This document shows, in pieces, positions 1 to 64,000 of a stretch of 64,000 nt of DNA; the first letter of the stretch is position 1; every line of letters begins with the position of its first letter. A program made the translations under genes and the position numbers. The stretch covers positions 310,001 to 374,000 of the forward strand of contig CAOLHI010000397.1 of the NCBI GenBank assembly GCA_948474755.1, written 5' to 3'. Under the pieces are notes generated by a model. It did no database searches, was not told the origin of the DNA, and saw nothing but the letters and a program-made list of their open reading frames with translations. The DNA comes from Ctenosaura bakeri (lineage: Eukaryota; Chordata; Lepidosauria; Squamata; Iguanidae).

Positions 1-366
1 AAAAGAGCCCAGTCAGTGCTGAATACCAAATGAATTCAGCCAGCCCCAGGAGTTCTTTAACACTTACATTTATCTTACTCTATGAGAGCAGAGCTAAACT
101 CAACCCAACACCAGCCACCTATTGCCTTTGACTTTGACACTCTGCCTGTATTCAGAGTGGCCAAGAATATGTATGTAAGCATAAAAAGTTTTAATAATGG
201 ACTGGATATACTCCAGGATAAGATGGTTATATGTGCAGCAAGTAGGATGGGGGAAATAGAGAAATTTAATCTATATCACAGGTGAGTCTTGAGAATATGG
301 ATTTAAGTGTCCCCACCACACACACACACACACACATACATTTTTATTTAAGTCAGTAGAACTAAC
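1..366. other. Unassigned sequence with a (CA)n tract
   Basis: No gene or recognisable element apart from a short (CA)n microsatellite at about 316-336. The small open frames have no family resemblance and no long codon-like structure. Confidence 0.5.
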
Positions 367-812
367 TGTTACCCTGTTCACTGGGGGTCCCGGGAGGGAC
401 ACCTATATGCAGTCTCAATTAACTAAGTTTGGGGAAATTAGCTAGAGCACAAGTTAGCAATGCAAGAGGCAGGGCAATGCAGTGGAATCTTTTAACCAAT
501 GTCTACGGGGTCAGGCCAAGCCAAGGAGCACACCAAGTTTAAGAATAATTGAGATTTTTATTAAATACAGACAAACAGTGTATGCAACACATGCACACAA
601 GTAACTATAGAAAATAAAGGTTGGAGTGGTATAGAGGGATTTTGAGAGGGATTGTTGAATTGGGCGATACGACACCTGTCCTGAAGATTGAGTTCGTTGG
701 TATGGAGTCTCAGTACATGGGACTGAGGGGACAGCTCGCCAAACAAAGAGGCAGCAAGGCTGGATGGAAGTCCGGAGCAATTCGAGGAAGGTCTCGGAAT
801 AACAATAACATA
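367..812 (-). mobile_element. Truncated LTR-like element, copy 1 of 3
   Basis: The block begins TGTTACCCTG and shares most of its length with 18900-19360, including the motifs GGGGTCC, TCTACGGGGTCAGGCCAAG and a reversed poly(A) signal (TTTATTAAA near 556-565). Orientation is inferred from that signal, which reads AATAAA on the minus strand. Compared with the longer copy it lacks the TATA-bearing U3 half, so it is a 3'-part fragment of a retroviral-type LTR. No gag, pol or env sequence adjoins it. Confidence 0.65.
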
Positions 813-1125
813 ACAATTCAGTCCTATGAGCACCAAAGCTGTGGACTTCAAAAGCTTATTTCTATATCAGTGTTTAATTAAATGAGGTAACTCCAGAGAA
901 AAGACAAGTCACTGCAGGGCCATAGCCTACCATCTTGATGCAAATCATATCCATTTGGCTATGGGCAACATGACTTGTGTTATTCTATGATAAAAGTGTG
1001 TAACAAGGTCCAGAATATGTAAGCTTTGCAGTCTATATTATTTAATTATTTATATCCAAAGCAACATCTAAAGTTAGCTTCTGATTTTAAGAAGAGCAAA
1101 GAATACAGTTTTATTGCTGGAACTA
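813..1125. other. Unassigned sequence
   Basis: AT-rich, with a degenerate stretch around 1030-1075 that resembles LINE 3' tails. Nothing else is recognised. Confidence 0.4.
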
Positions 1126-1715
1126 CAATTGGCCCTCCACATTTACGGTTTTGACATTCATGGATTTGATTATTTGCAAGTGTCTCCAACCCCTGCCCCC
1201 CGCAACTAAGGTGCTTCTTTACTAGGTGAACCTTTCTTCTCTGAAGGCCGGCCCCTCCCTAAACTGCAAACCCCAGGATTCCATAGGATGTTGAAAGTGG
1301 AATAATCGCGCTATAAGAGTGTAGTGTGGAAATGGCCTGAGTCTCCGATCAGGCCATGCAGCCCTTTAAAAATCCGCCTCTGGTCCCCCCCCTCCTCCTC
1401 CTCCTCCTCCACCAACATCATCACCACCAACTGCCTTACCAGCTAAAGATGGCTCACATTACCACAAACTCTCTCCTGATGCCTCACATACACACCCAGA
1501 AGAGGAGATGGATGAGAGAGAGGATGTATAGGGCCATCATGCTGACCGCCTCCCTCATTTTCCTTTCTCTGACCTCGTCTGGAGTCCAAGTGCCTGTTCT
1601 CTCAACCATGTCTTGGTCCCCTTCCCACAGATACATGTACACATTTTGATATTTGTTGAATTTTCCACTTTTGTAGGGGTCATGCACCCCTAGCCCTAGT
1701 GAATGTGAAAGACTG
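1126..1715. mobile_element. Tigger/pogo-like non-autonomous DNA transposon, copy 1
   Basis: The left end reads TA then CAATTGGCCCTCCACATTTA, a Tc1/mariner-pogo type terminus with a TA target dinucleotide. The interior matches the better-preserved copy at 35001-35512 (CAACCCCTGCCCC, a CTTTTGTAGG stretch, GTGAATGTG near the right end). The right terminus is decayed (GACTG near 1711-1715). It has no transposase frame. A foldback arm is inserted at 1246-1338. Confidence 0.65.
1246..1338. mobile_element. Foldback element, solo arm
   Basis: Only one arm of the foldback family is present: GGCCGGCCCCTCCC, then CTGCAAACCCCAGG, then GTGTGGAAATGGCC. The partner arm is absent, so this copy cannot form a hairpin. 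It lies inside the Tigger-like element, at a point where the copy at 35001 continues without interruption. Confidence 0.85.
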
Positions 1716-2986
1716 ATTATATAAGTATTTCCTTGGTATCAACTTTTTTCCCCTCTTATAAATCCATTGTCTGTCTTGCTTTTCAGTTGTTTTACAATAA
1801 GTAAACCATTACTTAACACTTTTTCAAATAAAATATTATGTCACCATAGTTATTTTTAAAACTTCTTTCAGAAGTATATGTTAATGATAACACTGCAGGG
1901 GGAGATGAGCATTATGCCTCTAATTACAGTCTCATATGGAGTGAGTCAAGTATTTAGCAAGGCATGTGAGTTGCATCCTATTACATAATAATTGCCAAGA
2001 TTTACCACAGTATACTAACCACTAAAATGCTCAGAAGATGATGATAAGAAATTACCCTGAATTACCCGGAAGTATTTCACCTAATCTCATATTCCTCACA
2101 GCCACAGTTATTTTGTGGAATGCTCTTCCACCATACATGTAAATGACTGAGACATAAGCACTGACTTAACATTACTGTGGTATTGTATTGTAATAGAACT
2201 TGGAAACATTATTGGGCTGAATTTTTGTGTATGTGGGTGGTGTTTGCTTGTTTTTTTTGGGGGGGGGAGTATTACAATTACCAAAGCTGTGGTGGTGGGG
2301 AGAATCGTACTGCAAAACTCAAGATAACTTTTGGTAAGCATCTATGAACTGACTTGCTGTGATCAATTCAATAGGCCTTTTAGTGCATGAAAGCAGGAGG
2401 GAAGGAACTGGGGCAGGTCATCCTGTTCCCACCTTTGTGTTAATATCCTTAGTTACTGTTCTTAGAAAGCTACAGGATGCTGTTGTCTAAAAGCAGAGAG
2501 CCTACAAGTCTCATTAAGCCGCTCTTCGGTACAATGATGTCACTGGTTATTGGGTTCCAAATATGAATCTGTGAAACTCATAGTATTCAGTATTCTGAAA
2601 TCTAATGCCCAGTAAGTTATTTGTAACAGGTAGTGCTGGATTTGTGAACAAGCTAAGCAACAATTTAGGGCCTCAAATGTTCAGTTGCTTTAGATGGATG
2701 ATAGATAGAGAGGCAGGCAGGCAGGCAGTTGAGTACCCCCCATACATTTCAAGTTTTACATATCATATTTTTTTGATGATGCTCTGGGGGCTTGTAAATA
2801 TATATTAGAACAGGCAACTATAGTGGGTTTAAGTTCCAATTTTCTGCCCTGGAACCTTCCAGGAGCTGCATCAACTGTTAAAAATGTCACTCTTGTGTTT
2901 GAAAACAATAAGAGGGCACAAAACAACATTCAGAGGCTATATACTTCACCCATTCTAGTTTAAGTGCTGGTGCTCATACAGTAATA
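1716..2986. other. Unassigned non-coding sequence
   Basis: Contains an impure T/G homopolymer block near 2249-2269 and a short (GGCA)n run near 2711-2727. No exon-like frame, RNA gene or known repeat is recognised. Confidence 0.45.
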
Positions 2987-3490
2987 AAAGCTAGATAGTG
3001 CTGGTGATGACCTTTAAAATCGTACATGGCTTAGGTCCAGGTTATTTGAAGGAAAGTTTCTCCCTCACGAACCAGCCTGGGTTCGAGATCTGCTGGAGAG
3101 GCCCTTCTCTTTGTCCCACTAACTTCACAGGTGCATCTGGTGGGAATATGGCAGAGGGCCTTCTCAGTGGCTGCTCAGAGGCTCTGGAATTCCCTTCCCA
3201 GAGAAGTCAGATTGACACCCTCCCTACTTTCTCTTCACAGTCAAGCAAAGACATTTTTATTCCGACAGCCATTCGATGTGTGATTATGGCCTATCTGACA
3301 AAAGGTGCTGGTGTTGTTAAATGTATGAAATTTATGAGTGTCTGAGTTTCAATTATGTATTTTAACTTTGTTTTGATTCTTATTTGATTGTTTTATTTAT
3401 GTTTTTACTTTTCTATTGTGTGCTTTTTAACTATTTTTTAAAGTTATTGTAAGCTGCTTTGAATCCTTACCAACTAAAAAGGAGATATAA
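2987..3490 (+). pseudogene. L2/CR1-clade LINE 3' end (reverse transcriptase C-terminus and tail)
   Basis: Conceptual translation from 2998 keeps the shape of the RT C-terminal region seen in L2/CR1-type LINEs: FKIVHGLGPGYL, then RGPSLCPTNF, then a broken W-SLP-like segment and a KDIFIPTA stretch. An A/T-rich 3' UTR ends in a GAT microsatellite, the usual tail for this class. It is 5'-truncated and frameshifted, and lacks the RT catalytic core. Confidence 0.75.
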
Positions 3491-3495
3491 GTAAA

Positions 3496-3519
3496 GATGA
3501 TGATGATGATGATGATGAT

Positions 3520-3557
<38 letters not shown>

Positions 3558-3558
3558 G
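3496..3558. repeat. Strand-switching trinucleotide microsatellite, (GAT)n then (ATC)n
   Basis: Eight or so GAT units run directly into more than ten ATC units, meeting at a GATATC centre. Because ATC is the reverse complement of GAT, the array is a perfect inverted repeat able to fold on itself. It forms the tail of the preceding LINE fragment. Confidence 0.9.
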
Positions 3559-4293
3559 GTTTCAGTATGTTTTCATTTGGCCCTGAAAAATATTTCTAAG
3601 CAAACCAGCCTGACCAAGCTAGTGGTTTGTAGACAGAAGTGCAAAAGTGCTTTAATTTTAATCCCTTTCCTTTCCAAAAAATATCTGCTGTTTGCTTGAA
3701 CCTACATAATGAGAGTGCCCAACCAAGCAGTGATGCATTTCTTTTGGGGAGTCTGGCTGGGCCAGTGCTCATAGTCTTTATGAGTATAGTTGCTTGCTTC
3801 TATTTAGACATAGAATCCTCTGGGGTTTTTTTTTCTTCCTGGAGATCTTTGTGCTGCAGGGAAAGTTGTATCTAGAAATGACTCTATCTCACACAGTATG
3901 GCACATATCTATGGCACCATCAGCATAGCACCAACATTGGGAACCAAGGAAAAACTTTTAAGAACAATTAAACATTGTTTGAATGCTCATAATTACTAAG
4001 TCAATTCCAATTCAAGCCAATATAAAATCACTTTATTATTAGTCAAGCATTCCTATGCAGCCAACTATGTAAATTGATAGGCTTTGTATAAAGGGGATGG
4101 TTACCCCATTACACTTGTATCTGACATCACTATTTCACAACTGATCATTTCTTGGATAGGATTTCAAAATGCTCCTTCCCAGTGGATAGCCAGAATGCTG
4201 CACTATGAAATAAGGAGAGATCGCTGTTATCAGTTACAAAAAATGAGATCTTACAGCGATTTTTAAATTTTCATAATTTATACAAAATTTTGG
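3559..4293. other. Unassigned sequence
   Basis: No gene or repeat family recognised. Several short T runs. Confidence 0.4.
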
Positions 4294-4301
4294 CTAGGTT
4301 G

Positions 4302-5084
4302 TAGTGATGTAGACTCAAGTTGATTGACTCCAACTTAAGTCATGTCAGTGACTCGACTCAGCAATAAATGATACACTGACTCGACTTGAGACTTGTATAT
4401 TTTTACTTGCTGCCCTTGGTTCAGTAACATAATGTATTCATCCAGAACCTTACTACTTTGAACAATGCTTCTATTTTTTTTTTTTTTTTTGGCCTACTGG
4501 TCACATGACAATCTGTCTCAAGCCCAAAGTTTGGGTGCATTTCTCAAAGGGGAACAGCAAATGGGTTAGGCAATGGGCTTGAGGTCTGTTTAGCAGCACA
4601 AGCTGCTGCATATTGGAAAAACCTTATAAAACTTTTCCTAAGAGCAGAAGGCAAGATTCTCCCACAGAGGGCAGGGTGCTTTTTTCAGAGGGGAACAGCA
4701 AATGTGTTAGGTAACGGGCTTGAGGAGGAAGGATCTTTCTTTCTAAAGCTTTTGAAGCTTCAGTAATGGAGAGTAAGAAGGATCCTATACCCCACTTCCA
4801 AAAAATCCTCTATCTTCTGAAATGGGAAGTTAGAAAGATCTTATTCCCCACATCTGAAGCTGCAGATGGTAAAATCACAAATGTGGAGGGCCGACTTTAC
4901 TTAAATTGTTAGAACAGACTTTATTCAACTCTGTCCAAAAATTCTGGAATATAGGTTGGGGTATAAAGTTGGCTCCCAAACTTAAGACTTGACTTGAAAG
5001 TATCTTTAAGAAGTTGAGACTTGGCTTGAGAAGGTAGAGACTTGAGACTTGACATGACACTTAAAAGACTTAAATATATTACTG
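4302..5084. mobile_element. hAT-type non-autonomous transposon with 8-bp target duplication
   Basis: Both sides carry the same 8 bp, CTAGGTTG (4294-4301 and 5085-5092), the duplication size typical of hAT elements. The termini are TAGTGATGTA on the left and the reverse complement of CAGTAATATA on the right. Subterminal regions are packed with GACTCGACT/GACTTGAG repeats in inverted arrangement (about 4310-4400 and 4985-5060), as is common for transposase-binding subterminal repeats. At 783 bp without a transposase frame it must have been mobilised in trans. Confidence 0.8.
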
Positions 5085-5092
5085 CTAGGTTG

Positions 5093-6448
5093 CAACATTA
5101 AGTTGCAGAAATACAGGTTTTGTCACATGGAATTTAGATTTGTCTGCTTGCTTGGTTTGAGACACACGGACTACCCATACTCCAGCCCAGGAACTATGAC
5201 TGCAATCCTAAACTGGAATCCTCTTGCTGTCCTGTGCAAGAAGTTGTCATGTCTCCACTATCTTCCTCCACTTCACAATTCTTTGACCCTCTTCTTCCCA
5301 AACCTACTAGCCTCTTCACACTTGCCTTTTTCTTCTGCCAATTCATGTTGTCTTTGTTGCTTCTATACTTCCTTAGCCTTAACTCATCTTTATTTGGCTT
5401 GAGCATACATAAGTTATATAGGCCCAGACTAAACAACCTCCAGAAGGCCATTTCAAGATCCTCTGGACCCTACATGGTCAGCACCCCCACCATTTTGTCA
5501 GTAACAGGAGGGACTTTGGAACATTTTTTTTAGTGTTTCAGGCCTTTTAGTAGTGCTGGATACTTACCATATTCTGTAGCAACAGTGCATATGTGAAAAT
5601 AATAAGAGTAAGTGTGTGGGTGCTGACCTACCATAGCACCATGACTGTGAAAACTTGGCACCTCATACTTCATACCAGACAACCATGAGGGTTTGTATCT
5701 CATGGCTATTTTGTTTTTTGGAATAATATTGATTCAGTTAAGTTTTAAAAAAATGTAATCTGGATTACCACCTTGGATCTGTCACTAGATGGCAAACACC
5801 AGCCTCCTCAGAAGTAAGAGTTCCTCAAGAGTAGGGAATTCCTCAAGCCTTGAAATTTTATCCATTGCCAGCAGAGAACCAGATTATCGGTATTTAAACT
5901 GGGCTTTAAAAAACCAACCAATCAACTAAACAACTTTCTGACCACTAATGGCAAAGCATAGGTCTGTTTTGTATCCCAGCTGTTTGGTGAACCTTGTCTG
6001 TTATTGATTCCTTGTGTACCACACACACACACACACACCCTGTGGCCACAGTGGCTAGTGGATTTTGGGAGATGTATAATTTCTTTCCCAAAATTCTAGT
6101 GTGGTTGTCTGCATTTGCAGAATCAGAATATACTAACAGAAAGGTGAGAGTAGGAAGGAGAAACTTCTGCCCCATTCTACTTTTCTGTCTGACCCATTTC
6201 CACATGGTCCAGGAGGCTAGGGCACCAACTCCAGCTACAAAGGCTGCATTTGCTGCTGCTGTTGCCAGACTCACTCAGAACCTGAAAGTGGACGTTTCTT
6301 CAGCAGACATGCAAGATGCAATATTTAAGATAAAATGGAGTTTTGCTGCTATTTTGGGCATTTTTATAAAAATAAATCTTAACATATATTATTATCTTAT
6401 ATGTGTGCTTGTGTGTACATGCATATATGCTCATGCATGTTGCTAGAA
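5093..6448. other. Unassigned sequence with a (CA)n tract
   Basis: A (CA)n microsatellite lies near 6019-6039. The frame across 5994-6446 is carried partly by that microsatellite and has no recognisable domain. Nothing else is identified. Confidence 0.4.
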
Positions 6449-6650
6449 CCAGCATCGTATAGTGTTTGAGTGTTGGATGAGAGTTCTGGGATCGGAATCA
6501 GCTCAGCCATGGAATCCCTCTGGGCAAATCAGAGAAAGGCAATGGCAAACCTTCCCTGAACAAATATTGTCAAGAAAACACTGTGCTAAGTTCACCTTAG
6601 AGTAGCTATAAGTCAAAACCACCTTGAAGGTATACAATAAAAACAAATAT
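6449..6650 (+). mobile_element. tRNA-derived SINE with BovB-like tail
   Basis: The degenerate head (TAGTGTTTGAGTGTTGGA) corresponds to the A-box region of the squamate tRNA-SINE seen better at 27367. A middle block follows (GGCAATGGCAAACC), then the tail AGCTATAAGTCAAAA with CTTGAAGG. The tail resembles the BovB LINE 3' end, implying mobilisation by BovB machinery. Old and mutated. Confidence 0.75.
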
Positions 6651-7860
6651 TTTTACTAGATTTTTATTATCTAACTAGTTAAAATTTTGATTTGAAATTG
6701 TTAAAGTATTTGAAATGTTTATCAGCTGACTTTCTGATGTTACTAATGTTACTACAAATTGCTTTTAGCAGTTCTACCATGGAAAACCAGCAAGCAAATA
6801 ATGATTTTGAACTTAGCCAGATGGTTGACATGCCTCAAATAAGATCCCAAGGTTTTTTGAATCCTCATATCTGGAAACCAATAATTGTTGGGGACTTGCA
6901 ACTCCTGCAGCTCTTAAAGTCACAAATGGCTTTCATTTTTCCTTCCTTCCTTGTGTCTCAAACACACAAAGAAAGGTGTGCTCTTCCTCTTGACACCTCC
7001 TTTGGCCTTTTTATATTTCAGATTTAACCTTTAGGTCGAAAAGTACTAGAGGAGCATGTGCTATTGACAAAGCCTGAGGGAAGAATGTGTTTTATTGAGC
7101 TATGAGAAGTGTGGAAATCACATGATCCACCTATTAAAACAAAGCTGTGTGACTGATGAAAATATGTGTGAGCATGAAAGACTAACCTCTGTACAGCCCA
7201 ATTGGAACACACTTATTTGTAAGTCTTGCTGGTTTATTCCTCGCAAGTGTCCTGTGGAAATCACTTTCCCCACTTTCCAAAGTATGCTAGTGCTACATCC
7301 ACAGTTCATTAGTGCCAAAATACTAGGCTGATAAATCATCAAAATTCTGGGGATACTTTTTGGAAGTAAATACTGACTTCAGCAGGATCTCCTTTGCACA
7401 GGGAGAATCTGAATTCTTCCCCATTCAGTGGTAAATCAGTTTGTATCCCTCCTCTTCTGTGCCCGCTGAATTTCTCTTCTGGATTAAGGGGTTTCTCTTC
7501 ACCTTTGATAGATACAGGGGCAAATACTGGATGCCACTGCACGTCAATCCTGAACAACACTGATGGCAACAAAGAGTGGTACAAACATGAGGCTAGGCTT
7601 GATTACTCCAGTAAATCCCAGGTCTGCATAGGAGAAAGAAAGAAAATTATTAGAATTTATATGCCAGTGAGCTCAAAGAAGTTTACTTGAGTGAAAGGGG
7701 CGGGGAAAAGGTAGGATATAAATAATGATTCACATCTCTCTTCTGTACTTCATCCTCACAATAACCTTGTAAAGCAGGACAGGATGAGAAAGAATTTCTG
7801 ACCAAAAGTCACTTCTGGATTCCACACTTGAACGGGATTTCCCAGCTCCCCGCGCAGTGC
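6651..7860. other. Unassigned sequence with a degenerate repeat near 7730-7800
   Basis: The stretch CATCCTCACAATAACCTTGTAAAG resembles a widespread reptile repeat also seen near 23550-23610. The remainder shows no recognisable gene or family. Confidence 0.4.
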
Positions 7861-8641
7861 TCCAACCACTACTCCTGACTCTCTCTCTTCGTCTTAACCC
7901 CTCCGCCCTGCAGCGAATAACGAGCTGCGTTCGCTGTCGTGAGCTCTTCTCAGCCTGGAGGCGTCTGGCTGTCAGGCCCTCAACCCAAAACGGCTGCCGG
8001 TGAGCCTGCGCTCAGAGCCCTCCGGCCGTCCCCTGTTGCCCCAGACGGAGCTCTCTCTTCGGCCTGAGCCAGTCGGCCACCGAGGGGCCCAGAGAGCTCG
8101 AGCTCGTCCCCGGGGGCCGCCCCGTTTCCCGCACGCGCCGTAGCTCCGTCCTCCCCGGGCCGGCCTCTCCAAAAGCGCAACGCGAAGCACGCCGCCTCCG
8201 CCCGCCCACCGCCTTTTTTAGCCAAAGTCCTCTCTTTTCGACTATGCGCGGGACTCCCCCCCCATGACTTCCACAGTCACTGAGGAGCAGCACGTAACGT
8301 CGAAGAAAGAGGAGCGGCGGGAACGTCCTTACTCTGGGTTTCGCGCCTCCTCCTCTGTAAGCGGAGGCGAAAAGAGGCGAGCGCCAGTGCGCTCCACAAG
8401 TCCGCTCTCGCTGGACGGCTTTCGGGCCGCCGCAGCAGGCAGCGCACAGGCGCGGCTTCGGAGGCGTTTCTGAAACCGAACGCAGCCGGTGCAGGATTTC
8501 AGGGTCATTATAGGGATTCCCAGCAGGAACCGTCCCTTCGGCCCAGAGCCCGCTCAAGCCCCGCTCCACTTTCCGTCGGGGTGCTGGAGGTCCGGCGTGC
8601 GCGCGCGGTCTTGCTGCTCGGCACGCGCCCTTGCGCTTCCC
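7861..8641. promoter_or_regulatory. CpG-rich block upstream of ATOH1
   Basis: High G+C with many CpGs, sharply different from the AT-rich DNA to its left, about 1.2-1.9 kb upstream of the ATOH1 start. Open frames occur on both strands, as expected from composition, but none resembles a known protein. CpG islands extending around developmental regulators are common, so an extended ATOH1 regulatory island is the best guess. An independent promoter cannot be excluded. Confidence 0.5.
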
Positions 8642-8821
8642 TTTTCCCTCCGCACTAGCCGGTTATAGCGCGATGATTCCACTTTCAACATCCTCTGGAA
8701 TCCTGGGGTTTGCAGTTTCGGGAGGGGCCAGCCGGCCCCTCCCGAAACTGCAAACCCCAGGATTCCAGAGGAAGTTGAAAGTGGAATCCTCGCGCTATAA
8801 CCGGCTAGTGCGGAAATGGCC
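8642..8821. mobile_element. Foldback element, palindromic form
   Basis: The two arms (CCGCACTAGCCGG and its complement CCGGCTAGTGCGG outermost) meet at GGGGCCAGCCGGCCCC near 8724-8739. They differ at about two internal positions plus a degraded left end. The AGCCGG variant occurs in both arms here and not in most other copies. It lies about 960 bp upstream of the ATOH1 start. Confidence 0.92.
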
Positions 8822-8969
8822 CCTGGGTTTGGCACATTTTTACCACGCGAGGCAACAAAACTGCAAACCCCAGGATTCCAGAGGATGTTGAAAATGGAAT
8901 CATCGCGCTATAACTGGCTAGTGCGGAAATGGCCCTGGCTTTGGCACATTTTTACCACGCGAGGCAACA
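8745..8969 (+). repeat. 112-bp tandem duplication of a foldback arm plus its 3' flank
   Basis: The right arm of the 8642 copy and about 35 bp of flank (TTTGGCACATTTTTACCACG and GAGGCAACAA) are repeated at an offset of 112 bp. The second unit begins near 8857. The units differ at several positions. At two of these (GATGTTG, CATCGCG) the second unit keeps the state found in the left arm. Confidence 0.9.
8857..8934. mobile_element. Foldback element, extra arm within the tandem duplication
   Basis: A single right arm, from CTGCAAACCCCAGG to GTGCGGAAATGGCC, created by the tandem duplication and not by independent insertion. Confidence 0.88.
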
Positions 8970-9239
8970 ATACGCAGATATACATGTTACACCCTGTCTG
9001 GACCTTCTCTTTAAAAAAAAAAAATCTCCCTCGGTTAGAGTATAAATAACAGTCATTAATAATGCTAGAGTAACGGCTCAAGTCTTTCTCAGAGACACCC
9101 CTGTGTTCTATCCTTTTTCTAAATGGAAACCTTTTCTGTCAGTTTGTCGCCTTCTCCTCCTCCTCCCCCCTCCCCCCCTCAGCTCCGGTGAGGGCCAAGA
9201 AAAAGAAAGAAAGGAAGAAAAGCCCAAACAAACGCCCAA
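8970..9239 (+). other. ATOH1 upstream flank
   Basis: An A-run near 9014-9026, a TATAAATAAC stretch with nearby TAAT cores (about 9040-9062), and a C-rich run near 9160-9180. No coding feature. Regulatory content is plausible from position only. Confidence 0.35.
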
Positions 9240-9465
9240 CCTTCGGTCTTCTGCTCCATTGGCTGCCCGCACGCGACAAGCCCCGCAAGGCTCCAATGGC
9301 TGAGCCGACACGCGACTGGCGCGAGGAGGGCGGGAGGTGGAGGGTGGGGCGCGGAGTCGGGGTGTGCGCGTGGAAAGGCGGAGGTGGAGCGGGTGGGGGA
9401 CCCCGGCGCGTGCCGCTTTTTAAAGGGGGCGCAGCGCCCTCCGCAACCGGAGAAGCCTGGTAGCA
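9240..9465 (+). promoter_or_regulatory. ATOH1: Probable ATOH1 core promoter
   Basis: Two CCAAT motifs in opposite orientation, ATTGG at 9258-9262 and CCAAT at 9293-9297, precede a GC-rich stretch. A TATA-like TTTTTAAAGG lies at 9417-9426. That order puts transcription start near 9445-9455, about 330-340 nt before the ATG at 9785. Assignment rests on motif order and position; no transcript evidence is available here. Confidence 0.5.
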
Positions 9466-9784
9466 AACGGACTGTGGTGCCTAGATGACTGGATAGCTAC
9501 AGGTGGACGTAGACACCCGCCTTTCCTTCGTAGTTTCGGCTTTTTCCCTGGCCTTTTCTCCCCTTTTATTTATTAATAATTCTTCATTATTATTTTTTTT
9601 TGCCTGAGCCCGCGTGTGGAAGAAAAAGCGCCTGGGCCCCTGCCGTCGGACGGGGGCTGGAGGGCGAGGGGCGCCTCGAGCAGCAACCCCACAGCCTGCG
9701 GCGCTCCTCCTGCCACCCCGTCGCTGAGGCCTCTCCCGCCTTTTTGGCCCCCCTCGACGGACACGCACGTCCTTCGCGGCTACC

Positions 9785-10968
9785 ATGAGCCACCTGCGCT
9801 CAGTGCCTTCGGGCCGCCCCTGGGGCGAGGGTGGCAGGGATTTGGGCTCGCAGCCGCCCCCGCCGCCGCTGGCGTCGGCAGGTGGAGCGGGAGGCGGCGA
9901 CGCTGGAGGCCGCGGGGGCGCTTTCCCCCCAGCTGGTTGGGTCTCTGCTGCCCGGGCCGCGTCCCCACTTCCTCCCCCAGGTATCTGCTCTCGGGAGCGG
10001 CTGAGGGGGACGAGGAAGACGACGACGAGGAAGAAGAGGACGAGGAGGAGGAGGAGGAGGAGGAGCTCCTGGAGGCAGGCGCGGCAGAGCGCCGTGGCGG
10101 CCACAGCCGGACTCTGAGCGACGCCTCCGGGAAGCCGCTGTGCGCCTTACAGGAGCAGCCGCCGCCGCCGCCGCCGCGCCACCGTCACCACCACAGCCAC
10201 CACCACAGCCACCACCACAGCCACCACCACAGCCACCACCCGGCCGGCGAAGCGCCGTCCCAACAGCACCAGCAGCAGCGGCCCCGCGCGCCCTGCCCCG
10301 GCCTGGGCGGCGCTCTGCTGCGCCCGGGGGCCTCCCCGCAGGTGAGCGGCGTCCAGAAGCAGAGGCGCCTGGCGGCCAACGCGCGCGAGCGGCGCCGCAT
10401 GCACGGCCTCAACCACGCCTTCGACCAGCTCCGCAACGTCATCCCCTCCTTCAACAACGACAAGAAACTCTCCAAGTACGAGACGCTCCAGATGGCGCAG
10501 ATCTACATCAGCGCCCTGGCCGACCTCCTGCAAAGCCCGCCGCCGCCGCCTCCTGCCGACGGAGGAGACCGGGGCGCCCCCTGCGGCAAGGGCCCCCTTC
10601 CGCCCGCCGGGCCGACTTACGAGCAGACGCCCTGCGCCCCGCCTGTAGGGGGCGCGCTGCAGCCACCGCCGAGGCCCCAGCCGGCGGGACACTGCCGGAC
10701 GCGCTTCCCTTCGGAGCAGCCGGCGGGGGGCGGCGGCGGAGGGGGAGGAAGTTTCTCGGTGCAGCTGGACCCGCTGCATTTCCCGTCCTTCCCGGACGGT
10801 GCCCTGCTTGGACAGAAAGCCCCATCGCCCGGCCAGCTCCTGCAACCGTCCAGCCAGCAGCAGCAGCAGCAGCAGCAGGAGCGGAGGAAACCCTCCCCGC
10901 CCGCGCATCGCAGCGACGGGGAGTTCTCGCCCCGATCCCATTACAGTGACTCTGACGAGGCCAGCTAG
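9785..10968 (+). CDS. ATOH1: Atonal bHLH transcription factor 1 (frame break near the N-terminus)
   Basis: Proneural transcription factor that pairs with E proteins and binds E-boxes in the nucleus. In vertebrates it specifies inner-ear hair cells, cerebellar granule precursors and secretory gut cells. The bHLH (10363-10533) begins [19 protein letters not shown] and continues through [20 protein letters not shown]; the basic region, loop and both helices are intact. The C-terminus [18 protein letters not shown] is the family's conserved tail, followed by TAG at 10966. A single coding exon is usual for ATOH1. The start chosen is ATG 9785 (context GCTACCATGA, protein beginning MSHL; mammalian ATOH1 begins MSRL). 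This ATG is in frame 2, while acidic, His-rich, bHLH and C-terminal parts are in frame 1, which has no ATG before the bHLH. One missing base between 9785 and about 9980 would reconcile them, giving about 394 residues against 354 in human. Lineage-specific acidic and histidine runs lie N-terminal to the bHLH. Confidence 0.96.
10184..10240 (+). repeat. ATOH1: 12-bp coding tandem repeat (CACCACCACAGC) in ATOH1
   Basis: About four to five units encode a HHHS-type histidine-rich tract N-terminal to the bHLH. A preceding GAG/GAC-rich run (about 10010-10065) encodes an almost uninterrupted acidic stretch. Human ATOH1 lacks a comparable long acidic run here. Such tandem repeats can vary in length between individuals. 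Confidence 0.85.
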
Positions 10969-12282
10969 GCTGCCGGCCGTTGGGCCGAAGGGACCGATGC
11001 CTTTCAGCCCTCACATTAGCTAGATGGGGATGGGAGGGAGAGAAAAGGGCCCGGAGCGAAGAGGGTGGCAGGTGCCTGGCCAAAGGCCAAGTGGCGGGGA
11101 TGGACCTGTGTTGCTACCTCTGAATGCGCATCACCAGCCTTGAAAGAAAACTTTTGGAGGGCTGCCGGGAATTCCCGACGCAGCTTCTCCATCTAGATGT
11201 AGCCATGGAACCTGCGCAGACCTAGAACGGTAGAGAAAGCTTTTGAATCCTGGTTTCTTCCAAACTCTGCTTGTCTTCGAAACACGCTGCTCCCCTAAAC
11301 AAGCCCGTTTAATCCCCAAGGGTCTCGCCTGCAGTCTTAGAATCTTAGCTTTTTTAAAAAAGGGGATTTTCTAGAAAGCATCTTGGAATCGAAACTCGTT
11401 TATGTAAATCTTCACTTTCCCTGCTGGAATCAGCTGTGTTGGTTATCCAACGACAGCAAAATAGATATTGAATTACAGCCTATAGGACTATGGGTAGGAT
11501 CCAGACATAGTTAAGGAGTGCTTTCTAAAAGTTCTTAACCTTGGCTGGATCCCTGCTCGAGGCGTATTAAATCCCGAAGAGTTCAGTTGGACTGAACCAC
11601 GGCGCTGTTCTCGGGCTTCAATCTAACGTCCACTAAATATCCCGGACGGTCGAACTAAAACACTTTAACCATAATGGCTTTTGCTTCCCAGTAAAGACAG
11701 GGCATTCCGGAGCATTGTTCAGTGGAATCTGCTTCCTGGTAAGTGTGCATAGAGCTGCAGCTTTGACATTTAAATCCGAAGCAGCCGTGTTATTTCGGAA
11801 GTCACTTCATGGAAGTCAGTTGGACACTTAGACCAGGGTCTCCAGGACTGGAATCTTGACGTTTAGCTTTAAGCAGAATTACTCGGAGGAAGATGTAATT
11901 TATTTCAATAGAATTTAGTGCCTCTTGAGTGTAAAACTCATTACACACCACACGATTCCGTTTAGTTTAATTCCAAGCATATCTCCGAAACCTGATTGTA
12001 CACTACCATCTAATTTCGAATTTAACAATTTAAAGGCTCCAGTCATCAAACTACTTGGTCTGGATCAGTCCCATAAACTCGAGACAATATCTGAGTCAGT
12101 CGCTCGAGGACTTTGTCTTTACTAGACGGTTGGAGAGCTTACTAGGTGGTTGTTTGCTTTCACCAACTTTCCGACGTGTGGATCCCACCTCCCCCGAGTC
12201 GTTTGGCCACGCTTTGTCCCGGAATTTCTGGCTGCATTACCTTTGCAGAGGGGGATGTGAGTTTGCGCAGGGAACAAATAAA
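10969..12282 (+). other. ATOH1: Probable ATOH1 3' UTR
   Basis: Unique, repeat-free sequence following the stop codon and running to the first well-placed AATAAA at 12277. No other gene is seen in it. A length of about 1.3 kb is plausible for this transcript, but the boundary is inferred from the signal only. Confidence 0.5.
12277..12282 (+). other. ATOH1: Candidate poly(A) signal AATAAA
   Basis: First canonical hexamer downstream of the ATOH1 stop in the sense direction. Other AATAAA motifs occur near 12917 and 13416, so the true cleavage site is uncertain. Confidence 0.4.
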
Positions 12283-12660
12283 TCCTCTAATGTACTTTAG
12301 AGCAAGTCCCTCTTGTTTACAGAAACTTCCAGGGCGCTCTGCCATACCTGTTCCGCTGGAAGGAACGCTCGCTGTATCCCGTGGACTTTCTTCCTCAATG
12401 AGGGAGTTTTAAGGACCGCACTCTTGCTCTAACCAAGCGTGCTTACGATCTGTTTCTTTCCCTGGAATTCCTTTGGAGTCGGTAGTCCGTAGATGGCCCT
12501 CCCTCTCCGTGATCCCCACAGGTCCCGTAGCCAGAGGAAGTTCGGACTTCCGCTAACGAAAGGGCAAGGCGCTTTCTGGTAGGATGGGAACGGGGTGGGG
12601 GGGGGAGAGATAGCAGCCTTCGTCGCCCAGTCTCCGCAAATCCCGAACCAGTCTCGAGAT
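12283..12660. other. Unassigned sequence between ATOH1 and a foldback element
   Basis: Moderately GC-rich unique sequence with a G-run near 12593-12606. Nothing recognised. Confidence 0.4.
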
Positions 12661-12850
12661 CAGGGCCATTTCCGCACGAGGCTGTTAGAGCGCGATGATT
12701 CCACTTTCAGCCTCCTCTGGAATCCTGGGGTTTGCAGTTTCGGGAGGGGCCGACTGGTCGGCCCCTCCCGAAACTGCAAACCCCAGGATTCCAGAGGAGG
12801 CTGAAAGTGGAATCATCGCGCTCTAACAGCCTCGTGCGGAAATGGCCCTG
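12661..12850. mobile_element. Foldback element, essentially perfect 190-bp palindrome
   Basis: Base-by-base comparison shows 12661-12754 is the exact reverse complement of 12757-12850; only the central pair (12755/12756) mismatches. Copy-specific variants (CGAGGCTGTTAGAGCG, CAGCCTCCTCTGG) occur in both arms. Pairing extends through CAG/CTG outside the GGCC end. No clear direct target duplication. It lies about 1.7 kb downstream of the ATOH1 stop. Confidence 0.97.
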
Positions 12851-13089
12851 GAGTGAAAAGCGACCTAGAGAGCGGGTGTAAGAACGTTCAGATTGTAGTA
12901 CTTTTTTACCCCTTGTAATAAAAGCAAAAAAAGCGAATTCCAGCGGCTCCCGCCCCCGAAATTTTTCTTTGAACTGTCTTCCAAACGGAATGTTAGCATC
13001 TTTGGTTGGTGGGAATATGGCCGTAAGCACTTTATAAGCCGCCGGGAGGAAAAGACGCGGCTCCCGGGAGAAAAGGGAGGCGCTGCCAA

Positions 13090-13455
13090 TTGGGCTGTAC
13101 CAATGTTGAACTCAGCCGTCGTGTTCATAGCATCGTTATTAATAATCGCCTTTTGCAAGCTGCAAAAGGAAGGGGGTAGGGATTTTGTTGTTGTGTCAAA
13201 CCTCTATGCTCTTCTTCAATTTGCCTTTTTTTTTTTTGGTGATATTTTAGATCCAGAAGGGTTATTTATTACGGAGTGTTTACTATTCGTTCTGCTTTTA
13301 TCTTTGTTCGATTGTTTTTCGATTTTTTTTAAAAAACAACTTTTTACACAAGCCATTTATTTTCACAAAGCGCGCTGCCATTGTTTATGTAACTTTTTTG
13401 AGACAGAGAGATCAAATAAACAACTTTTCAATAACATTTGTTGAGCTGGTGCTTC
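13090..13455 (+). promoter_or_regulatory. Candidate ATOH1 3' enhancer
   Basis: Repeat-free block 2.1-2.5 kb past the ATOH1 stop. It holds factor-site-like motifs: CATTGTTTATG (13379-13389, SOX-like), GAGATCAAAT (about 13408-13417, TCF/LEF-like) and TTATTAATAATCGCC (13136-13150, homeodomain-like). Mouse Atoh1 is known to be autoregulated from an enhancer roughly 3.4 kb 3' of the gene that carries SOX and TCF/LEF inputs. Position and motif content suggest this is the counterpart. No alignment was possible. Confidence 0.45.
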
Positions 13456-13742
13456 ATTGAATTCTTGATCTAAATGGTATAAAAATATTTGGGGATAGGC
13501 TCCCCCGAGGTCAGGGTAGACATGCAATAGAATCCGATGAGTGTTTGCCCGAAAGTTGGTATCACTGAGGGAGAGGGATCTTACTCTATAGTAACTGTAG
13601 TTACTAGTAAGTTAGTAGTAGTAGCATTTACTCTCTAGTGAGTCTGTTCCTAGTAACTAAGCATGAGGTCAGCCGGCCTGAAGGTAACCGAATGCGTTGG
13701 TTTTCTTTTTCAGGACCCCTATACATTTCACGAGAGTCAGGT

Positions 13743-13918
13743 CATTTCCGCACTGTAGTGTTGTAGCGCTATTATTCCACATTCAACATCCTATGGAATC
13801 CTGGGGTTTGCAGTTTCGGGAGGGGCCAGGCGGCCCCTCCCGAAACTGCAAACCCCAGTATTCCATAGGATGTTGAAAGTGGAATAATAGCGCTATAACA
13901 CTACAGTGCGGAAATGGC
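13743..13918. mobile_element. Foldback element, palindromic form
   Basis: Arms begin CATTTCCGCACTGTAGTGTT and differ at about three positions (TTGTAG against TTATAG, CACATTC against CACTTTC, and one near the centre). The CACTGTAGTG variant is shared by both arms and unlike the CACTACACTG order of other copies. Centre GGGGCCAGGCGGCCCC. Confidence 0.94.
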
Positions 13919-14098
13919 TTTAGTGTAATGGCTTGAGCGTCAGACCACGACCTTGGAGACCAGGGTTCAGTCATGTAAACCTGCTGCGTGCCCTTGGGCG
14001 CGTCACACACTCTCAGCCCCAGAAAACCCCGTGATAGGTTCGTCTTAGGGTCACCATAAGTCGGAAACGATTTGCAGGTACACTGTTAGTAATAACAA
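13919..14098 (+). mobile_element. tRNA-derived SINE with BovB-like tail
   Basis: Head TAATGGCTTGAGCGTCAGAC, B-box-like GGTTCAGTC, middle CTTGGGCGCGTCACACACT, tail CACCATAAGTCGGAAACGAT and an AATAACAACAC end. It directly abuts the foldback element at 13918. Comparatively young, since CpGs are retained. Confidence 0.85.
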
Positions 14099-15160
14099 CA
14101 CTATTATAAAAGTAGAGAACTATCTAAGAAGTACCGCACCTTGACACTCACCATAAACATGTTCATGAAGGGACACCTGTAATGAACATTATCTTCTCCA
14201 GAACGATCTGAAGTATGGTTGCATTCTAATTATGGGGTAATCAGGCAGACAGACAAAAACTCATTCCTTCGAGAGGATCTGTTTCATGGCCCTGCTATTC
14301 TGAGATAAATCTTAGTGACCTCATAAGGAGACCACTTCGGACTCCGCAAATCGGCTCCGTAGGAACCGTCGAGTTTTAAATCTGTGATAACGGGACGGCC
14401 ACGTTGCTCTGCCAATCCATCGCGTTGAGTTCTCTTTTGCTGATTTATTCTCCAGAAGGGTTTTTGGGCCAGAAAGGAAATCACTCTAGGGACCGCTATT
14501 CTAGTACTGAGAGGTGAGGTCAAGTAATATAATCCACTTACGGCGTGGTTATAGGCACCTCTGCTCAGAAGTACCGTAAGTCACACTGAGCTCAGGGGGA
14601 AAGGGCAGTTCCCAAGCCAAGGGCCACAAGAATTACGGTGTAGGTCCCCCCTCCCTTTATGGGTAATGCCATTGAGACCGGAGCTGATTCATCCGTGCCA
14701 TTACAACCGTTAGTAGGAAGTGAGCGTCTCCTCCTCCTCCGCCCCCCCTCGCCTATGGCGCTATAGAGGTTAATAGGAAAGTTGGTGACTAACGACCGTG
14801 GCCGGGCAGGTGGGAATTCCCCACTTACTACAAGCATAAGAGGAACTGTGGATCGAGAGGTGAAAGCATCAAAACTATCTGGTCAAGACCAAGGGGAAAG
14901 ATATCCCCTAGATTCGTAATCTCTCGCTCTGGAATCAAGAACTGCACTTATGCCGCACTTAATAGGACTTACTGTAATGCACTTATTGTAAATAAATTGC
15001 GTGTAAAAAACACAGTTCTTTCTCCCCCAAAGTCTTGATGGGAAATTCCAGAAGACGTAGGCCAGAAAAGAGAGTGAGCGAGTGTGTATGTGTGCGTATG
15101 CGTATTAACCTTGCGCCATTAAAACAAACCGTGGACCATCTTTCCTGCATCCAGTTTTCC
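14099..15160. other. Unassigned sequence
   Basis: No recognised repeat. Many small frames but none domain-like. A regulatory role downstream of ATOH1 cannot be excluded. Confidence 0.4.
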
Positions 15161-15184
15161 AAGATGTGGCTGTGCCCAAAAAAG

Positions 15185-15262
15185 TTTGGAGATCTGGGAT
15201 TACAACTCCCAGAATCCCCGAGGTAGTTGTGCTGGGAGGTGTAGTCCCCAAAAGTAACTTTT
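15185..15262. repeat. Short inverted repeat of the ACAACTCCCAGAATCCCC family
   Basis: ACAACTCCCAGAATCCCC is followed about 25 bp later by GGGAGGTGTAGTCCC, its near reverse complement. Related pieces occur near 21060-21290, 21640-21720, 49430-49565 and 57640-57700. Confidence 0.6.
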
Positions 15263-15819
15263 CCCAGCCTCTGGTGGACCTTCCTTTAGCAAACCAACGA
15301 ACAGGTGGGCTTCCCTTGAGAAATCTAAGTCCTGAACGCCAGCGCGGAGCGAAATTAAACACAATTTCTTAGCCTTCTTTTTTAAAAATGAGATATTTTA
15401 GATGAGATTAAGATTTGATTTCTGACGGTTACTAAAGGAAGGGCTCAGGGCACAACTCCTCGTCTAGAAAGAACTCGTTCATTATTGACAGGTTACCAGG
15501 GAGTCTTTGGCAAAGCCTCAAAGCAGCAAGAGAGACCCGTTGCTCTACTCACTGAAGGGCTTTGCGTTTCTCCGTTCTTCTGTGGCAAAGCCTAATATCA
15601 ACCTCGCAAGACTTTTGAACCCCCTCCTTTTTTTTTCAATGCCAGAACACATTTCGGAAAATCATTCAGAGACAATAGTGTCTCTGGGCATGTGCACAAT
15701 GCAAGGGGGAACATCATTGAGTAACGGAGGTATTTTGCTCTCTCTCCTGCTCCAGACCAGGGAAAGCCTTCAGCGTTTTGTTGTTGCTTTTAATTGCGGT
15801 GAAGTCGACTGAGAAGTGT
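15263..15819. other. Unassigned sequence
   Basis: No recognised gene or repeat. Confidence 0.4.
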
Positions 15820-16010
15820 CCATCGCTGCTCAGGTCTTGCAGACTCAAGGCCCTGGCTTCCCTGATGGAATCTATTCACCTGCAACGAGTTTTTCCTCTT
15901 TTCCCACTGCTTTGAACCTTGCCAAACATTATTGTCTTTTCTAACGAATCTTAATGAGTTTTCTTAATGAGTATAGAGGAGCAAATTTCATTTTAGCAGT
16001 TGGCAAAAGG
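15820..16010 (+). repeat. Interspersed repeat, copy 1 (shared with 62380-62640)
   Basis: Contains CAGGTCTTGCAGACTCAAGG, then a T/C-rich middle, then CATTATTGTCTTTTCTAACG and AATGAGT. The same blocks in the same order occur at 62380-62640, so this is an interspersed repeat and not a conserved single-copy element. Its class could not be assigned. Confidence 0.65.
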
Positions 16011-16171
16011 TGTTCCTTTATCTCTTTGTTCCATGAATATCCTGCCTTTTGCCCCTGAATGAGACTTATTATTAGATAACTGTGAAATGTTAAATACATG
16101 AAAATGATAAAACATTCAAAACAATTTATAACAACTGTGAAAGAAAATGCAGAACCTATTTAAAGGCACTA

Positions 16172-16372
16172 GATTCCCCTGAGATCTTGGAAGGTTAAGC
16201 AGGGTTGGTTAGTACTTGAGTGGAAGACCATTGATGAATACTAGATACTGTAGGCTATATTTCAGAGAAATGAACTGGCAAAACCACCTCTGAGTATTCC
16301 TTGCCTAAGAAAATGCTATGAAATTCATGGGATTGCTGTAAGTCAGTTGAAGGCACACACTCAGTGAAATCA
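16172..16372 (+). mobile_element. 5S rRNA-derived SINE
   Basis: The head GAGATCTTGGAAGGTTAAGC then AGGGTTGGTTAGTACTTGAG and TGGAAGACC follows the vertebrate 5S rRNA internal promoter region. A body (ACTGGCAAAACCACCTCTGAG) and the tail CTGTAAGTCAGTTGAAGGCA follow. This matches the known 5S-type SINE architecture of squamates. It ends immediately before a BovB remnant, and SINE tails of this type resemble BovB 3' ends. Confidence 0.85.
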
Positions 16373-16945
16373 CTTCCTTGGAAAAATGTGTTGTCAGTTG
16401 CCAAATGCAAGGAACTTAATGCAACTTTAAATGGCCTTCTCAGTCCCAGAAACAGTACATTAATATCAACTTATTTTGCCAGTAAGATTTGGAAGGGCAG
16501 CTATCCAGGAACTAGACAAGATCCTCAAGTGCAAAGATAAACCATTGGATATCGAAGTCAGGATTGCCCATGCCATCGTATTTCCACTTTCTAAATATGG
16601 TTATGAAAGATGGACAGTGAAGAAAGCTGATAGGAAGAGAATTGACTTGTTTGAAGTGTGGTGCTGCAAGAGAATTCTGCAGGTACCACGGACTGCCACG
16701 AAGACAAATAAATGGATCCAGGAGCAAATCAAGCTTGAACTGTCCTAGAAGCGAAGATGACTATCCTACTTTACACACATCACAAGAAGACATGACTTAT
16801 TAGAAAAGGCAGTGATGTTTGGTAAGGAGAGGGCAACAGAGGAAAAGGCAGCGCTCATTATGGGAGGACAGACTCAATCAAGGAATCCACAGTCCTGAGC
16901 AGTTAACTAAGTTGAAGTTGACTTGATGGCAGTTAACAACAACAA
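16373..16945 (+). pseudogene. BovB/RTE LINE 3' remnant
   Basis: Conceptual frame 16476-16748 reads ILKCKDKPLDIEVRIAHAIV, then YGYERWTVKKADRKRIDLFE and VWCCKRILQVPRTA, the post-RT C-terminal region of BovB/RTE. Downstream frames are broken (a stop after KLELS). It ends in the BovB-like GTTGACTTGATGGCAGTTAA then CAACAACAAA. 5'-truncated; it cannot encode a functional protein. Confidence 0.9.
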
Positions 16946-16974
16946 ACTGCCAGGGTTGTTGTAAGGCAGGATTG

Positions 16975-18134
16975 GGAAACCTTTAGCCCTCCAGTTGGTT
17001 TGGTTTGCAACTCCCACAATCTTTGTGATTCAGGCTTGTACTACTGGGAATTGAGGTTCAAAACAGCTGGAAAGCCAAAGCATTACTACTTGAATAAAGA
17101 AAACTTTTGAACACTGAATGTGGTGGTATAGGCGATGATGATGATTAATTTGGTACCCCGATGGTTCTAAACACCTTAAACAGGACTGGAAACTATGCAA
17201 CACTCCAAATATTGTTGGACTGCAACTCCTAGCATTCCTCACCATTGGCTATACTGGCTGGAGAGTGTTGTGGTTTCACCAACATCTGCAGAATTCATAC
17301 TCACTAGACCACAGTTTTCAGTCCTGCCTTATGGTGTCTCTACTGATCTAGCAAACATCCCAGAACTTTCACTGAATCCAAGAAGGAAAAATACAGAAAT
17401 GAATGCAGATTAGTTCAAGAACAAGTAAAGGGGAAAGGATCAAACATACCTTGAACCAGTTCAGCATCCTCCCAACAACAGTGAGATGTTGTGTTTTGGT
17501 CTCTGTATAGCAAAGTAACTTTGGTGGCCCCTAAGATGAGTGGGCAGCTCCATGTTTTGCTCTGCTTCTAGCTGCAAAATATCTTGAGCCAGCTTGTCCT
17601 GCTTTTGTATCCCAAACAATTCCAACTCAGTCATACATTGTCTCTGGGGAAAGTGATTCATTTTGTTATCAGGACTGTTAGCTTTTGGGCAAACTTACCT
17701 TGTGTATTAGAGGTCTAATACAGCTGTGGGAACTCGGCATACCTGCTCCAAATGCTTTTGGACTGCAACTCCCAGTAGCCCTAGCAGGTGTTGAAAAGTA
17801 CTGGGAGTTTGAGTGCAACACCTTCTGGAGGGCCACACTTATTTTCCAATACCTTAAATCAGGACTGTGGCCTCCCAAATGTTCCTGGATTTTGATACCC
17901 ATCTGCCCCAGCCAGTATAGCCACTGTTGAGGAATATTAAGAGATGCAGTCTGGAAGGGCTGCATGATTCCCACCACTGCTTTAAATACATCTAAGCATG
18001 TATCTGTAAACTCTATTTGGTAATAAAAGCTCCAAGGCTGGAGAACTCCTGGTCCTCCAGATGTTTCTGGACTCTAACTCTCCTCATCCCTGACCATTGG
18101 CCATATCAGGTAGAGCTGATAGGAACTGGAGCAG
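16975..18134. repeat. Cluster of short inverted repeats (GGACTGCAACTCCCA family) in LINE/SINE debris
   Basis: Repeated pieces of one small element occur near 16975-17062, 17190-17275, 17735-17850, 17860-17980 and 18035-18134. The element pairs a CTCCAAATGTTTTTGGACTGC-like block with CACCATTGGC and a reversed GGGAGTTTGAGTGCAAC block. Such paired blocks suggest small foldback DNA elements. Not named further. Confidence 0.55.
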
Positions 18135-18335
18135 GATATTTAGGACAGATAGATAGAAATGGCTTCTTCACACAGTGCACAGTTAAAATTGTAGAACTGG
18201 TCACCACAAGGAGTGGTGATGACTGGCAACTTGGATGTCTTTAAAGGAAACGAGGAAGATATATGGAGGATGGACTATATTGTGTTGGACATAGTGCCTC
18301 TAGTACCAGAACCAGTGTAGGGAGCAGATGCAAGA
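18135..18335 (+). pseudogene. LINE (CR1/L2-like) 3' fragment
   Basis: GGACAGATAGATAGAAATGG, then TTCTTCACACAGTGCACAG, then GTCACCACAAGGAGTGGTGA, matching the order of conserved blocks in the RT C-terminal region of CR1/L2 LINEs of reptiles. Heavily decayed. Confidence 0.5.
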
Positions 18336-18899
18336 GGAGGCAATTGCACTCAGATCCTGCTTTGTAGACTTCCCTTGGACAGTTGATTGGCCAGTGTTTG
18401 AACAGATTGCTGGGAGAGATCGATGTGTAGTCTGGTCCCAGATGAAATCCACAGGAAAAGTTGGAAACACATCTCAAAGTGCTCAATAAATATCTGCTTT
18501 ATTATAGAGACATTTATATAGGTTTATTAATTGCTGTATTACAGAAGTGTTTATAGAGATTTATTATAGATATTTACATTTATATTATATTTAGTATAGG
18601 ACCTAGGCAGAGTGCAAAGATTAAATTATCTTTCCTATATGTTTTATTATATAATAATGTATGAATAATAATGTGAATAATAATTGATATTTATGTTTTT
18701 ATGTAGCCCTGAAGAAGGCAATAAATATATATACAGGTCCAGAGACATTGGGCTTTGAGACATGTCTCCAGCTTTTCCTGTGGATTCTATTGGACACTCT
18801 CCATTTTTTCTCTCTTCTGGTTCCAAATGGGTGTTCTTGTGTTGTCTAGCTAGCAGTTAGCACTTACATTTCTGTATTAATTATCAGTGCTATGCACTC
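18336..18899. other. Unassigned, AT-rich sequence
   Basis: AT-rich between about 18480 and 18740 with TATTTATA/ATTATA motifs. No gene recognised. Confidence 0.4.
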
Positions 18900-19724
18900 T
18901 GTTACCCTGTTTACAGGGGGTCCCATGAGGGACACCAAAGTGCACTCTCAAAATATCAAAAGGTGGGGAAATTAGCAAGAGCACAAGTTAGCACTGTGAG
19001 AGGCAGGGCAACGGAGCGGAATCTTTTACCCAACGTCTACGGGGTCAGGCCAAGTCAAGGAACAAACAGGATTGAAATAACAATAGTGATCTTTATTAAA
19101 ATACAATCAAGCGGTGTATGCAGCACACTCACACAGATAACTATAGAAAATAAAGGTTGGAGTGACACAGAGGGATTTTTAAGAGGGATTGTTGGTTTGG
19201 GTGATACTCCACCTGTCCTGGAGCCTGGGTAGTTCGGTGTGGAAGTTCAGAGGTGCGTGGTCTCAGTATGTGGGACTGAGGGGAAGGCTCGCCAAGCACA
19301 GCGGCAGCAAGGCTGGGTGGAAATCGTGCGCGATCTGAGCGATCCAAGGAAGGTCTCAGAATCAGGGGTTTTTATAGGGAAAATGTGGCCACAGGCTATT
19401 CCGTGCTTGGGGGAAAACAATGAGTTTCGGGCTGGAGACAAAGCCTCCGAAAGGTCAGAATTTAGCATGATTGAGTTAGTTCTGAATTGACAAAGAAGTA
19501 GACAGTATGCAAATACAGAGTGCTTGACAGATGAGGATTCTCATAATCAAGCCTCCTGCTCAGGGCAGGGAGTTCTTTGTAAGTAGCGTGCATACATAAT
19601 AGTGTGCTTGCCGGGAGGTCTCCTACAGTGGTGATCTGGCTATTTCTGGCCTGCCTGGGTGGGAAATGGAATGTCCAGTGATTAATGGCCATGCCTAGTT
19701 TCGTGCTCGTCCAGGGGTCTCACA
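18900..19724 (-). mobile_element. LTR (probable solo LTR), copy 2 of 3, full length
   Basis: The ends form TG...CA on either strand (TGTTACCCTG at 18900, GGTCTCACA ending 19724). Read on the minus strand, a TATA box (CCTATAAAAACCCC, near 19366-19379) precedes an AATAAAG signal (near 19091-19098) by about 280 nt, the normal U3-R-U5 order of a retroviral LTR. No internal retroviral genes adjoin it. I could not find a clear direct flanking duplication. Confidence 0.75.
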
Positions 19725-19937
19725 AACACATGGAGAGGGATGGTAGAAGAGAGCCAAATTATTGATATCAAAGTGATATCTAATGTCACCCCAAGTGCGG
19801 CTTAGGAACTGCAGTAACAACTCCCTAAGCAGTTTACAATATTGTAAGCTAATTGCTCCCAACAGGCTCGGTACTCATTTTACCGACCTATGGAAAGATA
19901 GAAAGCTGAGTCAATCTGGAGCCCTGCAGGACTGAAT

Positions 19938-20002
19938 TCACAATTCCAGAGGATGTTGAAAGAATAGGAGCACTATAACAGTGTAGTGTGGAAACAGCCA
20001 TG
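19938..20002. mobile_element. Foldback element, decayed solo arm
   Basis: ATTCCAGAGGATGTTGAAAG, then GCACTATAACAGTGTAGTGT and GGAAACAGCC are one arm of the foldback family with a deletion around the GTGGAATC step. Confidence 0.75.
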
Positions 20003-20075
20003 GATTTGACTGTGGAAGGGTGAATCCACACCTAACTCAGTCCCATGGATTAAATGAGCCATTTAAATAGGCCAT

Positions 20076-20207
20076 TTCCACACTAGCTTGTTATAGGGCT
20101 ATTACTCCATTTCCAACATCCTAGGGAATCCTGGGGTTTGCAGTTTAGGGAGGGGCCTCAAGGCCCCAGGATTCCCTAGGATGTTGGAAGTGGAATAACA
20201 GCACTAT
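20076..20207. mobile_element. Foldback element, older copy split by a younger one
   Basis: Left arm GGCCATTTCCACACTAGCTT to GTTTAGGGAGGGGCC, short centre CTCAA, then a right arm lacking its inner part and ending GCACTAT. There the next foldback copy begins, so the younger element landed in the right arm of this one. Both arms share the CTAGGGAATCC variant. Confidence 0.85.
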
Positions 20208-20390
20208 GTCCATTTCCGCACTAGCCTGTTATAGCGCGATGATTCCACTTTCAACATCCTCTGGAATCCTGGGGTTTGCAGTTTCGGGAGGGGCCGGACG
20301 GCCCTCCCGAAACTGCAAACCCCAGGATTCCAGAGGATGTTGAAAGTGGAATCATCGCGCTATAACAGGCTAGTGCGGAAATGGACATAG
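20204..20390. mobile_element. Foldback element, near-perfect palindrome nested in an older copy
   Basis: The arms are identical except for one base missing from a C run at the centre (GGCCGGACGGCC). Complementarity continues past the element end: CTATGTCC on the left pairs with GGACATAG on the right. Both termini carry GTCC in place of the family GGCC, so even this terminal change is matched in both arms. Confidence 0.96.
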
Positions 20391-20399
20391 AGAACTAAG

Positions 20400-21010
20400 C
20401 AGGAGGGTGTGGGGCCTTTGTCTTCTGAGTTGGGCAGCCCGGCGGGGGGGCGTGCGGGGCTTTCTCTTCTTTCCTGGGCGGTTTCTTTTTCCTCCCAGCC
20501 CCGGCAGGTTGCAACAAGGCGAGCCCCCCACTCTGGGGTGGGCGGCTTGGCAATCAAGCTAAGAGCCGCTCCGGGTGGCTTCGCCGGGCACCCTGGAAGG
20601 AGGAGGAGGAGGCGGCGACCGCCCGCCCGCGCCGAGGAACCGAGCAGGTGAGCGTGTCATTTTCCCGTCCCGAAACAAAGCACCTGCCCCCTTGATAACC
20701 TTTCGCGCGGCCGCTTCTGCCGGGCCCAAGATAAACATCGGCCATCTTCGGGTTACTTGGAGCCACCGACGCTGCTGCGGGCGGGCGGCCTGCCTGCGAA
20801 GCGCGCCTCCGCCTCCCTCCCGCCCGCTCCCGGGGTTTATCGACGGAGCGGGTGCCCCGTCGTCCCTCGGCAAGGTGAAAAGTTCAGCCGGAGGGTCAGT
20901 AGAGCTCGGCGGCCGGCCTTGACTCGCTCCTGTCTCCCAGCCCAAAAGGCACCGGCCCCGCGGTGTCCTCAAACAGAAGGACGAGTCCCGTTCTATTCAG
21001 TTGGGTCGCT
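20400..21010. promoter_or_regulatory. GC-rich island, possible promoter with a 5' splice donor
   Basis: Dense CpG over about 600 bp. On the + strand a strong donor-like GAGCAG/GTGAGC lies at 20642-20653. On the - strand CCGAAGATGGCCGATG (about 20739-20754) contains a YY1-type AAGATGGC motif of the kind found just after starts of housekeeping genes. No terminal inverted repeats are seen. No encoded protein is recognised; the frames are GC artefacts as far as I can tell. Confidence 0.4.
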
Positions 21011-21054
21011 TCCCAGGGCCAGGGATGAGTTGTAGGTTCAGGCATCTTTCACAC

Positions 21055-21290
21055 TACTGTAGGGTGAAACTCTCCTGGTGGTGTGCTGTGGAATCCTGGG
21101 ATTTGTAGTTTGGGGAGGCATAGGGGCAGGGGGTCTTTTGTGGATTTTGGACTTCATCTCCCAGAAGCCCAAGCCAACATATAAGGAGGGATTCTGGGAA
21201 TCTCAAATATTTGGAGCAAAGTGAAGTACTGCTGGAGATAATTCTGAATACCTTGCAAAACTGCAAATCCCACGATTGTGTAGAATGGAA
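21055..21290. repeat. Short inverted repeat (GGAATCCTGGGATTTGTAGTT family)
   Basis: GGAATCCTGGGATTTGTAGT at about 21090 and CAAAACTGCAAATCCCACGA at about 21255 are inverted copies around CATCTCCCAGAAGCCC. It resembles but is distinct from the GGCC foldback family. Confidence 0.55.
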
Positions 21291-21751
21291 CCATGGCAGC
21301 TAAAGTGGTATTAAAAATGCTATTTGTGTGAAGGAGATTCCATCTTGAGCTGAGCAGGCTGTCTTCTGTCTGAACACTCATAGGATGATGATGTGAACTA
21401 GTCTCCTGACAGATGGACATGGTGGGGTTATGCTGCCTCCGGGGGATTTTTGCTGTTGCAATCAGAAAAGTTACTTTTCCAAGCTCCAGATGTGCACAGA
21501 CATAAGGCACGTACTTTGAATAAGCATGATGGGACTGTAAATTCTACCCATGGTTCCAAACAGAGTGGCGAAACAAGTGTCAAGGTTTCTTTAACAAGCC
21601 CAACAATTCTTAGTTGTATTAAAAGCAGAACTTGGGAAAAGTTCCTGATAACAGCTCCCAGAATCTCTGACTTAGCCAAGTTCCTTCTTTAGACAACTCC
21701 CAAAATCTCCTGGATGAAACAACCGCTGTGATTGTGGAAGCTTCAGTCAAA

Positions 21752-22105
21752 AGAAAGACCATAGAGCTGGAAGACACCACAAGGACCATCAAGTCCAACT
21801 CCCTGTCATGCAAGAACACATCATCAAAGCATTCTCAACAGATGGCCATCCAACCTCTGTTTAAAAACCTCCAAAGAAGGTGACTCCATCACACTCCGAG
21901 GCAGCAGATTCCACTATCCAACTACTCTTCCCATCCAGAAATTTTTCCTAATGTTTAGATGGAGTCTCTTTTCCTGAAGTTTGAAGGCATTGCTCCATGT
22001 CCTAGTCTCTGGAGCAGTAGAAAACAAGCTTTCTCCATTCTCCCCTAGACATCCCTTCAAATGGAAGATGGAGCAGGCCTGTTTTCTGCTGCTCCAGAGA
22101 GGGAG
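21752..22105 (-). pseudogene. CR1-type LINE 3' fragment
   Basis: Reverse-oriented CR1 3' region: ATAGAGCTGGAAGACACCAC, CATCAAGTCCAACTCCCTGT, GGCAGCAGATTCCACT and GTCTCTGGAGCAGTAGAAAA follow the order seen at 28163 and 30243. Frameshifted. Confidence 0.8.
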
Positions 22106-23642
22106 GGACTATCATCATCACCTAGAAAAGGAACACAATTTTTTTCATATTAGCAAAATTGGGAGTATACTTCTTAGTTTTAAAATGATGTCCATTAAAA
22201 TATTATTTATTAATTAAATCAAATTGTGCCTGCAAAGGGATTAAAACACACTCCTATAGACTTTCCATTCAGAGGAAAGTCCCACTAGATTCAATATGCT
22301 TTTTTCCCAACAGTGTATACATCAGCTTAGGTCTCTCTTTCAAGCACTAGTTGGATTTCTTCCATGGGAAGTTTGACTGCCTTCAGCAAAATGTACTCCT
22401 ATCTTTTTTTGATGCTCTGACCCCAGAGCATCTTTCCAGAATTTTCAAGTATTTGAAAAAGTTAATATTTGTGAACCACAGCCAACTCCCACTGTTTAGA
22501 AAAATTAATCCCAGGAAAAGTCCCCCACCCAAACTCCCCAAATTCCCCAGTCTTTTGCTCTTGTTTCTTCTCCAGCCCATCATTCTCATAATACACTCAT
22601 CCCAGGTATCCAGTGTCACTCTCATCTAACCCACACAACCAGTAATTGAAACTGTGTTTGTTTGCACTGATTCCTTGGTACCATAGCCCCACATCTTTCA
22701 GCCATTATGAAACTATAAGGGAAGGTTACCTAGTTATAGGTCAATTGGGGAGGGTTACCTAGATATAGGCCCTTGATTAAGGGAATTAATTAAGCAATTG
22801 CAATTTCCTTGATTTCAACTGTTGTGCATTTGAATAACAGGAACACCAATTGAACTAGAAGTTCTGTTACCGTATATGTAGGAGGTCTTACTTCCCTGTG
22901 AGTGTTCACAAAGACCAAGGCCTTCAAGGTGTTTGAGACCTAGTGGTTAACTCTTTTAAGCTACAATTCTGTACTCAACCTGGATGGGGCTTATTTCTGG
23001 GTAGCCATTTATAGGCTTGCAACTTCAGTAAACCTTATCCTTAGAATTGGCTAGACCTGTAGACATCCTGTTCTTTAATGTTACTATTTTAAAGTGCTTC
23101 TGTTAGGTCGAAATTTTAACAAATAAATCCCATCCACACTTCCATGGTGGAAACTCCTTTAAATGTAATGGAGGAAAAACCCTGAGGGTTGCCCTAACAT
23201 TGTAAACTTTGTGGAAGTAGGCACCATCACCTAGATAACAGCAAATATTGTACATAATAAGAGGTGACTCTAATGTATTTAGAATCATATGTTCTCAACA
23301 TATTGAGGATCAGCTCCTGATTTGGACAACTTTCGTCGATCAGGGAGCAGTCACAATCAAACAATCTCACAGGTTTGTGGCAGGGATAAAATAGGTCTGT
23401 GGCAGCAAAACCATGTATTCCACCTCCAGCTTTTTGGAATAAATTTGTGTATGCATATATTACACTGATTGCATTTATTAGATTTAAATCTTTTTTCTTT
23501 TCTTTTTTTTTTGCAAACTCAACTCAACATGGCTCAATACTTTTTTCTCACAATGACCCTCTCAGGCAGGTCAAAGACAGGCAGAGAAATGCAGGCAGGC
23601 CCAAGGTCACCAAGCCAGTTCCCTAACTGAGGAGGTGACCTG
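22106..23642. other. Unassigned sequence with a degenerate repeat near 23550-23610
   Basis: No gene recognised. The block TTTTCTCACAATGACCCTCT then AGGCAGGTCAAAGACAGGCA resembles the degenerate repeat at 7730-7800. Confidence 0.4.
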
Positions 23643-23843
23643 GGCCATTTCTGCACTACGCTATTACAGTGCTATTAGTCCACTCCCAACTCCTATGGAG
23701 TCTTGGGATTTGCCCTTTAGGGATTTGCCCTTTAGAATTCTCAGCCAGAGAGCTCTTTGGCCCAGTAAAGGACAAGCCCCAGAATTCCACAGGATATTGG
23801 AAGTGGAATAATAGCACTATAACAATATATTGCAGAAATGGCC
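23643..23843. mobile_element. Foldback element, long asymmetric form
   Basis: GGCC ends, about 201 bp. The centre is the asymmetric AGAATTCTCAGCCAGAGAGC then TCTTTGGCCCAGTAAAGG and not a palindrome. The arms match imperfectly. A short internal duplication (GGGATTTGCCCTTTA twice) is specific to this copy. Confidence 0.88.
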
Positions 23844-23934
23844 CTGATCTTGAGCTCTGCCACGTGTAACCCCAGCACTCTAGCCCTTAGTCCTCAATAG
23901 CACGTGGAATGAACAACGACAACAACACAACGTT

Positions 23935-24105
23935 GGCCATTTCCGCACTACACTCTTATAGCGCGATGATTCCACTTTCAACATCCTATGGAATCCTGGG
24001 GTTTGCAGTTTCGGGGGGGGCCCTCCCGAAACTGCAAACCCCAGGATTCCATTGGATGTTGAAAGTGGAATCATCGCGCTATAAGAGTGTAGTGCGGAAA
24101 TGGCC
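23935..24105. mobile_element. Foldback element, palindromic form
   Basis: Arms identical except one base (CCTATGG against CCAATGG) and a contracted centre (CGGGGGGGGCCCTCCCG). The CACTACACTCTTATAGCG variant is in both arms. AACGTT lies immediately outside both ends; because it is itself palindromic, it could be a direct duplication or extended pairing. Confidence 0.95.
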
Positions 24106-24289
24106 AACGTTTAAAGGGAACTAAAGTTTTTCGCCACTCAGGATTGCCCTCCACAGCCAAGAACGGGTGGGATGGGGAGGGAGGGATCCATATGTTTAAT
24201 TGTTTAATTTTAAATGGGCCTTGAGCGCACCAAGAAAAAAAACCAGCGGGGTCCGTTTCCATTCTAAAGTTCTGCTCGGGCGTTGACAT

Positions 24290-24790
24290 AACAAGGGCTT
24301 GCCAGCCGCCCCCGCCCGCTTCCTTCGCTCTCCGTCAACAAGCTGGACCGGGGGAGCCGCAGGTCTCTCTCAGCTCATTAATATTTTGGAAACGTGAATA
24401 TTGAGCGTCGGAGGCCGCTCATTCGCCATATGCCGAGGCCACTCCCGCTATGCTGGCTGGTTCCTTTCTCTCCATTATTAGCAATTAGCTTCTCTACCTT
24501 TCCCCAGTCGGATCCAAGTATCCAAGAGACTGGGGGCGAAGGCATCGGTTCGGGGCGTGTGCGCGCAAAGCATGCTTAATGGTTCCCCCCGGCAAACAAA
24601 GGCGAGGGCGAGGGACGGGGGGGGGCTTTTAACAAGGCATCGGCACCCCCCGCGTGCGCGCGCGCCTCCGAAGCGCATCAGCTGGGAAGCAGCTCCCTTG
24701 AAATCAATGGGATGGGAAGTACCTCCAAGGATCCCGCTGAGGGCAGGAGGGGAAAGGAGAGAGGACGGAGAGGAACCTTTTGGCTCAGAT
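24290..24790. promoter_or_regulatory. GC-rich, CpG-dense segment; candidate regulatory element
   Basis: Two parts: an AT-containing core (CAGCTCATTAATATTTTGGA, CGTGAATATTGAGCG, CCATTATTAGCAATTAGCTT at about 24371-24490) embedded in CpG-rich DNA, and a GC-rich run to 24790. Homeodomain-like TAAT/ATTA sites cluster in the core. No repeat family or coding frame is recognised. It might be a conserved enhancer or an unannotated promoter. Confidence 0.35.
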
Positions 24791-24825
24791 TTCCAGGCCC
24801 CTTTAAGCGTTTGTTTCACAGAAAG

Positions 24826-24850
24826 ACACACACACACACACACACACACA
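24826..24850. repeat. (CA)n microsatellite
   Basis: About twelve CA units directly before a foldback element. Confidence 0.9.
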
Positions 24851-24855
24851 GAGTG

Positions 24856-25035
24856 GGCCATTTCCGCACTAGGCTGTTCTAGCGCGATGATTCCACTTTC
24901 AACCTCCTCTGGAATCCTGGGGTTTGCAGTTTCGGGAGGGGCCGTCCGGCCCCTCCCGAAACTGCAAACCCCAGGATTCCAGAGGAGGTTGAAAGTGGAA
25001 TCATCGCGCTAGAACAGCCTAGTGCGGAAATGGCC
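24856..25035. mobile_element. Foldback element, essentially perfect 180-bp palindrome
   Basis: 89-bp arms with no mismatch; only the central pair of GCCGTCCGGC fails to match. Arm-specific variants CTAGGCTGTTCTAGCG and CAACCTCCTCTGG are present on both sides. Confidence 0.97.
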
Positions 25036-25191
25036 ACACAGACAGAGACACACACGAACGAATCAAACCGCTCCTGATGGCCAGGAAAAAAAGTTGGACC
25101 ACTCCTTAAAGGAAGTTCAAATGCTGGGGAAGACGAGATTTGCGCTGTTTCACTATCCGGTTTGGAACCAGCCATGGGACTTACAAAAGAA

Positions 25192-25380
25192 GCCCATTTC
25201 CGCACTACCCTGTTGTAGTGCTATGATTCCACTTTCAACATCCTATGGAATCCCAGGGTTTGCAGCTTGGGGAGGGGCATTTAGAATTTTCAGCCAGAGA
25301 GCTCTTTGGCCTCAGTAAACTGCGCAGAATTCCTTAGGATGTTGAAAGAAAAGCACTGTAACAGTGTAGGACAGAAATCC
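25192..25380. mobile_element. Foldback element, long asymmetric form, decayed
   Basis: Left arm CCCATTTCCGCACTACCCTG to CAGCTTGGGGAGGGGCATTT, asymmetric centre TCAGCCAGAGAGCTCTTTGG, then a right arm with a deletion (GTTGAAAGAAAAGCACTGTA) ending GACAGAAATCC. Confidence 0.88.
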
Positions 25381-26277
25381 TTGATTTCTCACATATTTGA
25401 AGGTAATCAAAGTTTGGAAAAAGGGCTACAGAATCCCTGCGCACAGTGGCTAGGGGATGCCAGGAGCTGTAGCTGGGAGTGCAATTCAGGCTGTATGCAC
25501 ACTTTCCTGGGAGTAAAAGCCACACTGAACAAAACGAACACCTTGCCCATGGAACACAGTGAAGCTTTCTTCCAAGTGGTCGAGCATGTTTAAATAAAGC
25601 AGCATCGGGCCTTTACTTAAAAATGAACTTCCCCTTGCCTAATTACTCAGAAGTAAATCCGCTTGAGCTTAATTAGACTAATTCTAGGTAGGTAAGCAAA
25701 GAAATGTAGGCTTCTGGAAAACAAAGCAGGCTTATTTGGATTGGAAGTGAAATTCTATGGAAAGATGACAGGGGCTTTGGCTGTAGTCCTATTTTAGAGT
25801 TGGTTAGAAAGGGGGGAAAAACCCCTGTGGGATTAGGGGTGTGACTGTTTAGTAAGTAGGATCAAGCTCCCCGTTTCCAAGAAAAAATAGTTTGACGCGT
25901 GTTCGATTTGAACCTTGGGAGTGTTCTGTCACTTGAGAACAGTTTTCACGAATGATAGCCACTGAGGAATTCTGTTTTTCTTTTTTTAAAAAAGGCTTTT
26001 TAGTCAGTGAGGCAGAGCATAGTTGGACCATGTTAACACTTGGCTGAGCTGGGCATCAGAGTGTGAAATGAGTCACGCTCTCTTTGTACTTGTGTGAAAC
26101 TTTCAGTGGTTTTATCGATCCAAGCACGTTTCTTTGCATTGTGGGAGGAAGTTGTGTAGGTTGTTTCAGATCTTGGTGGGTGGGGAAGGCTCAAAGCAAT
26201 AGCCCTCCATGGTGGAATTTTCAGGCCTTTATGAACTGAACAGCAATCTGCTTGAATGGTTTGTATGCAAGATTATT
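25381..26277. other. Unassigned sequence
   Basis: A short block near 25635-25690 (CTCAGAAGTAAATC with TTAATTAGACTAATTCTAGG) resembles small reptile interspersed repeats. No gene recognised. Confidence 0.4.
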
Positions 26278-26698
26278 GGCTTTTTCCGCACTTTGTAGGA
26301 CAAAGAGCAGTCTGGACTCAATGCCTGAAATCACTTGGTTCGTGAGCTGTCTGTGCCTAGGAGTACAGACCCCGGAGATGAAATGGTAGCGCTTTGGTTT
26401 GGTGGAGGCTGTCCCGGCAATAGGAGAATCTTATCCAGCCTGTTGGTCCCTCAGTATTAGACTCAACACCAGCAGTCTTTGCAAAACTTGTACAGAGTGA
26501 GGCCCTTGAGTCACCCTTGTAGCAATAGGTCCTCTTTTAATCGGTCTTTCAATAGCACAGGCAGCCACCAGTTCTGGGCGTTCCGGAGCGGGCTGAAGTC
26601 CGGACAAACAGTAAGTAGTCCGAACCCAGTTCGCCCCCAAGTGTGAATGTCCTTGTGGGAATGAACAGCCATTTCAAAAATAAAATGCGGAAAAGGCC
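26278..26698. mobile_element. Non-autonomous DNA transposon with GGCCTTTTCCGCA ends
   Basis: GGCTTTTTCCGCACTTTGT at the left is the near inverse of AAAATGCGGAAAAGGCC at the right, enclosing about 421 bp with no transposase. The terminal core GGCC-TTTCCGCA closely resembles the foldback family ends and the elements at 49979 and 59737. Outer flanks ATTATT/ATAATT do not form a clean duplication. Confidence 0.7.
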
Positions 26699-27045
26699 AT
26701 AATTTCTATTGGTTCTTCGCACTTCAAATATTAAAACAAAAAAACAAAGTACAGTCTTAGATTCAAGCCTGAAATCTGGTCATTCACCTCATCCAGTGAA
26801 ACACAAGCAAATTGCCATCTTGTTGGTAAGGAAAAGTGACCACAGAACCCAACAAGAGAGATGCAACATGTGTAGAAACAGGCTGTGTATGAAGTGGTGG
26901 TTAAGCGTGGTTAATACCCGGGGTTTCATGTATAATGGATTAGAATTCCTTTAAAGTCACACCTGTTTTTAAAAATCCTCTTCTAGTGATTAAAAAAAAA
27001 ACCTCTTTATTTTAAACACCATTTCCAGTCATTTGACAAAGACTC
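26699..27045. other. Unassigned sequence
   Basis: No recognised feature. Confidence 0.4.
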
Positions 27046-27270
27046 CTAGTATCACAGAGTTGGAAGGAACCCCATTGAGTTCAACCCCCTTGCTCAGTGC
27101 AGGATCACCAGTTAGAGCATCCCCAGCAGCAGGTAACAGTCCAGCCTCTTTTTGAAGTCATCCAGAGGCAACTGGTTCCATCACCAAACTACTCTTCCTG
27201 TCAAAAAATACTTTCTAATGTTCAATTGTTCAGCCTTGCAACTTAAAGCCATTAGACTTGGTCCTATCCA
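27046..27270 (-). pseudogene. CR1-type LINE 3' fragment
   Basis: ATCACAGAGTTGGAAGGAAC, then TTCAACCCCCTTGCTCAGTG, then a CCAGCCTCTTTTTGAAG block is reverse-oriented CR1 3' sequence from a different subfamily than the neighbouring copy at 28163. Confidence 0.7.
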
Positions 27271-27366
27271 CTATGGCAGAGGACAACAAACCTACCACTT
27301 CCTCTTTGTGACAATCTTTTTGATGACCACAATCTTTCTTGGCAACATGACAATTTTCTATTTGTA

Positions 27367-27565
27367 TGAGAACCAGCATGATGTCATGGTTTGAGCATTG
27401 GAATATGACCCAGGAGACCAAGGTTCAGTTCCCTGCTTGGCCTTGGAAATCCACTGGATGACCTTGGGAGCATCACACACTCTCAGCCCCAGAACATCCT
27501 GTGACTGAGTCACCTTAGATCACCATAAGTCAGAAATGACTTGAAGGCATATAACAAATACAGCA
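27367..27565 (+). mobile_element. tRNA-derived SINE with BovB-like tail
   Basis: Clear A-box-like head (CATGGTTTGAGCATTGGAAT), B-box-like GGTTCAGTTCC, body CACTGGATGACCTTGGGAGC and tail CACCATAAGTCAGAAATGAC then TTGAAGGCATATAACAA. The best reference copy of this family in the window. Confidence 0.88.
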
Positions 27566-28162
27566 AAGAAAGAAAAACCACAGGGGACATTCAAAAGTTA
27601 TATATCCCACCTGTAGTCCATAGTGGAACACTGCATTCTGCATCAGCATTCCCTTGTCATTCTATTTCCAAGGCAGGGGTGGGGAATTGTGGTCCTCCAC
27701 ATATTTTTGGGATTTGAATCCACAGTATCTCACCATTGGTTGTGCTGACTAGAACTGATGGAAGTTGTAGGCCAAGAACATGGATGGTCAGATTTGCCCA
27801 CACCAGTTCCAATGAGGCATGCTTAGAAACTGCCTATCTCAAGAGGGGGAAAGCATGATGGCCATTTATTTGTTTATTTAGGCCTTACACTAACTGTCAG
27901 ACTGCAAAGTCAGGCAGTGGCTCTAGCCAGCCTAGGCAATGGTGAGGAATGCTGGGAGTTAAAAAAAACTAAAGACATCTGAAAGGCTGCATCATTCCCT
28001 GGCCAACTATTTGTAGCAGGGAGAGATATCTTTTGACCCTCCAAACATTTTAGACTCCAGTTCTCAGATGCCCCAGTTAGCATGGTCAATATTAAGGGGT
28101 TATGGGAAATGAAGTTGAAAACAATCTGGGGCTGCACATTCCCCAGACCTATTTTATCACTG
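27566..28162. repeat. Short inverted repeats of the GGACT-CAACTCCCA family, decayed
   Basis: Two degenerate copies: about 27670-27800 (GTGGTCCTCCACATATTTTT with CACCATTGGTTGTGCTGAC) and about 27925-28100 (CAATGGTGAGGAATGCTGGG with GACTCCAGTTCTCAGATG). The rest is unassigned. Confidence 0.5.
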
Positions 28163-29068
28163 AATCATAGAATTGGAGGAGACCACAAGGGCCATCAAGT
28201 CCAACCCTCTGCTATGCAGGAAAATACAATCAAAGCATTCCTGACAGACATCCAGCCTTTCTTTATAACATCCAAGGAAGGAGATTCCACCACACTCCAC
28301 TAAGGCAGCATATTCCACTGTTGAGCTGCTTTTATCATCAGGACGTTCCTGATATTTAGATGGAATCTCTTTTCCTGAAGTTTGAAGGCATTGCTCCATG
28401 TCCTAGTCTCTGGAGCAGCAGAAAACAAGCTTGCTCTATCTTCCATATGACATCCCTTCACATATTTAAACATAGCTGTCATATCATCTTTTAACCTTCT
28501 CTTTTCCAGGGCAAACCTACCCAACTCTCTAAGCCACTTCTCATATGGCATGCTTCCAGGCCTTTATCATTTGGTCACCCTCCTCTGGACACATTCCAGC
28601 TTGTCAATATCCTTCTGTGGTGCCCAGAACTGGACCCAGTATTCCAAGTGGGGTCTGACCAAAGCAGAAAAAAGTGGTACTATCACTTCCCTTCACCTAG
28701 ACACTATATCCCTATTGATGCAGCCTAAAATCAGATTGGCTTTTTTAGCTGTCAAATCACACTGATGACATATGTTCAGCTTGTGTTCTAATAAGACTCC
28801 TAGATTCCTTACACATGTACTGTGGTCAGGGCAGGTGTCACCAATATTTTATTTGTGCATTTCAATTTTTTTTCTGCCCAAGTGTAGTGCCTTACATTTC
28901 TATTGATTTTTGTTAGTTTTGACCCAGCTCTCTAAACTTTTAAGATCATTTTGAATTATTAGTGTCATCTGCAAATTTGATAAGAATGCCCTCTATTCTA
29001 TCATCTGAGTCATTGATAAAGATGCTGAATAGCACTGGGACCAGAACAGAACCTTGCAATTTATAAGA
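28163..29068 (-). pseudogene. CR1-type LINE 3' fragment, longest copy
   Basis: Minus-strand translation gives EKWLRELGRFALEKRRLKDD, then MTAMFKYVKGCHMEDRASL, the RT C-terminal signature of CR1. Further upstream pieces extend to about 29068. It ends in ATCATAGAATTGGA, typical of CR1 3' tails. Frameshifts break it. Confidence 0.88.
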
Positions 29069-29569
29069 TTCATATTGTGATTTGAATCATATCTGTGACC
29101 TGATTCTAACACACACACATACACACACACGCACAGACAGTCTTGATTTAACTGGATATTTTTTTCATGCCAAAATGGTAAATAGTGAACTTGATCTTAT
29201 GCATGTTTACTTAATTTCCCTTGAACAGTGGTAACTGCTGGTGAATGGGTCTAGCACTGGAAATCACTGCTTGCTCCTTTGTTGCCTGGAAAGTCAGTCC
29301 CAAGTAATCACTTTTGCTGTATGCTCTACCGAATACTTAAGAGAAAATATGCATTGAGACCATATTAGTAAAATTCCCATGCTCAAAATGAAACATATAT
29401 TTCTGTCAAAACATGTGAGTTTTAAAGGCCTAAGACATCACTTTAAAATATATTTTGTAATCTCAACCACACTCACTTGGACATAGCCCATTATATTTAA
29501 TAGGAAGCCATTGCAGGTAATCTATAGATCCAGCAGATAGGAAGAAGAATGTAAATCTGTTTTTAAGAA
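29069..29569. other. Unassigned sequence with a (CA)n tract
   Basis: Impure CA repeat near 29110-29136. Nothing else recognised. Confidence 0.4.
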
Positions 29570-30060
29570 ATATTAGTTGATAGTATACCTCCTCAATTTC
29601 CTCCTTCCAAGTAAGCGCCTCACCCTCATTCTAAAGAATCTTTTTCAGAAATTACTGCTTTAATAATAATAATAAAGAATGAGGCCTTATTTAGCTTCTG
29701 AATAGCTACATAAGGATATTGTTCAAACGAATCTAATTTCATGTATGAATTTTCCCAACAGGGGATCTTCCTCCTCTTCTCAAACGTGCTGCTTTGCAAC
29801 CTGTACGCATGTATAACTTTTTTGATTACTAATCCCAGCCTAAATTCGATTTGATGGAGATTTTCTAACTTTCACCTTACAAGGCCTGGCTCTTTTTATT
29901 CTGGATTTTAAAAGTCATGAATTCAAGAGCACATCAACCTGACAATAAGCACCAACGAGACTCTCTTGATGAATTAAGATGCATGAGATGGAGTTGCACA
30001 AAACCACCCTAAAGCTATTCGCTTTCTATTTTTCGAAATTAAGGCTACAATTTGTGGACA
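29570..30060. promoter_or_regulatory. Repeat-free candidate conserved non-coding element
   Basis: A repeat-free stretch of even composition with several homeodomain-like sites and matched CTAAAGAATC/AAAGAATGAGG blocks. It stands out because its neighbours on both sides are old repeats. Function is guessed from texture and from position in the ATOH1 gene-poor flank; conservation could not be tested. Confidence 0.25.
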
Positions 30061-30062
30061 GA

Positions 30063-30227
30063 GCCCATTTCTGCACTAGACTGTTCTAGTGCTATTATTC
30101 CACTTTCAACATCCTGTGGAATTCTGGGGTTTGCAGTTGAGGGAGGGGCCTTTGAGGCAAGCCCCAGGATTCCATAGGATGTTGAAAGTGGAATCATAGC
30201 ACTGTAACGGCCTAGTGCTGAATGGCC
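30063..30227. mobile_element. Foldback element, shortened form
   Basis: Arms of the family joined by a short centre (GAGGGAGGGGCCTTTGAGGC). Part of the right inner arm is missing. The flanks CAGAG and CAGAT are close to a 5-bp duplication. Confidence 0.85.
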
Positions 30228-30242
30228 AGATAGCAGCCCTAA

Positions 30243-30606
30243 TTCATAGAATCATAGAAATGTAGAGTTGGAAGAGACCACACAGGCCATCCAGTCCAAC
30301 CCCCTGCCCTGCAGGAACACCCTCAAAGCACTCCCGACAGATGGCCATCCAGCCTCTGCTTAAAAACCTCCAAAGAAGGAGACTCCACTGCACTCCGAGG
30401 CAGCAGATTCCACTGCTGGACAGCCCTGACTGTCAGGAAGTTCTTCCTGAGGTTCAGGTGGAATCTCCTTTCCTGCAGCTTGAATCCATTGCTCCTTGTC
30501 CTGGTCTCTGGAGCAGCAGAAAACAAGCCCCCTCCTTCCTCTACGTGGCATCCCTTCAAATATTTAAACATGGCTATCATGTCCCCTCTTAACCTCCTCT
30601 TCTGCA
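30243..30606 (-). pseudogene. CR1-type LINE 3' fragment, youngest copy
   Basis: Minus-strand frame 30323-30607 is open for 94 residues: QKRRLRGDMIAMFKYLKGCH, later NLRKNFLTVRAVQQWNLLP and SPSLEVFKQRLDGHLSGVL, the C-terminal end of CR1 ORF2. The 3' tail repeats ATCATAGAA at 30246-30260. It is much better preserved than the other CR1 pieces here, but lacks the RT core. Confidence 0.9.
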
Positions 30607-30725
30607 ATTATATTAAATATAATTATATTAAATATTAAATATAATTATATTAAATATAAAGATTTAATATTTATATTAAATATATGATATTAAATATTTA
30701 AATATTTATATTAAATATAAAGAGA
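30606..30725. repeat. AT-rich self-complementary repeat (TATTAAATATAA units)
   Basis: About 120 bp of TATTAAATATAA-type units in both orientations, adjoining the truncated 5' end of the CR1 fragment. Confidence 0.85.
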
Positions 30726-30739
30726 TTTCTAATCCTCCC

Positions 30740-31560
30740 CTGAAGCGCTCTCTACCCCTGACGCCCTTCCTTCCAAAACTGCGTTTGTGGGAGGAAAGGA
30801 AAAGCCTCAGTCGTGAGAACCTCCAGAAATGAAGGGAGAAAGAAAGAGAAAAAGGGACCGCGGCCGCCCCTTCTCCGGTGTTTCTTTAATTCGCGCGGCC
30901 CAAACGAGGACGCGGGAGGGCGCGCTCCCGCTCGCCGCCCTCCCTTCCCAGCCTCGTGCCCGCGCGCAGCCGTGGCGGCGGCGGCGGCTTGGCAACGTCT
31001 CCTGGCTGCCAAAGCCGGGGCGTCTGGAGCGGGGCACGCGCTGTCAGCTGGTGAGCGGAGGGGCCATTCAGGCCGCCCCTCAGGGAGCCGCGGCGGGCGC
31101 ATTGAACGCCCTCCCCATCATCCTCTCCCCATCATCCCCTGCCCCCGCGGCCCAGCGGAGCACAACAGCCAGCATTAGTCAAGCCCTCCAGGAGCCCTTC
31201 GCGGCAGCCGGGCCGAAGCGGTGCCTCCCAGGAACCGGCAGCACGCGAGGGCACCGCTGGGGCGCAGGGCGGGGGAGAGGGCGGGCGGCCGGGCGGGCAA
31301 AACAAAGAAGAGAGAAGAAAAGCCGCGCCCGCGCGCCGCGAAGGGACCTCGGTGGCGCCTTTTTAATGCTGTCCCTCTCTAGAAGGGAAAGGGAAAGGAA
31401 GGCACCCGCGCACGACGAGCAGCGCCTCGCGGTCTGCGCCTCAGCACCTCCTCTGGCGCGCGCGCCTCTGGCACCGCGGTGCGCATTACGCGTCCGGCGC
31501 GAGAAGGCTTCCTCCCCTCTGGACTGAACCGCTTCGATGGGATGGGGATGTGTGGGGTGA
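30740..31560. promoter_or_regulatory. GC-rich CpG island, possible unannotated promoter
   Basis: Over 700 bp of dense CpG with GGCGGCGGCGG and CGCGCGCGCC runs, bounded by AT-rich DNA. No terminal inverted repeat is visible, so unlike 49979-50417 it does not look like a transposon. Long frames on + are compositional; none resembles a known protein. It could be a promoter for a non-coding RNA or a distal regulatory island. Confidence 0.35.
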
Positions 31561-31853
31561 CCTCTCCGTCTCTCGGTTCGTCTTTTTTATTGGACTCCCT
31601 ACCTGGCGTTAAGCCAGCGTATCAAGACGCTTTCTGCGCTCTGATGTGCTCTTTTGCTTTTGTTGTTCCTGGGCAACATTTAAAAATACTACAATATATT
31701 TCCTGTCACCCCTCTACTCACCAGAGTAGAACATTCCAGAAACTTCTTTCCTTAAAAAGCAACCAGATTCTTTGGAGTGGTTGTGTAGCTTAGTGCTGAA
31801 GGAGTTGCTTAACGGGGACGCTTCTGCAGGAAGAGTTTTCTGGCTCTTTCTTA

Positions 31854-32054
31854 AGCCACTTCTGCACTATACCGTTATAGTGCTATTGTTTCATTTTGAA
31901 CATTTTATGGAATCCTGGGGCTTGCAGTTTAGGGAGGGGCGTTTAGAATTCTCAGCCAGAGAGCTCTTTGGCCTCAGGAAGGGACAAACCCCAGAATTCC
32001 ACAGGATGTTGAAAATGGAATAATAGCACTATAACAGTGTAGTGTGGAAATGGC
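31854..32054. mobile_element. Foldback element, long asymmetric form
   Basis: Arms GCCACTTCTGCACTATACCG and the inverse of GTGTAGTGTGGAAATGGC, with the asymmetric centre GTTTAGAATTCTCAGCCAGA then GAGCTCTTTGGCCTCAGG. Arms diverged. Confidence 0.88.
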
Positions 32055-32179
32055 ACTAGATTACTTCACAACATGCCTACTGTTGCTTATGCATTCGAAG
32101 GTACAACTGTAAGAATAACATGGCCCGTGCAAGGTGTCTTAAGTGTTTCTTTCAAACTGCGATGCTTCTACAGTGGCAT

Positions 32180-32615
32180 TGTTGTGTGTTGTTGTTATGT
32201 ATCTTCAAGTCAACTCAGACATGCCCAGTCACCCTATTGTAGCGTTTTCTTGGCAAGTTTTATTCACAGGAGGTTGCCACTGCCTTCCTTTGAAGCTGAG
32301 AGACTATGGTAGTTTCCGCACTAGCCTGTTATAGCGCTGTTATTCCACTTTCAACATCCTATGGAATCTTGGGGTTTGCAGTTTAGGGAGGGGCCACTTG
32401 GCTCCTCCCTAAACTGCAAACCTCGGGATTCCATAGGATGTTGAAAGTGGAATAATAGCGCTATAACAGGCTAGTGCGGAAATACCCTATGACTTGCCCA
32501 AGATGACTCATAGGGTTTCCAGGCCAAGCAGGGATTTGAATTATGGTCTCCCAGAGTTCTTCCAATAGCAAACCACTGCACTGCGTTGGCTCACTGGCAC
32601 TACTGTACCTGATGG
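32180..32615 (-). mobile_element. tRNA-derived SINE split by a foldback insertion
   Basis: Reverse-oriented SINE: tail TATCTTCAAGTCAACTCAGA, body TTTTCTTGGCAAG and GCCACTGCCTTCCTTTG, ending GAGACTATG. It resumes at CTATGACTTGCCCAAGATGA and GGGATTTGAATTATGGTCTC. The two halves join into the order seen in intact copies, so 32309-32486 was inserted later. Confidence 0.88.
32309..32486. mobile_element. Foldback element with a defined 5-bp target duplication
   Basis: 178-bp palindromic form with termini GTAGTTTCCGC and GCGGAAATACC and a few arm mismatches. CTATG at 32304-32308 is repeated at 32487-32491. Because the host SINE reads through as GACTATGACTTGCCC once one CTATG is removed, the duplication is reliable. 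Confidence 0.95.
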
Positions 32616-32724
32616 TTTTATAAAGGAGGCATGGGCAAAATGCAGCCCACCCAGAGGATGGGCCCTTAACCACCCCTCACAACTCTGTTTATTGTCTTTT
32701 CCTGGCCATAAAAAGATGAATTGC

Positions 32725-32935
32725 ATCTAAGGTTGTTGGTTGTTGTGTTTTTTTCAAGAAATTTCTCATTTATGGTGACCCAAAGGTGTATCTGTCACAG
32801 ATTTTCTTGGCAAGATTTTTTGAGAGGTGGTTTGCCTTTGCCAACCTCAGACTGAGACAGCTGAGTGGGGATTCAAACCTCGTCTCCAGACTCATAGCCC
32901 AGTGCTCAAATCATTACACCACACTGTTTGCCCTC
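32725..32935 (-). mobile_element. tRNA-derived SINE with BovB-like tail
   Basis: Reverse-oriented: TTATGGTGACCCAAAGG, TTTTCTTGGCAAGATTTTTT, GGGGATTCAAACCTCGTCTC (B-box complement), CTCAAATCATTACACCACAC (head). Confidence 0.85.
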
Positions 32936-33577
32936 CCATAGTATTTTAAAGTACTTTTTTTTTCAGAACCAGTTATTCTGACAAAAATCTGGACTGAATT
33001 TTTAAGAGTTCCTCTTCTGCCTTCTGTGTGGTGTTGAAAATATTAACGAGTGATGACTTCCCAGTCATTTGTGCAAATGTCCGGAATTCAATGCTAAACT
33101 AAATTATTTGCATATAGCATGATTTAATCATGCTAATAGGATTAAAGCTCACCATGCCTTGACTGACTTGTGGATTGGTATGGGTGAGTGATAATTATTT
33201 AGCGATCTGTGTGTATGTCTAAAAGGAAGGGAGGTGCTACAGTTTTATTGGCCATTTAATCTGCTGTAGATCAGTGAGTGAGACTGTGCACCAGCCCAGC
33301 TGGCTGGTCTTTCTGTATTCAATAGCATGGGGAGGGGGATTTCTGTTTGAAGTCAAAATTCCTCCTCTGGAGATCATGCTGGGTAATTTAACCTCTTTCC
33401 AAACATACACACAGACAACACAATAGACTTTAAGGGCTACCTCAAGCATGAATATCCTGAAGCCAGCTAATGGTTTAATAGGTCAACCAAACTATTTTTC
33501 CTTCTGAAATAATAATTAGAAAATGCCAGTCACTTCAGTGGTTCAAAATTCTTTTTTTTTAATTGTGAGCGTTTAGA

Positions 33578-33612
<35 letters not shown>

Positions 33613-34998
33613 ACTAACAATGAATTTAGCACAAGCAAGTCTGCACTTAGGACTGGTTTATCTAGTGCTGAAACTGAGTTTTCTGATGGTATATGGTGGA
33701 GAGAAAGTAGGAGATAGAGAATCATAACTTTTCATAGTGTTGTTGTTGTTGTTGTTGTTATTGTTATTAAATTCTGCCTTAAAAAACAAATGAAGAAAAT
33801 CTTTTGGTGAATAATGATTTCTTTAAAAAAATTGAATGCAACTTCAGTATTTAAAAGATGCAGCTAATGTCTCTGAGAACCATAGGTTACTATCTACATT
33901 AGATCTTGTCCACACTGCCTCTTTCAAACACTTCAGTCTTCTGGAAATAACTGAGCACAGTGAGAACAGTGATGGCTCAAAGTATATCCAGCCAGTGACA
34001 GCTAGCGGTATCCACCTCACTGGGCCAATAAATCTGCTCTGGATTTCAAGTCCGTACCTTAAAGGTGCTATCCAAGGTGCTAAACTTATTTTCGGGTACG
34101 GTTTCTTGTCTTGGATACTCCTTTAAAATTCAGCCTAAAATCTGGAAAGGATTCACAACTCACTGCTGTGAAAGTGGTCTATAAATATACCTTCTAGTTG
34201 CAAACATAGCACTTTTTTTTCTGGTAATACCATTGTGTGTTTTCTGGATCTATGACTTAAGAATAATTATGCAGCAATTGATTATTTGGTTACTTTTGTA
34301 CATCAGAATGCAAGGGGAATTTGCTTGATAGAGTTCTCCCTATGCTAAATCAGACATGCATGCACTTATGCATACTGTCCATACTAGCATACCAGACAAA
34401 GGGTTAGGCAAGAGCTTTTCTCCCTAATGCAATAGTTTCTTCAATGGCGAGAAAAACTTAAGTTACAGATGGATTGTTCACACTAGGCAGGATGGATAGA
34501 AGTAAGAAGTATCCCATCTGCACTTGAAGTCATAGAGTTCAAGACTGTATCTATCTTTGTGGTGTTATGCTTCAGGATTCAGTTTGAATCAAATCAGGTA
34601 GAAAATTTTTCCTGTACTTTATTATTTTAAAATTCTCATTCTTTCTGTCACAGGCTTGTACATAGAAAAATGACAGAATTCTAGGTAAGCTGGCTGACCG
34701 CTGCCATGGTAATTTAGTATGTGCAAAGAAAGTTTTAGATTTTGGAACATTCAAATATATGCTTCTCTGCCTACAAGTCAAAGTGGAACTTTTCAAGAAA
34801 AGCTTTCTTAGTTAATTCTGCTGAATATATAAACAGACTCTCAGTTCAGTGATGAAAGTGGGTGGAATATTTCATTTTGCATGTCAGTCATATATTTTGG
34901 TATTCCATCCCTTTTATCATGTCACTTGGAGAAGCATCACATCTATTGATCTTCTTACCTTATATGGTTCATAAATTCTTCAAATGCTGGTGTTTCTA
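32936..34998. other. Unassigned sequence with two microsatellites
   Basis: (CA)n at about 33571-33611 and (TTG)n at about 33738-33768. No gene or repeat family recognised in the rest. Confidence 0.4.
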
Positions 34999-35000
34999 TA

Positions 35001-35512
35001 CAGTCAGGCTTCCATATCCATGAGTTTAACTTTTGCAGGTTTGAAACTTTCTACAACCCCTGCCCCACCCACCTCAAGCTCTTCTTTCCTGGAGGAATCT
35101 TCCTTCTCGGCAACTCCAAGCAGGTCATGCAGCACTTCAAAAGCCACCTCTGTTCCTTCTCTTCCTCCACCAGCTGCTCCCTGGCCAGCAACGGGTGGCT
35201 CACACTCTGATTTCTCAGCACCAGGAGCCCTCTCCTGATGTCCCTCTCCAACACTCAAGGAAAGAGATGAGCAGAGAAAGGAAGTATAAGACCACCATGC
35301 CGACTCACCCCCTTACTCTCTCCCTTCCCTTCCCTGGTTTGGACACCGGGTACCCAGTCTCACTGTCTTATCTTGGCCCCCTTCCCACCCACCCACCCAC
35401 CCAAACCCATACCCACCCACCCCCACACACCCACACACACTGATATTTGCAGTTTTCCCACTTTTGTAGGTGACCTGCACACCTAACTGTACTGAATGTG
35501 GAGGGCCAACTG
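35001..35512. mobile_element. Tigger/pogo-like non-autonomous DNA transposon, copy 2
   Basis: TA then CAGTCAGGCTTCCATATCC on the left, and GAATGTGGAGGGCCAACTG then TA on the right, form inverted ends with a TA duplication as expected for Tc1/mariner-pogo elements. The 512-bp interior has no transposase and holds a CCCA-rich microsatellite (about 35388-35440). Same family as 1126-1715. Confidence 0.8.
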
Positions 35513-35779
35513 TAGTAGCAGCAGCAGCAATATAGCTAATACTATAACTGTATTGACTGAATGGGAAACTCAGTGTAGTTTTTCTGTTGGCTAAAAACTG
35601 TAGAATTCAGTAAAACAAATGACTAAATGGAATGCTCCTGAGTTGGCCTACATACTGTAAGATCAAAGTAGCTGCAGGAACATTCATCTGACTTCCATAT
35701 AGCTTACCCATGCACTAGGGTCACCATGAAGCCTAAGTTAAAGCTGGTGATAACTGAGGAGGGAGCCTTATTTGTGTTG

Positions 35780-36010
35780 GCATTTTGCTGTGGAACAATC
35801 TCCCCAGAGAGACTTATCGGACACCTACTGGTAAGTCTTCAACATTAGGTGAAGACTTAGTCATTTCCCCAGGCTTTTTAACACAGACTTTTATTTTTTT
35901 TAAAAAAGTATTGAATGCTTTTTGTTTATTGTTGCATTATCTGCTGTTTTAATCTAGCCTATATTATATGATGCAGTTTTTAATAGGATGTTCTGTAGAA
36001 CCATCTTGAT
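35780..36010 (+). pseudogene. L2/CR1-clade LINE 3' tail fragment
   Basis: GCTGTGGAACAATCTCCCCA then GAAGACTTAGTCATTTCCCC corresponds to the W-NSLP and K-LKTFLF region of the fragment at 2987, followed by a T-rich UTR. Heavily decayed. Confidence 0.5.
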
Positions 36011-36719
36011 ACTTTTTTTATTTATAGGATAAGCCATGCATTTATTAATAGATAAAAGAGTGCACATGTGTGCACAGATGCACAACATCTTCAGAATCTG
36101 GTTGTTCTGTTTCCTCATTCTATCCTGGACTTAAGTTTGTTAAAACAGGCAGTTTCTGCTCAAAAGCCCAGTCAGATGCCTGTTAACCTGTACTCTACTG
36201 CAATCTTTCAAGACCTTATCTAGGATCAATATTTTTATATTCAGGAGTGAAGAATCAAACTTGTTTCCTGTTTCAAAGGTGGGAGGAGAGCAGCAAGAAG
36301 CAATTAGGTAAGGCATCCTTTGCATATAAACTTGATCATTGTAGGAGGAACAACATATTTGAGCTGGATCTTTGTGGAATGTTGCATTGCCCATGTGATA
36401 GAGCTTTCTGTATTCAGAGATTCTGGGATTTCTTCACAGATGTAGTATTTAGAACCATGAATATTAAAAACTCATAGGCAATTTTAATTATAAAAATGTT
36501 GCAAGGAAGCATCATATGTTCTTGCACAGAGGCAGGGATTGTTGTACCACTGAGGATCATCTCCATAAGATGGACTGGTGTTTAGTACTATGTTAGAGCT
36601 AAGAGGGGTTTTGTCATGCCATCAAACAGAAATTATTTCCAGCAATAATCTGTTGATTCTTATTATATGTAGATCAGCCTTAACACTGTGTGAATGGAAC
36701 TGTATGCCCGTTTATCTGT
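36011..36719. other. Unassigned sequence
   Basis: No gene or family recognised. Confidence 0.4.
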
Positions 36720-37085
36720 TCCACTGCTTTATTTATACTCCACCTTTTCCCCAGCCACAAAGTGGCTTACAAAAGACAGAAGATTACAATAAAAACTCAG
36801 AATGAAAAACATACAGAGATTGTGTTTAAAGCAGTGTCAAACTAACAAATAATATTAAAACCATTTAAAATACTATTTTAAAGCAAAGATTAAAAACAGT
36901 ACAACACAGAAAAAGTCCTTCTCTTGTTAATAGGCTTGCTCTAATAGAAAGGTCTTCGTCTGCTGCTGAAAAGACAGCACAAAAGGAGTCATCCTTCCTT
37001 CCCCAGGGGAAGAGTTCCAAAGTCTAGGAGCAGCCAGAAAGAAAGTCTTCTATCACATTCACAGCAGAAGTTCCTTTGAAGGTGT
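36720..37085 (-). repeat. L2-like LINE/SINE 3' region, reverse orientation
   Basis: TTTATTTATACTCCACCTTT, AAAGTGGCTTACAAAAG, then GGTCTTCGTCTGCTGC and GGAAGAGTTCCAAAGTCTAG resemble in order the inverted tails of L2-type reptile elements. Confidence 0.5.
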
Positions 37086-37124
37086 TGGGAAAGAGAAAAG
37101 TATCGCTTCTGGAGATTTTAGAGC

Positions 37125-37322
37125 ATATTGTAATGGTTTGAGTATTGGGTTAGGACCCCAGGAGACCAGAGTTTGAATCACTGCTCAGCCATGGAGACCA
37201 CTGGATATCCTTGGGCAAGTCACTCTCTGTCAGGCTCTGAGGAAGGCGATAGCAAACCCCTTCTGAACAGGTGTTGGCAAGAAAACCCCGTGGTAGGATC
37301 AGCACATAACAACAACACTTTG
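37125..37322 (+). mobile_element. tRNA-derived SINE with BovB-like tail
   Basis: Head TAATGGTTTGAGTATTGGGT, B-box-like AGTTTGAATCACTGC, body CTTGGGCAAGTCACTCTCTG and GCAAGAAAACCCCGTGG, tail GCACATAACAACAAC. Shorter tail region than the 27367 copy. Confidence 0.85.
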
Positions 37323-38119
37323 CTTTTATTGCTTTCAAAGGAAGGTATAATAATATATTTAGGAAGACTTAAGAAGCTAAATCAGATCAAAGGCATACCT
37401 TATTTCCCACAAGATATACTAAATAAGTGGAAATAGATAGATGGAAAACCTAGAAGGAGGACATAAAATCTGTACCTCTTCCTTTTGTCCCTTAGCAACT
37501 GGTAATGCAGAAATGTGCTGCCTCTGATCTTGGAGACAGCATATCACCATTATGCCTTGCTAGTGATAACCTTGTTCTCCATTAATTTGTTGAATTTTCT
37601 AGATCATTGATTCAGTAGCTCTTGGCCTATTTCCTTCCAAAATTACTCTAAATCAGGGATGAGGATTATGCAGCCCTCCAGATGTCTCTGGAAAGCAACT
37701 TCCACTAGCTCTAGCCAGCATTCTGAGTATTGAGACATGTTGGGAATTGCATTCCAACAACATTTGAAGACCACATGATTCTCCCCACTGGTTTAAGTTC
37801 TATACAGTTGCATGGATTCTAGTGAGCATGACCTTTTGGATTTCACTCATGATCATTATTCTAATATTTTGAGCCTGTGAGAAGGATTTTTTTTTTAAAG
37901 AAAGAATTCAGCCTTTGGTTTTGCTACTGCTGTGTTCATGTGATTAATTTAAATTTTTAGTTTTACACACCCTGCCATAAACGTTTTATTTACATTTTAT
38001 GGCAACTGAACCACATAGCATTTACTCTAATAATAATTCGTTAACAACATGGGGCAGGTGTTCTCAAGGATGTGATGCTTGGACAAGGTGAAAATCTAAA
38101 CTGATTTAGGAATCATCAT

Positions 38120-38160
<41 letters not shown>

Positions 38161-38599
38161 AGGTAGAGCAGAGATAATAAAACTGTTGGGTTTATGCTCA
38201 TTAAGCTACTTGAATTTCTGGTTTGTAGAATCATACCTGGTGGAGCCATAAATGCAAACAGCAACGTATGACTGCTGCATCTGCACAGGAACAAATGTTT
38301 AAAGGCATACAAAATAAGGTTTGCTCATAGACATTTTTCTACATAACAGTTTTGCTTTTATGGTCTTCTGAAACCATGAAGCCAATGTGATAGGTATGAG
38401 CGCTCTCCACGTTATTTCCTAAGATGATCCAAGTGCAACCAGATAAGAATACACAACTTGTTATACATTTTCAGTGCAGTGTAAATATACACTAGCCACA
38501 TTTTGTGGTTGCTGCAATTGCACAACCAGCTTGAACTCACTCATTGCACAATGGTTGATGAGCTTCTCATCCACCAAGTTAAAAGCATGAGGAAGGCCT
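37323..38599. other. Unassigned sequence with a (GA)n tract and a decayed short repeat
   Basis: (GA)n near 38121-38157. About 37655-37800 carries the GCAGCCCTCCAGATGTCTCT type short inverted repeat. No gene recognised. Confidence 0.45.
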
Positions 38600-39003
38600 G
38601 TGTATGTGCTTGTGGAACACTTGACTACACTTGGAAGAAGCTAGGAATGTTTAGCTTGGTGAAGAGAAGACTGAGAGGTGACATGATTGCACTCTTTAAA
38701 TACCTTGAGGGCTGTCAGAGAGAGGAGGGGTCAGGCCTATTCTCTGTTGCCCCAGAAGGTAGGGCCAAGTCTAATGGTTTTAAGTTGCAAGAGAGTAATT
38801 TCAGTTGAACATTAGAAGGAACTTCTTGACAGTAAGAGCAGTTCTGCAATAGAATCAATTGCCTAGAGATGTGATGGGGTCTCAAAAAGAGACTGGACAG
38901 CTATCTCTTGGGAATGCTTTAGTGGGAGATCCTCCATTGATCAGGGAATTGATCTAGATGGTCCTTGAGGCTGCTTCCAACTCCTTGATTCTATGACTCT
39001 ATG
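38600..39003 (+). pseudogene. CR1-type LINE 3' fragment, forward orientation
   Basis: Translation YTWKKLGMFSLVKRRLRGDM then IALFKYLEGCQREEGSGLFS is the CR1 ORF2 C-terminus. Later frames are broken. Ends CTCCTTGATTCTATGACTCT, the CR1 tail. Confidence 0.85.
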
Positions 39004-39308
39004 AGCTATCAGCTGGCAGTCTGTGGAGAGTTTCCAGGAAAGAATGAAGCAGTTGTAGCTAACAGGCACTGATATGGTCCTGGTCCCTGACACATTGGGT
39101 GTGTGTATGAAATTGTTGTTTCCCATATCAGATAGCTTTGGAAGCATTGCCCTAAAGAACTACGGTAGCTAGTCACAATGGGAAACAAGATGCCAAGCTA
39201 CCCAGGCCTTCAGTCTAATCCAGCAGGACTCTTCTAAAGTGAATTTGCAGTGAAACCAGAGTTAAAAAGAAAAATCTGAAAATAGATGGGAAAAAAAAAC
39301 TAAACATC

Positions 39309-39687
39309 ATACCCTCTAACTCTCCTGATTTGGCAGGAACAGTTCCAGTTAATCCTCAGTTGTCCCACTTTTCAACCACTTTTGAGATGTCCCAGTTTTT
39401 TTTTTCTATACCTCTCCCTTTTACCCTTTCTCCTTGGTTTATTTAGTTGCTGCAAATTGAGTTAAAAGTGCAAAAATAGTCTATATTCAACTCAGTAGGT
39501 GGGAGGAGGAGAGGAAAGGAGAAGAGAGAGTGGAATTTTGCCTTTCCCTGGAGGCACAGGCAAAAGCAAAGTGCTGCAACCTCTTCTAGTGTCTTCCTCA
39601 TTAATAAGTTTTGCCATCTTGAAAACACTCTGATGTTATTGGGCCACACATGTCCCGGCATTCATTTGTGAAATGTTGGAAGGGTAT
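39309..39687 (-). mobile_element. Short DNA-transposon-like repeat, ATACCCTCCAAC family, copy 1
   Basis: ATACCCTCTAACTCTCC at the left and AAATGTTGGAAGGGTAT at the right are inverted ends. The same 300-370 bp unit recurs at 41848-42420, 55722-56030 and 60527-60870, with partial copies at 49085-49190 and 60925-61100. No coding capacity. Confidence 0.7.
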
Positions 39688-40680
39688 GAAACAAGCTAGT
39701 CTTCATGATTATTGTTGCAGGATTTTGTTTTGTTTTTCTGTAAAAAGATGAAAATCAAAGATTATTCCATAGTTTTGCTTGCCTTCTATGCCTGCCTGAT
39801 TTTCTGTATATTACATATCCAATAACCTTCCAAATATTTGTGCTTGTGGCTGGAGGGAAAATCAAGGAATCTTCTTTTCTTACTGTTGCTAGGTAAATTA
39901 CATTTAACAAGATGAGCAGTGAAGCCCTAAAGTAGTGTTTGTCATAATCAACACAGTAGCAAATAAAACAATCTTTTTGATTTAGTGGGCCACACCCCTG
40001 TCAGTATATATAATGACCAAACTCTAGAAATATGTGTGTTAGATGTTATAGTTCTTTTCCCTAGCTAGTGTAGCCCTGCTATTTAATCATGGTGCATTAT
40101 CCTCATGACACTTTTCATTCAGAGCAATATTTATTTTGATCTATAATGTACCCCTTCCAAAAGACTGGGTGAATAGCAAAAGCCAAACAAATAGGTATAT
40201 ACGCAATGAAACATAATAAAAATAGTAATAAAACCCTGCTTTTCCTGGTGTAATTCAGAGCAGGAGAAACACCTTCCTCTATTTTCTAAAGGGTTCTAAA
40301 AGTTGTTTCCATTGGATGAATAGGATGCAGATATGACCAAGCAGAAAACAAAATAGGTGGAAACAACAGCATTAAAGAATTAAGTCTGAGTAGAATCTAA
40401 TTTCATCAAGAGCACATAGTGAAGGATTTCCATGTAGGCCATGCAGAAAAAAAACCCAAAATGTCACAGTGGTACAGAGATATGAGGCCAACCAATTAGT
40501 GCAAAATACATTATTACATTAGCTTTTGAAGCTTAGTGGCTTCTTTATTGAGCTAGAATGTTAAACATCATACATGAGAAGAAAAGTGATCATGCCAGAG
40601 TCTCAGGCCTGCTTCAGTTGGTGTTACAAGGTGGTCTTGAGGGAGAGTTAATGCAGGCAGAAGTCACATCTCTTCTTTTG
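39688..40680. other. Unassigned sequence
   Basis: No gene or repeat recognised. Confidence 0.4.
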
Positions 40681-40860
40681 GGCCATTTCCGCACTACGCT
40701 GTTATAGTGCAATTATTCCACTTTCAACATCCTATGGAATCCTGGGGTTTGCAGTTTGGGGAGGGGCCAAGTGGCCCCTCCCCAAACTGCAAACCCCAGA
40801 ATTCCGTAGGATGTTGAAAGTGGAATAATCGCGCTATAACAGCGTAGTGTGGAAATGGCC
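40681..40860. mobile_element. Foldback element, palindromic form, 180 bp
   Basis: Complete GGCCATTTCC...GGAAATGGCC element with about five arm mismatches, mostly CG/TG-type changes. The variants CTACGCTG and GTTTGGGGAGGGG occur in both arms. Centre GGGGCCAAGTGGCCCC. Confidence 0.95.
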
Positions 40861-41847
40861 TTGGTCACGAAAGGACAGATAATAAAATTTTGGTTCCATT
40901 AATAGTAACAGACCAATTTATCTGAGATCTAGGCCATTTTTGTCACCAGTGATCAAGAACTTCCATCTTTGTAACTAAGAATTAGCGGTGGCTCGGTTTG
41001 CTTTTTCCTCATCTCTTCCAATACTTTTTTTGTTTTTGTTTTTGATAGTAAGCCCAAGGGAAAGGGCTGTCATATTACTGATCTTTGTAAGTCATTCTAT
41101 TTTACCTGAAGAGCTGGATGAAAATAATTGAAATAAGCACATTTGTGAAATTAGGAAATACATTTCTAGGTGATTGGCATTAGTATGTTAGATTTTTGCT
41201 CAGAGTTTTTGAGCTAAACAGTGGTTGGTTGATATTTCACCAAATCCATTGTTGGGATCTTTACCAAGTTCACTTTCAAATTACAGTTACCGTACAAGAG
41301 GATAATAAATGGGAAACACACGACAGGGTGTGTGCTTTACTGCTCGAACAACACGCCTTGGTTGTTAAGCATGAGGCTTAAAGCCAAGTCCTGTTAAAGC
41401 AATATAAAACACATCCTGTAGCAAGTCACTTGTACTATAAAATGACTTTTTATGGCTGTTGTAAAATGTGTACACTGTCCTTTGACAAGTTGAATTTTTT
41501 TTACAGTATATGTGTGTATATGAAAAATTTAAAAATAAAATATTTTAGCTTCTGCTGAAAGCTTGGTAAACTTGATGCCATGTAATTGGCTTTGTACATT
41601 AAGCCCTCCTTTTAAGATTATCAGGGCTTGTCTTGCCGTTATGTAAAGTGGGGCAAGTGTCTGAGATGGAGACAGTGAAGACAGCAATTCCTTGGCTGTT
41701 CTCCTCTATTGAAGGATAGAGCTTGGTATGCCACATAGCCTGTGTCCTCTACACTAGCCTGCTGTCCACAGGTGCGGTGGAAGACAATGCCTTAGTACTG
41801 AAGTGAAATTCAGGGTTTAGACTGGTTCACTTCTCTGTGAGGAATGA
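40861..41847. other. Unassigned sequence
   Basis: No gene or repeat recognised. A T-rich run near 41037 and an AT-rich stretch near 41490-41550. Confidence 0.4.
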
Positions 41848-42420
41848 CATATTCTCCAATATTTCACAAATGAAAACTGAGGGCCTTTCCACACTATACT
41901 GATATAGTGCTATGATTCCACTTTCAACATCCTGTGGAATTCTGAGGTTAGTAGTTTACTGAGGCCAAAGAGCTCATTGGCTGAGAATTCTAAATGCCCC
42001 ACCCTAAACTGCAAACCCCAGGATTCCATAGGATGTTCAAAGTGGAATGATAGCACTATAACAGTGTGGTGCAGAAAGGCCCTGAGACATGTATGGCCAA
42101 GCAACATCAGAATATGGTCAAGATGGCAAAAGTTATTATTAAGGAAGAGAACAAAAGCTATGAGGGGCTGCCGCAGTTTGCTTTTGCCTGAATCAACAGA
42201 GAAAGGCCAGAATCCACTCCTTCCTCTCCTCGCCCCCTGCTGAGTTGATGTAGACTAATTTGCACTTTAAACTCTATTTGCAGCAACTAAAGTAAGCTGA
42301 GGACAAAGGGGGAAAGTGGGAGGAGGAGAGAGAAACGGGGATATTGAAAAAGTGGACAGCAAAGGCTTAGTAGACACTAACTCTGTCAAATTGGGACAGT
42401 TGGAAGGTAGGGAATGGGTG
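41848..42420 (+). mobile_element. ATACCCTCCAAC-family repeat, copy 2, split by a foldback insertion
   Basis: CTCCAATATTTCACAAATGA then AAACTGAG, interrupted by 41882-42081, and resuming CTGAGACATGTATGGCCAAG. The intact copy at 55722 reads AAAACTGGGACATGTGTGGC through this point, so the host sequence and insertion order are clear. Right end GGGACAGTTGGAAGG. Confidence 0.8.
41882..42081. mobile_element. Foldback element, long form, with 5-bp target duplication CTGAG
   Basis: 200-bp asymmetric form. CTGAG at 41877-41881 is repeated at 42082-42086, and the uninterrupted host repeat carries a single such site. Inner order: GTAGTTTACTGAGGCC, AAAGAGCTCATTGGCTGAGA, then CTAAATGCCCC and ACCCTAAACTGC. 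Confidence 0.95.
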
Positions 42421-44049
42421 TGGAGGGATAGCGTTTTGTCCTGTAACTCACATCTTGGGCCAGTCCTGTATATTGCAGCCTAAATTCAATTGTTATAGCC
42501 AAGTATAGTAGCCCCACTAAATTAATGTGAGTGACATAGATGTTGATATGTTAAGCTCCCATTGCTTCAGTGAATTTACTCTACTTGGTGCCAGCATGTG
42601 AGTTTAGGCCTAGGACAGGACCAATGCTAGTCTTAATTAGATAAGGGGGGGGGTTAAATGACTGTTGGAAAAGTCTAGAGAAACAATAGATTTGCGATTT
42701 TTTGGAACTTTAGATGCGTCATTTAAATAGCCCTTCGCTCCTTCCTTCCTTCCTTCCTTCCCTTCCTTCCTTCCTTCCTTCCTTCCTTCCTTCTTTCCTT
42801 TCTTTTTCAAAAATTAAAACAAATACAAACCAAAGCTCATACAGAATGTTTTAAATACACAGCTTATATCCACAAAATAGATCTCTTCCTTCCTTTATGT
42901 CTTTTCTGCCTGATCTTTTCTCATTTTAGAACCCCCCCCCCGGCTTTTTGGACCTGAGATGGCCAACTGTTCCACCCTTATCTCTCTAAGCATCGACTTT
43001 ATATAAAGTTCAAAAGTGATGAAGTGCACTTTTGCATTTTTCTCCGCATCCGTTTGACTGTGAGGATTGGTTTGTCAATGATCTATAAGCCTATGGCATT
43101 TTTTCACGTTTAATCATACATCTCTCTGTACCTGTGGCATTTTACAATTGGGACAGGCGCCACACTTGCATTTACAAGTCATATAAAAGTTGGTGAGTTT
43201 TAAGGGCAAGTCCATTTCTCTTTTCAAAAACATCAACAAAACCAATTGCGAGTGTTCTTGATGACTTGCTTCATAAAAAACATAATGATGGATGAATACA
43301 TGACCTGAACCATGCTGAATGTTTTAAGATTCTCTTTTTGAATCGTAGTTAGTCCATTTGGACTGTAAAGCTCTTTAGGAATAAAGACACTGGCAAATAA
43401 ACATCAAAAATGAACTTCTGCTCCCTCTCAGATGAATAAGGGATATTACAAGATGGATCAAATCTGCTAGAGCCTTCGGGCTGGGAGGGGAGAGGAGCAC
43501 AGAAAACAGCATCACAGGTGAGATGAAAAGGTGAAAGTGCAATGGGCAAACCTGTAACTGTGAGTTTGATCAGTCATCCATTATTCATTCTGTAAACAAT
43601 GAAGGAGTGGAGAAGCAGACAGACTTTCAGTAGCAAAGGATTAAGTTGTTGGATAATAAAGACATGGAAAATAAAAAAAATACAACAGAATTGGACATCA
43701 TTCATAAACTGGCAGAGGCTCTGCTAAAATGAATAAATAAGCCATGAATAATTCACCACTTTCATTAACTTAATTGGGCCATTCTATCAGGATAGACTTT
43801 CACATCACTTTCATGGTGAAACTTTTTGCTTTCAACTTGAAAGTTTTTGGCATACCCTCCCTCCCACACAATTCATGTTCAAAAGAAGTAATTTTGGAGA
43901 AATAAACATGAACCATTAATAATGCATCTACAGGACAGAAGTGTATCCAGACACATTCTCCATCAATTGAGACAATAGTGACTTGAGTATACTTTTTTGT
44001 AACAACAACAACAACAACTTCTCCCTCTCCCTCTCCCTCTCCCTCTTCC

Positions 44050-44086
<37 letters not shown>

Positions 44087-44530
44087 GGTAATTTTGGGAA
44101 GACCATTGTTGCTGGTGCAAAGAGAGTAGCTAGATGATCTGGAGGTTGTATATAGCCAGTGTGACTGGTTGTTCTTGATAGGCTTATTGACCAAATCCAC
44201 TTTTAAGGTCATTTGAGCTGTTGGCCATCAATACAGCTTGTGTTTATGAGTGCCGTCATTTAATCCCGTACTTATATCTGTTCAGAAGAGACGTATAGCT
44301 GCTCCTCTATGATATAATAGTTTTCATTATTAGTACTGTTATAATTATACACTGATATCAAGTGAAGCAGTATTTGTAACCAGAAGTTATATTGATATAT
44401 AGGTTTTGTCTTGAGTATTTGGACCACCACCAGCTCTCCAGGGTTTGAGACTAGCCTTTTCCCAGACCTAGCAGGAGCTTTCAGCAACTGAATTTGGGAC
44501 ATTTTGTATGCAAAACAGATGCTTTATAAA
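42421..44530. other. Unassigned sequence with microsatellites
   Basis: (CCTT)n at about 42739-42800 and a compound (CAA)n-(CTCCCT)n-(CTT)n tract at about 43999-44086. The latter produces a poly-Glu/poly-Lys-Arg frame on the minus strand that is not a gene. No other feature recognised. Confidence 0.5.
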
Positions 44531-45130
44531 TGAGCGACAGCCCTTCCCTAATAATATGGTGTTGCCTCAGCATTATTTCTTTGTGCTATTCTCGCTTGGC
44601 TCAGTTGTGTGACCCCAAATTCTTGTTTTATGAAAGATGGAGAAATAATATTAATAGGTTGTTCCATTGAACTAGAGTCAGACAACATTTATCGGAATCC
44701 AATCCATACAGGAACTAGTCCCTTGTGTTTTATCTTACTTATCTTCATCATAAATTGCTGCCTATTTCATTTATTATTTTATATTTTCTATACAAATAGA
44801 CCCTTGCCTTTGTTAAACAAAGCGAGGAATGAGGGCTTAATAGCTTGCATCTCCGGTCTGCAAGCAAAGTTGTTTCAGAGCAGAAGGATTGTTTTCCATG
44901 TTACTACTTGCTTTGAAAACTGTTGTACCTAGGGATGGCTTATTTACACAAGAAATACAGATAAGATATTTCTGAAGCAGGAACAGTATATCCTCATAAA
45001 ATTAGCCAGGCTTTGGCATTTCTAATTGAACTTATTGCTCTTGAAATCATGCCCAGCTCAAAATGGAACTGTTAATGTTAATATTATGTACAGAATATCA
45101 CTTCTTAGCAGGAAATAACTATACACAGTA
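44531..45130. other. Repeat-free stretch, possible conserved non-coding DNA
   Basis: Even composition, no repeat signature, including TTTGTTAAACAAAGCGAGGA and GTTGTTTCAGAGCAGAAGGA. Listed because it lacks repeat debris over 600 bp. No direct functional evidence. Confidence 0.2.
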
Positions 45131-47897
45131 CATTAAAATGGGTTAGGGAAGGTAGTCTAATAGTGCTATTCATATCTATTCAGATTAATAGGGTATATTC
45201 CCATCATACTTTCCCATTTGGCAGAGGGAAGAAGCTATCTCAGTAGATATTGGCTTGGATAATGTTGGGATCTTACAGTAGCATAGCCAGGGGTTATGTC
45301 AGTAGTGGGGCTATTTTCTCTTGAAATACAGACCACATAGCCACTTTCTGTGTGTTCGTGAGTGACGTTGCTTCTGGTTCCAGGAATTGGCCAAAATGTG
45401 ATCAGTTCTCACTGTCTAGGACAGTTGGGGAAATAGTGGGAAGAGCAGGGGGAGTCAAACAGTCACATTTTTGTGGTGTTTTGAACATTCAATTTGGGGA
45501 GGGTCTGGGGGCTACAAGTGTCCCCAGGCAGGCTTCAGGAGCTGTAAAACAGGCTCACAGGGCAGTACTATTACCACTTCTGCATTAATGGATGTAATTT
45601 TAAGATGCTGCATAAGGAGATATCCAGTATCTCTCTGTGCAAGTAGATTCTCATCAGTGACTTGGACACATTTCCACCTCACTCAGAGACTAGATGGCCA
45701 TGGAGTTGGATCCAGAAAGCTCTGCCATCAACAAGCTGGTTGCCTTCATCTCCCTAGCCAGCAGCCCAAACTGCTGCTAAGTATGCCGATGGAACTTCTG
45801 TGCTTCATGAGCTTTATATAGGATGTTGGCCATTGAGTATAATGAGGAAAAGGGAAAATTCATAGTAATTTGAATGATGAGCTGGTTGTTGCTATATTTT
45901 TGCCACTAGAGAAAAGAAGTGCAGGATTTTTGTTCCTTCCGCTCCAAAATAGCTTGGCTGTACCTGGGTATTGTGCAACTTCACTTATGGAAAGTAGTGT
46001 GATTTATTGTTTGGTCCCGGGAAAGGCAGTCCTGAGTGAGCCCTATTTCCACAAGAAGTGTGCTGAACCCCTCAACCCTCTGCCTATAGAGCCAAATCTT
46101 GCTCTCCTGGGGTCCTAATTTGCCCCTCTGGAATGTCCTAGTTGGCTATGCGTCCTTCCTTATGACACTCTCATTTGGTGGTTTCCCACCTTTCATACCA
46201 TCCCCCCAGTTCAAAAAGATTTTTCCTTCCAAAAAATTGAATTATCTCTCTTAAAACTTAGTTATTGGCATGAAGTGCTTGAGGCAAAAATATGCTGATG
46301 TTTTTGATCCTGCCTTTTTGCTGTGCCCACCACTAGACTGCAGCCCCTGAGAATTTATCTAAAGTTGAATTTGCTTCTCAAGCTGAAAGAAGTTGCCTGC
46401 TCTTGGTACATGGCACTGAAGTCTATTTCTCGGGCAAGATCTGGAGTAGAAACTTCTCTGTTCATCATTCAGCAAGAGTATGCTCTGAGGAGACATAATG
46501 TGGCCATTTTGCTCATAAAATTAAGGAGATGTAGTTCAGGTCAGTGTCTGGAAGTCCTCTGGCAATTTTCTGTATATTTTGATTTTGATCATGGAAGCAA
46601 ATGGGGATGGAGATAGGCTTAACCAGTACTACTAGCCACCATGTTGTGGTAAATAAATAAATAAGTAAGTAAGTAAGATGATTATTGAGAAGGCTTTTTC
46701 ATGTTGCTCTGTGATATAGCATTAAAAAAAATATGGAAGCAGAACTAGCAAGTCACAAGAACTTTCCATGACTGTGGTTTTGTTTGGTATTGGCTAGTAG
46801 TGGTATGGATTCTCCTTGTTACATATTTTTTACTGTGTCCATGAATAACACTTCCCAGAAAGAGAAGTTTCACTTTATAATAAGATACTGCACAAATTCC
46901 TTTTATTTGGGAGTTGGTCTCCCCACTCCTTGACCCTTTATCACCATAGGCTAACATCAGGGATCAATTTTGCCCCATGAATCATCCCCTGAGTGATCTC
47001 TGTATAAAAGTTTTGCTGCAGGAGCTCTCTCTCCACTATCAGAAAGGTCGGCTGGATAATGTGACACGCATTTTACTTTCAGCAAGCTTGTTATAGTAGC
47101 TCTGAATTTTTCATGAGTGCTTCAGTAACCTGTAGCTGAAGCTCTGGGGGTTTCCACCACAAAGAGGTGGATCGGCTTAGCTCTCACTTCCCATCTGGCA
47201 GTGGGTGACAGGGACAGTCAAGAGACTGCAGGAAACCTGAAGAACAAGGGGGTGGGGAGAGTTAATGTGGGACAGCCATTGTGAAGCATGAAAAGCGAAA
47301 CATGTGCTTCTTACATGGGCATGGATTTTGAGGCACTTGTTTATGTGGCAGGCTTAAAGTTTCGACTCATTTCACTTTCTGGCCATCAGAACAGCTGTCT
47401 TTTTGGCAGATAATCTACATAATAGAGACACTGATGTCCCATTTTGCCAAGCCTGAGGTCTCCAGATTCTTTTTTAAATTCTTCACCCCTTTGCTGTTTC
47501 AAACAATCTTTATCCAGATACTGTCTGTTTTGGGCTCTTCAAATACATTTAAGCTGGTGTCCTAGTGTTTTGAACTTTATTATTTTAAAAATATGCAACA
47601 GGAAAGATCAAGGTCTAATTACCATGGTATTATGCAATGATAGTATTGCTGCAATAGGACAGTATCCTCCATCATACCTGAGAGATGCAGATGAATTTAA
47701 GACCTGAGAACCCGCTGTGTGGCATACACAGATCTGTTCTTCAGTGGAGGGGAATGCTAAGGGGGATCAGAAAGATTGGCCATGGTTGCCCTACAGCATC
47801 TGTTGCCTGAGACAGATCCCCACTAATGGGTGGGCTAGCCCTTTGACTTTCTGATCTAAATTCATATTGGGTTGTACTAACATGATTTTTGTATCAA
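45131..47897. other. Unassigned sequence
   Basis: A short AAAT/AAGT microsatellite near 46650-46678. No exon-like frame, RNA gene or named repeat recognised in 2.8 kb. Confidence 0.4.
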
Positions 47898-48108
47898 TGA
47901 ACATGGTGTAGTGGTTTGAGCTTTGGACTATAACTGTGGAGACCAGCTCATTTTGTCATGGAAGCCCACTGGATGATCTTTAGCAAGTCACTCAGCCTCA
48001 GAGAAAGGCAAAGCAAATGACTTCTGAACAAATCTTGCCAAGAAAATCTTTACTTTAGAGTCACCATACATTGGAAGTGACTTGAAGGCACATGACAACA
48101 GCAAACAA
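47898..48108 (+). mobile_element. tRNA-derived SINE with BovB-like tail
   Basis: Head GGTGTAGTGGTTTGAGCTTT, body CACTGGATGATCTTTAGC and TCTTGCCAAGAAAATC, tail GTGACTTGAAGGCACATGAC then AACAGC. The B-box region is decayed (CAGCTCATTTTGTC). Confidence 0.82.
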
Positions 48109-49286
48109 AGAATGGGTTACTCTTCTTTGTCAATTTTATCATTTTAGAATGTTTTATTCAAACATCAAAAAGGGTTTTACAAAACAACTTTATTCATAAT
48201 CATATATGTCCCTTCGCATTTTTTAAATAACACACATGGGGGTTCCCTCTGGGTGTGTGTTTTACCCACGTGCTTTTTCAGTGTGCTTTCATGACTGAGG
48301 TCCAAAGGAGGCTTAACATTAAAGGTGTCTCTGGCCTAGATCCAACAGCAGCAGCATGCTTATACAACTCCTGGTTGTACAAGAAATTGCCGTTTTTCTA
48401 AGCATGTGTATGGAGGCAGCTGATAGTTCTCTGAGCAAACAGTTCCTTCAGTTTGCTCAGGTGATATAACAAGTTGGCTTACATGTCAATCAAGCACCTG
48501 ACCATAGCTCTACCCTCCATAACCCAGGAGGATCACTGATTGTCCCACAGGGAGTTCTGGAAGCTTTCAGCCAGATACTCATAGCAATACACCATGGCTG
48601 GAAAGACCTGTTTCCCCTTTGGTTACAGTGAGGATTCCAGTTAAATCTCAGAGGGGGAAATATGGTTGTCCGTGCTGCTCAAAAAGTCTCATGGCTCAAC
48701 TCTAGCTTCACTACACTATTCAACTTAATTCAGACTGTTTCCATTTACTTTTAAAGGCTTAACAGTAGGAGCGGGCAACACATGTCTTCATCATTGTGAG
48801 TCCTGCTGCCCTCACATTTTCTACCTGGCTGCTAAGATTCAGTGACATCATGGCAGGAAAGCCCAATTTTTTTTAAAAGGAGGTGCACACTTCCTGTGCA
48901 CCTTGTTTTAAAGGGGAAAAAGCAGGTTTTTGTTTTGTTTTGTTTTTTGGTCAGCAAAACTTTGAATGTTCAGCCCTTAGCAGGTCTAAAGGGGCAATGT
49001 GGATGTTCCTCTGTTACTGGAAGTTGCCCATCTCTTCTTGGGACCTATCAACCTAGCAAAGCTTTGAAAGGACTCCAGCCTCTCCTAGCTTGTGTGTTCC
49101 TCCTCATTAATAACTTTTGCCATCTTGACCACACTCTGATGTTGCTTGACCCATTTTTCACCTGGGAAATGTTTTTTGGAGGTATATCTACTTTTCTAAA
49201 AAGTTGAAGGTGCTAAAGAAAAAGGACTCACTCTCTTTCTCATTCTCTCTGTATACATGAAAAATTTAGTAAATGAGCAGAGCTTG
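48109..49286. other. Unassigned sequence with a partial ATACCCTCCAAC-family repeat
   Basis: About 49085-49190 repeats a piece of the 39309 element (CATTAATAACTTTTGCCATC then TTGACCACACTCTGATGTTG). A TTTTG run lies near 48932-48948. Otherwise nothing recognised. Confidence 0.45.
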
Positions 49287-49405
49287 GAAAATATAGAGTT
49301 GGAAGAGACCACAATGGCCATCAAGTCCAGCCCCCTGCCATGCAGGAACACATGTTCAAAGCACCCCCAGCAAATAGCAAATACAGCATCTGTTTAAAAA
49401 CTTCC
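49287..49405 (-). pseudogene. CR1-type LINE 3' tail fragment
   Basis: ATAGAGTTGGAAGAGACCAC then CATCAAGTCCAGCCCCCTGC, CATGCAGGAACACATG: the last ~110 bp of the CR1 3' region in reverse orientation. Confidence 0.8.
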
Positions 49406-49429
49406 ATACGTGGACAGAACTTGAAAAAA

Positions 49430-49565
49430 TAACTTTTTCACACTACAGTTCCCAGAATCCCTGAACAATCATGGACACTGTGAGGTGCAGTGCAAAATGG
49501 GATTCTGGGAGTTGTTTCAGAAAGCCTTCTCCAGCCCAAAACAACTGGAGGGCACAAGGTTGGTA
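49430..49565. repeat. Short inverted repeat (CTACAGTTCCCAGAATCCC family)
   Basis: TTTTCACACTACAGTTCCCA and GGGATTCTGGGAGTTGTTTC are inverted partners about 60 bp apart. Confidence 0.6.
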
Positions 49566-49978
49566 GTTGCTGCTCTATTACGGTATTGCAAAAGGGCACC
49601 CAAGAGCAAGCAGCGACAACATGAAACAGGTTGTATGCTTAATCCGAGGTAATAAAGCCCTGAACAGATGGTTAATTTTTCACTACTTCACAGGTGAAAG
49701 GCAGAATTTCTGCAAGACAATACAGGTTTGCTTCTGGCAATGAAAGGGCATTTTCGTGATGAAAAGTGCCAAGGCATCATGATATTTTTTACCCAGATGA
49801 ATGACTAGTTCTCAGCAATGGTTGGAGCATCCCCCTGGGTAGTGAAGCTGTCCTACCAGCTGCAGGTGACCCATTTGTGTCCTCAACAGGTGGGATGAGA
49901 AAACCTTCCTCTTCAGAATGGGACTTTGTCTAAGCAGCTATAGTCTTTCTGGATATGGGGGGCTTATCCCATGTTACT

Positions 49979-50417
49979 GGCCCTTTTCGCATGGGCTTTC
50001 TCTTGCAAAATAGCCCTGTGAGCCTCGCAGGAGTGGGAGCGTCACTCTGCACGACGCAGTCCCACTTCCGCGGCGCCCACGGGGCTGAAGCGGCGCGAGC
50101 GCGGATTTTTTTATTTTCGGCTTGAAGAGAAAATAAACGGTGCTCACGCAAGGCTCCCGGCGGCGTCCCGCAATTACTGGAGTGCGGAGCGCCGTCGCAG
50201 GCGGGCCTGTCGCGCTTCCTCCCCGCTTCTGCCCCTGCGGCGCCTACAGCTCCCAGGGGGCTCTGCGGAAGCTGGAGGCATGGCTGAAAAGTGCCCGTCG
50301 CGCAAGAAGGCTCCACGTGTGGTAAGGAGGCGGGGGGAAGCGGCGGCATTGAAGGAGAGGGTTCTCGCGTGAACCGCCCTCCTCCATCGCGCAAGCGCTG
50401 GCGCTGCGAAAAGGGCC
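49979..50417. mobile_element. GC-rich non-autonomous DNA transposon posing as a CpG island
   Basis: GGCCCTTTTCGCA at 49979 and TGCGAAAAGGGCC ending 50417 are perfect 13-bp inverted repeats enclosing CpG-dense DNA. The flank ACT/ACT offers only a weak duplication. The internal frames of up to 154 codons are GC artefacts. Ends resemble those of 26278-26698, 59737-60202 and the foldback family. Confidence 0.78.
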
Positions 50418-50718
50418 ACTGACTTGTTCCTTAGTTTGTTCTGCTGGGTTGACTCCTGGTTCCCACTTGCCAGCTGCTTACACACTATCTGCCTCCAGCC
50501 ATTCTGAAATGGTCTGCTGCAGATCAAATTTTCCCAGATCTGAAAAGTGGGCTGCAGTAAGCAGGTCTGGCAAAGTGTACAGAGTGGAACATTTCCCAGC
50601 ATGTCAGGTTGTTTCAGATAAGAAGCCTGACCAAAGGGGCCACTTAACAGAAGAGTAGTTTTGTAGCAAAGAATAGTTAATATAATTATACTGGCTGTGA
50701 TCCTATGTTGCTAACTTA

Positions 50719-50920
50719 GGCCATTTCTACACTACACTGTTAGAATGCTATTATTCCACTTTCAACATCCCGTGGAATTCTGGGGTTTGTAGTTTACTGA
50801 GGCCAAAGAGTTCTCTGGCTGAGAATTCTAAATGCCCCTCCCTAAACTGCAAACCCCAGGATTCCATAGTATGTTCAAAGCGGAATGATAGCATTATAAC
50901 AGTGTGGTGCAGAAATGGCC
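50719..50920. mobile_element. Foldback element, long asymmetric form
   Basis: 202 bp with GGCC ends. Inner arm X reads GGAATTCTGGGGTTTGTAGT then TTACTGAGGCCAAAGAG; arm Y reads GCCCCTCCCTAAACTGC then AAACCCCAGGATTCC. This is the clearest copy for showing that palindromic forms are arm Y plus inverted arm Y. Flanks TAACTTA and ACAGTTA are partly inverse. Confidence 0.92.
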
Positions 50921-51589
50921 ACAGTTACGAGTATGCAACTAAATATCATCTTCTGGCCTGACACCCTCTGCAAAACATATGTTAACAGCCAGCAGCCTTA
51001 CTGAGTGATGGAGGTCTGTCCTGCTGCGCCCAGCAGGATGATGTCTCCAGCCCCTCCTGCCAGCAGTTTGTGGTACGATGAGGAATTGCAAGAGGAGTTC
51101 TACTTCCAGTTGTTGCAGCCTTCCTCACTGGAATGTGGGGGATGCAAACATCATCTTGCACTCCATTTCTTTGAGCAGCTTCTTGCAGTTTAAGGTGGGA
51201 TTTGGGTATGGGGGATCATGGCAAATGTTCCACGATCATGAATATGTAATATAACTAAATATGGACCAGCTACATATTTGTAACTGTAGGTTACAATTCT
51301 GGAACTGCAATATAGGATACCAGCCATTATCCATAGTTATGAGGAACCTGCCACACAGAGACCCAGTTGGCACCAATGCTGCTGTCTTTTCAGTGCAAAG
51401 TCAAACTATGGCTTTTTGTTAAAGCCTTGGGGGAGGGACTAACTGATTTTATCCATTTTCACATGAGTTATGATTTATATTATTTTAAATTGCTTTAACC
51501 CATTTTGAATTGTCTTAAGTGTTAAATAGTTTAATATTCTTTTAGTTCTTTAGAATCATTTTTATTATTTTAAACCAATTTAAACTGAT
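50921..51589. other. Unassigned sequence, possibly a decayed LINE tail at the end
   Basis: About 51410-51589 (AAAGCCTTGGGGGAGGGACT then TTATTTTAAATTGC) resembles L2-type 3' UTR. The rest is unassigned. Confidence 0.35.
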
Positions 51590-52850
51590 TTCTATGGATA
51601 ACATAGACTTCCAAAAAGACAAATATATGGGTCCTATAGTAAATTTAAGGTATGCAGATGACACTGTGCTGCTAGCAGAAAATGGCAAAACTTGGAACAA
51701 TTGCTGAAAAAAGTCAAGGCAGAAAGTGCAAAGGCAGGTTTACAGCTGAACATTAAGATAACAAAAATAACGACCACAGATGACTTAAATAACTTTAAAG
51801 TGGACAACAAAGACATTGAAATAGTTCAAGATTTTTTGAACTTTGGCTCAGAACAGAGAAATCAGAAGACTAGGACTTGAAGGGCAGCTACGAAGGAACT
51901 AGACAAGATCCTGAAGTGTGAAGATATATGATTATGTTAGGCTTGAAATTTGGGGCTCTGTAATTTGCTATAGAGTTGATGTGTGTTACCAATTAACTGT
52001 GACATTAATTGACATTCTAGACACACAGAGCTCATCAAACAACCTTGCTTTAGAATTGTTTATTCTGCTGTGCTCCTGTTTATAATCAGTACTTGCAAAA
52101 AGAAGGACAATGTGAATGTGAAAGATGTCTTTGAGAATGATCTAGGATGTAACAGGGTCATGTAGACTCAAGAAGTTAAGTTTTTTCTTTTCTGTAAGCA
52201 TTCTTAATATAAACATAAAAATGGTATAAAAAGGGAACCCTGAAAGAATAAATCATCCTTCCTGGGATCCTTCGGCCAAAGTTATATGTGTGTGTGTGTC
52301 TTTCTTTCTTTCTCTTTTCAACCTTCCTACCTTGTGTTTGGGGGTTCAAGTCAGCTCTGTGTCCATCTGGGGATACGGTGAGGTGTGGCTTGTTTATCCA
52401 CTCTAACAATTAAATACTAAAGTTAGGATTGTCCATGCCATAGTATTCCCAGTTTCTACGTATGGTTGTGACAACTGGACAGTAAGGAAAACTGATAGGA
52501 CGATAATCAACTCAGATGAAATGTGGTGTTGGAGAAGAGTTCTACTGAAACTGTGAACTGCTAAAAAGACAAATGAGTGTCCTAGATAAATCAAGTCTGA
52601 ACTCTCATTAGAAGCCAAAATGATTAAGCGGAAGCCATTGTACTTTGGGCAAACATGAGATGACTTGGCTCATTAGAAAAGACTTTAAAGCTTAACAAAG
52701 TAGAAGGCAGTAACAAGAGGAAAACTGCATTACAGATAGATAGATTAAATCAAGGAAGCCATAGCCCTGAATTTGTAAGACCTAAGCATGACAATTGATG
52801 ACATTCATAATGTCACCATAGGTGGGAGTCAACTGACAGTAATTAACAAC
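51590..52850 (+). pseudogene. BovB/RTE LINE remnant containing the RT YADD motif, split by an LTR
   Basis: Translation NLRYADDTVLLAENGK (YADD at 51651-51662), then ESAKAGLQLNIKITKI is the RT palm and downstream region of BovB/RTE. After an LTR insertion at 51935-52408 the element resumes as VRIVHAIVFPVSTYGCDNWT and MWCWRRVL, ending near 52850 with GGTGGGAGTCAACTGACAG then TAATTAACAACAAAG. Several stops and frameshifts. Confidence 0.9.
51935..52408 (+). mobile_element. Solo LTR with 4-bp target duplication
   Basis: 474 bp beginning TGTTAG and ending CTAACA (perfect terminal inverted hexamers). ATTA at 51931-51934 is repeated at 52409-52412, and removing the insert rejoins the BovB sequence. 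Contains TATAAAAA at 52225, AATAAA at 52248-52253 and a T/C- and GT-rich region after it. A 4-bp duplication is typical of gammaretrovirus-like ERVs. No internal genes remain, so it is the product of LTR-LTR recombination. Confidence 0.92.
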
Positions 52851-55122
52851 AAAGCTGATTTTACTGTATGATGCCCTGCACAGAGGTAGGGCAAGATATA
52901 AATATCTAAATAAATAATAATATAGAACAGCAGTCTAGCCAACTGCCTCAAACGAAGCACAGGTTCATCTATTGTTGGAATCAGAACACAACAATCCTAT
53001 CTTGTTACACACCACAGTCTTGCAGGCCAGCCTATACACTAGTGGAGAGAAACATGCATCATTTCAGAAGTTGTTGGACTGGAACACCTGGCTATCCTCA
53101 GTATTGGCTGTGTTAGCTAAGACCACTGGGAATTGCAATCCAGCTACATCTGGAGGGCTGCCTGATTCCCACCCTTGCTTTATAACAATGCCTTATCAGT
53201 CTTCTGCTTTCATTGTCCTTTCTCTCCCTGTTGATTTGGAACTCTTGTATCTTTCACAGCACCTATGGCAGTAATTTTGGGACAATACTTAAGTTACAGA
53301 ATACTATACAGTTCCTTGAGTCAAGAACAATGCTTCTCAAAATGGTGGTCCAGAGCCCAGTGCCAGTCCACCAGCCATTGGCTGTCATTCCCTGTCAAAT
53401 TTGCAGGAAAAGAAAAGTAACAGTTGCAGTCAGTGGACACAAATATGGTACCAGCTCCTGGTATACTGACAAAAAATGATTGCCAGCCACCCACAGTGAA
53501 GTAATTACAGGAGTCTTACAGCACAGAACATGGCCAATACTTGGTTGTGACTCTGTCTTTTAGGGGAAGATTAGATAGCTGTGTGATCAAGAGTTTTTTT
53601 TTTTTTAATGTGTATGTTTGCAAATTTTAGGGTTACCACAAGCATACTGATACACAATGGCCTTGTTTCAGCTTCTTTTCTGTTACCACTCACCTTCTGA
53701 GTTTGAGAGAAGGGGTGAGTGTTGTTGCATCTCCCACCATTCCCACTGGCTGTGCTCAGTAGGACTGATGGAAGTTGCAATTCTCTCCCCTTTATTAAAG
53801 AAAGCGATGTTTAGTCTTACCATTATTAGAAAGATATAGAAAATGTCACTTCATATTGGTATTTGTATGCATAGTAATACTTATCATTTTAAAAAAATCA
53901 TCAACAAAAAAGGTTCTATGACTTTTGATCTAGTAAGTTCACATGCCAATTTGCTCTGAGTCCTTCTTTACATAAACACAGTCTGAGAATGGATGCTTTC
54001 ATACAGAGTTGTTACTAGGTGTCAGATACATATTTAATGTGGTTTCATTATATCCTATAAATGTTGGCATTAGAATCATCTCCCCAGGGGATGTGTGTGA
54101 ATAAGAGAATGAGAAAATGATGAACAAGCCTAGCACACGTCCCCTTGACTTCATGATAAAAGCCAGCATCTCCCCGTACAACACCTGTTGCTAGAGCTGG
54201 GTTAATTACTTTTCATTGTCGTCAACTGCCTGAAATATTTATTGCCCTGACTGATAATTTCCCCCAAATCTGAAGTGCAACACCCAGAAAAACAACAAAG
54301 TCCTCCAGTTTGGAGTGTGTGAGTGCATGTGCGTTTTTCTGAATGTTAAAGTTCACACATTTAGTTTTAAGATGTGGCTCAGGATAAAGACAAATGCGAA
54401 AGACACTTAAACATTTCTATGGAAAATGATGGTTTAGATGTGTGTGTGGGGGGGAGTCAATATTCTATTAGAGAGATACCAAGTTGTTACACAGGTGACA
54501 AACTGCTATGGAGTACAGAAGAAACAGTTGCACAGTTCCATTCCATAGGCAGCCTGTTAGCCCTGGAGTGTCATTCAAAGTTCTAGAGCTCACATTGGGT
54601 GGGATCTATTTCGGAGCCGGAAGAAGGGGTCAGTATCATCAGCTATCTCCTGAGACTTACATGCTATCAGGTGTCCACTGGAAACTCTGCTAATCCTGCT
54701 GGAGCTCCTCTTTGCTGTTACTTTCTGTTCACCTGCCCCCTCTGAGCATGACAAGACTGCAAGGAGCAAGGCAGCTTCCTTTCCTCTTTCTTTTTGCCTG
54801 TGCAATGTCATTGATGGCATTAAGAGGAAGACCGCAGATATATGGGGTCCAGTCACAGTGACAAACTTAGAGGCAAATCAGATGTCTTTTGAAATGTTGG
54901 ACTTCAACTCCCATCATCCAGCATGGGGATGCAACAACCATCAAAGTTTCCTCACCCATCATTCAGTATGGGGAGGCAAGGACATCAGGTCCAAGGATTA
55001 CCTTTGACCTCCTGACCTCTGTGGTATGCATTTGCCTGTTTTTCAAAATCCCAAGCCTCTTCCCCACTTAAGCTAATACCCTGTTCAGGGCATGCTTCTG
55101 TGGACAGACATATATACAAATA
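52851..55122. other. Unassigned sequence with decayed short repeats
   Basis: About 52855-52925 resembles an L2 tail (ATGATGCCCTGCACAGAGG then TAAATAAATAATAATA). About 53065-53190 and 53715-53790 carry the GGACTGGAACACCTGG/CATTCCCACTGGCTGTG short repeat. No gene recognised. Confidence 0.45.
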
Positions 55123-55133
55123 GAGTGTGTGTG

Positions 55134-55170
<37 letters not shown>
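55123..55170. repeat. (GT)n microsatellite
   Basis: Around 20 GT units with a TATATAT interruption. Confidence 0.9.
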
Positions 55171-55172
<2 letters not shown>

Positions 55173-55381
55173 GAGCGAGGGAGAAAAGTAATGACAATGC
55201 AAAACATGGTTCTGTGTTAGTAAGTATGCCTTAATGACTGTAAAGAGTAGTTAAAAGGACAAAAATGAGACACAGGTTTTGAATGCAAGCATAGTTAAGC
55301 AGGTGAATACAGGTATACTGGAGAAGAGTCTTTGTCTTGCTTGTACACAAAATCTTCCTCCCACTTTTGTTCTTCTAACCA

Positions 55382-55382
55382 G

Positions 55383-55422
<40 letters not shown>

Positions 55423-55495
55423 GTGCCTTCAAGTCATTTCTGACTTATAGTGGCTCTAAGGCAAATCTGTCATGGAGTTTTCTGGGGGCTGAGTG
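55382..55495 (-). mobile_element. tRNA-derived SINE tail fragment with (TTG)n
   Basis: A (TTG)n tract of about 14 units (the reverse of the SINE's CAA tail) runs into TGCCTTCAAGTCATTTCTGA and CTTATAGTGG, then stops at GTTTTCTGGGGGCTGAG. The SINE head is missing. Confidence 0.85.
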
Positions 55496-55721
55496 TGTGA
55501 TGCATTCAAGAGCACTCAGTGGGTTTCCAGTCTTTACCACCATCCTTAAGACATACTTGTCATCACACCAACATGACTTGCATTCCATTCTACTTTATAC
55601 TCACCTTTCCTGCCTTCCTTAATGTATGTCTCCCTCCAGACACTTCCCTCCATGCATTTGATGAAATGGAGTCCACAAAAACTTAATGCTAAAATAAATC
55701 AGTTATATGTCCCTCCCTCCC
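55496..55721. other. Unassigned sequence
   Basis: Nothing recognised. Confidence 0.4.
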
Positions 55722-56030
55722 AACATTTCACAGATGAAAACTGGGACATGTGTGGCTGAGAAACATCAGAGTGTGGTCAGGGTGGCAAAAGTTATTAGTG
55801 AAAATAATGCAAGCTAGGAGAGACTACAGCTGTTTGCTTTTGCCTGAGTCTTCAGGGAAGGGCAAGATTCTGTCCCTCTTGTTCTCTTCCTCTTGATAAG
55901 GTCATTTGGTGCAACTGAAGTAAGCTGAGGACAAAGTGGGAGAATGAGAGAGAAACTGCTAGACTTTTAAAGCAGAAAAAAAAAGGGAACAGAGGATTAA
56001 TTAGGGATGCCCCTATCAGTTGGGGCAGTT
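55722..56030 (+). mobile_element. ATACCCTCCAAC-family repeat, copy 3 (uninterrupted)
   Basis: CCCTCCCAACATTTCACAGA, AAACTGGGACATGTGTGG, GGTGGCAAAAGTTATTAGTG and GGGGCAGTTGGAGG. This copy gives the empty-site sequence for the foldback insertion at 41882. Confidence 0.75.
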
Positions 56031-56339
56031 GGAGGTTATTCAGTAAATCCCAAATGGGTTGCTGCTTTCTTTTATGCACTTTTATATTAAAGCAGACTAA
56101 CATGGCTATCTCTTTGATTACTAAGTCTCAGTAGGTTTGTCAAAACTGGTTCACAAATGTGCATTTTAAAGCAAAAAGCCTACAAAAATTTAAAGTGACT
56201 GTTGAGTAGAAACCCAAAGTATTTGACTGATTGAATTTAAACCCTACTATGGTGGTCTCAGTCTCATGAAATAACATGCCAAGTTTGATGACTCTGTGAT
56301 CAAGCATGAGAACTTATATATTACAAGGACAAGCACACT

Positions 56340-57293
56340 TGTTACCATATTACAAAAGGACAAGCACTGTTGTTACCATTCCATACACCCCCACCCCATG
56401 ATATAATTGACAAGGAATATTATTTAATTGGCACTAAATATGAATGATACATTTATGGCTGGGGAGCCATGTTGGCAAAGAAGACTGGCTGGACACGTGC
56501 AAAATTAGGTCAGAGGGGACCTCATGGCATGGCTGGGTCATAAGTTCACTGAGGGTTAGTAGGAGAAGATGGTCCTCTCAGCCATCCAAACCTAGAAGAT
56601 AATAGCCATCAGAGCTCCCAGAGAAAGCAACAGTGACCAGCATCCTGTAATCTCATTCCTGCTGAATGTCTCCCATTGTTCCCTTACCTGCTCAGACATT
56701 AAGAAGCTATCATGATTCCCGTTAATGCTTTGTTACCTAATGCTAAGACTATTAGCCAGCTCCAGACCCCTTTGTTTACTCTGTCAGAGAGCCACTGACA
56801 CCTTCTCCTTCGAGGGAGAAGGAGGGTATAAAAACCCTAACTCCAGTCCAGGAGTTTGCAGTATGCAAATTTGCAACATGTGACATTCTAGCATTTGGGC
56901 ATCATGTTGCACCCCAGACTCTCATTATTCTGTGCTGCCCTCAAGGTCTTGTGTTTGAGCCATCTTGCCTCAATCTTCTTTTCTTCAAGGTTGGTAAATA
57001 TCGCTCACTTTGTCCTAACAACTCACTATCCAGTGTTTCTGTCCTTTGCTTCTGTTAGCCTTGTATGGTTTATGTGACTGTTTGATTGCTTGCTTATGTG
57101 TGATTTCCCCCCAATAAAACATTCTTTTGATCTCCAACTGGTATTTCTCGGTTAGCATTGGCAAACACAAGTGAAAATATCTCGCACTTACCCCTCTCTT
57201 GCTGGTGTCCTTTGATCAATAATTCCCCATCTTTCCATGGAGGCACTGGCATTGCAAGTGGACCCCTGAGTCACCCACCTTTCGGGGGTAACA
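56340..57293 (+). mobile_element. LTR (probable solo LTR), second family, full length
   Basis: Starts TGTTACC and ends GGGGGTAACA. TATAAAAA at 56827 and AATAAA at 57113-57118 are about 290 nt apart, giving U3-R-U5 order. The 5' boundary is uncertain because a roughly 24-bp stretch (ATTACAA-GGACAAGCAC-TGTTACCAT) is tandemly duplicated there, so the start could be 56340 or about 56361. No retroviral genes adjoin it. Confidence 0.75.
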
Positions 57294-59549
57294 CTCTAAG
57301 TTAGACACACACACACACACAATTTTTAAAGCCTGTTCTGGATCCCAGAAGGATGCAGTCAATCACACTTAAGAATACATATTTATTAGTGTATCTAACA
57401 AAATAGGTATATATTAGTATACTATGTCAAGATATTTTGGCTTGCTTGAAAAAGAAGCAGATGAAAATAGAAGAAGTTGAAATGTCTTGACATAATATTC
57501 AAATATTTCTGTTGTGTTAGTCACTCTAACCCCTTCCAGAAACTAGAGCAGACTTGGTGCTTTACGATTATCTGTGCCTTTCTCTTTCTCCCCTCTTCTG
57601 CTTCCAGACAAGTAAAGTAATAGATACAGAATTATGAAAAGTTATTTTGTGGACTACAAATCCCAAAATCCCTCAGCCAGCTTCTGGTAGTCCAAAAATG
57701 TAATTTCCCAAATTCTGGATGAATATGCAGCTATGTTTATGTATCAGTCAGTGAATATCATGCCAATCAAACACATTTTTATTGTGTATCTTAAAATCTG
57801 ACCAGTATTTAACAACTTCACTAAATATAAGTTGTTATCAGTTTTTTTTTTCTAATAATTAATAGGAGGCTAAAATTGGGTGTGTTTTAATTTTTTTGAA
57901 AGGTGATTATCAAAACTTTTTTTGCTACTAAAATCATATTGGTTTTATTACTGCAAATGATTATGAAATGGTTAATTAAATTAAATCATTACAATGAATA
58001 AATCCATCAAAGGAATAGGTTAGATGTTTGTATGGAATTAGTTGAAAAGTTGTTTCTTCATATTGTATATTGGAATACTCAGTATAGTATAAACTTGGAA
58101 AGGGATTTCTTTTTGCAGATATACTAGGAAAACAGAATATTTCCTCGATTAAAAAATCCAGAGAGAAAACTATTATTTGATAATATGTTAAAGGAATGCA
58201 TAGATTATATGAAGCTGTACATGATAGATAATATTTGAATAAACCAATGCCTAGCATAGAGGATAGCTACATTTAAAAACAAAATAAGCTTTTTTTAAAA
58301 AAAATGTTGATGAGATGTCAGTTAGATAGACAGTTATTCATGGATCTGTGTTATATCTATGTCTAAGGAGAATTTGATTGACAGTAGAGTTTGTTACTGA
58401 GGACAAAGGTCAGAATTTCACTGGCAAATTAACAATAGACCCTTTTCTTTACAAAAAGGCACACATACAGCAATATAAATATAATGCAGAACTTTGAAAT
58501 CTCATGACACAACCCCACACAAAGTGCGGGGACACATATTTACACAAAACACCATGCCACTGAAAACTCTCTCAAGCTTTGTTGCACCTATATTAGGAAG
58601 GGAACTGAAATATCACATGGAAATATTACATTCAAGATCAACATAATCTGAATCATGTTTGTGTGTTGTTATACTTTAGGTTTATAAAGAATGCCACGGG
58701 AGTGTTACAGCCACTGTTTGCCTGTGAACTGTTGCAGTTTTACACTGGGAACCTGGTAGGAGGAGAGATAGAATCCATTATCCAGAATATTTCCAGTTCT
58801 CTTTCCCACATTCACAAACCTGATCAGGTTTACTCAGAAGTAAGTAACCACTTTATCACTAGGGCTTACTCCTTTGTAAATGTGCTTAGGACAGCAGTTT
58901 CATTCAATGACCAACTTAAATCTGTGTCACTATGTGTCACTGTGTCACTTAAATCTGTGTAAGCGAGACTTTTTATTTTTCTGTAGCAAAGTAAAAGAAA
59001 AAGATTTCAACTTTCTGATGCTTGTATTGTACATCCAACAACCTGGGTTGGGAGAAGTAAAACAAACATCACATCATATACTTTGTTTTTTGACATCCAG
59101 AATAATTATTGCTTTAAAAGATGTGATATAGAAAGGAAACGACAGGAGCTAAAACACTCTTTGCCTTGCCCCTTTTTTCAACCACTGCATTTCTCTTCTA
59201 ACTCAGGAGACATCAGAGACAGTGTATATGTTTTGAGTTAAGGATGCTTTCACATGGACTTTGCTGCCAGATAGATTAGTAGATGATTATGACCTCAGAA
59301 GGTGGTAGTTGTATGAGATTCTATTAGAGCAAAAGGTAATATGAATGCTAAACTTGAGGGCTTCCCACTGAGTAAGAACACTTCTCCCTGCTTGTCCAAA
59401 TACAAATATGGGGTCTGTTGAAAAGAGCAAACACTTTGTTATGAGTTTCACTGGTTTGCCCATTGACTCTACACTGAATGAGATCCCATATTGATTCTTT
59501 TTCTCCCCCTTCCTCACAAAAAAATCTAAATTGCTAACCTTGCAACTAA
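57294..59549. other. Unassigned AT-rich sequence
   Basis: (CA)n at about 57307-57321. A GGACTACAAATCCCAAAATCC short repeat at 57652-57700. A frame at 58663-58962 has no recognised domain. No gene assigned. Confidence 0.4.
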
Positions 59550-59733
59550 GGCCATTTCTGCATTAGACTGTTATAGTGTTATTATTCCACTTTCAACATC
59601 CTATGGAATCCAGGGGTTTGCAGTATCGGGAGGGGCCAGCCGGCTGGCCCCTCCCAAAACTGCAAACCCCAGGATTCCATAGGATGTTGAAAGTGGAATC
59701 ATAGCGCTATAGCAGTGTCGTGCGGAAATGGCC
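59550..59733. mobile_element. Foldback element, palindromic form
   Basis: GGCCATTTCTGCATTAGACT to GTCGTGCGGAAATGGCC, centre GGGGCCAGCCGGCTGGCCCC. Older than most palindromes, with around ten arm mismatches. It touches the next transposon, and CTAAG precedes it. Confidence 0.9.
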
Positions 59734-59736
59734 AGG

Positions 59737-60202
59737 GGCCCTTTCCTCACCCAGCGAGGGAAACACTCCCTGCCACTACTCACCGGCTTTTTGGTGGGTC
59801 TGTTTGGGTCCGTCCTGATGAGGAGCAGTGCAAGCTCGTCGCTCCGCACTGCTCCGGCGTCCAAAATGGCGACTTCCAGTTGGTGGAGGCTCTCCACCAA
59901 CCGGAGGAGCTCGCTAGCCTAAAGCTCACCCCCGGCAGATCTGCAGGCACACACTAGTGCGTGTCTCAAATCTGCACTGGAGCGCAGCGACGGAGTGACA
60001 CGGGGTCACACACTCTGTACTTTTTAAAAACCTCTTAAAAGAAGTTTTTAAAAAGCATGCTGCACAACCAGTTCCAGTCGCTCCGGAGCAGAATGAAGTG
60101 CGGAACTACGAAAAGTAGTCTGCCCCAGTCCACTCCACGGTGCAGAAGACCTCTCTTGGAGGTCGCTCTGCACCGTTTTAATAGGCCGGTGTGGAAAGGG
60201 CC
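59737..60202. mobile_element. GC-rich non-autonomous DNA transposon
   Basis: GGCCCTTTCCTCACC on the left and the inverse of GGTGTGGAAAGGGCC on the right (one mismatch over 15 bp). About 466 bp of GC-rich DNA with internal inverted pieces (CCGGCTTTTTGGTGGG; CACTGCTCCGGCGTCC). No transposase. CTAAG at 59546-59550 and at 60202-60206 brackets this element together with the foldback element to its left. Confidence 0.75.
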
Positions 60203-60526
60203 TAAGTCAATTCATTTGTTTCTGATCACCACTGTTTGCAAGAACCCACATATTTTAACAAAATGTAACTTACAGAGGATGTGTTTGCAGAAGGAGGCAG
60301 TCAGGAGGGAAGTCTTGCAATGAGAAAGAAAAAAAAAATCATAACTGTCAAAAGCCATCTTGCTCTTCCATTGTACTCGCTCTCAGTCACACCACATTAT
60401 GAGCTAAATAATCCAGAGAGGAGCATATAGATCTACTACATGATTGTTATTATCAGTACTTCTTGCTGGGGTTCCCAAGTATGGCAATGGGGAAAGAAGG
60501 TAGCTTTTAATGCTCAAATATCTGTA
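60203..60526. other. Unassigned sequence
   Basis: Nothing recognised. Confidence 0.4.
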
Positions 60527-60870
60527 CACTCCAACATTTCACAAATGAAAACTAGGACACACGTGGCAAAGAGTGTGGTCAAGATGGCAAAAGTGATTAG
60601 TGAGGAAAAACACATGAGTTAGGAGAGGCTGCAGCAGTTTGCTTTTGCTTGAACTTACAGGGAAGGGCAAGACTCTGCCCCTCCCTTTCTCTCCTCCCTA
60701 CTGAGTTGAGTGCCAACTACTTTTGCACTTTAAACTCAGTTTGCAGACATTGAAGGAGGCTGAGCACAAAGGGGGGAAAATGGGAGATGGAGAGAGAAAA
60801 CTGGGACATTATAATCTGAGAAAGTGGGATGAAGGAATGCCTGCCAAATCAGGAGAGTTGGAGAGTATCA
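60527..60870 (+). mobile_element. ATACCCTCCAAC-family repeat, copy 4
   Basis: CTCCAACATTTCACAAATGA to CAGGAGAGTTGGAGAG, including GTGGTCAAGATGGCAAAAGT and TTGCACTTTAAACTCAG. Confidence 0.75.
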
Positions 60871-60924
60871 CACAGAAGGGGTGGGGAGAAGGAGAGTACA
60901 GTATTTATTGATTTCAGTGTCCTC

Positions 60925-61100
60925 CCACCTTTTCAGGCTTTCCTTAACTCAGTACATAAACAACAGCACTTTTGTGTGATCTTCCTCATTATCAACTCTT
61001 GTCTTTTTGTTGCCCGGTCACATCCTTTTGCCCACACTTTGATGCTGTTCAACCACACATGTCCTGGTTTTCATCTGTGAAATGCTGGAAGGTATTGCTT
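60925..61100 (-). mobile_element. ATACCCTCCAAC-family repeat, partial copy in opposite orientation
   Basis: TCCTCATTATCAACTCTTGT, GCCCACACTTTGATGC and CATCTGTGAAATGCTGGAAG are the inverse of the preceding copy, making a head-to-head pair. Confidence 0.7.
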
Positions 61101-62379
61101 TTAGCTATTGCTAAATACCTATTGCTTTTAGAAGTGGAATTTCCTTCAAGATCTCATAAAGAAAAAAAACCCCTACCTCCTGATGGGAGCCAAGAGAGCG
61201 AGTTACAGTAGTTATAATGTCCATGAGAGACCATTCAGCATCAACTGTAGCAAAAACTTCATTGATGTCTACCTGCCTCATCTGCAGGTGTTAGTCCTAA
61301 TCCAGGTTGGGGCTGTGCATGCTTAGTTGAGGGTAAAAAAGAAATTGCTTTAAACGGCACCTTCCCGCCCCCCATCTATCTTAACACAGTATATAATTTA
61401 GCTCCAAGGTAAAAGCTCATCTGGAACTGATCTTTCTGAATAAGCTCAACTGCTTGGTTTGTTATTTTTGTTTCTTATGTTTTTTTTTTCATTGGTCCTG
61501 TCCTATATTATAAAAACAAGGATTCCCATGCTATCATTGGCAAGTAGTGCAGTGTTCCACAATGTCTTTAAGACACTTTGAAAGTAAAACATGCAAAAGA
61601 CAGGTAAAAAAGATCTGTAGAGGTAACAAAGAACCCAAAGCTACTTAATTTTTTTCCTAATACCTTTTGTCTTTGAAGCATGATGAAAGGATTTGAACAG
61701 TCTGCAGTCCAAATCCAACTGCTAGACCCAACTAGAATAGACCCATTGAATCAACTGGTGAGTGGTTAATCAACATTGAAGTAGGTCCCATTGATTCAGC
61801 AAGTCTACTCTAGTTGGGATTAGAAACTGGAGGTAGGTCCATGTCTCTTCAGGAGTTAACCTCATTTCACAATGAAGAATGGGATGGTGGCACAGAACTT
61901 GCTTGTTTGAAAACCAATGAAACATTAACAAGTGACTCTGTTAGAGCAGATCATTCTTGGCTCTGTCTTCCTCCCTTATGTGGGTGGAGAACCTACTACA
62001 TTGTATTCAGAATTTACCCCCCTGCAAAAAAAAAGTCTGTCTTCTGAATTAAAATAATTAAAACATTTCGTTTACATCTTAAAATAAATGTGGTGGTTAT
62101 ATTCACACTGTATATTAAAGATAATTTTCAACACAGAACTGACTGAGAACAGCTGAAGCTAGTTACATGAATATCCCAGCTAGTATTGCCAGTAAATGAG
62201 AGCTCTCCAAGAGCCTCTGTTATTAATGCTCCTGCCTTGTAAAGTCAGGGGAGCTATGACATCTTTGATGGAGTCAGTCCAGCTCTAATGTGGTCCTACT
62301 GCCTTCTACCTTACCGTGCATTATCATGTTTTCTAATGAGTCATGTCTTCTCATGAAACATCCCAAATAAATTGTTCCT
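61101..62379. other. Unassigned sequence with a small inverted repeat
   Basis: About 61695-61832 contains GACCCAACTAGAATAGACCC and, inverted, GTCTACTCTAGTTGGGATTA: a small palindromic interspersed repeat. No gene recognised. Confidence 0.45.
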
Positions 62380-62640
62380 TATTGCCCTCAAATTGGTTTC
62401 AAGTTATGGTGACACTTTGAATGAGAGATCTCCAAAGCACCCAGTCATCAACAGACCTGCTCAGATCTTGCAAACTCAGGGAGTCTATCCACTTTCTCTT
62501 TTCTATTGCTTTTGATCTTACCAACTATTATTATCTTTTCTAATGAGTCCTGTCATCTGATGGTATGTCCAAAGTGGTATTTTCAGTTTAACCGTTTTGG
62601 CTCCCAGGGAGAAGGGGGTTACCATATACTCAGTGTCTCT
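62380..62640 (+). repeat. Interspersed repeat, copy 2 (shared with 15820-16010)
   Basis: CAGATCTTGCAAACTCAGGG, CTATTATTATCTTTTCTAAT and GAGTCCTGTCATC match blocks at 15820-16010. A second short ATCATGTTTTCTAATGAGTC piece lies near 62323-62342. Confidence 0.65.
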
Positions 62641-62744
62641 GGATTTTACCCAAATTCATAGCGTGACACCTGGTGCCTGTTCTAGTCTGGTAAATCTCTT
62701 GCAATATGAAGCAAAATGTAAAGGCACTCTTCTGTGAAATTGTT

Positions 62745-63317
62745 CAGTGAGCTGTGTTTCTATGTCAAACATCCCCATTCCGTGGGTATGGTCTAATTGG
62801 TGAGAAATATCATTTAATTGGTGAGAGATATGATATACTTATGGCTGGAGGGCATGTGGAAAAGGACTCTGGTTGCAAGCCGTGTACATGGCTACATTGT
62901 AAGCCTCAGCATGGCTAGGTTGCAAGTTCAAGAGGATTAGATGGGAAACCCCAGTGCTGATGGGCTTGTAATAAGCCTTTCAATGACCCAATCTTCAAAT
63001 ACAATAGCAAATGAGACGGCCCCAATGAAGCAACCAGTGGTCATCATCTTGTAACCTCTTCCCACAGAAACTCGCTTTTGTTCCCTCACCTGTCCAGAGA
63101 TTAAGAGACTGTCATGATTCTCCTCAATGCTTTGTCACCTAGTGTTAATACTATTAGTCTGCTCTGGACCCATTTTGTTTGCTTGGTCAGAATGCAATTA
63201 ACACATTCCCTTTTAGGGTGAGAAATGGTACTTTAAACCCTGGCCCCAAGCTCAACAATTTGTAGTACCTTGGATGCATCTAGGTGTGCCACTCTGTCCA
63301 TTGGCTCCCAGGTTCTT
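62745..63317 (+). mobile_element. LTR of the 56340 family, diverged, truncated by another LTR
   Basis: Shares blocks with 56400-56890 (ATCATTTAATTGG, ACTTATGGCTGGAGGGC, AGACTGTCATGATTC, AATGCTTTGTCACCTA) and carries a degraded TATA region (TACTTTAAACC near 63230). Sequence after the core is cut off at 63318 where an opposite-strand LTR begins. Confidence 0.65.
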
Positions 63318-64000
63318 TGTTACCCTGAGAATTTGGGAGTCCTGCCAGGGGCGCCCGGGTTGCCGATTAAAATACCAAATTGGGGAAAATCAGCTGAGAC
63401 ACTGGTTTGACTAGCAAGGGGCAGGGTAACGTTGCGAGATCTTTAACCCTATGTATACAGCGGCGGGTCAGAGAGTAGCTAGACAAGGTTTTTCCAAATA
63501 ATATACAATTCTTTATTAAAGGCAAAAAGACACGAAAGAAAGAACATAAACTAACTAGCTTGGAAAGAGAAACAGAGGTTTACAAGGGAGGACAATACCA
63601 CCTGTCTCGTAGTCCTGGAGAGGAGAGGGGTTCTGGGGAAGAAAGCTCAGTTGAGGGGAGTCCCTTAGGCCACCGGCGGCAAGGCAGGATGGCAGTCCAA
63701 AATGATCCAACGACTGTTCGAAAGTGAGGGGTTTTTATAGGGAGTTTTGTGCCTGCTGGCAATGGCAAGCCAGGTGAGAATGAAAGGAGTTTCGGTGCTG
63801 GACAAAAGGATTTGGAAAGGTCAAGTTTAGCCTGATTGGATTTGTATTTGAAGACAATAGCGTGGCTGGGATGCTGATGGCCCAACATAAAAGAGTAACT
63901 TGATTGAAAGCCATGTGACTATTGTAAGGTTTGCGGCGGGAAGTTCCCTGAAGCTGCGGGCGAGGTTTGAATTGCTGGCTACAAAGAGGAATGGAATGTA
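63318..64000 (-). mobile_element. LTR, copy 3 of the 18900 family, running off the window
   Basis: Begins TGTTACCCTG. Reversed poly(A) signal TTTATTAAAG near 63513 and reversed TATA (GTTTTTATAGGG near 63731-63742) are placed as in 18900-19724. It was inserted into the older LTR at 62745. The distal end lies beyond 64000, so solo or proviral status is unknown. Confidence 0.72.

What the first reader, a model, noticed from the sequence alone, without database searches (positions are those of the whole stretch)
8642..59733. Foldback element family in which the two arms of each copy share private variants
At least 19 loci in 64 kb end in GGCCATTTCCGCAC-type termini. In palindromic copies the arms match each other better than they match other copies. 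Between CCGCAC and GCG the variants are: TAGCCGGTTATA (8642), GAGGCTGTTAGA (12661), TAGCCTGTTATA (20204), TACACTCTTATA (23935), TAGGCTGTTCTA (24856), each present in both arms. Independent mutation of two arms cannot produce this. It requires arm-to-arm rewriting: gene conversion, hairpin-templated repair, or a replication step that makes one arm from the other at or near each transposition.
Basis: partly seen in the sequence, partly recalled or inferred. Interest (0 to 1): 0.9.

Follow-up and report, generated by a model that had tools for sequence, protein, structure and literature searches.

The report
Mirror-image transposons whose arms co-evolve
A very common, roughly 180-letter mirror-image DNA element in this probably vertebrate genome carries the same letter changes in both of its halves, subfamily by subfamily, most likely because one half is copied from the other in the breeding copies before they spread, whereas a sister form with a lopsided middle does not show this.

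Summary
The sequence observation is right; "private to each copy" is not. The window holds about 19 loci of a 3-bp-TSD (PIF/Harbinger-like) MITE. In 9 palindromic copies arms differ by 4.4%, copies by 10.7% (0 of 100,000 permutations). It holds in 13 sampled copies outside the window: 8.3% against 14.3%, 0 of 20,000. A sister class with a non-palindromic centre is a natural negative control: 19 copies, 19.2% within, 19.5% between. Two of the five "private" variants were searched genome-wide: the 12664 variant is in 63 arms, 48 of them forming 24 both-arm copies; the 24856 variant in 108 arms, 100 listed, 72 of them forming 36. These are young subfamilies, not single-copy events. Paired changes do not rise with arm age, CpG-decayed arms have no matching partner (4 arms), and a duplicated copy shows no transfer since duplication. 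So rewriting most likely happens in source lineages before spread. Arm homogenisation of inverted repeats is a known process; this is a new, unusually clean member with a built-in control.

The parts
12664..12847 (.). palindromic (AA) copy, 184 bp, arms identical, centre GACTGGTC; variant GAGGCTGTTAGA in both arms
   Evidence: DNA hairpin -130.8 kcal/mol, z -31; 63 arms with this variant genome-wide
20208..20386. palindromic copy, 0/80 arm differences (1/81, at the centre), centre GGAC; begins inside the right arm of the older element at 20070
24856..25035 (.). palindromic copy, arms identical, centre GTCC; variant TAGGCTGTTCTA in both arms
   Evidence: 108 arms genome-wide
23935..24105. palindromic copy, 3/81 arm differences (2/79), shortened centre; TACACTCTTATA in both arms
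8642..8821 (.). palindromic copy, centre AGCC; outer 7 bases of the left arm are not family sequence
8853..8934 (-). second copy of the 8642 right arm, from a tandem duplication with its flank
13740..13919 (.). palindromic copy, 3/81 arm differences, centre AGGC, TGTAGTGTT in both arms
32308..32487 (.). palindromic copy, 5/81 arm differences, centre ACTT, TSD TAT
40681..40860 (.). palindromic copy, 5/81 arm differences, centre AAGT, TSD TTG
59550..59733 (.). palindromic copy with drifted arms (11/81), centre AGCCGGCT
23643..23843 (+). asymmetric (A arm + B arm) sister element, TSD CTG
25192..25382 (+). asymmetric (AB) sister element
31854..32055 (+). asymmetric (AB) sister element, 202 bp
41881..42082 (-). 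asymmetric (BA) sister element, 202 bp, TSD TGA
50719..50920 (-). asymmetric (BA) sister element, 202 bp
30063..30227. internally deleted copy, TSD AGA, class unclear (asymmetric set, AA by diagnostics, dropped)
1249..1337 (-). half element: one arm ending at the centre
20070..20207 (+). older copy whose right arm is interrupted by the 20208 element

Best explanation
These palindromes are a non-autonomous, likely PIF/Harbinger-type transposon family whose two arms carry the same variants subfamily by subfamily, most likely because a source copy's one arm is rewritten from the other through a hairpin (snap-back synthesis, template switching or mismatch repair of the folded stem) before that copy spreads. 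Shown: the arm-sharing, its absence in the asymmetric sister class, the subfamily scale of two variants, and arms that differ in the more diverged copies. Inferred: an A-plus-B ancestor lost its B arm to an inverted copy of the A arm, giving two near-identical 90-bp arms around a 4-nt tip, which would fold almost perfectly. A mutation in one arm of a mobile source copy is then either copied to the partner arm or erased. The tip stays (4-nt loops are shared by copies with different arm variants) or shifts by a few bases, and the rewritten palindrome founds a new subfamily. Once inserted, arms would mostly accumulate separate mutations. The exact chemistry, and whether it is tied to excision repair or to replication, is not determined.
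For: Window: 9 palindromes, within 0.044, between 0.107, 0/100,000 permutations. Pooled: 22 of 30 palindromes used, 0.065 against 0.130, 0/20,000; the 13 outside the window alone, 0.083 against 0.143, 0/20,000. Control class: 19 AB elements, 0.192 against 0.195, 4457/20,000. In a tree, arms are sister in 9/22 AA and 0/19 AB copies, and 18/19 B arms fall in one clade (support 0.76) without any A or AA arm, so AA arms are A-type. Copies 12664, 20208 and 24856 carry 12 paired and 0 one-arm departures from the pooled consensus over columns 7-83. Genome: 24 both-arm copies and 15 lone arms for one variant; 36 and 28 for another (100 of 108 arms listed). Timing: paired changes do not rise with one-arm divergence (Spearman -0.21, P 0.36); widening the 12664 variant to its CpG-decay forms adds 4 arms to 63, none with a matching partner; since the tandem duplication at 8642 each duplicate right arm gained 2 changes, none shared with the left arm. 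Tip: loops shared between copies with different arms (GGAC/GTCC, ACTT/AAGT, AGGC/GCCT, AGCC three times), and the tips of 12664 and 59550 read as a loop partly copied into its own complement.
Against: Subfamily inheritance means the number of independent rewriting events is smaller than the number of copies and was not counted. One-arm changes exist inside a young subfamily: of the 15 lone arms of the 12664 variant at least 3 (C196, C280, C319) have a partner end that matches only with one mismatch (100 of 275 places listed, letters withheld). The window-only result that paired changes are transversion-rich and concentrated 14-24 bp from the end (2/18 transitions against 17/27, P 0.0007; 11/18 in the block against 4/27, P 0.003) weakened in the larger sample (12/28 against 76/114, P 0.03; 11/28 against 22/114, P 0.04; neither significant for paired changes seen in one copy), so it is poor evidence on mechanism. 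59550 has arms as far apart as different copies. Three near-perfect copies (12664, 20208, 23935) have inverted rather than direct flanking triplets, which would suit rewriting in place that overshot the end; pooled 4 of 49, P 0.007. Genome-wide, 0 of 100 listed ends (308 in all) in one test formed such a pair, but that test has no measured denominator. The timing evidence is thin: 4 decayed arms, one duplicated locus, one non-significant correlation.
Confidence: 0.62

Rival explanations
1. Arms are rewritten continuously in place, after insertion, by replication template switching in the extruded hairpin.
For: Inverted repeats are known template-switch substrates (PMC8604942 introduction; PMC8794818 passages). 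Inverted flanking triplets beside three near-perfect copies look like overshoot.
Against: No rise of paired changes with age; 59550 uncorrected despite a perfect centre; no transfer at the duplicated 8642 locus; the 4 CpG-decayed arms have no matching partner; no inverted-triplet pair among 100 listed ends.
Confidence: 0.14
2. The palindrome is not corrected but remade: a half element (one arm) is duplicated head-to-head, for example by fusion of broken sister chromatids or fold-back priming, founding each subfamily anew.
For: A half element exists in the window (1249), lone arms are common (15 of 39 copies of one variant, though at least 3 have a diverged partner), and tips differ between copies.
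Against: Copies with the same 4-nt loop in direct or complementary form carry different paired arm variants, so arms changed while the tip stayed; 4-nt matches can be chance.
Confidence: 0.15
3. Compensatory selection: the hairpin (as DNA or RNA) is needed for spread, so only copies with matched arms amplify.
For: Copies with identical arms belong to young-looking subfamilies; hairpin energy is extreme.
Against: The asymmetric class also spread with arms 19% apart today; selection alone must wait for the matching second mutation each time.
Confidence: 0.05
4. Assembly artefact: one arm mirrored onto the other.
For: Palindromes are hard to sequence (recalled).
Against: Arms of many copies differ, flanks are not mirrored beyond 6 bases in the window, and the same variant pair recurs at dozens of places.
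Confidence: 0.02

Closest known systems
PIF/Harbinger (PHIS) non-autonomous elements / Tourist-like MITEs; NuwaII target C|TNA|G (PMC4482050, passages)
   Same: 3-bp target duplication in 22 of 49 elements, C before and G after it in 18 of 22 each; short; PF13359 transposases abundant in the same genome
   Different: nearly perfect 90-bp palindrome; no transposase-bearing element with this terminus was identified, so membership is by signature only
Inverted-repeat arm homogenisation by template switching (PMC8604942 abstract and introduction; PMC8794818 passages)
   Same: two arms of one inverted repeat become identical while the spacer persists or is inverted
   Different: those papers treat repeats and hairpins in genes; here it is a multicopy mobile family with an asymmetric sister class as control
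Galileo foldback transposon, Drosophila (PMC3573991, passages)
   Same: 98-100% identity between the TIRs of one copy, and conversion between TIRs is proposed there
   Different: P superfamily, long TIRs that resemble Foldback
Angel elements of zebrafish (Izsvak and colleagues, recalled, not read)
   Same: recalled as short palindromic vertebrate elements for which a hairpin-based amplification model was proposed
   Different: not compared at sequence level
Tm1 Mutator/foldback, root-knot nematodes (PMC3169594, passages)
   Same: foldback structure with similar TIRs inside a copy (93.15% on average)
   Different: 9-bp target duplication, different superfamily

Membership tests
PIF/Harbinger (PHIS) superfamily | 3-bp target site duplication | tested here: met
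   22 of 49 elements exact, chance P 6e-27
PIF/Harbinger (PHIS) superfamily | target of a described group (NuwaII C|TNA|G) | tested here: inconclusive
   C at -4 and G at +4 in 18/22 each, T first in 15/22, but A third in only 8/22
PIF/Harbinger (PHIS) superfamily | DDE_Tnp_4-type transposase in the genome | tested here: met
   150 scored of 632 candidates, all 150 over the cut-off, most without a stop
PIF/Harbinger (PHIS) superfamily | an autonomous element with the same termini | not tested
MITE | short, terminal inverted repeats, high copy number, no transposase | tested here: met
   43 of 49 elements are 162-205 bp long and the rest 124-220 bp, too short for a transposase (reading frames were not searched); 57,285 exact 14-bp termini in 1.9 Gb, reversed control 0
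Foldback / Galileo (P superfamily) | P-superfamily target duplication (7 bp, recalled) | tested here: not met
   duplication is 3 bp
template-switch homogenised inverted repeats | arms of one repeat identical at positions that vary between copies | tested here: met
template-switch homogenised inverted repeats | spacer inversion | tested here: inconclusive
   loops occur in both orientations but insertion orientation gives the same

The most novel reading that the evidence does not exclude
Arm rewriting is part of the family's amplification cycle: each productive round passes through a folded single strand or snap-back repair product in which one arm templates the other, so palindromes repair themselves, can convert an asymmetric parent into a palindrome in one step, and found new paired-variant subfamilies at high rate.
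Probability: 0.15. Interest if true: 0.85.

Novelty: new member of a known kind. Interest (0 to 1): 0.5.

Why it matters
How short palindromic elements stay palindromic while spreading is an old question. This genome offers a natural experiment: two sister classes with the same A arm, one palindromic and one with an asymmetric centre, in which arms co-evolve only in the first. With tens of thousands of termini in one genome, the rate, tract length and timing of arm rewriting could be measured from sequence alone.

Tried and rejected
Exact-pattern scans of viral contigs and genome contigs found nothing, as expected for a eukaryotic element. In nine paper searches (up to 16 titles listed each, of 16, 0, 27, 62, 15, 44, 105, 14 and 10 papers) I saw no title on this family. 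That is not proof of absence: most subscription papers are not held, and no repeat library was available. Passages of PMC4405373 and PMC4561436 were looked at and not used.

Considered and dropped: a private variant per copy; inverted flanking triplets as a general footprint of rewriting in place (4 of 49 pooled, then 0 pairs in 100 listed ends of 308); a distinct mutation spectrum of paired changes as mechanism evidence (weakened in the larger sample).

Rows dropped by hand before the AA test: 8 of 30 AA elements (shortened copies L015_6842, L015_5788, L004_191, W_30063, L028_4199, L018_4350; L009_8221, of AB length but with a gapped diagnostic; L027_7111, 41% diverged). Two comparable shortened copies (L020_1832, L024_7527) were kept. 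Before that, W_20070 (interrupted) and L021_9881 (cut by the end of the fetched stretch) were left out, and 17 unpaired hits were not used. Scripts stopped with errors; their job was done.
Full report
What is there. The window lies at G000:C397:310001-374000 of a 1.9-Gb assembly. It encodes a bHLH protein (PF00010) that I recognise from memory as ATOH1-like; "probably vertebrate" rests on that. Forty matches to the terminus GGCCATTTCCGCAC stand against 3.36 expected. A profile of the arms finds about 19 loci. Genome-wide the exact 14-mer occurs 28,551 + 28,734 times, the reversed control 0 (the tool calls counts of repeats lower bounds). Elements are short and carry a 3-bp target duplication: 22 of 49 pooled elements have an exact direct triplet, P 6e-27, with C before and G after it in 18 of 22 each. 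That fits PIF/Harbinger (PHIS) elements, which PMC4482050 (passages) describes as typically 3-bp, with one group at C|TNA|G. The genome holds many DDE_Tnp_4 transposases (150 scored of 632 candidates), but I could not show that any carries this terminus.

Two classes. Asymmetric elements (about 202 bp, 'AB') have an A arm and a B arm that differ at fixed positions and enclose a non-palindromic centre. Palindromic elements (about 180 bp, 'AA') have an A arm and an inverted A arm, mostly around a 4-nt tip. In a tree of arms, 18 of 19 B arms form a clade (support 0.76) holding no A or AA arm, so AA copies look like AB copies whose B arm was replaced by an inverted A arm.

All five quoted variants are in both arms. 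Within-copy against between-copy arm distance: window AA 0.044 against 0.107 (9 copies, 0 of 100,000 permutations); window asymmetric set 0.228 against 0.207 (6 copies, one of them of unclear class, 87,712 of 100,000). I then fetched 300 kb from ten other contigs of the same genome. Of 49 pooled elements, 22 of 30 AA copies were used (8 dropped by hand, see Tried and rejected): 0.065 against 0.130, 0 of 20,000. The 13 outside the window alone: 0.083 against 0.143, 0 of 20,000. The 19 AB copies: 0.192 against 0.195, 4,457 of 20,000. Arm-sharing is therefore real, not local to the window, and limited to the palindromic class in this sample. It is not universal: only 9 of 22 AA copies have arms closer to each other than to every other copy's right arm, and 59550 has 11 of 81 differences.

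Private or inherited. The 12664 variant (17-mer) occurs in 63 arms on 39 contigs; 48 of them form 24 pairs, 15 stand alone, and at least 3 of those 15 have a partner end one mismatch away (partial list). The 24856 variant (25-mer) occurs in 108 arms; of 100 listed, 72 form 36 pairs and 28 stand alone. The 20208 variant, behind the one flanking triplet ATA, already gives 308 arms. The C of the 23935 variant is paired in 5 of 22 sampled copies. So these are subfamilies of paired-arm palindromes. Spacing inside one variant varies (12664: 11 of 24 pairs at 135, 3 at 139, 3 at 134, 7 at other values; 24856: 24 of 36 at 127), so the centre is labile while the arms stay the same.

When. Three results, each thin, speak for before insertion. 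Paired changes do not increase with one-arm divergence (Spearman -0.21, P 0.36). Widening the 12664 variant to its CpG-decay forms adds 4 arms to 63, none with a partner matching the widened pattern. At 8642 a tandem duplication copied the right arm; since then each duplicate gained two changes and none is shared with the left arm. Copies 12664, 20208 and 24856 carry 12 paired and 0 one-arm departures from the pooled consensus, so in mobile lineages rewriting seems to outpace point mutation.

Against, or undecided. Near-perfect copies 12664, 20208 and 23935 have inverted, not direct, flanking triplets (CAG/CTG, TAT/ATA, GTT/AAC), as if an arm had been rewritten past its end. Pooled this is 4 of 49 (P 0.007; the fourth, L025_981, is an AB element), but no such pair occurs among 100 listed of 308 ATA-flanked ends. 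Without the matching TAT search the denominator is unknown, so I leave it unexplained. The transversion-rich, clustered pattern of paired changes in the window shrank in the larger sample.

Mechanism. Commitment: hairpin-templated arm rewriting in source copies before spread. 12664 is predicted to fold into a hairpin of -130.8 kcal/mol. Tips suit a fold-back process that keeps or slightly shifts the turning point: GGAC/GTCC, ACTT/AAGT, AGGC/GCCT and AGCC are shared by copies with different arms, and the two 184-bp palindromes among the 23 copies have tips (GACTGGTC, AGCCGGCT) that read as a loop partly copied into its own complement. Snap-back synthesis, template switching, stem mismatch repair and remaking from a half element are not separated.

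Known or new. PMC8604942 (introduction) states that inverted repeats tend to homogenise and names template switching as a mechanism. PMC8794818 (passages) reports patterns consistent with it for RNA-gene hairpins. PMC3573991 (passages) gives 98-100% identity between the TIRs of a Galileo copy and proposes conversion. So the process is known; the family is new to me and offers an internal control. Score: new member of a known kind, interest 0.5.

Noticed in passing
window 9616-10968: Open frame with an HLH domain (PF00010) whose bHLH and C-terminus resemble ATOH1 from memory; four copies of one young-looking variant group (8642, 12664, 20208, 24856) lie in a 16.4-kb stretch around it.
   Followed up: partly
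window 12661-12850, 20204-20390, 23929-24111: Flanking triplets are reverse complements of each other instead of a direct duplication in three near-perfect palindromes.
   Followed up: partly
window 59550-60202: Palindrome 59550 abuts a 466-bp element at 59737 with only AGG between; TAA flanks the pair on both outer sides, as if the two moved as one.
   Followed up: no
window about 8747-8970: Tandem duplication that starts inside the right arm of the 8642 palindrome and includes about 36 bp of flank.
   Followed up: yes
window 26278-26698, 49979-50417, 59737-60202: Longer elements (421-466 bp) with a similar GGCC..CGCA or GGCC..CTCA terminus; 49979 has a direct ACT duplication.
   Followed up: partly
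G000:C76:237320-238054: Five same-strand ends with spacings of 140, 282, 140 and 140 bp: an apparent tandem array of half elements.
   Followed up: no
window 20070-20386: A palindrome begins inside the right arm of an older palindrome, whose outer end was not found on the other side.
   Followed up: partly
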